A stretch of DNA of 64,000 nt from Membranipora membranacea (Eukaryota; Bryozoa; Gymnolaemata; Cheilostomatida; Membraniporidae), in NCBI GenBank assembly GCA_914767715.1, contig OU612066.1:28804283-28868282 (forward strand), written 5' to 3'. Under the pieces are notes generated by a model, which searched no databases, was not told where the DNA came from, and saw only the letters and a list, made by a program, of their open reading frames with translations. The position numbers were made by a program, and so were the translations under genes. Shown in pieces: positions 1 to 64,000 of the stretch (positions within the stretch are counted from its first letter, which is position 1; the number at the start of each line of letters is the position of its first letter).

Positions 1-38
1 TGATTCTTAAAGTAATCGATAAAATTAACAGCGAATGA
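1..38 (+). CDS. 3' end of an upstream otopetrin paralogue (partial)
   Basis: The first 38 bases encode the end of the same C-terminus as the otopetrin at 6697-9680 (...ILKVIDKINSE, stop TGA at 36-38). One change is visible: Val in the complete gene is Ile here. The rest of the gene lies upstream of the window. It shows that at least two otopetrin genes stand in tandem, each followed by an antisense ARL-like gene. Confidence 0.85.
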   Translation, partial: ILKVIDKINSE

Positions 39-140
39 ACGTAATCTTTATATACAGACAGGTTTACATACAGAACTTACATAGTAAATACTTGACTGAT
101 CAGATTGTAATATTAAAGACATGAAAGTGCTTTCCCTTGC

Positions 141-146
141 AATAAA
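141..146 (+). promoter_or_regulatory. Polyadenylation signal AATAAA for the upstream otopetrin copy
   Basis: AATAAA lies about 100 bp after the stop at 36-38. The more proximal AATAAA present in copy B (9725-9730) is changed to 'agtaaa' here, so the two paralogues may differ in 3' end choice. This is inferred from sequence only. Confidence 0.5.
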
Positions 147-334
147 GGTAGACAACTTCAAAAGTCTCCTGCCTGTCAACCAAGGTGCTAGAACTCTCTT
201 CCAACACAATTTTTGTCAACACAGATGTGAACTGCCCTTTTATTTAATTAATATATTTAATTTTTCTCCAGTATTCTAAACAAGTCAATTGAAAATAGCT
301 ATCCTTTGCCTAAATTAAATAACAGGTCAACCAC

Positions 335-1480
335 AATTCTGATTGTTTGGTAGGCGCCACAACAAGCATACAGTTAAGAGCCAAAACACTGACTAGGTGC
401 TAAGACCATGAGAGGAAAATGCAGCGCTTCTGTCGTGATGAAGATCTAAGGTTATATTTTTGTAAATTTGAAAGATTTATCAAAATTCGAAAATCAGCAA
501 AGAAGTCTTACTCACAAAACAGGACATGAGTAATAATTTCTTGTAAGATACTGTTCATGGAAAAAATTGCTAACATAACGTACAACTCAATGGAAATTGT
601 TATAAAGATTGTTGTGCATCGGAAAATATGCCGAACTTAGAAGGGAAAGAATTGATGGCCATTATTAAAAGTGAAAATATGTTCGCTAAATAAAGAATTT
701 TAATAACTCGCAAAATAAAAAACTTTGTTTACCACATTCAAAAAATTGACTGAAGCTTAATGGTGTTCAAATTGAATGACTTTCGATTGCTACTAATGAT
801 GTCAAGTAATAACTGAAATCAGGTCCAACTGACTTGGAAAATAAAAATATGAATGCACTCAGTTATCTACACTCTGATTGGCTGGTGGGTGCCAGCAATC
901 TAGAGCCAACCAACTGACTAGGTGCTAAGACCATGACTGGATAATGCACACTTTGTCTTGATCAAGATCTATGGTTACATTTTTTTAATAATTTAAAGGA
1001 TTTATCAAAATTGAGCAAATAAATCATACTCACAAAACAGAACAGTGGTAATCATTTTTTTTCAATTATTGTCGAGTAAAAAAAATTGATATGAGGAAAG
1101 ATTGGTAACATAAGGAAAAATTGCTAACATAACCTATTTATTATTAAAACAGGCTGAAAGGAAAGTGTTACAAAGACTGTTGTAAAGCTGACAATTATGC
1201 CTTTAAACTGAGAAGATAATTTGATGGACGGAAATGTGAGATCATCGAGAATTATTAAAAGTGATATTATGTTCATAGACGGCAATGGCACACGCTAAAT
1301 AAAGAATTTTAGTTCCTAACAAAAACATTGTTCTGTTTCGAGCATTCAACAAAAAACTGACTGAAGTTCAATGGTGCTCAAATTGCATGACTTTCAATTG
1401 CTAATAATGTCAAATAATAACTAAAATCAGGTCCAACTGACTTGGAAAATAAATATGAATGCACTCAGTTATCAGCACTC
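335..1480. repeat. Diverged tandem repeat, two units of about 540-600 bp
   Basis: Unit 1 (about 335-868) and unit 2 (about 869-1480) share a run of ordered landmarks: 'tctgattg', 'ctgactaggtgctaagacca', 'gatttatcaaaatt', 'ttgctaacataac', 'gctaaataaagaatttta', 'aatcaggtccaactgacttg' and 'gaatgcactcagttatc'. The units are clearly more diverged from each other than copies A and B of the large duplication. The same pair recurs at about 9955-11102, so this internal duplication is older than the large one. No coding sequence is seen. Confidence 0.85.
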
Positions 1481-1675
1481 TTTAGTCACACTGATCACGC
1501 CGACATACTATTGTGTGTTTATCTCTGATTGATAGAGCATGTGTCTTGAGTACCATCAGAAGGAAATGGGTGAGAATTTGAGGTCAATTTCTAGAATTAA
1601 AGGAAGGCACATATTGGTACTCAGACTAAATCGACTACATTTTCTAATAGTGTTATCTCGATGTCAGTGTGATCC

Positions 1676-3469
1676 TTAGCTGCATATATCATCATCATCA
1701 TCATAGTTATCTGATAGCATCCCGATCTCCACTTGTCCAGTTCCTGTGCTCAACCCATGGATTAGTATTTGGCTGAATGATAGGAAGGCTGCTTTTAGAC
1801 TTTCAGTATTCTTGATTGAAGTTTCAGATACTTGTATACGGTCTCCATACTCTTGATCCGTGTTCCATAGCTGTGATACCTAAAGGTAAAATTTTGAATT
1901 TGAAGAATTTCTTCCCAAGATTCAAATATATTTATATATTACCAGAGAGGTTATAATTCATTGATGCAGCTATTAGAGATACGGAACAAAACAGCAGCAC
2001 CATTGTAGGAGTAGGAGGTGGCTCAGTTGGTTAGAGCGCCGTTCCTTTAGCATGCATATGCTGAGGGTCGTGGGTTCGAGTACCACTGCAGTCTATCATT
2101 TACTGAGGTTTTGGTTGGCACACAGGTGTGCTCCGACCTGCCTGCAAACAGAGAGCAACCTGGTGCCGATATTGCGGCCTTGCCACTAAGGCAAATAATA
2201 TTTTGTCGCCCAGGCTTAGGGACGTTGCGTGTGACAAGGCATCTTATTCTAACCGATTGATTTTAATCAATTCTGGCGCCTAGGTGATTCAGAATTTTAA
2301 AAAATCTGCATAAAAATGTCTGTCGAATTTCAGGAGGAATAAACAATACCTCCAAGAAGGACCTGCAGTTTTCCCTGTCTTGATGAGTGACCAGCAGGAG
2401 GATAGGTAGACCAGATAGCTGTGGGTCAGACAGAGCATCCTGCATCGCTTTCCTGGCTGTCTCAAGCTGAACTACATCAGAGGAACCATCAACCATAAAT
2501 ATCACACCTTGTGCTCCACTGTAATAATGCTTCCAGTATTTTCTTATTTTCTCAGAACCTGAAGTATGCAATTAAAAGTTATATTTGATGGACTATCAGT
2601 AAATATTTTGCTGACTTGTGCAATGGAATAATTGTATCTTGAAATGTATGATAAACTTATTGCTCGGATACGAAGCAGACTAAGAAAACACTGGTCGACC
2701 CTCCCTGTTTTTTTTTGGCTGAGTCAATCAACGACAATGTCTGAGGATTGCTATCAAGTTTTTGATGAAAAATTCACATTGTGCAACCATTCCCTTATAA
2801 CCTCAAACGAATGTCTAATAACAATTGTGCCCTGAATTCTAGCCTACAATTACCTCCAATCTCCTTGACATTGAGCATACAGTCTTTGAGAAGGAGATCT
2901 TTGATATGAAATCCGTCGGTGGGTTCTATTTTATCTATTGGTTCTCCTGCTAGCAAAGCCAGGGCGGTACTTTTACCGCTTTGAGTCAATCCTATACAGA
3001 CCACATGCTTCTCTGGCTTGGCTGCAGCGGGTTCACGACCCCGTATTCTGTTGCAAACCTGTAGAAGAAAAGACAACTCTATGCAGATACTAAACTTAAT
3101 CATGTAGCAGCAAACAATACTGCATGCAACTGATGCAGCATGGAAATAAAATCTCTCATCAACAACATTGTTGGTTTGTCTTGTCGAGGGATAGGAAGCT
3201 TACAAAATAGCCGAGCATATCAATTAATAACCATTTATTGAAACCTATCTCTCGATGAATTGAAGTTCCTCACATTTAATACGCACATCAGAAACGCTGT
3301 ACGCCTATCTACAAAATCTTTTTGAGGAGTAGGAATACAAGCAAGCTGGTTTTAAATGTTGGTCATAGAAGGCACATGTCATATATCTACTTTACTTTCT
3401 TATGAAATTTCAACTTACCCGAAGGGCAATTATTCTGCATAATGCGCAGGCAAGTCTGATGTTGTCCAT
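1676..3469 (-). CDS. ARL9/ARL10-like small GTPase, copy A
   Basis: Four coding exons (3469-3419, 3058-2854, 2558-2350, 1879-1676) join in phase to a 222-aa protein. The N-terminus is short and hydrophobic (MDNIRLACALCRIIALR). The P-loop is GLTQSGKST, followed by a switch I-like PTDGF. Instead of the canonical WDxGGQ of ARF proteins there is KEIGGSEKIR, as in ARL9/ARL10. The guanine-binding NKxD is replaced by THQD, so nucleotide specificity may be altered. An ETS-type G5-like motif lies near the C-terminus, which ends in an acidic run (DDDDD). The ATG chosen is the first in-frame one in an exon that ends in a strong GTAAGT donor; an upstream in-frame TGA supports it. A tRNA-derived SINE sits in the last intron. 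Membrane or vesicle function is only inferred from the family. Confidence 0.8.
2014..2240 (+). mobile_element. tRNA-derived SINE in the ARL copy A intron
   Basis: The head carries an A box (TGGCTCAGTTGG, 2019-2030) and a B box (GGTTCGAGTACC, 2073-2084) at tRNA spacing. An unrelated body follows, including 'gcacacaggtgtgctccgac' and a tail near 'ttattctaacc'. It is antisense to the host gene. The same element is at the homologous place in copy B, so insertion preceded the duplication. The 3' boundary is approximate. Confidence 0.75.
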
Positions 3470-4521
3470 AGTTCAAAGTGTTTTGTTTTCATCTGCAAAA
3501 AGAAATATGAAGATATTTCTGCAAATCAAGCGAATATGTGTGCAACCTACTTTATTCCTCATTTATAGCTTTGCACCACACATAGCACTCAACCAGACAG
3601 ATCTATTTACCGTAGATTTCTGACCCACTAACTCAACCTACTTTATGAGGGTCAATCTTGTTATCACATAATCTAGAATTTATTATTGGAATTACAAAAT
3701 GATCAAAATGAGCTTAATTAAAATCTATCAGCTTTATTTTGTGATATCATTCCAATACACCAAGAAGTTAATTGAAAATTGTTGTAAGAGGTATATTTTC
3801 TAAATGATACATGTTACATGAAAAAATCAAAATTTTGAGACAATGGGAGCAGTACTACACTTCTGACTATCGGAGTATTTCTTTAAATAGAATCCACCTT
3901 TGTACCAAATCCTTTTCATCTAAACAGCTGAGAATTGCCCTTCCACAATCCACAGTGAAATGGCAATACTGAGAAGGGGGGGGGGGAGAGACTTTGAGCA
4001 AACTTGTCAATCATATTGTTGAATATGTCAAGTCAAGTATGATATATTGTGCCATTTGTGGGCTACAGTTATTCATTGAAATTAACGATAAGGTTTCCTG
4101 GGTCAGAACCGTGCTTTTTTTAGTAACTAGCATGCGTATTTTTGCTGACATATACCCTGTTTTCATTTAATGTACAGTTCCTAAGACAACGTAACACAGA
4201 ATTGTGATTGGGAACACACTAAGCACATTTGATTGCTCTAGACGCCTCGGTAGATGTAAGACAACCAACCTGAATTGACTGGTGCACCCTTTCAAACTGT
4301 ACCCTGCCCATAACACTGTAGTCATGGTGTCTGCGCAACCCTGACTTCCTCAAGAGAAAATCAGCAGTATCTGCGTTCAAATTTCAACAACATAGAATGG
4401 GGCTTTTGTGAATACTTAGGAGAATATAAGGAGCTTTCTGTTTTTTTTTCATTCACAATATGTTTATACGGCTAGCCGCACAAATTGTTCTCTGTTTGGT
4501 ATAGACTGTTGATCAGACATA

Positions 4522-6696
4522 ATATAATTCCTCAGTACTAATATGATAGTAGTTGGTTTCTGGCTGAGTTATACTATTTATACCTTTGTATTTCAACTAC
4601 ATGTAAAAATGGGATTTGCCTTCATTTATGCGTGATGGGGCAACCCCAAAGTAATATATGATGGCTATTAGAATTTGACTAATATTAAATATTGATTCAA
4701 CGCTGTATTTCACCGCTGTATCACCACCACACCGCAGACTTTTACTTCTTGCTTCTTAACAAAAGCAGAAGTATTTGACGCCTTCATGAAGTTAGAAAAA
4801 CTCACAGTTTAAACAAAACTAAACTCCATTTCAAATTAGATATCAAACATCATTGTTGATTCAATGTTGATATCATGATAACGCTCAACGTAGATGCCCG
4901 ACCATAGATCTACCCTGCATCAACGTTGATATAAGGTCAATGTCGAGGCCTGCTGGCTGGGGTATTTCTCAACTCACCAATGCAATAACTCATTTTTCCC
5001 AGCTTGATTATGATCAAATTTGTAATTTATTTTTCTTCGAGTTGTTCAACTGTTCAACAGGCCCATGATTGGTCAAATAGGGGTGCTGTATAGGCTGGGA
5101 TTCACTCCAACAACTTGGATATATCTTCTCACGTTGGGCAGGTAGCAGGTAGCAGATAGCAGATAACTCCGCACAATAACAAACCAAAACCCATCAGCCA
5201 ATCAAAACAAAACCAAAACACAAGCACATGGATCCATTTATAAAGTTACAAAAATAGTGATACATGAGTAGATAACACCACAGAAGCAATATCCAACATC
5301 ACCAATAACACAGACAAGGCCTCATTGTTGGCCTGAATCCCAGGCTAGGTGTTGTACCATAATGAATAATAAAATTTTAGATCATAGATGGTTAAAGACT
5401 AGTAACATTGCCCAATATAGCAATGAGTTGGCATCTGGGAAGCTGATCCACATTCCACATAAGTGTAGATAAGGGGCTCCCCGTCGTACTTTACTGAAGA
5501 TTGAATTTTGGGTGTTTTAAAAGTGAAGTATAGTTTAAGTGAGTTTAATTGAAATATCAATTGAAGATTTCAAGTAGACTGGGTTTCAGCCCAACAATTT
5601 GAAGCTATCTACTCATGTTGGGTATGTAGACAACTCCACACAACAACAACAAAGTGTTATCAGGCAACAGGCATCTTATTTGGGATCACAAGGTCCCGGG
5701 TTCGAGTCCCACCGGGTGCATTGTTTGTCTAGAAAAAAATGATCACCTTCATTTACTATTAAACTTGATGGTTCTGTCCTTGTAGGTATTTATGAACAGC
5801 AATTTTTTGTCCAGCCCTGTTGTTTTGAAGAATTTATTCTGAAGATGAGAGTTTTAAAATTGAAGATTCCTCTATTTTTCTTTGAAGAAATTGAAGCTTT
5901 GTGTGCAAGGAGCCCCAGATAACCATGTAATTGTAAAATATGTGAGCCCAATACAGAACTATCTTTTTTGTCCAAAATCAACACTGCTATAACAACACAA
6001 TAAAGTGTTTCAACCTCATTTGTTTGCTTTTCACTACATTACATCAAATATTTACTGTTTTTAACGGTTTTGTATTTGCGCTTTCGAATAAAAAGGTAGG
6101 ACTACGTCCCTACCTATTGATACAAGTGACTCTTTTGCCGCGTTATCTAGCCAATGTGTTTGCTCTGATATGATTGGCTGTCGGTGGGAAAAAGATCGAA
6201 TGCCAGGTCACAAAGAGCACCTATTGAGGTATAATAAAAGTGAAACTTTAACACTCACTATAATATACTAACTCACTATATATAGGTACTTTCAGGAAAG
6301 TACCATTTGTACCATTGGCTCTTTCCCACCCACCAGCCAATCACAGCCAACACATTGTCTACTTGTTATCTACCAGTAGGGTATTGTGAAGCTGTACAAT
6401 TTATTGATATACTGCTGATGAAAGTTGATAAATGAACCGGTTATCACTATCACTGTGAAATATCTATTGATAAAAACACTTCCCTGTTGAAGATTATTCA
6501 AATCCATTGTACCATTTACATCAGCATGGGAATCATAAGGTTATTAGGTCATCATTGGTTAAGGTGATAAAAGCAAAGTCGGAGGTGAAAAAATTCATCC
6601 ATGCAATTGGCAACAGTACATAACTAACCTGGGTGGCAGGGGTTGATTTTGAGCTCAAATTCCGCAACAGTTGTAAAATACCACAGGACTGCCGAC
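4522..6696. other. Intergenic DNA upstream of otopetrin
   Basis: No gene is seen. This 2.2-kb stretch is not shared with the region after copy B. It holds two related segments (about 5092-5170 and 5579-5650, sharing 'tgttggg' and 'aactccacac/gcac'). A tRNA-like B box with flanking stem (cgggttcgagtcccaccggg) lies near 5697-5717 and may be the remains of a SINE. There are short repeats of 'tcaatgttgatatca' type around 4850-4940. An inverted pair around 'ggtactttcaggaaagtacc' lies near 6285-6305. The otopetrin promoter should lie at its right end, but no TATA box is convincing. Confidence 0.5.
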
Positions 6697-9680
6697 ATGG
6701 ATATATATATGCTGCTTGGTGCTCTTATGATGATAAACATTCTTGTCGTTGCTTTGACTCTTACTATGACAGAATGGTTTGACCTTGGCAATGTTCAGGC
6801 TGTGAGTCAAACTGACGTAGCGATATTCCTGACAGCGCTCGTTCTCATAGCAAACATCTGTTTAATCTTGATGCTCGGAGGTAAATTTTATCATTATGTC
6901 TTAAACTGGAAACTTCCTGTCCGAGTGCAAGGAAAGTGTTGTACTGTTGGCACTTTTGTCTAAATAAAAAGTCTTTTGAGTATTCTATATGGGTGCTAAA
7001 TGAGTAATTTAACAAATTCCTGCATCAATTTTTGGCCATATCTTATTTATTTGGCTTGATTTTTTGCCATATTTGCATACAGGTTCTGATGTAGTACAAA
7101 TGAGGCTTGTTATTCCCACGGTGACCGGATTGAGACTTTGTAAATGAAAATCTATTGTTTTGCATTCAAATGAACCATTTGTTTGGGGCATCAATGAATT
7201 AATTTGTTTATTCAGGTTTCATCAAACTGCAGCATTACCGACATGGAAGGCATACAGGTCACCTTCATTTCCTAACTGAGTACATCGGCCTATATGCTTT
7301 CGGATGTGGTGCGATTATTCTGAGCATATTAGAGTTTTCTGCACGTACAGAATGCTCATCGCATGTTAATGATTTGACCGGAGACAACTCTTCCAATTCG
7401 AACATCCCAAAAGATCTAACCAAAGAACTTGGAAAATTGTTGTTTGAATATGATATATTCAACTCATTATGCGTATTCAAATCACTCTGCATTCTCCTAC
7501 AGGTAAGTATTTGATTAGAACATTCTTCGATGAAGTGAAAGAACAACAACTTGCTTCAACAAAACTCTCATCACCAGGGTAACCGTTTTTCCTTTGCAGC
7601 TAACATTTCTGGTGAGATTCAAAAATCATCAGGCGGTTTCTCAAACGAGCAAGTTCTGTGTATTGATGATTCTGGTAGCCAACACCTCCCTGTACATATT
7701 CACCTTCCTTCAAGAGACTAAGGTAAGAAATTTGAGGCAATCTCAGATACTAAACACCTCACTTCTTGCTTCATTATTTGTCAGAACTGTATATGATGCT
7801 GCGTAGTTGTCTTCTCTTTAATCACGGGGAGAAAAATCTAAGTATCAGTATGTCAATGGCCGTATTACCACATCAGCTCTTCTTCTTCTTTGCAGAACAA
7901 GCTCCACGTAAATGAGAGGGATTTGGCTGACAGAATCGAACCATATATCTCACTTCCTAAGCTTCGTCATGATATCACAGATTGTCTGGATGACAACATG
8001 ACTCTAGAAGTTACAGCTGAGCTTTATTTCTACCCGTTCGAGATGGAATTTTGTTTGACTGCTGTGGGATTGTTGTTCATCATAATGGCTATTGGTAACA
8101 GGAGTGAGCAAGAGTCAGGTTAGAGTGTTGGGCTTTTTGGTCTAAATATCTAAAAAAAAAAGTGAAAAATTATCCTTAAACGAAAATAAAACAACACAAA
8201 TAAACAACGCACAAATTACTTTGCTGTCTACAACTAATACATACAATAAGATATTTTGATTATATGGAATACACAATGTAGTAAATTTTTTTGACAGAAT
8301 CTGACCCAATACAACACGGACAGACTGACTCCCCACCCACTGAGCTAGAAGGGGGTACAGCTTCAGACACGCCAAGAGACATCAGGTATGAGACGCAAAT
8401 CCAGGCAGAGTTGATAAGGGATGCATCTGGCTTTATTTCGGATGTTGCTGGCCCAGCACAACAAAGTACTAATCTGGTGAAATAAAAAAATGCAGTTGGG
8501 TCCCCTTCTGGATTCGAAGTATAAATATACACATGATTTCAAAAACTCTAGAGACAATATCAAATTCCAACAGACTCAATAAAGCTTAGATTGCACATTT
8601 AAACATATGAAAGCCCCCCCCCCCCCCCCCCCGGACAAAAAATTACATAAGTCCCGAATAGTTCTTTGTATCAACCTTACTCTATTGATTTTTAGTCAAT
8701 CTGGTGATAGAAACAACAACAGGCCCAATGAGAGTGAAGGTGATGTTCCATTGCTCGGAGAAAATATAGACATTGGGCACTGCAACCACAGAAAACACTT
8801 CAAGTTTGCTTTTAACTTGGGCCTCTTCTTCTCACTAATTTTTCTGATGTTGGAGGCTTTATACTCATATGAAGAATCAACCCGTGATGCTTTAGTTATA
8901 TACTTATGGGTAGTAAGAGCAGTTTACTACCTCACACTCGTAACTGCAACCACCATTGGACTCAAAATCTTACTGCGATCTCTTCATAAAAAGGTATGTT
9001 TTCCTACTACTACTGCATCCTTATAAAAACCAATTCATATGACAGGCTCCATTATGACAGGTTAACATTTAATCTTGTTGATTATGTAGGATCATTGATT
9101 GGTCCGAACAAGGCAAAGATATGTTCTCATGGAATTTTGATTGTAGGAAATCGAGCTCACCACCGAACACATGCTGCTTCTGATCTCTGCTACCGGCGAA
9201 TTCATCTATCTCTTCTTTGGTCTTCTGGCAGCCACATCAGCGTTCAACAAAGAGAAGCTCGACCAGATGATCCACAATGCGCCAAACACAACACATCCAG
9301 AGAAGTTTCAAGCAGAAAACGCTCTCACATTTGTCACAAACACTATTGACATCACTCAAATAAGCATGCAGACATTTGTGCTTATTCTTGCAACCGCCCG
9401 AGGGCCTTTGAGATTGTGTTCTGAGACCCCGAGATCAAGGAGGATGAAATTCATCATTACAGAAATATTGTATTATCTATCTGTATGTAATGCGGCAAAG
9501 TGGGTTACTGATTCATTTATAGAGGGCCATTATCTAAGATTGAGTGAAGCTAAGATACTTGTTTTCGGCAAGTCGACCTGGACGGCAATAACGCAAGCCA
9601 CCTACCCCCTTGTTCTGTTTTATAGATTTCACTCTGTGCACATGGTTCTTAAAGTAATCGATAAAATTAACAGCGAATGA
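6697..9680 (+). CDS. Otopetrin-family proton channel
   Basis: Seven exons (6697-6880, 7216-7502, 7600-7722, 7896-8094, 8298-8385, 8696-8993, 9147-9680) splice in phase to 570 aa, the usual size for otopetrins. The protein has many hydrophobic segments; the family has 12 membrane helices and conducts protons at the plasma membrane. Diagnostic stretches are YFYPFEMEFCLTAVGLL in exon 4, matching the conserved 'LYPFxxE' region, and the C-terminal WTAITQATYPLVLFYRFHSV, matching the FYRMH signature. Exon 5 encodes a polar variable loop. The ATG is in good context (gccgacATGG). An AATAAA lies 45 bp after the stop. Intron 5 contains a run of 19 C. Confidence 0.92.
8614..8632 (+). repeat. Poly-C tract in otopetrin intron 5
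   Basis: Nineteen consecutive C lie about 65 bp upstream of the exon 6 acceptor. Length is probably unstable or uncertain. Confidence 0.9.
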
Positions 9681-9724
9681 ACGAAATCTTTATATACAGA
9701 CAGGTTCACATACAGAACTTACAT

Positions 9725-9730
9725 AATAAA
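9725..9730 (+). promoter_or_regulatory. Otopetrin polyadenylation signal AATAAA
   Basis: AATAAA lies 45 bp after the otopetrin stop codon; a second copy is at 9778-9783. Confidence 0.6.
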
Positions 9731-11298
9731 TACTGATCAGATTGTAATATTAAAGACATGAAAGTGCTTTCCCTTGCAATAAAGGTAGACAACTTCAAAA
9801 GTCTCCTGCCTGTCAACCAAGGTGCTAGAACTCTCTTCTGCCCTTTTATTTAATTATTATATTTAATTTTTTTTCAAGTATTCTAAACAAGTTAATTGAA
9901 AATAGCTATCCTTTGCCTAAATAAATAACAGGTCAACCACAATTCTGATTGTTTGGTAGGCGCTACAACAAGCCAACAGTTAAGAGCCAAAACACTGACT
10001 AGGTGCTAAGACCATGAGAGGAAGATGCAGCGCTTCTGTCGTGATGAAGATCTAAGGTTATATTTTTGTTAATTTGAAAGATTTATCAAAATTCGAAAAT
10101 CAGCAAAGAAGTCTTACTCGAAAAACAGGACATGAGTTATAATTTCTTGTAAGATACTGTTCATGGAAAAAATTGCTAACATAACCTACAACTCAATGGA
10201 AATTGTTATAAAGATTGTTGTGAATCGGAAAATATGCCGAATTTAGAAGGGAAAGAATTGATGGCCATTATTAAAAGTGAAAATATGTTCAAAGATGGCA
10301 ATGGCACACGCTAAATAAAGAATTTTAACAACTCGCAAAATAAAAACTTTGTTTACCACATTCAAAGAATTGACTGAAGCTTAATGGTGTTCAAATTGAA
10401 TGACTTTCGATTGCTACTAATGATGTCAAGTAATAACTGAAATCAGGTCCAACTGACTTGGAAAATAAAAATATGAATGCACTCAGTTATCTACACTCTG
10501 ATTGGCTGGTGGGTGCCAGCAATCTAGAGCCAACCAACTGACTAGGTGCTAAGACCACGACTGGATAATGACACTTTATCTTGATCAAGATATATGGTTA
10601 CATTTTTTTAATAATTTAAAGGATTTATCAAAATTGAGCAAATAAATCATACTCACAAAACAGAACAGTGGTAATCATTTTTTTTCAATTACTGTCGAGT
10701 AAAAAAAATTGATATGAGGAAAGATTGGTAACATAAGGAAAAATTGCTAACATAACCTATTTATTATTAAAGCAGGCTGAAAGGAAAGTGTTACAAAGAC
10801 TGTTGTAAAGCTGACAATTATGCCTTTAAACTGAGAAGAGAATTTGATGGACGGAAATGTGAGATCATCGAGAATTATTAAAAGTGATATTATGTTCATA
10901 GACGGCAATGGCACACGCTAAATAAAGAATTTTAGTTCCTAACAAAAACATTGTTCTGTTTCGAGCATTCAACAAAAAACTGACTGAAGTTCAATGGTGC
11001 TCAAATTGAATGACTTTCAATTGCTAATAATGTCAAATAATAACTAAAATCAGGTCCAACTGACTTGGAAAATAAATGTGAATGCACTCAGTTATCAGCA
11101 CTCTTTAGTCACACTGATCACGCCGACATACTATTGTGTGTTTATCTCTGATTGATAGAGCATGTGTCTTGAGTACCATCAGAAGGAAATGGGTGAGAAT
11201 TTGAGGTCAATTTCTAGAATTAAAGGAAGGCACATATTGGTACTCATACTAAATCGACTACATTTTCTAATAGTGTTATCTCGATGTCAGTGTGATCC

Positions 11299-13093
11299 TT
11301 AGCTGCATATATCATCATCATCATCATAGTTATCTGATAGCATCCCGATCTCCACTTGTCCAGTTCCTGTGCTCAACCCATGGATTAGTATTTGGCTGAA
11401 TGATAGGAAGGCTGCTTTTAGACTTTCAATATCCTTGATTGAAGTTTCAGATACTTGTATACGGTCTCCATACTCTTGATCCGTGTTCCATAGCTGTGAT
11501 ACCTAAAGGTAAAATTTTGAATTTGAAGAATTTCTTCCCAAGATTCAAATATATTTATATATTACCAGAGAGGTTATAATTCATTGATGCAGCTATTAGA
11601 GATACGGAACAAAACAGCAGCACCATTGTAGGAGTAGGAGGTGGCTCAGTTGGTTAGAGCGCCGTTCCTTTAGCATGCATATGCTGAGGGTCGTGGGTTC
11701 GAGTACCACTGCAGTCTATCATTTACTGAGGTTTTGGTTGGCACACAGGTGTGCTCCGACCTGCCTGCAAACAGAGAGCAACCTGGTGCCGATATTGCGG
11801 CCTTGCCACTAAGGCAAATAATATTTTGCCGCCCAGGCTTAGGGACATTGCGTGTGACAAGGCATCTTATTCTAACCGATTGATTTTAATCAATTCTGGC
11901 GCCTAGGTGATTCAGAATTTTAAAAAATCTGCATAAAAATGTCTGTCGAATTTCAGGGGGAATAAACAATACCTCCAAGAAGGACCTGCAGTTTTCCCTG
12001 TCTTGATGAGTGACCAGCAGGAGGATAGGTAGACCAGATAGCTGTGGGTCAGACAGAGCATCCTGCATCGCATTCCTGGCTGTCTCAAGCTGAACTACAT
12101 CAGAGGAACCATCAACCATAAATATCACACCTTGTGCTCCACTGTAATAATGCTTCCAGTATTTTCTTATTTTCTCAGAACCTGAAGTATGCAATTAAAA
12201 GTTATATTTGATGGACTACCAGTAAATATTTTGCTGACTTGTGCAATGGAATAATTGTATCTTGAAATGTATGATAAACTTATTGCTCGGATACGAAGCG
12301 GACTAAGAAAACACTGGTCGACCCTCCCTGTTTTTTTTTTGGCTGAGTCAATCAGCGACAATGTCTGAGGATTGCTATCAAGTTTTTGATGAAAAATTCA
12401 CATTGTGCAACCATTCCCTTATAACCTCAAACGAATGTCTAATAACAATTGTGCCCTGAATTCTAGCCTACAATTACCTCCAATCTCCTTGACATTGAGC
12501 ATACAGTCTTTGAGAAGGAGATCTTTGATATGAAACCCGTCGGTGGGTTCTATTTTATCTATTGGTTCTCCTGCTAGCAAAGCCAGGGCGGTACTTTTAC
12601 CGCTTTGAGTCAATCCTATACAGACCACATGCTTCTCAGGCTTGGCTGCAGCGGGTTCACGACCCCGTATTCTGTTGCAAACCTGTAGAAGAAAAGACAA
12701 CTCTATGCAGATACTAAACTTAATCATGTAGCAGCAAACAATACTGCATGCAACTGATGCAGCATGGAAATAAAATCTCTCATCAACAACATTGAAGGTT
12801 TGTCTTGTCGAGGGATAGGAAGCTTACAAAATAGCCGAGCATATCAATTAATAACCATTTATTGAAACCTATCTCTCGATGAATTGAAGTTCCTCACATT
12901 TAATACGCACATCAGAAACGCTGTACGCCTATCTACAAAATCTTTTTGAGGAGTAGGAATACAAGCAAGCTGGTTTTAAATGTTGGTCATAGAAGGCACA
13001 TGTCATATATCTACTTTACTTTCTTATGAAATTTCAACTTACCCGAAGGGCAATTATTCTGCATAATGCGCAGGCAAGTCTGATGTTGTCCAT
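11299..13093 (-). CDS. ARL9/ARL10-like small GTPase, copy B
   Basis: Exons 13093-13043, 12682-12478, 12181-11973 and 11502-11299 give a 222-aa protein nearly identical to copy A at 1676-3469. By eye there are three amino-acid differences: Lys to Asn in TARKAMQ, and Asn-Thr to Asp-Ile in the SIKNTES segment near the C-terminus. P-loop, EIGG and the degenerate THQD are all shared. Start codon, donors and acceptors are intact, so there is no sign that either copy is a pseudogene. The gene is tail-to-tail with the otopetrin gene at 6697-9680. Confidence 0.8.
11637..11863 (+). mobile_element. tRNA-derived SINE in the ARL copy B intron
   Basis: Orthologous to the SINE at 2014-2240, with the same A and B boxes and same intron position. 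Boundaries are approximate. Confidence 0.75.
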
Positions 13094-14143
13094 AGTTCAA
13101 AGTGTTTTGTTTTCATCTGCAAAAAGAAAGATGAAGATATTTCTGCAAATCAAGCGAATATGTGTGCAACCTACTTTATTCCTCATTTATAGCTTTGCAC
13201 CACACATAGCACTCAACCAGACAGATCTATTTATCATAGATTTCTGACCCACTAACTCAACCTACTTTCTGAGGGTCAATCTTGTTATCACATAATCTAG
13301 AATTTATTATTGGAATTACAAAATGAGCTTAATTAAAATCTATGAGCTTTCTTTTGTGATATCATTCCAATACACCAAGAAGTTAATTGAAAATTGTTTG
13401 TAGAAGGTATATTTTCTAAATGATATATGTTACATGAAAAATTCAAAATTTTGAGACAATGGGAGCAGTACTATACTTCTGCCTATCGGAGTATTTCTTT
13501 AAATAGAATCCACCTTTGTACCAAATCATTTTCATCTAAACAGCTGAGAATTGCCCTTCCACAATCCACAGTGAAATGGCAATACTGATAAGGGGGGGGG
13601 GGGGGGGAGAGACTTTGAGCAAACTTGTCAATCATATTGTTGAATATGTCAAGTCAAGTATGATATATTGTGCCATTTGTGGGCTACAGTTATTCATTGA
13701 AATTAACGATAAGGTTTCCTGGGTCAGAACAGTGCTTTTTTTAGTAACTAGCATGCGTATTTTTGCTGACATATACCCTGTTTTCATTTAATGTACAGTT
13801 CCTAAGACAACGTAACACAGAATCGTGATTGGGAACACACTAAGCACATTTGATTGCTCTAGACGCCTCGGTAGATGTAAGACAACCAACCTGAATTGAC
13901 TGGTGCACCCTTTCAAACTGTGCCCTGCCCATAACACTGTAGTCATGGTATCTGCGCAACCCTGACTTCCTCAAGAAAGAATCAGCAGTATCTGCGTTCA
14001 AATTTCAACAACATAGAATGGGGCTTTTGTGAATACTAAAGAGAATATAAGGAGCTTTTTGTTTTTTTTTCATTCACAATATGTTTATACGGCTAGCCGC
14101 ACAAAATTGTTCTCTGTTTGGTATAGACTGTTGATCAGACATC

Positions 14144-15079
14144 ACACTTGGAAGCAGGGTGTCGATACTGGGTTTTGTTGTGATATTGAAAATATAGATA
14201 AGACCAGTCTGGCATTGATTTCGCTTTGTATCAGTATCAACATGTCACTGACACAAACCCATCCAGTTGCAATGTTGCAGCCGGATGGCTTTGTGGCAGA
14301 TAGCATCTATATTACAAATCAAACTGGTTGGGCTTGTGATAGGTAAATTGCCTGTTACAAAATCATGCGGATGAACTTCATGCGGGTAAGCGAGTCAACC
14401 GTCAAAAGCAAAATAGGCATCCAGAAAGAGATACACTACAGTACCAATACAATTTGCTGTTCTAAACCATCCAGATGTGTTTGCTACTTGAATGATGAGT
14501 GTTTCAAACCCAAACCGCTTCTGTCACAAACCATCCACCACTAAGAAATTCATTTTGCATATATTTTGTGATACCAGAGGCAGAATCTGCCAATATGGCA
14601 ATGTTTGACTATTCCTCCCCACTCTCCCATGTCACTCACTCCTCAGTCACTGAGCCCAAGGCCAAGTTTTGTAGTAGACCTGCTTTGTAATTGTTGTTTT
14701 CATTCAATAGCTTATATAACTTATAGTGGTTTGTGACTGTCCATATCATACCATACCTAGAGCAATGAGATACAATGACTAACAATACTCAATATGTCAA
14801 AAGAACTAAAGAAAAAACATTGGCATTATTTTTGGCACTGAAAAAGAAGTGAATGATTTCATTGCTGGTGTGTGCAATTTGATTGGTTGCTGATGTAAAC
14901 AATTGACATCAGAATTGTGCTTTTATTATAATACTATTATCTCAAGGATATATAAATCAGTAAATGCACCTTGACCTTTTAACCAAAGTTTATCAGAATA
15001 TATGGGAGTGTGGCAAGATTACCTGACCAAAAGCAAATGTATAATTGATATGAGGCTATAGCTAAAAAGCAAGAAAATC
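14144..15079. other. Intergenic DNA upstream of GLRX3
   Basis: No gene is recognised. Short open frames (14029-14346, 14499-14690) show no domain or splice context. A CCAAT-like 'gattggttgc' occurs about 200 bp before the GLRX3 ATG; a core promoter cannot be placed. Confidence 0.45.
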
Positions 15080-17183
15080 ATGGATGTGCTCAAAACAGAA
15101 GAACAGTTCAAAGATGCCATGAAAGGCAAGTCCTCTGCTCTGTCAGTTGTACATTTCCTGGCAGAGTGGGCTCCACAGTGCGCTCAAGTCACAGAGGTTT
15201 TGAAAGAGTTGAAGAATGACAAAGAATGCTCTAAAGTTCAGTTCATTCAGGTAGGACTCACTGCGTCCATTCTCCCTGCAGTCACTGACTCAGCAAGAAC
15301 AACACGCACATTTCCAAATAACAGTTGCAATGACCAGAGAGTTTCTACTTGCAGAGATTTACCTATTTGCCCAATATCTAGCTTGACTAGTTCAATCCAA
15401 CCAAAAATAGCTGCAGCAGCATTCTTTCCATTATTGTGTGTGTGTGTATACAATTTACTGTACAAAATGTGTCATTATTTTGAGAAAGTAATATTTAATG
15501 ATCCAGATATATATATAACAATTTATGAAGAAACACAATTGGATAATATGCCTTATTAACTAATTCAGTATGGCCCCAGATTCAGAGGATTACAACGATC
15601 ACACCTCTCCTTCCTTCTCAATCTAATTTCGTGCGATTTATCAACACGCAATTTCCTGTTTGCAGTTGGAGGCAGAGGATGTACCGGAAATATCTATGGC
15701 ATATGAAATACAAGCTGTCCCTACTGTTATCTTTTTGTCACAAGGTAGGTAGTACAAGTTGAAATTCACGGTTCTGAGCAAACTTCCTAGGAATAATCAC
15801 CAAAATATCTACAAAGAGTGTCCTGATTTTTTATTCCAAAATTTGCAATGTCAAGTACGTCATATGAATAAAGCGTATTTGGGTGTTTTGGTACAAAACT
15901 TCCATTACTAGTATAAATTTGTTGTGTAAATCATTATAATATATTCAGTCTCTAACTGAAGTTGTTTTTGTTTCACTTACAGGTAAGGCAGTTGACCGAG
16001 TTGATGGTGTCAAAATTGCTGAGCTGACTCAAAAAGTCAGACAGTATGCTCAGAAGGCTTCCAATGCTGTGCCGATCAAAAAGACTGTCTCCAAAGAAGA
16101 CCTCAACACTAGACTTAAAAAGCTGATCAATATGCATCCGGTTGGTATTTAGTACCAGTACTATTCATTCTACCTCATAATCTTATAAGCGCTCTTGCTC
16201 CCTTTCATGTTTTGAGCAACAAGGACTGCCAGAAAACTCCCATTTGTCTTACTGAAATTGAACTTCTCTTGCTTATAGACTGTGCTTCATATTATGTTCT
16301 TTTTGTAATATTTTCAGGTGATGTTATTCATGAAAGGAGACCCTGATGGTCCTCGCTGTGGCTTTAGTAGAACCATAGTGGGATTGCTCAAAGAGAAAAA
16401 TGTCAAGTTTGGCACCTTTGATATCCTCTCTGATAACGATGTAAGACAAGGTATGTTATATATAAGAGAGTCTCATAGGGTTGTCTTCCATACAAAACAG
16501 AATGCTAGCAATTATTCTACTAAATTTTCCAGTTGTCACTAGGGTTGTGCATGCTGCGGTAAGAATAGAGTCGATTTAGTCGTTGGCCACCTTCTTGTTA
16601 CTATTGAAGTTTCTCATCCCATGTTACATATAGTTTTGGCTAGTGTAAAGAAAATCCACACTGGATGTATCTTCCTATCTGGAGGCTTGTTACATTACCA
16701 ACATGAATGGTAGCTTGAAAATTGCTAATACTGGCGTATATTTTTGCAGGTTTGAAGACTTATTCCGACTGGCAGCTCTACCCTCAGATATATGTGAATG
16801 GGACCCTCATAGGTGGACTGGACATAGTCAAGGAGCTGATAGATAATGATGAGTTTGAGGACACCTTCCCCAAGCAAGTACCACTGGAGGATAGATTAAA
16901 GGCTTTGATCAATCGCGCCAAAGTAATACTCTTTATGAAGGGTGATCGAGGGCAGCCAAAGTGTGGATTCAGTCGACAAGTTACTGATCTCTTGAACAGC
17001 ACCGGAGTGGATTACGATACATTTGACATTTTAGAGGACGATGAGGTGAGACAGGGTCTGAAGGAGTTTTCACAATGGATGACATACCCTCAGCTGTATG
17101 TGGGCGGTGAGCTGATTGGAGGGCTTGATATACTTCAGGATCTTGAGTCGGGAGGCGAACTAGTCGATACACTGAAAGGCTGA
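15080..17183 (+). CDS. GLRX3: Glutaredoxin 3 (PICOT), thioredoxin-Grx-Grx protein
   Basis: Five exons (15080-15250, 15666-15744, 15983-16140, 16318-16450, 16750-17183) give 324 aa; the human protein has about 335. An N-terminal thioredoxin-like domain has WAPQCAQ in place of the redox WCGPC, as in PICOT proteins. Two monothiol glutaredoxin domains follow, each with CGFS, the ligand for a bridging [2Fe-2S] cluster shared with BOLA2 and glutathione. Each has the TYxxWxxYPQxYVxGxLIGGLDI block. The family works in cytosolic iron-sulfur trafficking. It is convergent with the xylosyltransferase gene. Confidence 0.96.
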
Positions 17184-17461
17184 CTCTTATCTGCCATATA
17201 ATAGTACGCCAATACCACAAGCAACGCATAGAGAGACAACAACACACATTGACATTCAACAAGATTGTGATAGTGCAACAAAAAGGTGCCAATAATTGAA
17301 GTAGGACCTTGTGAACTATCAAGTCTTGTTATCCAACAATTTGTTTTATTGAACTGATCAACAATTTTTTAGCTAATTAAATTTCAGAAGAGATCATGTA
17401 ATTCCATAGAATATCAATTGGTCGCAGGTTTCAGATCTTAGACAAGTCAGATCTTTTACAA

Positions 17462-17467
17462 AATAAA
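17462..17467 (+). promoter_or_regulatory. GLRX3 polyadenylation signal AATAAA
   Basis: AATAAA lies about 280 bp after the GLRX3 stop and about 50 bp before the 223-bp tandem repeat that ends the opposing gene. The nearest good minus-strand AATAAA (complement at 17345-17350) lies inside the GLRX3 3' UTR, so the two transcripts may overlap tail to tail. Confidence 0.55.
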
Positions 17468-17514
17468 TATTATATATATATAACAATATAATGTTAATTA
17501 GAAACTGAAAATTT

Positions 17515-17960
17515 ACCAATCGGCGTGATGGTAAATCTTCAACAAAATATTAAGGGGAGCAAAATTCTGAACAATCCAATGTAAAAAATCAGGTAGCACC
17601 ATTGGAAATGAGCCTGGCATCTAAGTTGTGTAACAGTTAACAAGGTTTAAACTCAATATTGAGTATATTACTAGTAGTCCTTATTGCTATATTATACGAA
17701 CCACTAGCTTGCGGTCTAAGTTTATGATTTTGATATTACCAATCGGCGTGATGGTAAATCTTCAACAAAATATTAAGGGGAGCAAAATTCTGAACAATCC
17801 AATGTAAAAAATCAGGTAGCACCATTGGAAATGAGCCTGGCATCTAAGTTGTGTAACAGTTAACAAGGTTTAAACTCAATATTGAGTATATTACTAGTAG
17901 TCCTTATTGCTATATTATACGAACCACTAGCTTGCGGTCTAAGTTTATGATTTTGATATT
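17515..17960. repeat. Perfect 223-bp tandem duplication over the xylosyltransferase stop codon and 3' UTR
   Basis: Units 17515-17737 and 17738-17960 appear identical and directly adjacent. Unit 2 contains the last codons (ISKS) and stop of the minus-strand xylosyltransferase; unit 1 is therefore a second copy of that stop and the start of the 3' UTR. No mismatch was seen, so the event is recent or the units are kept alike. Confidence 0.95.
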
Positions 17961-20900
17961 ATTTGAGTAATTTTACCCGTTAGTGGATTAATAGAACCTA
18001 TCTCCGACTTGGGATCAGGGGATAATGAGCTCCATGAGGTTGAGTTGCATTGTGGTAAGAGATCACAGTCTGCATTTTCACCCACCACACAACCACCATG
18101 GGGCTTCCAATATTCACCTACTAAATCATCTACCCATGACATCAGCGACATAGGAGATTGAGATAATATAGCTTCAGTAAGAGAAGGAGTCTCTTCATCG
18201 GTTTTAATAATATCACCATATAAGTGTAGATGTTCAGTTGATATATGATAATCGGTGTCTGTAGTATAAGGTAGAAGCTTATTGGCCAATTGTCGATTGT
18301 CGTATATCTCTGGTACTATGGGGAAAGTGGTTTCAGCGACTAGCACATTTTGATAGACCAGTTTAGCCTTCCACTGACCGGGAAGTCTAGGTATCGGTAG
18401 GCTGATTTTGGTTATTACGATATTGTTATTCATTCCCTGAGGTATTGTTGCGTTTCGAACGTAGGCTATCCTAAGCAGCGGGTCAGTGAGGACAAGGGTG
18501 ACGTTCACTTCCAGCCCACCCTGCCATACCTGAACAACAGTAAGATTCTGGGTGGTCGTACCGATCATCCGTCCATAGTCTCTAAACAACTTCTCCTTGG
18601 CATCAAACATACTTCCGACCTGTTGAATAGACTCAATAGCATGATCAATATTGCAGTGACATAGAATAAAGACTACATCAAATATAATATGTTTGTAATG
18701 TTATGTCATGTTTAGCATCTGTAAACCGCTAGGTGGAAGTTACTCAATCATTGTTGTTGTTAGACCAGGAGCAAAAAGAGATTTTCATGTCTATAAAAAG
18801 CTTATCAAAAAGGATGTCAAGTATTTTGGTTTACCACCTAGTGGACCTTCTATGCTATTTTAACCAAGTTTGGTAACTGATTTGTAAGCGCACATCTTCG
18901 TGCAATAGACTTTATAATTATTATCATAATTGTATGATAAGGTCACGCATGTTTTACATCCATGTTGATTTTTCTCTTACCTGGAGTTTTAATATCCTGG
19001 ATATGTCCCCAAATGGTTTGATGAGCACAAATTTCTCTTTGGGCTTGAGTTGGACTTCCCATTCAACATTTTTATTACTACCCTTCTTGATGGGCGTCAA
19101 AGTTGTAAAATGCACCAACATGCCACTAGAGTCTTCATTCTCTTTCAGCAGATGTACCTGGTTTATATGCTTCACTGATAGGTGGCATTTCTCGACTTGG
19201 TTCACCTATAAAAAAGATCAGATAATCTTGTTACAGAAAGCAGTGCTCCGTTTGTCATTTCATTTAATCAGTCATCATTTACCTATCGGGTCATATCAGG
19301 GAGGTGATTTTCCAACAAAAGGTTAGTGTGCAACATAACATGATTAAATGATAAAGAGTTTACCTTTTGAATGAGTTAAAACCTGGCAGAAAAAAATTAA
19401 GCTTCTCAATTAGGAAACTTGTAAAATTTTGACAGATCAGGTATAACTGGCTGTGACTCCGAGAATCAGGGGAAATCAGTTATTAAAAACTTATATGTTA
19501 CTAGTAGGATAACATATTATACTTGGGTTCATTTCATGTCATAAACACCAAGCTTTACACTCAAGAGTCCCAACACTAGGCGATGTGAGCTCAGACCCTA
19601 TTACATGTCTGCTGTGGTAAACAGCGTGGCAGTGTGGAATGGATTCAGCGGAAATGGTAGTGAATGCACAACTCCAAGTGGTGAATACAGACTTGGTTAG
19701 CATTTGCTTCTTATAGCCTCTATCCCATAAATGAATGAAGCCTCACCTTGACAACTTTTTGGATAGTATTACGACTGAGCGACATGTAGTATGTATACTG
19801 AGAATCCTCAGACCTCTTCCAGGGGTCCTGCTCATCATAAACACTCTGCCAGTAACTGTCCAACGCAGGAGTATCTTTAATATACACCAACAGAATGATC
19901 GGTACACTCCAGAGAAAGGCAAGAAATGAGGTTGACATGCAGAGATGAGAGCAATGGGAAATACAAACCAGAGTTTTATCAGATTTAACCTGTTTCCATA
20001 GGGGATCAGGCCAAGCTGAACCTGCTTACTGTGTTCTGATCTCATTGAGAATTCCAGGAAACTGCATAGGTGGACTTCCCCTATTTTGTTGTTTGAAAAC
20101 CTAACTGTTGCAACATTTACTTGTCAGCGTTTATACTAAACTTTGTAAGGTGAATATAAAGTAACAAACCTGCAGGATAAGGGGAGTGTATGTCCTCGTC
20201 CAACCAGTTAACGATCCGATTATTGACAACAGCTTCAAATTTCCGAGCAAAGAAAACCTTCAGGTTGCCAGTACTCTATAATTTTAGATAAGGCATTATT
20301 ACAAAACTTTGAAATTTGTTAATAAAACTTTTCCATTCATTCAAGGATGTGTCCGGTCTAAAAATGGATACTTGTGTGTAATAATCCAAATTAGTCTCTA
20401 TAACCTCAATGGTGTATCAATCATAGCAGCATGTCGTATTGTTATAGACCAATCTTGTGGTTATGCGCTGCTTTTGGGACATACACTGCATAAAGGCGAG
20501 CAATTGAGATAGTCAAAATGATCACAACAACATCAACATCAATAACATCAACAACAAACAGGTAGCCATTCCGTTAGTACTATACATTTACGAGGTAGAT
20601 CTATGCAGTTAATCTTGACCTAGTCATACAGATAACTTAAAAGATTCCGCGAGTCTTACTTAACGAACTTGATGGCCTGAGCCTAGTCACGCCAAATTGT
20701 AAAGTTTCTTAGAAATCAAAACTCAATCACGATTTTAAATTAATCCCACTTACCACTAATTTCGTTTTGTCGTTTTGTGTATCTGTATAGTCCAGAGGGC
20801 TGCATCCGCACCAGTCTACGATATGCTTATACTGACACAAGCAACCTCTCTTCCTGTTCCAGTTAGTCCTGCGCAGATTGTTATCCACAAATGTCTCACA

Positions 20901-23900
20901 ATATTCACTGTTCTGAAGCACTGTGTGGAAATATGCCTGTAAGTATTCAATACAATTGAATTAAAATGCAATAATCAAAGTAGTCTGGGTGAGATTTCAT
21001 TTTGTTAGTCCAAATTTGATGTAAGTAACGTAGTGAAAACCAAATCGTAATCATAATGTTTGATGAGCAAGAGAGACAGAGACTAGTGATCCAGATCATA
21101 AATTTGTAAAACCATAAAGAAAATGAACTATTGCCTGATAACAGATGAAAAAAAGAGGCAAGTCACAAACACCCACATACATGAAAATATGATTAAAAAA
21201 ACATTTTGTTTATGGGAATATTACAGTGAAAATACCTCGGCAGAAAGAAGGGCGTAAGCGAAGTACTGATTCAGACCTTGTACCAGTTCATCTTGAGAGG
21301 AGGTTACATACTGGGCAAACTTTCTATTGAGACAGATCCAGTCACTACCCCCATCGACACGTATACCTGTGGGTAAAGTTCGATTACCTACTCTCCATAA
21401 GTGATAGTCGCATTCATAGAATGTGCGCAGCAGGCCCTGTTTTCTCAAAAATCTGTAACAATGGGTAGCAGGTATCATATCATAAGACGAGCATTTCAAG
21501 ACATTTACAATTTAATTTGTCTCATATTTATCTTGTGATGTGAGGTAGATACAACAGAAGCGTCCTTTTATTTCCCCTCAACAAAACCAACAAGAAAAAT
21601 GCTGCTGCATCTTGCACATACTTGCCAAGTAATCTAAATTCAAAAGTGGGTGATTTCTATTTACAGCGATACTGCATCGCACAGCAGTGCTTCGAGGGTG
21701 CGAAGCACAGGAGCGATCCTCCTGGGGGTTAGGGGGGTGGTGTGAGCCTCCAATGGGGAGTTTTAATACAACAGGTAGATTTGTTAACATTATTGAATAG
21801 CACAATTCTTTTTAATTTTGTGTGCAAAGACCTAACCAGTAACTCATCAATAAGTGCTTGGATAGTTACTAAAAGATTGCGATAGGGCTGTTTGTTCTCA
21901 AATCTGGAGGAAATAGTGAGAATTACAAAAAGTGGGCAGAAGTGGGTGTGGAAATCTGGAGGGTCCCACCTAAATAGGGAGACTTGGCAAGTACGATCTT
22001 GCACCATGTATGGCACCCTATTAAACGATGTAAATTTGGAGTTGCTCTCTCACTGAGCAAAGTTTGCAAGGAGAGGGTAACTTCAATTTATAAGTCTTAA
22101 CTTAATAAGCATGTCCATAGAGTTATCATATACTCTATACTTTACTATATGAGCATGTCTGACAAGCTATTTAATCTTATATATACCCATTTCTAACTAC
22201 TTGTAATGATAATAACATTCACTCCGCTAAGGTTCAAACTCAACAAAATGTAACTTACGAAGGAGTGTCCGGTCCGTGAGACTTGAGAAAGTTTTTACCC
22301 TTGTTAGCAGAAAGGAATGCAGTGAGCTCTTCTAAAGACCTAACAAGTACAACATAATCGGTAAAATGATAAAATATGACAAAACTTTGTGCATGTGCAC
22401 CAATCAATTCTGGTTGCTTATCTTTGCACTGTAGCGTTTGGATTAATCCAAATGTGCTTGAGTTCTCCTACTGAAAAGTCACCCCACCCTAACTGAAAAG
22501 TCACCCCACCCAAACTGGAACTGAGAACTCAAGCAAATTTTGATTAATCTATACACTACAGTGCAGAGAGACTCATATCACAGAGTCGGGTCTGCAAGCA
22601 GTGTGCTGTCAAACTGTCACTTCACTTTCCTTAACATGCTGACATTTTCTGGGTCACTGCACTGGCATGCTTGTCTAATAATTCCTTGCTGAGGAGTTCT
22701 TGTTCTGATCTAAACTAGATAGCATCTCATGGGATAATATAGAACAAATTTGTCTCATTATACCAAAAAGAGGGATAGTAGCGAAGTAATAGTGAGCTTT
22801 TTGGCTCCAGCAGTGTCCCTAACTCTAACTGGGAGAAAGGATGGAAGGAAAGGATGAGATATTTTTACTTACTTGATAGGGTAATCAGATTCGCTGAGAT
22901 TTAGATAGAAGTCCCAGTGCCAATCAGTCATATCCAGAGCCTCTCTCATGGTCTGTAGTAACATTTGTAAGAGACTGGCTCCACCCCATATAGTAGCTAT
23001 CCTGTTACGTACCACCCGTACATTGTCATATTGGTCTGCTAGGGTAAGCGCTTGTCTGTATAGATAATCGTCTCTCTGTTTGTGTGTATAAAAGAACACA
23101 ATTGAGCAGCGTGTATGTGAAGGTTAGAGAAGGTTGGGGCAGACTTTACTTGACCTGGGTGATCTCACATTTCCCGGCACAATGTTTATGACTCTTGAAG
23201 CAATAAATGCTTGCTAACACAATTATTCTAGGCTTGTTTAGTCCCCAAGAAATTCCTCAACTCAAATAAAGTAATGATGCTGACTAGTGACAACAATGAA
23301 ACAGAATTTTATTCAAGTTGTTTTTTTCTGTTTTGGGGAGAACATCTACGGATGATGGTGGATGCAAATGAAATTGTATATACTGAAAAGACAGTGTATA
23401 ATGACCTACCACATCCACATGAATGTAATAATAATGGTTGACGTGGTAGATTTGTTTGAATAGTCTCTTCACTTGACGCCATGCCCGACCATTCCATGTG
23501 AACATGAACAGTATACGGGCCATGTGGCTCATCTCCGAGTCTAGGACAGCAGGTGATTGCTCTTCATTATGTGCACCTTCAGGCCTAGCTGTCAAAACAA
23601 CATGCATTACATTATTACCATTTGTTAATATTACGCGCTTTTATTTTACCAAGGAGTCTTAGGTGAGGTTTTATCAGAGACCATAGTCTATAAACTATAG
23701 TCTATAGACTATAGGCTATAGTCTCGGGTTTTATTAAAGCTATGCTTTACCCCAAACTCATTCAAAAGTTGTCTGTTCAAATTTCAAAAGGGGACAACTC
23801 TCTACATTGTTATATATCTCTCAATGAGGTGAAAATGAAGTCGCTGTTAATTTCGAGGCTGAACACATACACAATAACACAATCATATACACAATAATGA

Positions 23901-26900
23901 ATGTAAGTGTTGCAGGGGGAGGGGGCACTAACACCTGGGTTGATGAACAACAAGTTTATTGTGTTCTGCCAATAAACCAACCAACAAAGGGGGGTCTATA
24001 AGTTGATTAAATCACATAGAAAGGATATGAAGATACCCATTAGCTATGATTAAAAGAAGTCCAGCTCATGATTAGGTTAAGTATATAATTTATGGGCCGA
24101 TAAACTCGGCTCATCCCAGATCAAATATTGTTACATCGTCAAAATAACCTACCCACACATGGTCTACCCTAATTGAGACAGTTGACAATGTTTAGTAACA
24201 GACACTCCAGACTAAAACAACACAGATAAGTAATAATTTGCTTTTGTTGGAAGTCTAGACTCGCCAATTGAGGTAATTTTTTTGCATCCCTCATGTGATT
24301 TAATGTTCTATTGGATTCAATGTCAGCAAACCATTTTTTACAAATGGGTTTGTTACCTAGTCTGCAGGCACACACAGCTTGTTAAAAAACTTACAGCCAT
24401 ATCCTGTTCTGTAGACATCTATGGCGTTGGTCCCTCCACAGTTTATGGTTGTATTCTGCGGGCACGATACGTTACATTCCGCTTGGGGAAGTGGTCCATG
24501 CTTATCATAGGAGTCCCCGCACCAGCATTCAACTCCAAACTCAACACCAGCATATGGATAACCTGATATATATGTATAAAATACATATTAAATACATATT
24601 AAATACATATTAAATACATATTAAATACATATTAAATACCTAAAGATCCCTAATATAACTAATACCTAATATTCTGTAAACCTAATCCACAATGAGATGT
24701 CAGCATTTCTTATGTACTTTTTGTTGCTTTTTTTTCTATGCTCTATGTGAACAGCAGGGTATTAAAGTGTTTAGGAAAGCAAAAAACAACTAATGTTCAT
24801 ATCTAAGCATTGCCATAGCAATGAACGAAAAAATTAAGTTTACTTGCACGAGGACATCGTTGAATGATATAACCGAGTTCACAGAGGAAAATCTCAGGGT
24901 CTAGAGTTTGTTATCTCCCCTGTTACATATAAACACTAAAATGAATACCCAAGAACAATATAACAGTAAGTCGAGCCCTGGTTCGCCTAGGACAGTTACC
25001 AAGCTGCTATACTTTCACCAGATATTATCATAAATCGCTATTGGTCAGAGGTAGCCTAGGCAAAGATATTTTAAGGTAACCTGTAACAGGGGAGAGGACA
25101 AATTCTAGACCTTTCTAGATCCTGGGCTTTTGCACTTTGAAGTCAGTTATATCATTCAATAATGTCCTTTAGTTTTTTTGTCCATTGCTATGAGAATGCT
25201 TTGATATGAAGAGTGGTTGATTTTTGATTTCCTAAACACTTTAAACAACAAAATTTACGCAACATACTTTTTTATAAGTGACAAATAAACCAATCAATCA
25301 AAGAATACCTGTACAATAAATTTTTAAGTATAGAGATGGTTCATCACTCTGAATAAACAGTCAAAAGGAAAGAGAGTGGTCCAAGTCTGAAACTATTCAT
25401 TCCCGTATTGCCAAATACATTGAATTGGATGGTATGTCTTATGGGACAAAGAACAGTAGATTATTTCTTCCTTCCAAAATATCACATCATTCACATCTAT
25501 TGGCTATACATCAATAATTTCTGATTTGCTTAGGTAAACCTTCAAATACCAGGAAATGTTGATGAAACAGAATAGGAATATATACTCCTGAACAATCCCA
25601 ACAAGAAGTTTGTCATTATCAGTGAAAATTTCAATATTATGTTGCCTCCAACAAATCCACAGAGACCCATGAGACAAACCTGAGTTGAGGCATAAATCTA
25701 TACAGTACTGAGGTGTATTCAAGTTTGACTTTGACTTAGCGCCAGATACGGCTCTGCTCTTCAGTTCATCTTTGAAACACCCCACATGCTCTCCGTAACC
25801 TGAGCCTGCAAAATATTCATAAAAATGGCAACGGTAATAAGTATTGCAATTCAAGGGTGGTTCATTCTCAATTTGTCTTCATATTCCAAAAGCTTTCATG
25901 TGAGAGAAGAGCAAAATAGCTTGCTGCTCAAAATTGGAAGATTATGCAAAATAATTTACTTGGTCTGTCCAAGTCAATACAAAAACGTTAGACGTAAAAC
26001 TACTTGTGAAGTGTACTCAATTTTTTCTGCACTCTATTATGAAGATGTGGGGGTGGAGATTACTAATAGCCAGTGACTACATTTATTGACATCAAGTTTT
26101 ACATAATAAAATTTGTATACCATCAATCTCTGATTTTGATCTGGACCTAGAATTACATGTATAAAACATTTATGATGACATTATTGGTTATGGCCATAAT
26201 TGTCATAATTATGGGTTTGTTTTATTTCAATTTTGCACATTTAAAGACAATCTAGATTGCTGATAAAATTGATAATAGCGGTCAATGAGAGTACTAACCT
26301 CTGAGTGAACAGTAGCTCGGTAATTTCGATGGAAATAACTTCCCACTGTCCATTAAACAAGTAAACCTGAGAATAGCTTCCTTGCATTCAGGGGTTGTAG
26401 CTCTTGTATAAGCTGAAAAAGCATCCTTGTTTACGCTACAATCACTGCCATTTTCTTCATATAGTGCATCTATTTTCTGCAATGAATTCAAATCATCTGA
26501 TTAGTAATTATGTCAGAACATTATAGCAGCATAATAAAAAAAGCAGAGAACAGCCAACTTTCAAGGATCAGATTATTTTAGTTTTTCCAATGTTTTATAG
26601 TCTAATGTACTGTTATAGGATTACAATAAACTGCCAATCTGTATGTATTAGGTGAAGAATCATTCATTGAAGTTCACTGATAACAGTGCTTCTAAACAGG
26701 TATGCAGAAAGCGAATTCAACCGCTTTTAAAACAAAAGTAATCTAAACTTGGGGCCTGAGCATTTTTACTGAGCTCGACTCAATTGATTGTGTAGGTGCT
26801 AGAGTGTGTAGAACCAGACCAAGATTTTAAACTATCCAGGAACTCTTTTCATACCCAAGCTTGAGAAAACAACTCAGACTAAAACGATTCATTTTGTCAA

Positions 26901-29900
26901 ACTAGATCACAAACAATGCTCCCAAGTTCACAGAGTTCAATTTTCCAAGCTTTTCAGCATGTTCAGCTTACACAGATATATTATATTATATGGATGAGGG
27001 TAACATATCTTACCCAGAACAAGCAAATGACTATCCATGTATGATTGCTGAACCACATTTCTGATCATTGGTTGGTCCACAAGCTCAGAATCGTATTATA
27101 GCTGATCCTAAATTTTGTCAAGCAGTTGTCTGAGTTTTTGAAAGTTGTTGCATGGGACGTCAAGCAATGCATAACGTAAAAGGTGCCAGATTATTAGCTT
27201 TATCCAGTTACTGACACAAAGTTATATACTGATGGGATATGCATTTTACCACTGATCCATAAAATCATATCAATGCTGTCATGCAAGTGGTGCCACAGGA
27301 GCCACAGGTTTGAGTCTCACCGGAGGAGCTTTTGAGATTGATTGCTCCAACCCCCCCCCCCCCGACACCCTCGGTGTACATACTTCCTAAGAATCATGTA
27401 TATACTTCCTAAGAATTTATACTTTTTATCATTATGATTTTGAAAATGATATTTGTTGACTAATGGCCAGCTTGGCTTGGCTTTTGCTACGTCTAGGTCC
27501 TAGGATAATTAAAATGTGTACAGAAATTTGGTAGAGGGAAGTAACTGATCATTCTTTTCTCTATTATGCCATAAACTCAGTGTCCCACAATGCTCAGTAC
27601 CAGGACGGACGTATTTTGAATATTCAGACATGATCTTGTTATGTCATCACTCATCACGAATCATCTTCGTTTTTGTAGTGGATTTAAATTTATGAAATTG
27701 AAACACGAAATTTAAGATTTAAATCGATCAGTTTAGGAATGAGCCATAGAGCTTCTCCCAAGATAACAGTACTGGTGTCAGATAAGACAGTATCATCACT
27801 TTGTGAAAGTAGGAATTTAAACTACTTATTCTATTTTATGAGCTGATTAAAATTTATGAACAAGAAATAATTATTATATCTGGATCAAAACGCCATGATC
27901 ACCATTATTTGTCCTTTTCATCCACCCTTTAATTCTGGACACATGTTCTGCTGACCTGCTGAATATTATTTCAATCAGACATGTTGCATGTACAGCCAGT
28001 GATACATGATCACACACATTGTGGTTTTCAATCACATTCAAGATTGTAATTTCTGAGCCTTTAAAAATGGTCCAGCCCCAACCCTTTCAAATGAGTGTAA
28101 TGTGCACTACACCTGGTCTAATACTGTCTATTCCTTTCCAATCTATTTTTTTTTATTATCATAGTCTGCGCCATTACTGGATATGAATATAGAATTAATC
28201 ATATTTATTATTACTTATTATTTATTAGTCTTCGGGCATCTTGTTTTTCAAGGTTATGAGGGGTAACCATTTCGGTAGTCTAAGTGCTCAGACTCCAAGG
28301 CGCAGGGAGTTACTTGCGCAAGCTATCAAACTCCTCTCCCCTTTTCCGAGAAGGGGAGAGGAGTTTGATAGCTTGCGCAAGTAACTCCCTGCGCCTTGGA
28401 ATCTGAGCACTTAGACTACCATTTCGGTAATTACTGGGATTATTAGATGCTATTTGTCACCTTACATTTTCAGGGACAGTCATTATGAAACTAAGAGTTC
28501 CATAGGACATTTATTTGCCCAATAATCTGATGGTAGCCTATTCCTAGTCCTATCTTTCACTTTCATTACAAAATGGATGGAGAGGGTTTGACTGTTTTCT
28601 TTGGTAGGTTTTCATGCTGATTGCAATGGTAAAATTGCACCTTGCATAATAGTGCACAATAATAGGCCAGAAGCATCCTGGCAATAAGTGCTCCAAAATA
28701 TGATGGCACGGACGATTAATGCTGACAAGAAAACAAACAGGTGTTTCTAGTGTAGAAAATCATTTTGAATCCAAAAATGAGGGTGCACCCAGTTGTAGAG
28801 GTCATCTTCAACAGCAACATTCCGCAATTTTTCACGAAATCGCATTAAATAAGTGATATGTTAAGAGTTTTGAAAAAAGGTGTTCATAGAGTAAAACAAC
28901 GTGCTGAATTCAATAACAAGGGTACACCCAGTTGGAGCAATCATGTCAGCGGCAGCGTCACAGCATATCCCAATTCTCTCAAAATCGCTTTCAATAGGTC
29001 TAAGTGAAATGTTAGGAGTTTAAAAAAAGGTATTTCTAGGGTAAACAACGTGCTGAATCCAAAAAAAGAGCGTACCCAGTTGAGGCGATCACGTCAGCAG
29101 CAGCATATCAAAATCAGTTTGACAATAGTGAGTTTAATATGGTCAGCAGAGAACACGGCTAAATGTATGCTCATAACACAATATTTTATCACATCATTCC
29201 AAAAGGTGATCAGCGACAGCACTACTGTATATCCCCACAAAGAGAAGAAGCAGCCTAGTCGTAAGACTGCTCAAAATGTGATCATGTGAGAAAAATTTGA
29301 TGCAGGAAAAAAAAAGGTCTCTCTAGAATGTGGATTCCAAATATGAAGTTATAACCTAGTTGAATAGGTCAGCGACAACACTACTGCATATCCCAAATTT
29401 TCACGCTATCGATTATAATGAGTGAAAAGTCAAGAGTCTGATGCAGTTGGCAGAAGTCAAGTCAGGTGGACAAGACTATGGACCTAATACATGTTATATC
29501 ATTGCATGAGGTGGTTGGTCAGCGACAGCCCTACTGCATTTATCTCAATATGATGTCATTAGCATTTTAGGAAACATATCAAAACATATCCAACATATCA
29601 AAGTTGAAAAAATGTGCTTTTATCATTCAGTTAGCATTGCAAAGCCAGATTCAAATCTATTGTCAGTGACAGAACATCTGTATTATGTTCTTATACAAAT
29701 GACACAAAATTCTCAGTTAGTCAGTATTTACAAGTGATTGATTTCAGACAGTTGAGTTCCTTGTTAAACAGTTAGGCAGTCTTTGAACTATTAACTCATG
29801 TGTTATGCAAAAGATTTCCAGCCAAAAAATGACATAAGTGTCATTTGAAACATCAAAAATGTATTTCGAAATTGCACCAAGACAGTGGTTTTAGACCATA

Positions 29901-31924
29901 CAATATCATAATAGCCTCCTAAGAAGTTTGATGTTATTCAATTGAAATTTTTAATTTGTGCTGATTTAACGCGAGCAGACTTCGGCAAGTTTACGTGGTA
30001 AAAAAATTGGCATGTCAACACAATGCAATTTTAACCCGGAATTCCCTGAAGATCAGTATGTTTTGCATACGAGTTATTTCATTATCATACTGTTCATTGG
30101 TTAGATTTAGCCTTCTAATTTTTAAATATGACCACTACAATTGGGTTCACCTGATGAGTTCTACAGAACATACACCAATGAAGTTTAAAATGTGATCAGT
30201 ATACTGCAATCAAATAGTATCCGTACCACAACAACATACGCTATAGCTGCTTCTGACATAATTTACAACAAAGCTGCCGGCAACAGGGGAAGAAATCAAA
30301 ACATGATGATATGGTGTAAAACATCAAAAAATCTGAAATAGCATGTCATAATTGGTGGATGTATATAGAGCAAGAGCCAAAAATCGTTGCAATACAATAT
30401 CACCTGTATATAAGCACCGTTTTAGCGAAACTACTTCTTTCAATTTTGCTGCCGCCTGGAAAGCTTGCTTCGTGCGTTCATATAGATCTGAATCTTTATG
30501 GTGACTTTGCATTGTGACCCTCACATCGCATAATATAACACCAGTTTTCAATGCTGCGAGCATGTTGTTTCTCAAATGGTACTTAATTTAAATTTCCATT
30601 ACAGTTTCATAAAAAACAGATATATATATATATATATAAATATCATCAAAAAAAGTACATGGTGCTCAAAAAATATTTTTTGTCGTAAATTGAGTCAATA
30701 CAAAGACACCATAAAAAATCAGATCTTTACTAACATCCGAAGACAGTTTTCCAGGCGGCAGCAAAATTGAAAAAATAGTTTTTGTTTAATGATGATAAGA
30801 TACAGGAGATATAAGGGGTATTGCAACTGTTTTCGGCTATTTTTGATAGCAAGCCCATGAAAACTAGTAGATCCACCAATTTTGACATGATCTCTCTTTC
30901 ATGTTCTGAAACCATATCATCACTATTTGTCAGCAGCATTTTTTGGCAATTAGCTGTCTATTGTGCAACAATCGTTTCAAGGTACGAAATTACCATTGTG
31001 ATCAGCATGATAAACTCTACCAAAAACAACTTCTGTCACACTCTATCCACCCAATTTCGTAAATGAAACTGGATTTTAGCCACATTCTGCATATGCTGCC
31101 ACCGGACCAGTAGGCGGTTGCTGAAACTAAAGTCAGAAGCAAAACCCAACCCTTCAATGCCGCAAACCACTCGTAAATGTGGTAAAATGATAATCATATG
31201 GAAGTGATGCAATGAACTCCCTCTCCGGGAGTTCATTGACTGGAGTTCCTGGTGACACAGAGATGGCTCATGGATGTCCCAAAACCAACTGGAGCCAACT
31301 TAAACAGTATATATATGCTCTTTATAATGACGATTATGCTGCTGTGCAGATGCAAATACATCTTAGGCCTAAGAGTTCAGAGTCAATTCATCCGGGCCAT
31401 TATAATGATGTCACATGATACCCAATAAAATAATGATCCTACACTACCTAGTCTGGGATGATTTGACTGGATGCAGGGATCCCTGCTGGATGTAATCTGT
31501 AAATGTATATGTCATCTATCTGGCAGCATTATCATTATTCAGTCCTTTTTGTATGATGATGACTTATATGCCTGACAGGAGAGCCCAATATTATCAAATA
31601 AATGGTAATACTTACTGCCTTCCTCCTGTGGTCAGGGTCCATCTTCGACTCTTGGTTATTGGTCTCTCCATGCTGATGAGGCAATTCAGGAGCAGCATGG
31701 CTCTGACTCTGAGCTTTAAAGTAATCTTCATAGGACTTTAGTCTATGAGTGTGAAAGTGGTGGTCTGTGCTCTGTTGAACTACTCTTGTGCGTGGTGGGG
31801 TGCTTGGACCTCCAGAATATTTTACACCGACATAGAGTTGGATGAAAAATATAACTACACAACTGTAAATGAAATATTTGTAGTCCAACTGTTTGCAAAT
31901 TCTCATGAACATGGAAGCTGCCAT
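17945..31924 (-). CDS. Peptide O-xylosyltransferase with WSC domain
   Basis: Thirteen exons join in phase to 925 aa: 31924-31616, 26476-26299, 25805-25680, 24562-24395, 23588-23410, 23075-22873, 22339-22259, 21452-21236, 20936-20754, 20275-20170, 19874-19747, 19205-18981, 18619-17945. It is a Golgi type II enzyme with a short cytosolic tail and one membrane segment at about residues 17-34. Residues about 163-260 are a cysteine-rich WSC domain (GEHVGCF..., ECWCGDSY), found in fly but not human enzymes. The GT14 catalytic domain follows ([36 protein letters not shown]). Then come the cysteine knot [14 protein letters not shown] and the C-terminal domain ending near [13 protein letters not shown]. 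It adds xylose to serines of proteoglycan cores, starting glycosaminoglycan chains. Intron 1 is 5.1 kb; the others are short. Confidence 0.95.
22425..22565. mobile_element. Small MITE-like element in a xylosyltransferase intron
   Basis: About 141 bp with imperfect terminal inverted repeats of about 40 bp ('tgcactgtag...gcttgagttct' and its complement at the right end). Between them is a direct duplication of 'ctgaaaagtcaccccaccc'. It has no coding capacity, and the target-site duplication is not clear. Confidence 0.7.
23667..23734. repeat. AT-rich imperfect hairpin with 8-bp flanking direct repeats
   Basis: A palindromic run built from 'ctatagtctatag'-type words lies between two copies of 'ggttttat' (23667-23674 and 23727-23734). 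The hairpin is imperfect, so it is a weaker example of the class described at 48375-48420. Confidence 0.5.
24580..24638. repeat. Minisatellite of an 11-bp unit
   Basis: About five copies of 'atacatattaa' in a row, just outside the 5' end of xylosyltransferase exon 4. Confidence 0.9.
24762..25244. mobile_element. Long inverted-repeat (foldback-type) element, about 480 bp
   Basis: Left arm 24762-24926 and right arm 25083-25244 are inverted copies. Matching landmarks include 'ttaaagtgtttaggaaa', 'atagcaatg', 'attgaatgatataac' (left copy 'gttgaatgatataac') and 'cccctgttac'. The 156-bp centre has no open frame. It sits in xylosyltransferase intron 3. No transposase is present, so if mobile it is non-autonomous. 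Confidence 0.8.
28266..28429. mobile_element. 141-bp near-perfect palindrome with 12-bp target-site duplication
   Basis: Direct repeats 'accatttcggta' (28266-28277 and 28418-28429) bracket a palindrome. Its arms are about 67 bp with one mismatch ('agactcc' against 'agattcc') and a loop of about 7 bp. The clean flanking duplication points to insertion, not local inversion. There is no coding capacity. Confidence 0.85.
28735..29570. repeat. Degenerate tandem satellite, unit about 130-160 bp
   Basis: Four to five diverged units recur. Landmarks repeated in order are 'gtaaa(a)caacgtgctgaat', 'acccagttg', 'gtcagc(g/a)gcagc', 'agcatatccca', 'atcg...aataagtg' and 'aagagtttgaaaaaaggt'. Later units (from about 29290) are more decayed. 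It lies inside xylosyltransferase intron 1 and is non-coding. Confidence 0.7.
30438..30772. repeat. 25-bp perfect inverted repeat pair
   Basis: 'caattttgctgccgcctgg' and flanking bases (30438-30462) recur in inverted orientation at 30748-30772, with further weaker matching outward. The 285-bp interior has no recognised function; it may be the ends of a decayed element. Confidence 0.65.
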
Positions 31925-32789
31925 ATTATGGGTTTTCCTACCCTCACCTATCAGAAAAGGTTTATAGAATTGTCACACTCCACACAAATATATATATATA
32001 TATATATATATAGGACAGACTATGACAGCGAGTAAAGTTACTTGACATTAAAGTTTGAAAAGTGACCTATGATTGGACAGCTCAATGAACTCATTGGACA
32101 GCTTATCACATGTTTCAAGTTTCATTTCTTGAGCTGTAACCTGATGATGAAATAGCAGAACAAAAACAATTCTCCCAGGACAAAACTCCCTTGCTACTAC
32201 CCATACACCAAATGCGTTGTGAACACCTGCAGAGAAGACACTAGTCTCATGTTTGGGACCTCACTGGTCTGATGACAGACGAACCTGAGGTAAGAAATTT
32301 AAATGTAATAGTTGTTTTTTGTTGATAAATAATAATAAAATAAAAATGAATAACTTAGTTTTCAACTAACAAAAACAAACCATTTGAATTATGTTAATCA
32401 AAATAATGAAATAGGCCTATAGCTTTAATAATTACCAATACATTTTTTAACATCTAGATAGGCTCTAGGTTCCATGGAATATTTGTTTCATAGTCATACA
32501 TCATCATCATCTTAGTTAGTTTCAGAGTGTGAGTGTGTTTTTGTTGGGTTTGGATTGGAACTGGATGAATGGGAATAATTCTCTTAATTTTTATCGAATG
32601 CCATTCTAGTGGAACAGGTCAACATGATTGATAGCCAAGCATCCAGAAAATCTTCATTCTCGATCATTCTGCAAAATAAAAGTGGAAAAAGACTGTTTGT
32701 GTTATCATCAAAGTGTTTGACCAGCAGGAAGTACACGGCAAATCAAAAGCTTATGCAACCCATGGTCAGATTATGAATTAACAAACTGC
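31925..32789. other. Intergenic DNA, 5' flank of the xylosyltransferase gene
   Basis: Contains an (AT)n tract (about 31989-32012) and no gene. It is the left part of a 2.1-kb head-to-head interval shared with the CCCH/RING gene, so both promoters should lie here or just after the LINE fragment. Confidence 0.5.
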
Positions 32790-33861
32790 AATGTTACGAT
32801 GAGTTAACATCCGACATCACCAACAGCCTAGACAAAGGAGAAGAAATCGAAGCATGTGTGCTGGATTTCAGCAAAGCGTTTGACAAGGTTAACCACAGTA
32901 AGCTGTTATCCAAACTAGCGAAGTGTGGTGTAACCTATCAACTCATATCCTGGATTGATGACTTTCTTTCCCATCGCACTCAAAAAGTAGTTGTGGAGGG
33001 TGAGGAATCTACAGAAGCTCCGGTAGCCTCGGGGGTGCCCCAAGGGTCAGTTGTCGGGCCAGCGATGTTTTTGTTCTACATCAACGACCTGCCAGATACA
33101 GTACGATCAAATGTACGACTCTTTGCCGATGATACCATAATATACAACTGTACAGTCAATCATCAACAACTACAAGAAGACCTAGCAAGCCTCGAATCGT
33201 GGGAGAAAGCTTGGGATATGGAGTTCCACCCCTCCAAATGCCAGCACATCACATTCTCTCGCAAAAGAAAACCAGACAGACACTGAGTCTCCATGGTACT
33301 GAAATACCTCGTGCAGAGCGCATTAAGTACCTCGGACTCACCCTGGACCAGAAGATCACATGGTCAACCCACATTGACAATACCACCACCAAGGCAAACT
33401 CTACACTAGGCTTCATCAGACGGAATGTGGTCAAAGCTACTGCTTACAAACAGTTAGTTCGACCTGTCATGGAATACTCTTCAGCGGCATGGGATTCTAT
33501 ATCCAACACTGCGGCATCCCGTCTTGAAGCAGTCCAGAGAAGAGTCATCTGCGGTATACGTAGAACAGATAGACAGACAAGCACCACCAGCCTACTAACA
33601 ACGCTCAACTTGCAACCTCTCTCAGAGCGACAAAGTGATCGACGTATGAAAATATTCAGTCAGTACCACCACACAAACAACACAGTGCTCAGTAGATACA
33701 CCAAGAGAGCCACTACCACCTCTGCCAGACGGCACCCACTGCAGTATCTAGCTCCACATTCGAACAGTGACCACCATCGACGTTCCTTCTTCGTCCGCAC
33801 TGCCAAAGAGTGGAACTTGCTGCCTGCAGATAGTAATTATCTCATTCCCCCAAGTGCCTAG
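32790..33861 (+). mobile_element. Truncated non-LTR retrotransposon reverse transcriptase
   Basis: The translation shows reverse transcriptase blocks in order: LDFSKAFDKVNHSKLL, ASGVPQGSVVGPAMF with YINDLP, the catalytic FADD in RLFADDTIIY, and the downstream RAERIKYLGLTLD block. A typical LINE C-terminus follows (RRSFFVRTAKEWNLLP). The frame breaks near 33283, where the first frame ends in a stop and homology continues in another. The endonuclease and the N-terminal part of the polymerase are missing, as expected for a 5'-truncated insertion. No poly-A tail is seen. It is a dead copy ending about 200 bp before the next gene's start codon. Confidence 0.9.
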
Positions 33862-34064
33862 CATTGCTGTTCAATTGGTTGATCAATTGTTAATGACCCG
33901 GAAATGTTAAACCGATTTTGAGCAGAAGTTTCTAAAGTCACAGCTGGAGAGCTGGCGCTTGAGACGAAGAAGACGCAGGTAAATACGCAGGTAAGTAGAT
34001 GATGCGGTGCCACCAACAAGCAGGCAAATGAATTATAGCAATTGTTTACATATTTGTAGCAAAC

Positions 34065-37000
34065 ATGCCAAAGAAAAAGAATAAGAAGGGCAAGCAGGCA
34101 GCATCGGTGGCTGTCAACGATTCCAGCCACATCCCAAAAAGGACAGTGGTTGGCTCTCTTTTGAAGAAGAAGCAGTTAGACGACCATGACAAGATTGGAG
34201 ATGAGAAAGCCCAGCTGCAATACTTCAAAAATGAAGCCAAAAGAGCATGGGTTAGTTTTGTTGTTTGTTTGTCAATATTTCAATATATCTTTTATGCAAG
34301 AGTAGTATTCTATTTATTAGATAGAGACATTGACTGTTGTATCACTTAAATACTCGTGTTATTCATCTCGCTTCCCTCTCAAGTAATGAGCTAGGTATGA
34401 CTTTTACCCTTTCAGAAAGCGTATATGGCTCTTGTGTTGGAAAACCACATTGCATTTCTGGACGATGAGTACGACGGATTTCTCAATCACCTGGAGGAGA
34501 TAGGTACAGAGAGTGAGAGAAGTCAGAATAAGAGGCTGATACAGCATATAGGTGATTCTGAGTGCGCTGTGTATGAGACACTAGGCGAAATACAGAACGA
34601 CAGAGAACTTGCTAAGGTAATTGCCACCACAAGAATAGTGTACAAATTAAGCTCTCTTTTTTTGTATCAGTTTAATTGGTATATTGATTGACCATGTGAC
34701 CACAAGAGATAAGTAGTTCAATGAAGAATGAGTTAAAAATCGACAAAATTCCTTTAAACTTTGGAGTGAGCATTTATTATCAATAACGATTGTTCCAGCA
34801 TTAACCATGCTAACTGAACGCCTTACCAATACAATCAATATTCCAAACAAACCTGAAAAAATTATCCACATTACCAAAAAGTAGCCAAGATTAATGTTGT
34901 CTGTGCTGAGTTCCAGTTTTAAGCCTATGACCCAATCTACCCAGTGTAGTGTTTATCATACAACTTCATAGCAAATGATGAGTCTGGTCTCAGAATTTAT
35001 TTGGAACTCAATGGAGAAAATTGGTTCAAATAATGCCATCAGCTGGTATTTGACTCAGAAGCATAATTGGTCCGGATTATAGCGTATAATAAGTTTTGTT
35101 TGGTCTCATAGAGTGTGTTTGCTGAAAATCTCTCTCGGCTGGAGAAGGGAGAGAGTTTTGATAGCCTGCCCCTTATTGATCCGGAGCGAACACTTTGTGA
35201 GGTCGAATCTATGATAGCCGATAACTTTGAGATGAGCATAACACTTACACCTGAACCTCCATCTTGTGGTCACCCAGTGTGCAGCTCCTCTGGTGCAACT
35301 AGTATCGGTAAGAATGGTGCAGAATTCTATTAGGTTATTATTTGGGACTGTTTTCATGTTCACAGAATATAAAAAGTCCAAAAAGTCGTTAATGCACTAA
35401 GTTTAGGATTCTGCATGGCACTGAGTTGAAGTGGAACTCGTAACATTATTGACTCTGCTGGTATAAGCATGGGTTGGCACAGTATTTAATAATTTGAGAT
35501 TTATTTGGTATGATTTGATTTTCTGTCCAATAACTTATTATAACATATTATTTACCAAGCATTAGCCATAATAAATTATTTTTGTGAGGCCGCCAGTATC
35601 CGCATAGGGCATCTTGATTACTAGCTGATATTATTTTGCTGTGTAAGTTTGCATAATAACGATCTATTGATGAACAAGACCTCATGTGAGCAGCCACCTT
35701 GAGTCTGCTGATAAGATAAGAAGTGGAACATGCTAGTTGATCATATGCCAGTTAAGTTTTTATTTTGTAGTCATATTTAAAATCATTTATGATCGACTGG
35801 GTAGTTGGATAACTCCTTAATTGATCAAACGTGACTTTCTAGGTACTTATTTTAGTTGGTAGCCACTAATATGAGGACAAGCAAGCTTGGATTACCAGTA
35901 TGATTTTCCAATAGACATAGTAATTAGGTTTTTGGGTTTTCCACATATTGATTAGTTGGGGATTTCCCTATTTATTGCAAAAATTCCCCCTACTATCCCA
36001 ATCTGTATCACTGTTTCCCCCAGATTGCTATAAGTTTTCAACATCAGTGTAGATGCTCGCAAACACAATCTTTTCTACAGAAATTTGAATCAGGTCGAAT
36101 TAAATGGCATTGTGATTAGCCTATCTGTTAGATTACAGAGGCCAACAAAAATGTAACCAGTCTATCAAATATCAGAGAGATACTGTTTCAAGAGATAAGA
36201 TGAAACTTCTTTGATATTTGTATGCATGATTTATTTTAGTAATTTTCAGCTATTGTTTTTGTTGTCATTGTTAGATTCAGCTTATCCCGATTCTGGTGAA
36301 CTGAGTGATAGACAGGAAACTCCTCCTCTACAGGATAAGATCAGAGAGGATTACACCCCGTATGTTAGTAAGAGCACAGATACTGGCCCTGTGGGACAGC
36401 CGGATAGATTGTCTGACTATGAGTGGGTCGATGATGACGAGGAAGGTGCCATCGCTGATTGTCCTCGCCCAGATAACTTGAATTTGGTTCCCAAGTCTAC
36501 TGTGAATGCTGCTGAAATACTAGATCTCCTCAAGCCAATCGAGCAGGCTGAGACCAAAGCTCACCCCAGTGACCAAGGTAAGCAAAGTAAAAGTAATATA
36601 GCCATTAATTGTAATATTTGATTCATGCACTCAGCTATGGAGTGAAAAGTCATTTCATCCTTATCTGATCGGTTGAAAATGCACATGTAACATGGAAAAG
36701 GAGCCCAACTCATAACTTTACTTGTGCAACAGAACATACAGACCCAATGTAGCCTTTTCACGTGACCGCTTGAGAAGGCTGGATGCAATGAGGATACAAT
36801 AATAACAGTAGGTATTTATTCTGTTATGACATTATGTATATAAACAGAAATAATGGTTTTCGTATTCTTTATTCAGTTACAAGCCTCCAAGCTGAGCCGA
36901 CTGTTAATGATCCCGCTATCATTGCTGCCTGTGCACCTGTTCTGTTGTCCTCCATCAGCACCTATCAGAAGCCATATGTACAAGACCCTGCCACTGACCA

Positions 37001-40000
37001 ACCATCAATAACTCCGACTGCACAGTCATCTCAAAATACAAACAAAGATGCACCAAGCTCAATCAAAGACCAACCACAGGACAATACAGTCAGGCCAAAG
37101 ATCGCCAAGAGAGAAATCAAAATGACCATCACAACCAATAAGCCTGGGACAGTAACAGTAAAAGGTGTGCCCACATCTCAAGCGGTGAGGATATCAGTCG
37201 GAAAGGATAAAGGCACCTCTCCTATGCAGAGTAGTAGTGAAGTGGTTATCCAACAGATCAAGATGACCCCAACCCCACCTCCCACTGATACACTCACAAC
37301 AAGTGCAGCTAAGAAGGACAAAGACAAACCTGCCACACAGACCAAGGCCAAACATACGGCAAACAAACAACAGGAGGTCAAGCCTTCCCAGAAGAAACAA
37401 AGCAAAACAGAGACGGAAGTGATAAAAACAGCAGCAAAGCAGGACCAACAGAACATACCAAGTACTACTACCACCAAGCTGGGCACAGCAGAGAACACAG
37501 CACTGAAGAAACCGCGGGAAACTGACAAAAAAGCGGGCCAGAAGGAACAAAATAAAAAGCTGGTAAAGAAAGAAAAAAATCCGGAAAAGAAAGAAAAACC
37601 AAAGCCCAACAAGGAAAAGAAGTCTACTGTTCATCAATCAACAGAAAGCTTAGTGATGTCATCAGCGGCTACACAGGCAGTTCCTGATGTGAGAGCCAAA
37701 CATCCGACATCTACAGCTCAAGGGAAGCAGGATTCACTGGCACAACCAGCAGGTAACATCCCCAGCATCTGCCCTATGGTCGAGATATTTTCCTTTGTTG
37801 TCTATGCTCTTGTGATAGACTATAATTTAGGGAATTTTAAATAAGAATAAGCAAATTATGCCTGTCTTGCTGTTGTCAAAGTTAAATATTGGATCGGACA
37901 CTTTCTTCAAGGTCCCTCCCCATCGCTCTCGAAGATATCCGCTTATTCACAGCAAAATAAAATCTGAAGAAAATGTGTTTTGTATTTTGTAGATGCTCAT
38001 AACTTCACTTCTGAGCTGGATATTTGTACACCTCGATCAGATGACTTCTCCAGTCAGGCTTCAGAGGATAGCAGCGGCTACTTCTTGTACCCGGAGGATA
38101 TTAGCAATGATGAGGAGGGGTGGCAGGTTCAGAAGAAAAAGAAACCAAAGAGTGAGAAGGAGCCTAATAAGGTGATATGATAATGTCATAGTATAGCTAA
38201 TGATTGTACTAGTAGCCGTGATCTCTGTGTCAATTCCCTCTACCCACTTGCAGGTTACAATTTTGGACTGCATAACTTCAGTTCAGCTCTACCCTATTGA
38301 GCATTAGCATAACCACCTTGACGGTAAGGAGTGAAATACTAGATGTCAAAGTAGCTTGAAATAGGAAATGGAACAATGCATGGCATGACTCTTTATATCT
38401 GCGATTTGGTCAGGTTCAGTTGATTGATTGATTGATTTATTACATGTCACAGACAAGAATACATGTTGCAAAATTCGGTGTGGGTACTGGCCCTAAGATG
38501 TAATTGTAAACACAAGCGCTGAACACTTATTTCTACTGCCAACTCTACTGCTCTACTTGTTATAGCTGCCCACAGATACTACCTCGATAGAAGAAGATAA
38601 TGACTATTGTCATGACTTTTACAATCTTGGTTCTTGTCAATACGGGGACAGATGTAAATATACTCACAAATCTAAAGCAGGTTCCTCTACTGCTAAAGCC
38701 AAGCTGGCTCCGAAACCAGCTACAGCCGCGAGCAGTCAAACAACCATGCCACATGAGGTTTGTTTTCTTTGACGCTGCATAACATATTCGCATTTCCAAT
38801 TGTTTTCAGCCACCAATGAATGAGGGCCCAACTATGGTAAGCTGCTGTATAATAGTTATAATACAATCGCTAGATAATGCTCGCAAAATTCATTTATGTG
38901 GTTTACAGTCTATTGTAATAATAGTTCTTTCATGATTCACTCATATTCTCACCAGCTTTAAAATACAAGCAATAGTTGTCGGTTAGCCTTGTGTCAGTCT
39001 TTGTCAAATGGCCACTTTCTTTGTTTTGGGTCCCCAAACCAAAAAAAGTAGCCGCGTGACAGGGCTGGTTGTTGGCAATAGGGAAAAATTACTGTGGGAA
39101 GATTTCTATGTTTGTAAGCACGAAACAAGTTGCTTTTGATTTTCGTTGCTCTTATATTTTGATTGGCATGTTTTAGCAAGAATGAAATTGTTCAAGACAT
39201 AATTTGCAAGTTTCCACCGAGTTTTGCTCCACTATCGTCCTGTTTGATATCCAGGTATCAACCCCAATGGAAAACCCAGCGTTCCACGGTGAAGAAGGTC
39301 AAATGAGGAGGAAGATAGATATGTGTAAAGCGTACCAGAGAGGAGATTGTACATGGGGCTCTATGTGCAATCATGCCCATTCAGAGCAGGAGATGAAAGC
39401 ACATAGGAAGGCTTTTACAGAGTGGAAACAGAGGAAAGGTACTACCAGCTTGCCAGCCGCAAAACCTGCAACAACTGCTTCGCAACAGGTAGGCTTACAT
39501 GAGAAAATCGATTTTCATAAGCAAAAATTTTTCCAATTCCAGTATAGCAAGCCAGGTGGGCTCAGAAGAACAAAAGGTAATTATTACATGGTTGCCTCCT
39601 GCCCCTCATACCTGATCAAAGACAGAATGAGGTTCAATCTACTTTTGTAGTTGTCTTATAGTAAGACATTGCTGTGTCCATACATGGTCAGCATTGAATG
39701 TCATTTTTTACGACAGCCATCAGCAAAATTCAATGCCTGGCAATAATGACTTTGCTTGGCTTGTATAACAGGTACCTCCTAATGGCAGGCCTGGAGATAA
39801 TGCAGCGTTCGCTGGCGAGGAGGGTCAGATGCGTAAGAAGACTGATATGTGTAGGGCCTTCCAAAGGGGGGATTGTGGCTGGGGTTCTGACTGTAATTAC
39901 GCCCATGATGAGGAGGAGTGTAGGATTGCTAAGCGAGCGTATGAGCTGTATAAGATTTGTGGTACCGTGAGGATTGTGACTAATTCGTCACTAAAGCCGG

Positions 40001-43000
40001 ACTATGGTGCTGTAATGGACAGCAACAGTGATGCAATGAACTCATTGAGTGATGTGAGTGTCCATATAGACCGCTCTTTGACACGGCTGCTCTGGCTGCT
40101 TCTTATCAGCAGATACTAGAGCTTAAATCTTCTAACTTTTGAAGCCATGATTAATCATAGTCTGCATTGATTAGCCAACTAAAAATGGGCTTCATTAACC
40201 AGTGCTGGTATAAGCTTGCAAACAGGGCAGGAGCAGTTTACACTTACACTCGTTTTGCACAAAAATGAAATAGAGGGGTGTACACAGAGTGAAATGTACT
40301 ACTTCCAACAAATCTCAAATCAAAATGGGTCCTCCTAATATTATTTACTGTCTTAATTCTTAACGAATGCCAGCTTACCTCTGCATGGATATTTTGACTC
40401 TATTCCCTTTGCATAGAAATCTCTTCTGTACTGTGTCTGTTTGACAATTTCCATCTTCAAAAAGTTGCGAAACAAGGACCTGAATGAAATATATCCTTGC
40501 TGTGGCTTGACCTCGAACAACAAGTTTTACTGCTATGTGGCTCTGTTGTGCAGTTTTTTCCCTCATCAGTTATCTTTTGGCCATTGATTTTATTGCATAC
40601 ATGTAATTAAGTGTTTTTTCCTGATTTACTCCCATGGTAACAATGGTGAGCATGTGGTCTTATCAGTGTGAAGCAAAAGTGAATTTACTCAGTTTTGTAA
40701 GTCACACAGCTCATGTGGTCAGGGCCTGCATATCAAAGCTAGTCTTTATATATCAGATAGAACATTTGCTCAAGGTGGAGGCTGCTTTCCTGTGCACAAA
40801 CTTTTTGCAAACCTACTGGATCTCACTCTTGACATCCTTAAAGCATCAGAAACATAAGTTGGACTGTTCGCCTTGTCTCAACGCCCATAAGACTATCTTA
40901 TAGGTGCTCAGATAACGTATTGTGGCAAGGTAATGACCACAGTGCCTCCACCAAAAAGATGTTGTGGCTGGTCACCTATTGCCATCGCATCCATACCACA
41001 GCAAGGAATCACTTTGATTATTAAAGCTTCTTTCGTTTGCTGTGAACTGTTAACTCTATCACTTTTAGTCAAACGCTGCAGCTACTGTAGAAGTTCATGT
41101 ACCAGTGGGTAGGAAGTGGTTGATGTGTAAAGGTTATGAGCTGGGGCTGTGTAAGAGACCAAGTAACGAATGTAGCTATGCTCATCATAAGAATGAACTA
41201 GACCCGGTATGTTAAACATCTATAATCTAACAACCTCTTCATGTGCATCACTCATAAAAGCGATCACAAATCATTCTTAGCTTGTAAATTAAAGAGAAAC
41301 GTGAAGCTGTGATACACTTATCATCTTATACACTTAAGAATTTTGTTGATCCTGGCACAACTTGGCCAGGGTTCCCAGGCCTCTCTACAGAAATTACTTA
41401 TATTAGGAGTATCTTCTTTGGAGGTACTTTTTCATGTGAGCTAATACGCAAAATTCTAGCTGCTGACACTTCTTCATGGTCAATTCAGGAGCTGAACCAT
41501 GTAGAGCCTTGTGAGAAGCAGCTATGTATGGGTAGGTTGAGGTACGAGAGACGAAGGACTACCCTGTGTCCAGAAATGCTGAAGAAGGGCTCGTGTATAT
41601 TTGGGAGAGATTGTACTTATGCTCACAAACAGAAGGAAATCAGACCCCTACCTAAACATGAGATGTGTAAACGGCACATGAATGGAGGACACTGCGGTGC
41701 CGCTGACAAGGTTTGTTAACACCATCATTATCCTATAATTTAGCAAAGCGGTTCCTACTTAATCAAACGTAAAAGGACAAAAGAATTTTGTTCAGACTTT
41801 GCATCGCTAATCAAAAGGGACGAAATGTAATGCAATGTATGAAAGTCACTTAGAGATTATTTGTAAAAAATTCCTGATAAGATGGGATATATCATCAGGC
41901 TACTAAAAAGGAGAAAATAATGCTGGTGATATAGGGATAAACCACAAACACAAATGCATATATTTCGTTTCTACTCTTTCATTTTTTACAGTTACATTTA
42001 TATTTGATAGCCAGGATTATTTACCTGTTTATTCCGTACTGTTTTAGTGTGTGTACGCTCATAATAGGAATGAACTAAAGCCCAGGCCTGCTGGTGAGAA
42101 GGAAATCATTCTGGCTCCTGGATCGAGTAGTAAGAGTAAAACTGCTGTCGCTGCTGTGGCAGCAAAATCAGCTTCAGCTACACCTAAAGTGACCTTGCCT
42201 AAACAATACAAATGTCGCCCTGAGGTAAGAACTAACTACTCATGAGAAGAACTCAGCTTTCTAGCAAGTCCTTTTTGACCATCATATGGACGGAACCTTT
42301 GCTGAAGTGCCATCAACCCACCTGCCAGCAACCTAGTATTAGCAAATGCCAGTATGTTATTTAGCTGAGATTAGCTGATATTGGATAGTACACAAACCCA
42401 ACTTACATGTTTACCAATCTTTGTCTAAATTCAAAATTCATCTGCTATATATTCTTATAATTCTTATAAGCCTGCATAATTTACTTCTTTAGGACCCTAA
42501 CCACTCGCAGCCATGTCGTCGACAGTTCTGTCCTGGAAGACTTAGTTATGAGACCAAGTTCACTGCTATGTGTACTAGTATGAGAAATGGCAAGTGTACC
42601 ACAGGTGCTCTTTGTAACAAAGCCCACGAAAAGTCTGAGCTGAGACCGCTACCCAAATATGAGATGTGTAGTAAATACGGAGGGTGCGGACGCTGTGTGC
42701 CAGATAATGAGGTAAGTTCATAATAATTTGGTATGCTTGCCTTTGAAGAGTTGGTACTGTGACCCAGAACTCAAAGGGTTCTGTAAATTTGAGCGTGCAT
42801 GTAAATTGAAAAAAACCTGGAACCTAGAAAGAAAAAATCCTGTCTTTTGAATTATATGTAACCACCGAGCTTCTATGTGTGTTAGCATTCACAGTAAAAT
42901 GAGTGTCACATCACATCAGAGCTGGTGACCAAGAAAGCAGCTGGGTTGTTACTACAAAAATATGGCACTAATACGTAGTAGAGTTATAATCGTAGAAATT

Positions 43001-44943
43001 CTAACTAGAACAACTTGCTGCCGCATCATCAGTACTTGGTGTTAACTTTCTATCCCAATTCATAGTGTTTCTGTCTTTTTTAGTGCCCTTATGCACATAG
43101 CAGACATGAACAAAGACAGCCAAGCAGACCAGTACCTGCACCTACTGCAGCCTCTGCTACCAGCTCAACACAGTCTACCAAGCCCACCAGTGGCCTAGCT
43201 CTGCCCATTACTCGTGTATCTAACCAGCTGAAGATTAGCACCAGGAAGCCGACTGGTAACAGGTTCATGTCTCTCACTGATCCTAATGATGCAGTGAGTA
43301 TATTTCACTTTTTATTGAATATATAGCGTTGACGGTTTGAATTGAATTGAAGACAAATAGACAAATTACTTATGTTCGCAAAGTTGAGCAATGGTAACTG
43401 TTGAAAATGCTTCTCTTCTCTAGTTAAATTGCTGCAATTTTATGGCATCATGTTAGCAAACATTCTTGACTAATAATGGAATGCCACAAAATTTTGATTG
43501 CAGCTGGTTTAGCCTTTAGACTACCCCTACCGTATTTAAAGTAAAATATAGTTTATAGGCTGCTATTTTGTATCACATATTATTCTCCATATTTTATTCT
43601 ATCATATGAGCGAATTCCAGCTTGAGAATCCAAATATTGAGGAAGTTATGGCCTCTCAAACTTCCAGGGTGATCGCCTTCAATCAGCATTGGGAATAAGC
43701 GGATGTTTCCCATGTGGTAAGTCACAACCGTCATACTTATTATGAGTTATTACACTAAAAATCACACAGATAAGATGATGATCAAAATTCACACCTGGGG
43801 GAGTCGAACCTGGCTCCACCTACCTGCAGGCAACAACGCTACCATCGTGCCACTAGCTTTAGCGGCGTAGCCTGCATGGCCATTTGGACCTGGTTTCGAG
43901 ACCTGTCTAGGTCTGAAATTTGATCATCATCTTATCTATGTGATTATTAGTGTAATTACTCATAATAAGTATGGCGGTTACTGCCGATAGACTGCCGTCA
44001 CCTTGGAAGTTTGAGAGGCCATAACTTCCTCAATATTTGGATTCTAAAGCTGGAATTCGCTCACATGATAGAATAAAATATGGAGAATAGGATGTGATAC
44101 AAAATAGCAGCATATCACAGGTATGTCACCTGTGAGAGCATGACCAAAGTTACTAAAATACATATCTAAAGACATATCAATCATTTGCACACTTCCCGAT
44201 AGAATATCTCACAGCTGAATTAAATATATTACGTCTATTCCATGTTAGGAGTCACAATGTTCTATAGAAGATGAGTGTCTGATCTGTTCACATAAACTTG
44301 ATGAGAGAATAGATCTGGAGTGTGGACACGATCAGTGGCACTTTCGGGTAATAAATAACTTTACAATAACTTATAAAATGAGGCATTTTTACAAGCACTG
44401 GAGAGTGTGTTGCTATCTGTATTGCTCTATAACATAGACCTTATTAGTTTAAATCACGCTGGTTTTTGAGAGACTGATCCATCAGTCTGTGTGAATGCTA
44501 AGTTGATCTGCAAACTGCATTTTTAACTTGATCAATAAAGCATGGTCATACCCTATAGCTAAAATAATTTCCTGTGCAAGTTAGACACTTGTTGTAGTCG
44601 TTCTCTCCTTGACTATAGAGGGGCAACTTCAAATATAAACTGTAATTCCAGCGTTCACAATCATTACTGCTCAGAATCCTCGGCCAATAATATTTTCAAG
44701 AAACACCCAAGCATCATGCCCACCACTTATCAAACTCTGTTTTAAAGGTAGCTGATATGTCAAGCATCAACTGTTCGATTATTTACATAATACGTGACCT
44801 ATCATTTTTTGTAGTGTATCAGTAAATGGCTGAATGAGCAGAGAGCAGAGTGCCCACTTTGTAATCAGCCTGCCATACTACCGGATCTGTTTGAAGCACC
44901 TGCTGGGCTGACTGCGGCAGACTTCCCCAGTCTCGGACTCTGA
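34065..44943 (+). CDS. Protein with eight CCCH zinc fingers and a C-terminal RING-H2
   Basis: Seventeen exons splice in phase to 1289 aa: 34065-34250, 34416-34616, 35112-35307, 36275-36577, 36877-37752, 37993-38171, 38566-38757, 38810-38836, 39255-39488, 39772-40053, 41069-41206, 41489-41710, 42048-42224, 42493-42711, 43084-43293, 44249-44347, 44815-44943. A lysine-rich start leads to an acidic helical region (to about residue 195), then a low-complexity Lys/Gln/Pro/Ser-rich stretch (about 300-590). CCCH fingers (C-x7/8-C-x5/6-C-x3-H) begin near residues 662, 744, 825, 912, 965, 999, 1098 and 1133. The RING spans about 1224-1262 (CLIC, CGH, H, C, CPLC); the tail is ADFPSLGL. CCCH fingers usually bind RNA and RING-H2 usually recruits E2 enzymes; a post-transcriptional ubiquitin ligase role is inferred. 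A non-coding first exon probably ends at 33990 (donor gtaagt) and the ATG exon opens at 34060. I could not name an orthologue. Confidence 0.88.
43559..44111. mobile_element. 553-bp inverted-repeat element with tRNA-like core
   Basis: Arms (about 43559-43790 and 43915-44111) are inverted copies starting 'gctgctattttgtatcacat' and including 'atattgaggaagttatggcc'. On the minus strand the centre holds a tRNA-like unit: A box about 43852-43837 ('tggcacgatggtagcg') and B box 43810-43800 ('ggttcgactcc'). It lies in intron 15 of the CCCH/RING gene. It may be a foldback element that captured a SINE head, or two SINEs in inverted array. Confidence 0.75.
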
Positions 44944-45836
44944 AAGGGAACAGCCTCTCACCAAGGCAAACAGGACATGCACACAATGCTAGACCTCACT
45001 CATCAAATGCACCAATATTTGTCACATAGGAAGAGATGCCAACGCCTAAGCTCAAGTACATGACATTTGACTTGCCGTTGTTTTTACTCACTTTGAGTGA
45101 AATTTGTTTTGTGATGTTCATTCCTTTTCTTCTGACTTACTGGAGCACTTGAGAATTTTGACACAAAGCTCACTGAGACAAATTTTCAAACTTGCCATAA
45201 GAAAAAATCGCTGCAATTTTACTTGAAACCGTTCCGTTTGTTACAACACCAAGATACCGATCTCCTCCTACACTGTTTTTAGTGTTTTACAGAATACCAA
45301 GTAGAACTGTTGTTGACATGCTCTTCTAGTTAAAGATTACTATTGTATTTTCATGCGCCATAAGGAGGTCCTCCTAAATTGCTAAAACAAATAAAGCTTG
45401 CCAAATATTCATACTGGGATTTTCAATTTTACGGTTAAGTTTTAATTCTCAGACTGATTGTTGAGTGACAGAATCTGCTGCAATCAGTTTATGGAAATGT
45501 GGTACTCTGCTCTTCCATCTTCTATTTGGTGTCATTAAGTTCAGATATAAATGTGGCATGCATTCTTAGTATTAGAATAATTGAACAGATACAACCAGAA
45601 GTTAGAGGGATAAATGACCTATTGATATATAATTCAGTTTAGTGAAGGTTCTCTTTGTCATTGATTAAAAATGCTTATCAGTATAAAACAATAAAGTAAC
45701 ATAGCCAGTTAATGTAGAAAATTAAATGGTTGAGTCAGTAAGGTGATAATATTTATTATTTAAAAATGGCCTTGCACTATCTATGATTATTTATTAGAAT
45801 ACTAAATGACATGGCTATAGTTCCAATAGAAATGAT
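44944..45836. other. Convergent 3' UTRs of the CCCH/RING and XK-related genes
   Basis: No coding sequence. A plus-strand AATAAA is at 45390-45395 (about 450 bp after the CCCH/RING stop). Minus-strand AATAAA complements at 45752-45757 and near 45790 serve the XK-related gene. Confidence 0.6.
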
Positions 45837-48195
45837 TCATAACTGGGTTTCGAATTCATGTTTTCGGAAGTTGAACATAGTTTTAGGAATCCTCTGAGCA
45901 CCAATTGAGGATTTGTCCCTCTCGTGTTGTCGGCTGCTATTTTTCCTTTCATTATGTGTGACTTTTGACTTTTGCCAATCAACTGGAAGCTCATCTTCAT
46001 ATAAAGTTAATGTATTCACAGCTGATTCAGAGGAATACAAACTTCTATAGTATTTATTTAAATCCACCCAACGAGGTCTCAAATCATGCTGACTAGCACT
46101 TTTAGATACAACGTCATCATCTGACACAGCCATAGTATAAGTATTCCTATCATTGGATGAGCTGCTGGATGTTTTATGATAATGCGGCGGAGTTATAAAC
46201 AGGAGACGTCTTCTAGGATTCAGTTTTCCACCACAGTAAGGAGTTATCTTTCCAGTTAGGGTGGAATACTCATCCACATCACTGTGTGAGCTCTCCGAGT
46301 CGCTGTTTGTGGGTGTGGACAATGATTGTGTGGGTTTGGTGTTTGAGTAGTTCTGTTGCTGTGCTCTGAGTCCGGTTGGTGAGAGTAGGAAAGCTGAGGG
46401 TATAACCGTGTTGGGTAAATCCGGCCTGCTCGCTAATTGCTGATGTATAGGTGAACGAGTTAAAGTTGGTGAGATCTGAGGTGTCATAGACTTTGATATC
46501 GCTGCTATCTGCTGCCTGTTGATTTCAACTTTTATCTATAAGAAAATGATGTATAAACTCATAATTGTTATTGCGGTGGTTTTAACCAAGGATTTCTTGA
46601 AATCCTTGTTTTAACCTCATAATAACCATTAATATTCAAGGATCGCAAAAATCAGGGTTCAATTCAAAGTAAGGTTTTGAGGGCCTGTATAATCTCAAAT
46701 GACCATGAACTTATTTGCGTCTCGCATCAGCATCACATGCTGGGGATAAGTCACGTTTAATAAACCATTCCTGTTGATCACACCAGGGAGTTTGGAACAC
46801 ATGTCAGATATGACATATGTCCCAAACTCCCTGATCACGCATAGTAAATGGTCTAATTTGGAGAATTGCCTACCCTTATACCTGATACAACCACATCTAA
46901 CCGAAACTTTGCCACTTGAGCTCTTAGAAAGTTTGTTTGAGAAAGCTCACCTGTCTATGATTTGATATCTCTGGAGATCTTGTTGGTGGGATCATGTTTG
47001 GAGTTGTGTATACAGGGCTTGTAGGATTGGTACCTGGTGTGCTTAGAGATGTCATATCCTTGCTGCTAATACCTAGAGGGTTATTGATTATATCTACATG
47101 CTTTTGTCTTTCTTTAAATTCGAACCCCTTGTTTGTCACACAAGTTTTCTTCTTACGTTTGACATCATACGAGTCCCATACGAATGGTGCTCTATCTATG
47201 TCATCTCTTCTGGAACCGGGACAACAGCACTTTAGAGCTTTCTGCAAGGCCTGTTTCTTATTTTCATAGTTGCTCAGGGTTAAACTTGTAAGTGCAAGAA
47301 GGAGACCGAGAGCGAAACTAGCAAAGACTGCTACCAGCCATAGTGTGTTGTAGTGATTGCTGTCAGCGCTTATAGAACTGTACCACATGGCAACCATAGC
47401 AATGTTTTCACTTAGTGTTAGCGTATAGTAACCCACTAGCCATTCTATTGGTACTTTGTAATCCGAGATTGTGAGATCTATAGTATTGGCTAAAGCCAAC
47501 AGCAACAGCCAAACTCTAAACGGTGTACAGTCGTTCTGATCGGATAACTCTCGCAGCTGGTACCAGATCATGATAACTAGAAAATGTATACCGATTATTA
47601 GCACAACCCACATGCTGTAAGGACTGGACAGTGCGCATACCAAGGCTGAAAACCTTGAGAATAACATGAAGACCCTCCATAAGAGTATGCACATCCATGT
47701 GGCACAACCCGGCTTCTCCTTTGTGGTAAAATTACTGAAATGTGTCAATGTTATAACTATAGATAAGTAGCTCAGGGAGATCATAACGAGAAAGCTTTGT
47801 TGATTAGTATCCAGGATGTAGATGTTGCTTAGATAGATAAGTATTGGTGCGCTGAATGTACAATGCTGTAAAAGTTTGAGTTTCATGAAATCGTTATTGT
47901 CTGAAGACTCATAGAGCGAGAGTAGTTTGAAATAACGCCAGAGCGGCCCAAGCTGAATAATATGAGCCAACACGCAAGCTAATAATCCACACGGCTTCTT
48001 GTAAAAGTCCATTGTATGACATATGCGTATTCCAGATGCTAGGTTGATGAGAAAAGAGCTTCCGGCCAAGAACCCTACAGATATCTGCCATTGTTCAGAT
48101 AGATATTCGAAGCTGTCTATAAGAAGATACACCAAAAATCCAATCTCCAAAAAGAAGATGAGTATTTGAGCTGTTGCTGTCAATCGACCCATCAC
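45837..48195 (-). CDS. XK-related membrane protein (XKR4/6/7 type)
   Basis: Two exons (48195-46951 and 46535-45837) give 647 aa, close to the length of vertebrate XKR4 and XKR6. Residues about 1-320 are strongly hydrophobic with several membrane helices. Family landmarks are HIIQLGPLWRYFKLL near residue 90 and YYTLTLSENIAMVAMWY in the later part. The C-terminal half is a long polar, Ser/Pro/Asp-rich cytosolic tail. Relatives XKR4, XKR8 and XKR9 are phospholipid scramblases activated by caspase cleavage in the tail. The tail has Asp-rich spots (DVDEYS, ELPVDW), but no cleavage site can be asserted. Either of the first two Met codons could start translation. Confidence 0.92.
46580..46615. mobile_element. 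22-bp palindrome between 7-bp direct repeats
   Basis: Direct repeats 'ttttaac' (46580-46586, 46609-46615) flank a palindrome with 10-bp arms 'caaggatttc' and a 2-base centre. It lies in the single XK-related intron. Confidence 0.75.
46775..46838. mobile_element. 50-bp hairpin between 7-bp direct repeats
   Basis: Direct repeats 'tgatcac' (46775-46781, 46832-46838) flank a hairpin with 23-bp arms starting 'cagggagtttgg', two mismatches and a 4-base loop. Same intron as the palindrome at 46580. Confidence 0.75.
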
Positions 48196-49923
48196 GCGAT
48201 TATTGTTCAGTGCGCAGCTGATTTAACTATATCTTGGTAATCGGCGTGCTAAAAATGTCGGGTACTTGTCACAAGTGATGTCACTAACAGTAAATATTCC
48301 ATTGATGTTGTCAGACAGTATCAACTCTGAAATGTAACAGAGGAGATAATTACTACGTGCATGTCAGTCGATCATTGAGTAGACCAAGGAGTTAAAGACA
48401 CTTTAACTCCTTGAGTAGACAGCCATTATTAAACTCTTGAAAGGTGACAACACAAAACTATACCATGGTAATAAGATAGCAGGTAGCCTCTTCACATACT
48501 GCTAAGATTTAAGGCTTGATAGCTAAAGTTCTAATCGAAAGAATTTGTGATAATCCTTGCCAGCTCCTAAAGATTTAAAACAGCAAAATGGTGAATTTGC
48601 ATCTATTAAATTGTAACTAAGTAAAACATTTGAATTGTTACCACAAACCTTTTGGAAATAAGAACAGTGTAGATCAGCGCAGCAAAGACGAAGAAGCACT
48701 CTACTGACTCTATAAGAAGTCTTAGAATTTGTGAATATGAGATCGAAGCGCACATGCATGATGTCAGCAGAAAATCTCACATAATCACATGAAATATATT
48801 ACCTGTATTATCACAAGGCTGCTCTGTTAGATAACAATTAGACGTTGTCATCACATAATATAAACAGGCTTCACTTGTGTGGAGCGGAAAACACATGTTC
48901 TATTGCAGCGTTGTAAATGTAATATGCAAAACGTCTTGACCATAAATATTTTTGACATCAGTCAGCCCGGCCAATAATGATGGCATGTAACCAAAAGTTC
49001 CCCAGCTAATTAATATCGAAGTGAAATTACACAAACCTTAATTTCTAAGCAGATCCATCAACATTTCACATTTTGACACCTGCCCCATTAGCACAACACG
49101 ACTCTACAATAGGCAATCACAGCTTTCACAGCTTCATGAACTACTTAGTTTTATACATCATACTTCTGATGTGTAAAAAATGCCGACCCTCAAGCTAAGT
49201 TATTGATTTTCATTAACATCTTCTTTTGACTTTTGTTTTCTAAATAAAAGCAATTAGGGACTAGCTGTGAAATTATTTTATACCTAACTTCCTTAAGATA
49301 TGAAAGACGCTTTTGTTAAAACAAAGAAATTGTTGTCGTAATGAAAAATTCAGAATTGTCAATTGTACATCATAATCATGTTAGCTATTCAAGGAAATTA
49401 ATGAAAAAGGCAACTATATCAATAAATATTTTTGACTGCATTAACTCCGGCCGGGGGGCCGGGAGGCAAGATTCTGGGGGCTCAGACCAGAATTAACGAG
49501 GAGTCTTTAATTATGTGGATCAAACCTACAGATCTCTCAAGATTCTACAGCCAATGCTGGCTGGATCTGCCGATGTTTCCCCAGTTTTAGGGCGGTCTTT
49601 GACGCTTTGATCATATAATGCAGCTTTAAATATTTCTTAACCTACTTATAATGCCATTACGATGCAGCTTGAGGCCCTAACTATTATAACTCTAGTTGTA
49701 GTGATGGTTAGATACTTTGCCCATTTTCACGCAGATATGTGCTAGAAAGGTTCTTCTTTATGTATAATATTGCATTTGTATTGTTTGACTATCACATTTT
49801 TTTGTGCTGATCAGATCACTCACTTTACCCCAGCATCTATGTTGTAAATCAATTTATTGTTATTTTTCAATCCTTGGTTATCCTCACTCTGCTTTCTCGC
49901 AGTTCGTTTTTTGTCCCAACAGA
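48196..49923. other. Intergenic DNA upstream of the XK-related gene
   Basis: No gene is recognised apart from a micro-palindrome at 48375. A GC-rich inverted motif (ccggccggggggccgg) lies near 49448-49463. It should hold the XK-related promoter and, at the right end, a possible 5' UTR acceptor ('tgctttctcgcag') for the small gene that follows. Confidence 0.45.
48375..48420. mobile_element. 26-bp palindromic insertion with 10-bp target-site duplication
   Basis: Perfect direct repeats 'ttgagtagac' (48375-48384 and 48411-48420) bracket a hairpin with 13-bp arms ('caaggagttaaag') and a 3-base loop. The last three bases of the right arm overlap the duplication. It is the cleanest short member of this class. 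Confidence 0.8.
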
Positions 49924-50585
49924 ATGAGAGGTCCCACCCTCCCTGCTAACATTTCAGTTTTGTTGGGAGTCATTCTCTTGTTCTTCATGTCTGGACAACT
50001 CACTCTTTCCCATGTGAGTTTGATCAATATGAAAAGAGCCAAATTTACTTGTCATTATTGAAAAAAATTATAGTTATGAACATTGAGTGATTCTAGGATG
50101 ATCAACCTAGTTTTACAAGGTTGCTGTGCAGTTAAGAAATTCATTTTTCATTCAGGGTCTGAATTGCAATTACAAGAGATGGTTGTTAGGTAAATATGCG
50201 CTTTTATAACATAATTCCAAGAGACAAGCAAAGGATTGCGCCAAAGTACTATTTGTAGTCCTAGCTACGAATCAGTTCAGGTTTGTTTTGTACCATCAAC
50301 AAGATATTGGAAATGATTCGTTCCCTCTGTTGTGGAAAAGTGCTTTTGCGGGTATTGTGGGTATTGAGGTGGCTGTGTGATACACCGTTTTTTAAGTATT
50401 CATCTGCACGCACAAACTTGTTTGAAGGGTTAGGAACATGCAGCCCTTTAAGATCTTGTCATCCTCGATCAACAAAGAAAAAGAACGAGTTTAGTATAGA
50501 GAGACAGCTTCAACACCAATACACCAGCAAAACAGAAAGTTCTGTAATCCATTCTTATAATTCTTCGTTTCTTTCAAAGTCATAA
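49924..50585 (+). CDS. Tentative small secreted or membrane protein, unknown family
   Basis: Three exons (49924-50013, 50156-50189, 50281-50585) join in phase to 142 aa, with a gtgagt donor, a gtaaat donor and polypyrimidine acceptors. The first 30 residues resemble a signal peptide or anchor (ISVLLGVILLFFMSG). A cysteine-containing part follows (NC, FC, LCCGK, WLC), then a basic run RSTKKK and a Ser/Gln-rich tail. No family is recognised. The phase agreement across two introns favours a real gene, but chance cannot be excluded for so short a protein. It is tail-to-tail with NUP58. Confidence 0.4.
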
Positions 50586-50862
50586 AGAATAAGAAAATGT
50601 GTTGCTGTAGCATTAAATACTTTTGACTGAAAGCACAATACTCAAAAGTAAAATAGATTGCCTGTCAAATGCAGCAATGTAAATTCATATCATGTGACAA
50701 TTTGTCTCTGGTTCATATTTATATCTTCATCTGGGGCGTAGACCATGAAGGGTTTGCTTTCACTCTCATAAGTATCTGGTCATTGTATCAGTAAACTAAA
50801 GAAATTGATCATCAAAATATTTTAATTCAAATGTCTTGCTCTGATTTATAAGCTGATAGTAT

Positions 50863-50868
50863 TTTATT
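50863..50868 (-). promoter_or_regulatory. NUP58 polyadenylation signal AATAAA
   Basis: The complement of AATAAA lies 38 bp after the NUP58 stop codon, implying a very short 3' UTR. Confidence 0.6.
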
Positions 50869-50905
50869 GTAAAGTAATGAATGTAGGTCTATAAGACGAA
50901 CGTGT

Positions 50906-53900
50906 TTAGCTGGTTCTCTTTGCTGGTGGAGCCTGAAGAGTGAATGCCCCCGGTGCACTGGCTCCCAGACTTTGTTGTTGAGGTACTGCTAATCCTACAA
51001 AAACATAAACCATACGAATCTGGAATGTCATAGTTTGCTTACATACCGTACCCAGGACAACTCCAGCAACAAACAGTGTGTGTTTAGTACTGTTTAGTTC
51101 GACCAATTTTAAACATGCCCTGGATAGTGCACAGATCATTTTCACACAAGTGTCAAATAGTGATATGAAATCGCAGCGTGTTTCGGTTTTAAGAAAAGTT
51201 CTGATTGAGTAAATTGATCAGATACAAGTGAACAATGATCAAAGAAAAATCGGGATTGGGTCAAGCAAACCAAAACTACTATCATAGTCGGGTGCATCTA
51301 AAATCTCTGCCAACACACCTATAGCTATAGACATAGCCATGATTATGAAACATCACCAATTTGTATGAATTTGATGAAAATTACACCACAGGTTATTGCA
51401 GAGGAGCTTACTTTGCCTTTACAATAAAATCTTTTGCACCATAGTGAACAACTAACAACTACAAATAGTCATTATTGAGAGTGGTATGATGACTCAAAAG
51501 TAGATGGACAAGAAAACTTACTTACCCGAAAAAAAACAGAAATCTTTGAAAATTTTATATCTAATGGGTATATACAACACACCAGTCTAGAAACCAAACA
51601 GCGATTTCACTTGGATTTCAGTTATTAATGATTGTCTCAGCTCAATGCATTAGACACTGTGGTTGGGGTCTTAGTGAAAGTGAATATCAATTTGGCTATG
51701 CTTTACATAGTGACAGGTTTGATCATAGATAGGTGTTACTAAATTGCCTAACGTGCATTTTTGATTGTTCTCACCATTAGGGGGGGTTTGAAACAACAAA
51801 TTAGGTGTTTGCAAAAGAAGGAGCGGGTGATGAATAAAAGAGCAAAGCAGACATTAGTTTGTGAGCTGTGTGATCTTCATTACATAGACTGTGCAGGATA
51901 TTTTGTAAGATAAGAAGTTTTCTGCCCCTGTATTATAAAAACTTCATGCCTCAGATAAGGTTCTACTATGTTTAAGTTGTCTGTCTACACAACACAATGA
52001 CTGTGGCCAATGGATCACCTGGTGTTCTGCTAGTCCAGAAAATTTAAAATTGCCTACTCTTGGATACGCATGACATGGTTGCTGATTGAGGATAAAATCG
52101 AGACTAATTTCACACCAACTGGCAGGGAAGGAATGGACTTCGAGTCAGACTAAAGAGTAGGTAGGTACACTTACAACCCACTGTCCCCAAACTTAGGGAG
52201 ATTTGATGAAGAGTGGCACTAACTCCACAAGTACTGTGTGGTGTGGTGTGGGAGGGGTAGGGGGTGAGATGATCACAGCTATGAAGTGAAGATTACAGTG
52301 CGAGTCACACACACACACACACACAGAAGAAGTGATAATTAGTGACTAGTACGTACCACACACAACCAGACCGTACTTAATTACCTAGTGGCTTTGTAGC
52401 TCCAAACGCTGATGTCGTTGATCCAAATAGGCTAGCTGCAGTAGAAACAATACACTGTCATAAACTCATATATATTAATATACATTCATGTGATGATTCC
52501 TGGTTGTGGGTCAATAATGAGAGAAAATACAAAACCACTCAAGTTGAAGGAGAGGCTCCACTACCAATCTGATATGATAGCAAAGAACTACGAACAAATA
52601 ACAAATGTTAATTTGGCAATGCATAAGCAGTCCTTTCAGTTCAGACAAGGAGACAAACTCAAACTCCTTGGTTCAGAGAAACAAAGTCTACAAATAAAAC
52701 AAAAGAGTGAGCCTCAGGACGTACTTGGTTTGGCAGCAGCTGTAGATGAGGGGAATCCAAATGCTGTACCAGTAGTGCCTGCAGTGGATGTGGTAGCTCC
52801 GAACAGACCTATCAATGGCAATAATCAAAAATTATATTTTAGATAAACCTTCTTCACAATTAGATAAGGTACTGACATTCAATGACGAAATATATCAGGC
52901 CAGAGTATTTTTAAGTCAAATATCCACTGTCAGTAGATTTGTGGTTACCCTAGTCTGTTGAAACACCAATGAACGACATTCTTAATAGACTGGATGTGAT
53001 TGCATAGGGAGCAAAACGTGTTTATTAGTTTGACTTACTAGAAGGTTTTGCAGCAGCCGCCCCGCCAAACAGACTAGTCTGCCCTGTAGCTGCAGGCGTA
53101 GCACCAAACCCGAATCCTGTAGCTGGTTTGGCTGCAGCGGCTCCAAATAATCCCCCTGTAGTCTGTGTGGTTGTCGCTCCGAATGGGTTGGGTTTAGCTG
53201 CTGTAGCACCAAACAGTCCCCCTGAAGTACCAGTGGCTGCAGTACCAAATCCAAACCCACCTGTCGCAGGCTTGGCAGCTGTTATAGTAAAAATAAAATA
53301 AACATGACAACTGTCTTTGGGTTAGCTGTAACAAATTTTCCTATTTAAATGTTGGACAATGCCTTACACTTTTTATATGTGCCCACTGTTAGTTTCTGTA
53401 CAATCATACTTAAAACTCCCTGTTATAATATAATATACTTATAATACTTATGTATCCTGGTAAGTAGCTTACCTCCGAACAAACCGCCACCAGTCTGTCC
53501 AAGTCCAAATCCTGTTGCTGCAACAAAAACAAAGTCAAAGAATATATTATGTCACAGATGAGTTTGCAGGCGAAACAATCTGACATAAGCTTTTATTCAA
53601 AAAAATTTGTTACTTCCACCTCACGAAACACGACACACTAATGCAAACTGTTGATAGCACATGGTAGTCAGTAATTTTTTTTTAATTAATTTTCCTATAC
53701 ACTTTATTAGCTGTTCAGTGCTGAAGGCAATGAGAACAATTGAAGTCTGGGAAGGTATTCCGAAAAAGAAGAAGAAGGTCATTGCATTACAATGATGCGC
53801 TGAGATGAGCTGTCCTGCCATTTGAATTGGAGTTGTCTGATAATCTGGCACTATGCCCTTTGATGATCTGATAGCAACAGCGACCAACTGACGGTAAGCT

Positions 53901-56900
53901 TCAAACAAACAGTCAGATAACAAACATACCTGCGACAGGCTGCTGAGCTTGCTGAGGGGCCTGCATAGCCTGAGTCAGCATCATGGCAGCATAGTTAGAC
54001 AGACCAGCGAATGGGCTCGGTCCTACAGGCTGAGACATACGAGGTAACTTAGCCTTCTCTAAGACCTCTCTCCTCCGTCTCTCAAACACATCAGTATCAT
54101 CATTGTGAAAAACTTTACGATATGCTAAATATTGCTCCTTCTGAATCTGTATGGGAGGAATAAAAATTATGATGTCATCAAGGTAGTTAGTAAGATCATC
54201 TCAGGGGCAATCTGATATTTGACCATCTCATTGTTTACTTTTCCAGAACATTACCAGGAAATCTGCCATAATTCTAGAATGGGGCCATAGAAGACCATGT
54301 AAGCTTAGTTGAATGGCACCTCGAACAATAATGTGTTTAGTAAGATTATATTAGGGTTCATGATCATCTTTGAAGATGGTTGCCATTCAGAAAAATTAAT
54401 CTTAAATATAAACCAACCTTGATCTGTTCATGTATCCCTTGGAGCTGTGCAGCTAATGCTATGAATGTTTCATGAAGTCTTTTTAGGCATATGAATAAAT
54501 CTATAACAGAAATTTACAAAATGATTATAAAACATTAGGTTGCCGAAATACTTTGCGGTTGATACTATATCAAATGCAATTAATCGTGGAAAAACGATGC
54601 TTATACGAATTTTGGCAAGTATGCAACAATGATACTACAGGTTCAGTATTAACCAGGGCCGTCAACCAATATAAAAACGTTGTTAACTACATATATCAAA
54701 GACTACTGATGAAATTTAGCATTAATCTCACCTTTAGGTGTGACAGTTGAACCTTGCTGAGCTCCTAGTATATACCCTTCAGTGTCCTCTATTAACCTCC
54801 TGTAGGTAGCCATCCTACTCTCAAATGACTCGAGTAAGTTATAGAAGTACTGATCAGGGGCTGTGTATTCTCGGGCTGAGGCTGCACCAGACTCTATCAT
54901 CAATCTAGTACCTGTTGCCATCTCTATATCATATAATGACTGCAGAAAAAAAAATCATGTCAGTATGTTTGTCAGTGGTTGAAGAAAAGTGATGTTAAGT
55001 GCTGATCATTGCGTAGTGCAGACAATGGCGAACCTATATATCTATAGCATATTTATACATGTATATATATATTTATGCAGGGGGGTGGGGGCTAGTAGAA
55101 TGCCCATCATGACCGTAGGCAGGAGTCATACATATTATTGTGTATGGCTATGATCCTGACTAACTGATTTGACTGTGGTTAAAGTTTCTAAAAAGTTTTA
55201 TTTTGTAACATTCAAGCTGCCCAGTATCCGTGTCATTCGAGCTGGTATGTAAGTGTATTTTGCAATTTAATAGACTCATAGTTCCAGGAAGATTAGTTGA
55301 GCCATAATAGTACTGAAAGTACTTTAGTTTATGCATGCATTCCCCCCTCCCCCTCAGTTGCTGAGCAGTTCTTGACACAGTGATCATACAGTAAATATAC
55401 CTGTTTTGTTTGTGTTTTGAGTTTCTCCAGCGCTGTGACGTTCCGATGTAGACCCATAGCTACAGTACTGAGGAGTTGTCTCATGTTGGTTGTCTGGTCG
55501 CGCACTTTGTCCATTTTATCTTTACTGGATGTCGACTTATTAGCAGATATCTCTTTTTGCTTCTTTATATGTTTTCTAATGAAGAATTCCACAAATACCA
55601 TGAATTGGGAGGGATAGCAAAACTTAGCAAATGTGAGAATTAATTAAACCTCATAACCCTCTCACAAAGTAAAGCAAAACATATGATCTTCAATTCGTTT
55701 CATGATTTGCCACATGACACCTCTTGCAAGATGGTACATGTGGCAGAATACAACAGGTGGTTGGGAATGTACATGTGGCAATAGATGGCAGGTGCTTGGC
55801 ATGTACATGTGACAAGAGACGACAGGTGCTTGTAATAATTCATATCCCATTATACTCACTCAAATTCAGTAAACTGGTTGATAATCTCAGCGGGTACAGG
55901 TTTGGTATCATGGTTCTGGTCACCACTGAAAACATTAGAGAATAAAATGTTTTAGGACAAACGGCATGATCATATTCATAAAAGCCAAAACTAGCGGATT
56001 TCTTCTCAGAGTCACAATGATTATATTCTCAATCATCAGTGCCATTTTCCTCAAACAACTCTGAAGCAATACTGACATTTTCTCCCAGTATACCAAGCTC
56101 AACTTAGATCTGTTTTTATTGTTTAGGTGGAGAAATTCAGAATATTGTCAAATTATCCCACTGTTGCAAAGTGCTTTTTGAATTCTTTTCATCTATATAT
56201 GTATACACTTTGACCTATACAGAATCCAGTGAGCACAAATTTCACGACAGTTGATAAACCTGTAAAATATAGAGTAGGTCACCTTGATGCTGGTTTGTTG
56301 GCGCTCTGTGCTAAGCTGGTGGTCTTGACTTGACCATCTAATCCTTTGTTGAAAGCTGGAGCAGCACTGGTTGTAGCTGCAGGCTGTGTTGTAGCTGCTG
56401 GCTGACTGAACAGTCCTCCACCGCCCAAAGTCAGCGGTGCTGCCGCAGTACTTGCTGGTGCTTTAGCAGGACCTCCTAAAACAACATCTACAAGTTATCA
56501 GATCTACATGGATAGTGTGCAACATGTCTTGAGTACACACACATAACTAATTCAAATGCTTGTCAATCAGAAACTACGCAATTAAAAAAAACCTTAGCAA
56601 CAGCATTTTCATGTACCAACGACCAAGAAAGCTTCCACATGTGACTGCAGACATGGCATTGGCCAAGTGACTGTCGTCAAAGGAGTTCACCATACAACTT
56701 TACAAACCCAATGAGAATGGAGCTGTCGTTAAGCCTGCTGCACTGCTTGTAGCCCCTAGAGTCAGGACGGGTGCGGTACCAGTTGATGCAGCTACCGCAC
56801 TTGCAGCTCCTGTGAAGAGTGAAGAACCTCCAGTCAAAGAAAAGCCAGAAGCTTGAGTGGTGGCTGTCGGTAACTTCAAGGCTCCTAGTCCACCTGTGGC

Positions 56901-58478
56901 AGCAGTAGAGGCAGCAGGAGGTGGGTTAGAGAAACCGCCTAGTTTGAGCCCTGTGGTAGGTGCGACACTGGCAGTGCTGGTACCTCCTACCATTCCTAGA
57001 ATATCACACACAAAAATAACCTGAGTACACAAGAGGACTATAGTTAAGTGGAGGTCTATCATATGTCCATAGCTGGAGTACAAACTATACCTAGCGCACA
57101 TGCAAAAGTAGCCTTCTTTGACAAGCTTTGTTGAGTGTGGGGGGGGGGGGACAAAGCATGTCAAGACAGGCTAATACAAAAGGTGACTTAATGCTCAAAG
57201 AGTACTTATAAATGAACACTGAGTTCATTTGCAACCCCAAGAATCTTTGTTGTATAAGAGTATATTCACACTGACATCTTTTACTTCCACCAGTCAGTTG
57301 AGATTAGCGCCGACATTGCATCAGAAACAGTAGAAGCCTAGTTCCTGCATACTAGATCTATTGCATATTTCAAAATATCATAATAAATTGAGATGTAAAC
57401 CTACCACTTAGTATAGGATTAGCAGCTGCGGCAGGCTGGGCAGTACTTGCAGCAGCCATACCAAATCCGAATGAAGGAGGGGCAGTAGTGGGTACTGCGG
57501 TGGATACAGAACCGCCTCCTAAGCCGAAGCCTCCGAATGCTGGAGGGGCTGTAGTAGGTACAGATGTTGCGGGTGCTCCGCCTCCCAGACCGAACCCAAA
57601 CGCAGGAGGAGCTGTGGTTGGTACACTGACTGGTGCTGCTGCTGTGGCACCAAAGGAAAAGCCTGACAGCAGAGAACAATCAATGTTATCATATAATCCC
57701 TCACAAAAAAGTGTACACACCTGCTATTAGCATTGCTTCACCAAACTGCCTTCAGCGTTCAATACTTAACGGAGAAAATATAAAGTCAAAGGCTAAGAGC
57801 TAAAGGGTGCTGAGCAACATGCAACACAGATCCTGAAATGCTGTGTGTGGGAAAAATAGTGCCTATCTGCTATTAATTGTAAGCCATATCACCAAAATCC
57901 GACCCCGGTGTCCCAGATTTATCAAAAATTACCACTAAATCAGCTGCACTATAAGCGATAATTAATGAATGAATGATGTAATGAAAACTGACCTGCACCA
58001 GCGCCTGCCGGAGCGGGATTGTTTGTGGCGCTACTAAGAGCCGATAGGTTACTAAACAGCCCACCACCAGCTAAAACAGAGATTCCAATGTGATATGCTA
58101 TGTTCAGAATAAGCGTGATCAATATACAAATTACAACTATACCAGCTACAAGTAAGGACCACAATTAACCTTGTCACCACTGCTAAGTTAAAACATGCAG
58201 TGCCAAATTTGTCATTTTAATGTTTTGATACCGACATCGGTCAATGTGATGTAAAATTTAAATGCTCAAAGCACCTCAAACACAAAAGCTATTATATCAT
58301 CAATATATACGCATTACATGCACAATGTGAACAAACAACACAATAACAACATGCTAGCGGTAGAAATGACACATTACCACCGGACTGATGTCTTATAGCC
58401 ACACACCACACATCATAAGCTAAACATAGGGGTCATATACATAATTAATTTACCTGTTTGAGTGCTGCCAAGGGCCAT
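50906..58478 (-). CDS. NUP58: Nucleoporin p58/p45
   Basis: Fifteen exons join in phase to 699 aa: 58478-58454, 58070-57993, 57662-57405, 56995-56708, 56475-56283, 55925-55860, 55575-55401, 54939-54732, 54500-54418, 54146-53930, 53517-53473, 53278-53039, 52808-52725, 52435-52385, 50994-50906. It is a component of the central NUP62 channel complex of the nuclear pore. Residues 1 to about 280 are Gly/Ala/Thr/Pro-rich with FG motifs. The central helical part matches human NUP58 through TAPDQYFYNLLESFE, VTPKD, FIALAAQLQGIHEQI and KEQYLAYRKVF. The C-terminus is again FG-rich and ends APPAKRTS, like the human Lys/Arg tail. It is longer than human (599) because of expanded FG regions. The start chosen is the only Met in exon 1; that exon is open upstream, so an earlier start remains possible. 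Confidence 0.93.
52306..52325. repeat. (CA)n microsatellite
   Basis: Ten CA units in the last NUP58 intron. Confidence 0.95.
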
Positions 58479-58608
58479 TGTAGCTTTGGTTAATGTTGCT
58501 GCTTGATGGGTTACACTTTGACTAGGATTATAGATCTGAAAAGAAAAAATACTAGTGGGTGATTATAATATTAACATTTAAAGTTCATGCAGTACGACTA
58601 TGACACAC

Positions 58609-58675
58609 AAGTCGCCCTAGCCTGTCTTATCAAGCTTGTCTTGTCAAGCTTGACAAGACAGGCTAAAGTCGCCCT
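58609..58675. mobile_element. 47-bp palindromic insertion with 10-bp target-site duplication
   Basis: Perfect direct repeats 'aagtcgccct' (58609-58618 and 58666-58675) bracket a hairpin whose 19-bp arms read 'agcctgtctt(g/a)tcaagctt', with one mismatch. It lies about 130 bp upstream of the NUP58 start codon. Confidence 0.85.
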
Positions 58676-58924
58676 TTCATACCTTTAATAAGGCTTATTA
58701 TGGTGGTCAAGAAAGGATGAAACAACAACAGGTTACAGCACAGGCCCACTCCAAAACCTGGGTCTCTCTGACAATAAAATACTGGGAAGCTAGTCAAAAA
58801 TTGCCAGATGCCCAGGTTTTTTTTAAAGATAGACCTGCCATGTGGGTTAGAGCAAGGAGTAACTTCTATTCCTCGTTGGTAATAGAGAAGAAAGTACAAG
58901 TAGTAAGTACTTGCAACTATATAT

Positions 58925-59507
58925 CATAAGGCCACGTGACTTTGATATAGCCTGTGATTTTTGTCAGTGGGTGGGGGTGGGCGAGAAGAGAAGAATGAGT
59001 ATAGGGGGGAACCATCAATGTAATCTCATGATACTTTTTCGATGTGTTTTTTTTTCAATTTTGTGTGGGTATCTATATATATATCTATGTTGTTGTTTGC
59101 TTTTCTATGGCAATCTATCTATGTTAGTTTTCTTCTGGCAAGGCTTAATTATTAATTATCTATGAGCTGGTGTATGCTGATGTCCTTGTGTTGATTTGAG
59201 CTGCAAGTAGAAGGCCACTTACTTTCCTCTACTAGTCTACTCAAGGATTTAAAACCCTTAGGGGCTTGAAATCCTAGGTCTACTTCTTCAACTTGCCAGA
59301 AGAAAACTAACATAGATAGATGGCCATAGAAAAGCAAACAACAACATAGATATATAATAGATACCCACACAAAATTGAAAAAAACACATCGAAAAAGGAT
59401 CATGAGATTACATTGATGGTTCCCCCCTATCTCTTTCACTCTATCTCCCACCCCTACCCACTGACAAAAATCACAGGCTATATCAAAGTCACGTGGCCTT
59501 ATGCTAT
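58925..59507. mobile_element. 583-bp inverted-repeat element
   Basis: Left arm 58925-59142 and right arm 59292-59507 are inverted copies. Shared landmarks are 'ataaggccacgtgactttg', 'gtaatctcatgat', 'gttgttgtttgcttttctat' and 'gttttcttctggcaag'. The centre is about 150 bp. The arms differ by small indels. The right end abuts the LINE fragment at 59505. Confidence 0.85.
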
Positions 59508-60077
59508 ATATACCTAGGTGTGACATTTCAGTCAGACCTGAAATTCAACAGACACATCACAGCCAAAGTGAATACTGCCAACAAAGTCCTAGGAAGTATA
59601 AAGTTTGCTCTCCACAATGCCCCAGAGAAAGCCAAACTGCTGGCTTACACCAGTCTGTGCAGGCCTGTCTTAGAATATGCTGACACTCTCTGGGACCCAG
59701 CTGACAACTCTACAGCAGAAGAAATCGAGCTGACACAAAACAAGGCTATATGTTTTGTCAAAGGCATAAAAGGAAGGCGCGGCATAACGGACGCACGCTC
59801 CCAACTAGAACTCCAGCCCCTCAAAGACAGGAGAAAAAACCACAGACTCTCTTTGCTGATGAGAATCCTCTCTGATGAAGAAAAATATGAGGGCCTATCC
59901 TCAGCGTATGACGAGGTCATCAACAACCAAGCCAACGCCACCATGGTGACAAGAGCTGCTACGCGGGGAGAACCAACAGCAATTTTTGCTTCTTCCAAAC
60001 TGTACCACAACAGTTTTTTGCCCAGGACTGTAAGTGTAAGAGACCTGAGGCTTGGGCCATCCAATACTCAACCCTAA
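59505..60077 (+). mobile_element. C-terminal fragment of a non-LTR reverse transcriptase
   Basis: An open frame of about 190 codons matches the post-catalytic part of LINE polymerases: YLGVTFQSDLKFNRHI, then LCRPVLEYADTLWDP, QLELQPLKDRR and a terminal LPRTVSVRDL, ending in TAA/TGA. The catalytic FADD part is absent. It is unlike the copy at 32790-33861 in detail, so a second LINE lineage is present. It lies exactly between two long inverted repeats. Confidence 0.85.
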
Positions 60078-60378
60078 TGACGGCTATATGCTGTTACCCC
60101 TGCCTAAACCACTGGTTTTTTGCTCACAAATGGTAAATATATGAGGCACTCCCCTTTATGCCCTAGGGCTTTATTAGAGTGTTCTACAATCATCGAGGTA
60201 AGATAATAATAATAGTCTAGCTAGTAAGTTAGAAAAAACTGAATCAAAAATTAATTTAGAATCAGGGACTGGTAGGTGATAGAATTATCATCCTAAATCT
60301 CATTGTTCCGGGTCAAACTCTTGAGATATGGTATGTAATTAACCAGACCTTCACTCCGCAGACAAAAGAGGCTGTTAC

Positions 60379-61038
60379 CATGGGCCCCTGGGACTTACAT
60401 GACTTTACTTTGCCAATGTCCACTATCAACCACCCAAAAAACACCAAACAGGGTAAGACACAAAAAAAATTTTTTACAACCTACCTTGAAATCTCTCACA
60501 CTAACTCACTCCTCCTTCCTCTTTCATTTGCTTCAGGTTTGAAGTTTCTAGCACAAACAGAGCTGACTTTATGGACCAGAGAAAAAATTGCTTCAACAAA
60601 ATTCACAAAATCTGAGTAGGCTGAAATGGCTGCATGAGTATTGACATCCCCACATGATTATTGTTCTTTTTTTTTATTTCACTAAATTGGTTCTTTTTAC
60701 ACTCATATATGATCTCTCATAGTTTATTAGAAGCTTAAAAATTAATGTATATAATTTAGAACTCATATTTGAGTGTAAAAAGAACCAATTTAGTAAAATA
60801 AAAAAAAGTACAATAATCATGTGGGGATGTCAATACACATGCAGCCATTTCAGCCTACTCAGATTGTGCTAGAAACTTCAAACCTGAAGCAAATGAAAGA
60901 GGAAGGAGGAGTGAGTTAGTGTGAGAGATTTCAAGGTAGGTTGTAAAAATTTTTTGTCTTACCCTGTTTGGTGTTTTTGGTTGGTTGATAGTGGATATTG
61001 GCAAAGTAAAGACATGAAAGTCCAAGGGGCCCGTGTCT
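60379..61038. mobile_element. 660-bp inverted-repeat element
   Basis: Left arm about 60379-60709 and right arm about 60764-61038 are inverted copies, sharing 'caaacagggtaagac', 'gaaatctctcacactaactc', 'aggctgaaatggctgcatg' and 'ggttctttttacactca'. The centre is about 55 bp. The right arm ends next to the small palindrome at 61037. Confidence 0.85.
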
Positions 61039-61079
61039 GTAACCAATGAACTAAACCTAGTTTAGTTCATTGCTGTAAC
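61037..61079. mobile_element. 29-bp palindromic insertion with 7-bp target-site duplication
   Basis: Direct repeats 'ctgtaac' (61037-61043, 61073-61079) flank a hairpin with perfect 13-bp arms ('caatgaactaaac') and a 3-base loop. It is about 260 bp upstream of the SRSF1-like start codon. The arm begins 'caatgaact', as does the hairpin at 31210-31238. Confidence 0.8.
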
Positions 61080-61334
61080 AAAGTTTATTCCTACTTATTT
61101 TCAACTTTTTCTTCTTTTGAAAATGCTGCAATGGCTAAAGTGGAACAGGTGTGAATGATAAGACTATAATATTTAGTCTCCTGTGATCGTAATAGGATAC
61201 TGCCTCACCGAATTGCCAATCTATTGTTTTTATGACCTTGTTGTAATATGATGCTAACGTTAAGTGACGGAAATAACCGACGACCTTCTTCTGCCTGACA
61301 CAAAGACAGCTCAGCTTAAAAAAACAGAGGCAAA

Positions 61335-62826
61335 ATGAATTCTAAGGTGTATGTTGGTAATTTGCCTGATGATATCAGGTCTTATGACCTGGAAGATATC
61401 TTTCTCAAATATGGCAATGTGAGGAACATTGAAATAAAAACAGCAAGGGGCATGCCTCCCTTTGCCTTTCTGGAATTTGATCATTCAAGGTGAGGAGTTT
61501 TTTTTTCATTTGACTAAGTCAGAAATTGTTTTGTTGTTGTTTCTTCCCATATTCTTAATTAATTTACCTGTCTGTTCCTTCAATTCTTCTACATAAACAA
61601 TGTTTTTAGAGCAGCACTTTGGCTATTAATTCCTCATACACATAAAAAAATGATAATCTATCTAGGTTATCATGATCTTCAGTTAGGATTGATTATTATT
61701 ATTATTCATGACATTTGGCTTTTGGCAAGAAGGAAGAAGGAAATAAAAACAAAATGGCTGGCCTGTGGCAGTGGTGTTTTAGTTTTTTGTTTTGTGTATC
61801 TAGTTTATTAGTTTTTATCTGATCCCTCTTACTCTATCCATGATGTAGCATATATAAGATTGAACTTAACTTTGCTATTTTTATTATTATAATTGCATTG
61901 CATCCATTAATTTAACCACCATTACTATTGAATAATAATGATTGTTCTACCTGCAGAGATGCTGATGATGCAGTGAGAGGAAGAGATGGCTATGACTGGG
62001 ATGGCTGCAAACTGAGAGTGGAGATAGCTCGTGGAGGTCGTGGTCGAGGTGGTGGCGGATTCAGAGGAGGCGGTGGTCGCGGATTTGGTGGAAGAGGAGG
62101 TTTCGGAGGAGGTGGTGGTGGTGGAGGTGGCCGATTTGGAGGTCCATCCAGACGATCAAACTACAGAACCCGAATAACAGGTGAGATTTGATACTGATCC
62201 AACTCAATTACCATTCACAGATTAAAATGTATAAAACTAAACACTATAGAAGTTGAACCAGTTCATCAATCTTAGTCTTATCCATATGCTTACTTTTAAT
62301 TTTTTCTTACCATTTCTTTTCAGGATTGCCACCATCTGGTAGCTGGCAGGACTTGAAGGATCACATGAGGGAAGCTGGCGATGTTTGTTATGCTGATGTA
62401 TTCAGGGATGGATCCGGTGTCGTCGAGTATGAGAAGAAGGATGACATGAAATATGCGCTCAGAAAACTTGATGGTACCAAGTTTAAATCACATGAGGTTA
62501 GATAATTTCACTAATCATGCCCCTTGTTCTCTCATTGTACAGCTATAACTGACGCTCAAAACTTCAGTCACAGTCATCTCATTGTTATTGCAATATTTAT
62601 TTTATAGGGAGAAACTTCAACCATCAAAGTGAAAGAAGATGACAGATACAGCAGGAGCGCTTCAAGATCCAGATCTCGATCACCATACAGAGACTCTGGC
62701 CGCCGCAGATCACCAGATTACGACAGACGACGATCACCAACATACAGTCCTAAACGCTCCCGAAGCCGCTCACGATCAGGCTCCAGAGGAGCAGCTGCTA
62801 GATCTCGATCCAGATCACCTTACTAG
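61335..62826 (+). CDS. SRSF1: SR splicing factor of the SRSF1 (ASF/SF2) type
   Basis: Four exons (61335-61489, 61957-62180, 62324-62496, 62608-62826) give 256 aa; human SRSF1 has 248. RRM1 shows [11 protein letters not shown] (RNP2) and PPFAFLEF (RNP1). A Gly/Arg-rich linker of about 40 residues follows. RRM2 carries [15 protein letters not shown], the signature helix of the SRSF1 pseudo-RRM, and ends KFKSHEGE. The C-terminus is a short RS domain (SRSRSRSP type) finishing in SPY. It binds exonic enhancers and promotes splice-site choice in the nucleus. The gene is head-to-head with NUP58. Whether an unproductive exon is used for autoregulation, as in vertebrates, cannot be seen. Confidence 0.95.
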
Positions 62827-64000
62827 ACATGTCAACAACGCTCAAAGATATCCTGCTTAACTTGAGCTTATAATTGTGGCTTAGCCAAAGCCAGTCAAAT
62901 AAGGCACAAACCAGGTCATCTTATTTCAAAGTTATGATTATAGTGTAATTTTAGTTTCAAGGCGTCAGCTACAACCAATCGGTGATTGTTAACTGTGTAA
63001 TTATGAGCATCATTCCCTTCCTAGCTGTTAATTCAATTCTAATCTGTCGTGTGTTATTTCTCTCGTTAGATGGCTTTGTCTATCGAACTAATTGTCATAT
63101 TCATGGACTCAGGATAAGGAACAAGACTGGAGTCAATTATTCCTTTTTATATGGAATGCTCCGGTCACGGAAAAGACTGCTTATGCTTTATCTAAGGAGA
63201 TATTGCGATATGCTAGGGGATCTGAGGATCTTAGAGTCTGTGAGAATCGGTAATGATATAAGCCAAAAAATTTATCTCTCCGGTTAATGTAAATATGGAT
63301 ATCATTTTATCATTTTTATCATAAATGTAACCTGCACCAACTAAAGGCGTATGATGTATAGTAAACTTTTTGCTGGTTGGCACTCATAATCATCAACCTA
63401 ATGATTAAAGGGCTTAGCATAGTCTTGTGTGGAAACACTTTTATAGCAGTAGATCTTGATTGCTTATTCATAATCTTATTTAATTTTTCAAGGTGTCTGC
63501 CATCGCGGACTGAGCTAGGGAAAGCTTTCGCTAGGATTGGAAATTTTCTTGGACTTTGGAATTTGGGAACAATTCTTTCATGAGCGCTAACATGGAATCT
63601 TTGGAGTCTTATCCAAGGATTGATTTGGAGAGTGATTTGGAGCTTAAGCTTGCAATGGAGTTGGATAGGAATTCATTCTGGAAAATCTGGGATTCTTGGG
63701 AGTCAATCAAAACCTAGCACCATAAGGGATAAATGTTGTGTATTGTGGAAAATGGGACTGTAGTCCAAGAAATCAGCAGTCCAACATAAAAAATATGTGG
63801 ATAAAAAAACAAGCGATACTTCCCAGTGAGGCATATCAGCTACCATGAAAAACCAAACACCTTGGTCATTATTGAAAGTATGTTATTCAGTCTTTGAAGA
63901 AAGTATGTTATTCAGTCTTTGAAGTAAATTGATAACGCCAAAGAAAAGCAGAAATATCAGAAAATATGACATGTAATGCAATCTTAGAAAAAACAGCGTG
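62827..64000. other. SRSF1 3' UTR and flanking DNA
   Basis: No further gene is supported. Open frames at 62982-63287 and 63377-63583 lack domains or splice context. No canonical AATAAA lies within the first 300 bp; 'aataag' near 62897 is a possible variant. A 25-bp unit beginning 'gaaagtatgttattc' is duplicated in tandem at 63874-63923. Confidence 0.5.
63874..63923. repeat. Tandem duplication of a 25-bp unit
   Basis: Two adjacent identical units (63874-63898 and 63899-63923). Confidence 0.9.

Follow-up and report, generated by a model that had tools for sequence, protein, structure and literature searches.

Probable excision scars of P-type transposons among short palindromes in the genome of Membranipora membranacea

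The window analysed here is a stretch of 64,000 nucleotides from chromosome 2 of the bryozoan Membranipora membranacea (28804283-28868282), a genome of 339,339,785 bases in 18 contigs. An earlier note had described six palindromes in it, each set between perfect direct repeats, and all six were confirmed at their positions. A flanking repeat of at least 7 bp accompanies 6 of the 14 palindromes of the window, and none in every one of 30 first-order Markov simulations. The window gave no Rfam matches at gathering thresholds and no ARAGORN genes. A 423-aa frame on the minus strand (46924-48195), between the palindromes at 46784 and 48385, matches the XK-related protein PF09815. Positions 1-4484 and 9643-14105 form a tandem duplication with a spacing of about 9.6 kb, mostly 95-100% alike where compared, and an exact 223-bp tandem duplication occupies 17513-17958.

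The six palindromes had been regarded as unrelated sequences of one structural class. That single class is rejected, as there are two lengths of duplication and two types of ends, and we distinguish classes A and B (Table 1). The proposal that the direct repeats are target-site duplications (TSDs) stands. Their lengths are fixed, 7 bp for the small palindromes and 9 bp for those at 28276 and 58618. Among the repeat lengths first quoted, 7 bp holds, whereas 10 and 12 bp had been over-extended, the boundaries constant across copies giving 9 or 7 bp; at 46784 the repeat is a 6/7 match with boundaries other than those first quoted.

Table 1. Palindromes of the window with their flanking duplications; class B entries are putative excision scars.
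Feature	Positions in window	Flanking repeats
Class A MITE, 143-bp palindrome 28276-28418, TAGTCTAAG..CTTAGACTA	28267..28427	9-bp TSDs CCATTTCGG
Class A-like, 48-bp palindrome 58618-58665, TAGCCTGTC..GACAGGCTA	58609..58674	9-bp TSDs AAGTCGCCC
Class B scar, 22-bp core CAAGGATTTC..GAAATCCTTG (starts 46587)	46580..46615	7-bp TSDs TTTTAAC
Class B scar, 50-bp core (starts 46784), stubs CAGGGAGTTTGG	46777..46840	TSDs ATCACAC / ATCACGC, 6/7
Class B scar, 29-bp core CAAGGAGTTAAAGACACTTTAACTCCTTG (starts 48385)	48378..48420	7-bp TSDs AGTAGAC
Class B scar, 29-bp core CAATGAACTAAAC..GTTTAGTTCATTG (starts 61044)	61037..61079	7-bp TSDs CTGTAAC
Additional class B scar, 12-bp core CAGGGATCCCTG (starts 31474)	31467..31492	7-bp TSDs CTGGATG
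Additional class B scar, 14-bp core CAATGAACTCATTG (starts 32083)	32076..32103	7-bp TSDs GACAGCT
Additional class B scar, 14-bp core CAATGAACTCATTG (starts 40034)	40027..40054	7-bp TSDs AGTGATG
Additional class B scar, 25-bp core CAAGGAGACAAACTCAAACTCCTTG (starts 52646)	52639..52677	7-bp TSDs GTTCAGA
Probable decayed class B scar, core CAATGAACTCCC..GGGAGTTCATTG (31210-31238)	31203..31245	flanks match 4/7

The palindrome at 28276 represents a family with at least 82 match rows genome-wide (best 40 of 429 candidates scored), where both strands of the palindromes give matches. In the window and in the stretches L008-L027, which were picked for carrying copies of this family, both ends are present in 18 copies; the 9-bp TSD is perfect in 15 of these, matches at 8/9 in two and is lacking in one (L010). 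Three further copies in the same sequences have no recognisable right end, and no copy there has a perfect TSD of 7, 8 or 10 bp. The copy lengths are 130-156 bp. The family resembles MITEs in being multicopy, about 140 bp long and almost wholly inverted repeat, with conserved sequence, inverted ends and a fixed 9-bp TSD. For 28276, the former view was incomplete or wrong in that this palindrome belongs to an ordinary multicopy family of palindromic MITEs. The family is best explained as inserted palindromic MITEs that are still in place and come from another transposase, one with a 9-bp TSD. The palindrome at 58618 differs in sequence; its ends, TAG..CTA, are those of the 28276 family, and its TSD, which is perfect, has the family's length of 9 bp. 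It is probably likewise an inserted palindromic MITE of a 9-bp-TSD transposase.

The class B cores start with CA and end with TG, between 7-bp TSDs. Far from being unrelated, they have a few common termini (CAAGGA, CAATGAACT, CAGGGAG), and the cores at 31474, 32083, 40034 and 52646 add four members with perfect 7-bp TSDs to the original list. A motif-blind scan (6 exact end bases, core 12-60) was applied to the window together with L008-L027, that is, to 262,020 bases forming a non-random sample. It produced 11 cases in which the repeat is exactly 7 bp, each of them with a CA start, and two CA cases at 8 bp; within the window, it found a perfect 7-bp TSD around seven class B cores. Five second-order simulations, pooled, contained three CA cases at 5 bp, none at 6 bp or more, and two non-CA cases at 7 bp. 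The non-CA rows of the real sequence at 6, 8 and 10 bp lie mostly within copies of the 28276 family. In the scar at 46777..46840, the filler between the stubs is imperfectly palindromic.

Two weaker examples had also been named. In that at 31210 the core is of class B, but the repeat has decayed to 4/7. At 23667-23734, the 8-bp repeat GGTTTTAT is indeed present around CAGAGACC.., but the ends are imperfect and the status of the locus is uncertain; its interior is a degenerate ATAGTCT repeat. Possibly it is a scar of the 8-bp class described below, with templated filler, though this is unproven.

The terminus of the scar at 48378..48420 recurs at 3084 places genome-wide, as given by the pattern CAAGGAGTN{0,30}ACTCCTTG for the CAAGGAGT palindromes (reversed control, 4), and that of the scar at 61037..61079 at 1818 places, given by CAATGAACTN{0,30}AGTTCATTG for the CAATGAACT palindromes (control, 1). 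The class is well above chance, as had been supposed. When the gap is 31-61 rather than 0-30, the CAAGGAGT palindromes number 166 (control, 2). In the 198,020 bases outside the window, the motif-blind scan counted six CA cases with a perfect repeat of 7 or 8 bp, which corresponds to about 10,000 in 339 Mb, an order of magnitude derived from six cases in a non-random sample.

The TSDs were assessed at 40 of the 50 listed CAAGGAGT places, namely the first 41 in order minus C1:2090719. A perfect abutting 7-bp TSD was observed at 26 of them, as against 1 in 1560 for mispaired flanks. The other 14 match at 6/7 (nine), 5/7 (two), 4/7 (two) and 3/7 (one, the compound L047, whose outer end has a perfect TSD). 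A perfect TSD of 5, 6, 8, 9 or 10 bp occurs at none of the 40. Two retained copies of the TSD around a joint, as in a P-element-type footprint, are therefore seen in 26 of the 40 places and in seven cores of the window. Over 39 loci (L047 excluded), the two copies are identical at 254 of 273 positions, so many of the scars are not recent. The motif NTNNNAN fits 20 of the 26 perfect TSDs, compared with a fraction of 0.095 of window positions; the Drosophila P target, GTCCGGAC, is similarly symmetric. Scars may be adjacent, as are three at C2:19593995-19594076, between which CTGTGAC occurs twice, or nested, as at C1:23824943, where a CAATGAA core between copies of GTTACTC lies within a CAAGGAGTAAC scar.

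A sister class has 8-bp TSDs. Scars with ends CATAGAGTTA are found at 192 places genome-wide (control, 0) and include a second terminus, CATAGAGTTATTATATAC, distinct from the one whose source is known. The latter terminus, CATAGAGTTATCCCCCTAGAG, occurs at 31 places, 22 of them forming 11 opposite pairs 2.4-7.3 kb apart. The P element at C2:20174132-20180103 (5972 bp) has a perfect 8-bp TSD, AGGAAAAC; among nine other pairs tested, the 8-bp TSD is perfect in eight and matches at 4/8 in one. The copies L028 and L029 have the right end ..GGGGGATAACTCTATG in common. One frame of L028 contains PF12017, PF21787 and PF21788, and another contains PF21789; no PDB entry matched one L028 frame in a sequence search. 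PF21789 has at least 80 matches in this genome (best 150 of 184 candidates scored) and none in 14 control genomes. P-transposase domains, CA..TG ends and an 8-bp TSD place this class in the P superfamily, and the 5972-bp P element was identified as its source. Moreover, the P-element copy L036 contains GTTATAGC, 21 bp and again GTTATAGC, and its paralogue L037, 94% identical over 1131 aligned bases, has GTTATAGC only once. Thus an empty site with a single copy of the repeat, anticipated in the earlier note, was seen for one scar of the 8-bp sister class. The copy L029 also has a 386-bp insertion (L029:4963-5348) with ends CAGKGGC and the 8-bp TSD CTTGATAG, absent from L028.

The cores of class B are 16-42 bp long in the 40 sampled places and as short as 12 bp in the window. 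Stubs derived from one terminus end at varying points and are often unequal in length. With a stub library inferred from the scars themselves and no null model, 28 of the 40 joints have an overlap of 1-4 bp, one is blunt and 11 contain filler; microhomology or templated filler at the joint is likewise a feature of P-type footprints. Certain long fillers duplicate stub sequence (C1:502288, C1:2509056).

The limit of the stubs was considered for the 17-mer CAAGGAGTTAAAGACAA, found at 81 places genome-wide, 20 of which were examined with four known scars excluded. Three of the 20 (L111, L115, L120) continue with common further sequence and are intact ends of the 7-bp class. Of the remaining 17, 14 continue with C, one with A and two with the element's G, and 10 have an exact second copy of the TSD within the stretch. 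In 3 of the 40 cores the stub matches were longer than 17 nt, at 18, 19 and 20 nt. That of 18 nt is cancelled by the intact end, where position 18 is G, and those of 19 and 20 nt rely on the inferred terminus. In the sister class, eight junctions with the stub CATAGAGTTATCC were read by hand among those listed of the 192 places, and none of the eight extends beyond 17 nt of the intact terminus CATAGAGTTATCCCCCTAGAG. The limit of 17 nt is thus observed for one terminus (CAAGGAGTTAAAGACAA, 20 of 81 places) and for eight hand-read junctions, with two library-dependent exceptions. Most stubs end at or before the cleavage offset of the P-element transposase, whose cut lies 17 bp within the inverted repeat (PMC7776569) and leaves 17-nt tails (PMC7776569, PMC2895639).

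A transposase for the CAAGGAGT class was not found when the 81 CAAGGAGTTAAAGACAA places and at least 80 P-transposase matches were compared by eye. The only vicinity of the two is a cluster on C3, and the P copies that can be placed there end in CATAGAG. The region C3:21754597-22503223, with twelve same-strand CAAGGAGTTAAAGACAA places in 0.75 Mb and several P-transposase matches, is a repeated segment. No intact CAAGGAGT element was found in which both ends are present and the 7-bp TSD is perfect. L126 and L127 have 86 bp in common at the CAAGGAGT end and diverge beyond. Behind this intact end, L126 has a 202-bp inverted repeat (324-524 and 699-900) and a possible right end at about 972, flanked by GTGTAAA, compared with GTGAAAA on the left. 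Among 11 of the 12 places of the longer T2 end, intact ends of the 7-bp class are likewise seen, as judged by eye from the further sequence common to L128, L129, L134, L135 and L136. The 20-mer CAAGGAGTAACAGGGGAGAG occurs at 12 places with no nearby opposite pair; these 12 exact occurrences stand against thousands of scars with shorter termini, a scar count that pools several termini and is not a ratio within one family.

Fixed TSDs, common termini, variable joints and high abundance characterize class B, and for the 8-bp sister class there are in addition a P-transposase source and one empty site. We consider it highly probable that P-type cut-and-paste transposons left the class B micro-palindromes behind as excision scars. 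In this view, insertion of an element that has CA..TG inverted repeats would favour NTNNNAN targets and duplicate 7 bp. On leaving, its transposase would cut one strand about 17 nt inside each inverted repeat, and each flank would keep the TSD and a 3' tail of inverted-repeat sequence. Since the tails carry the same sequence, they could pair only at self-complementary points (TA, TTAA, AC with GT), and if the ends were joined there, with filler in some cases, the product would be TSD, stub, inverted stub and TSD, that is, a near-loopless palindrome with a variable centre. We infer cleavage of the 7-bp class by an enzyme of the P lineage with the same 17-nt offset, and likewise the repair pathway that produced the joints.

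This layout has a precedent in the end-joined excision junctions of Drosophila P{w^a}, which consist of TSD, a stub no longer than 17 nt, inverted stub and TSD, with joints at AT or TA microhomology and templated inserts (PMC2895639). Those were obtained in a laboratory assay and have 8-bp TSDs (PMC2895639), whereas the scars of M. membranacea are fossil, number thousands per genome and have 7-bp TSDs in the main class. As the junction layout is already known, so is the mechanism; new with respect to the searched literature are the 7-bp variant and the natural abundance. Zebrafish Pdre2 / THAP9 also combines CA..TG inverted repeats with a P-type transposase, and its excision was demonstrated, but the TSD is 8 bp (PMC10983969). 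The excisions by zfTHAP9 in S2 cells show larger flanking deletions (PMC10983969), and the tidiness of the scars here, unlike the frequent loss of flanking DNA there, counts against our interpretation, as do the 14 of 40 sampled places without a perfect abutting 7-bp TSD. In the available text of PMC10983969 no natural scar population is described for this system, and, as judged by titles and abstract openings, no report of genome-wide P-type scars was recognised in the literature.

A further objection concerns the 7-bp class, which has no linked transposase and whose TSD is 7 bp, compared with 8 bp in known P elements (PMC7776569, PMC10983969). With none of the 40 places having an 8-bp TSD, the class is likened to P excision and is not classed as a P element. 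The same two facts would be accommodated if these were excision scars of a transposase from outside the P superfamily that also left long terminal stubs. We regard this as rather unlikely, as the architecture, the CA ends and the stub limit are the same as in the 8-bp class with its known P source; superfamilies other than P are not known to leave more than a few end bases. The more specific proposal, in which the 7-bp class records elements excised en masse by a P-like transposase lineage that is as yet undescribed and has a 7-bp stagger, perhaps in at least 10,000 germline events repaired by end joining, has in our opinion an even chance of being correct.

Alternatively, the palindromes could themselves be mobile, minimal elements inserted at a length of 12-50 bp. 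Exact TSDs and inverted ends are what such elements would have, and longer palindromic elements of this genome, those of the 28276 family, did insert as such. It is nevertheless improbable, given cores down to 12-16 bp, the many centres and unequal stubs produced from one terminus, stubs ending near 17 nt where intact ends of the same family continue, and the match between sister-class stubs and the ends of a far longer element; class B scars, in contrast to the 28276 family, are not MITEs. For the same palindromes the earlier note had offered a very small foldback element, an identity that is rejected, the small palindromes looking like remnants after a larger element left. It had also offered snap-back filling of staggered breaks. 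Filling or joining was probably involved, and the fillers that repeat the stub as in templated synthesis (C1:502288, C1:2509056), as well as the partly palindromic filler at 46784, agree with it. However, a transposon-free version, in which random breaks alone gave palindromes between short duplications, is extremely improbable: a few termini recur at thousands of places, the duplication is fixed at 7 bp and there is a target motif, and hence a sequence-specific enzyme is needed. As a whole account, it is refuted already by the shared termini.

If the class B palindromes are excision scars, one wild genome seems to preserve thousands of P-type joints, previously known from Drosophila assays. 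Each scar with both TSDs intact, and there are many, would give the target, two stub lengths and the joint, so that an assembly by itself would suffice to measure germline end joining. Mass excision of the 7-bp class, if true, would mean end joining rather than copy-back of the element, with scars now far outnumbering intact ends, and the outcomes of germline break repair would be archived naturally in the scars, in a form that can be sorted. Why scars so strongly outnumber intact ends is a question raised by these data. Some caution is due in annotation, as such palindromes may be mistaken for tiny MITEs.

A further structure of the window, at 58925-59503, is 579 bp long. Its ends, CATAAGGCCA, are exactly inverted, and its 8-bp repeat, CTATATAT, is of low complexity; possibly, it is a nonautonomous element.
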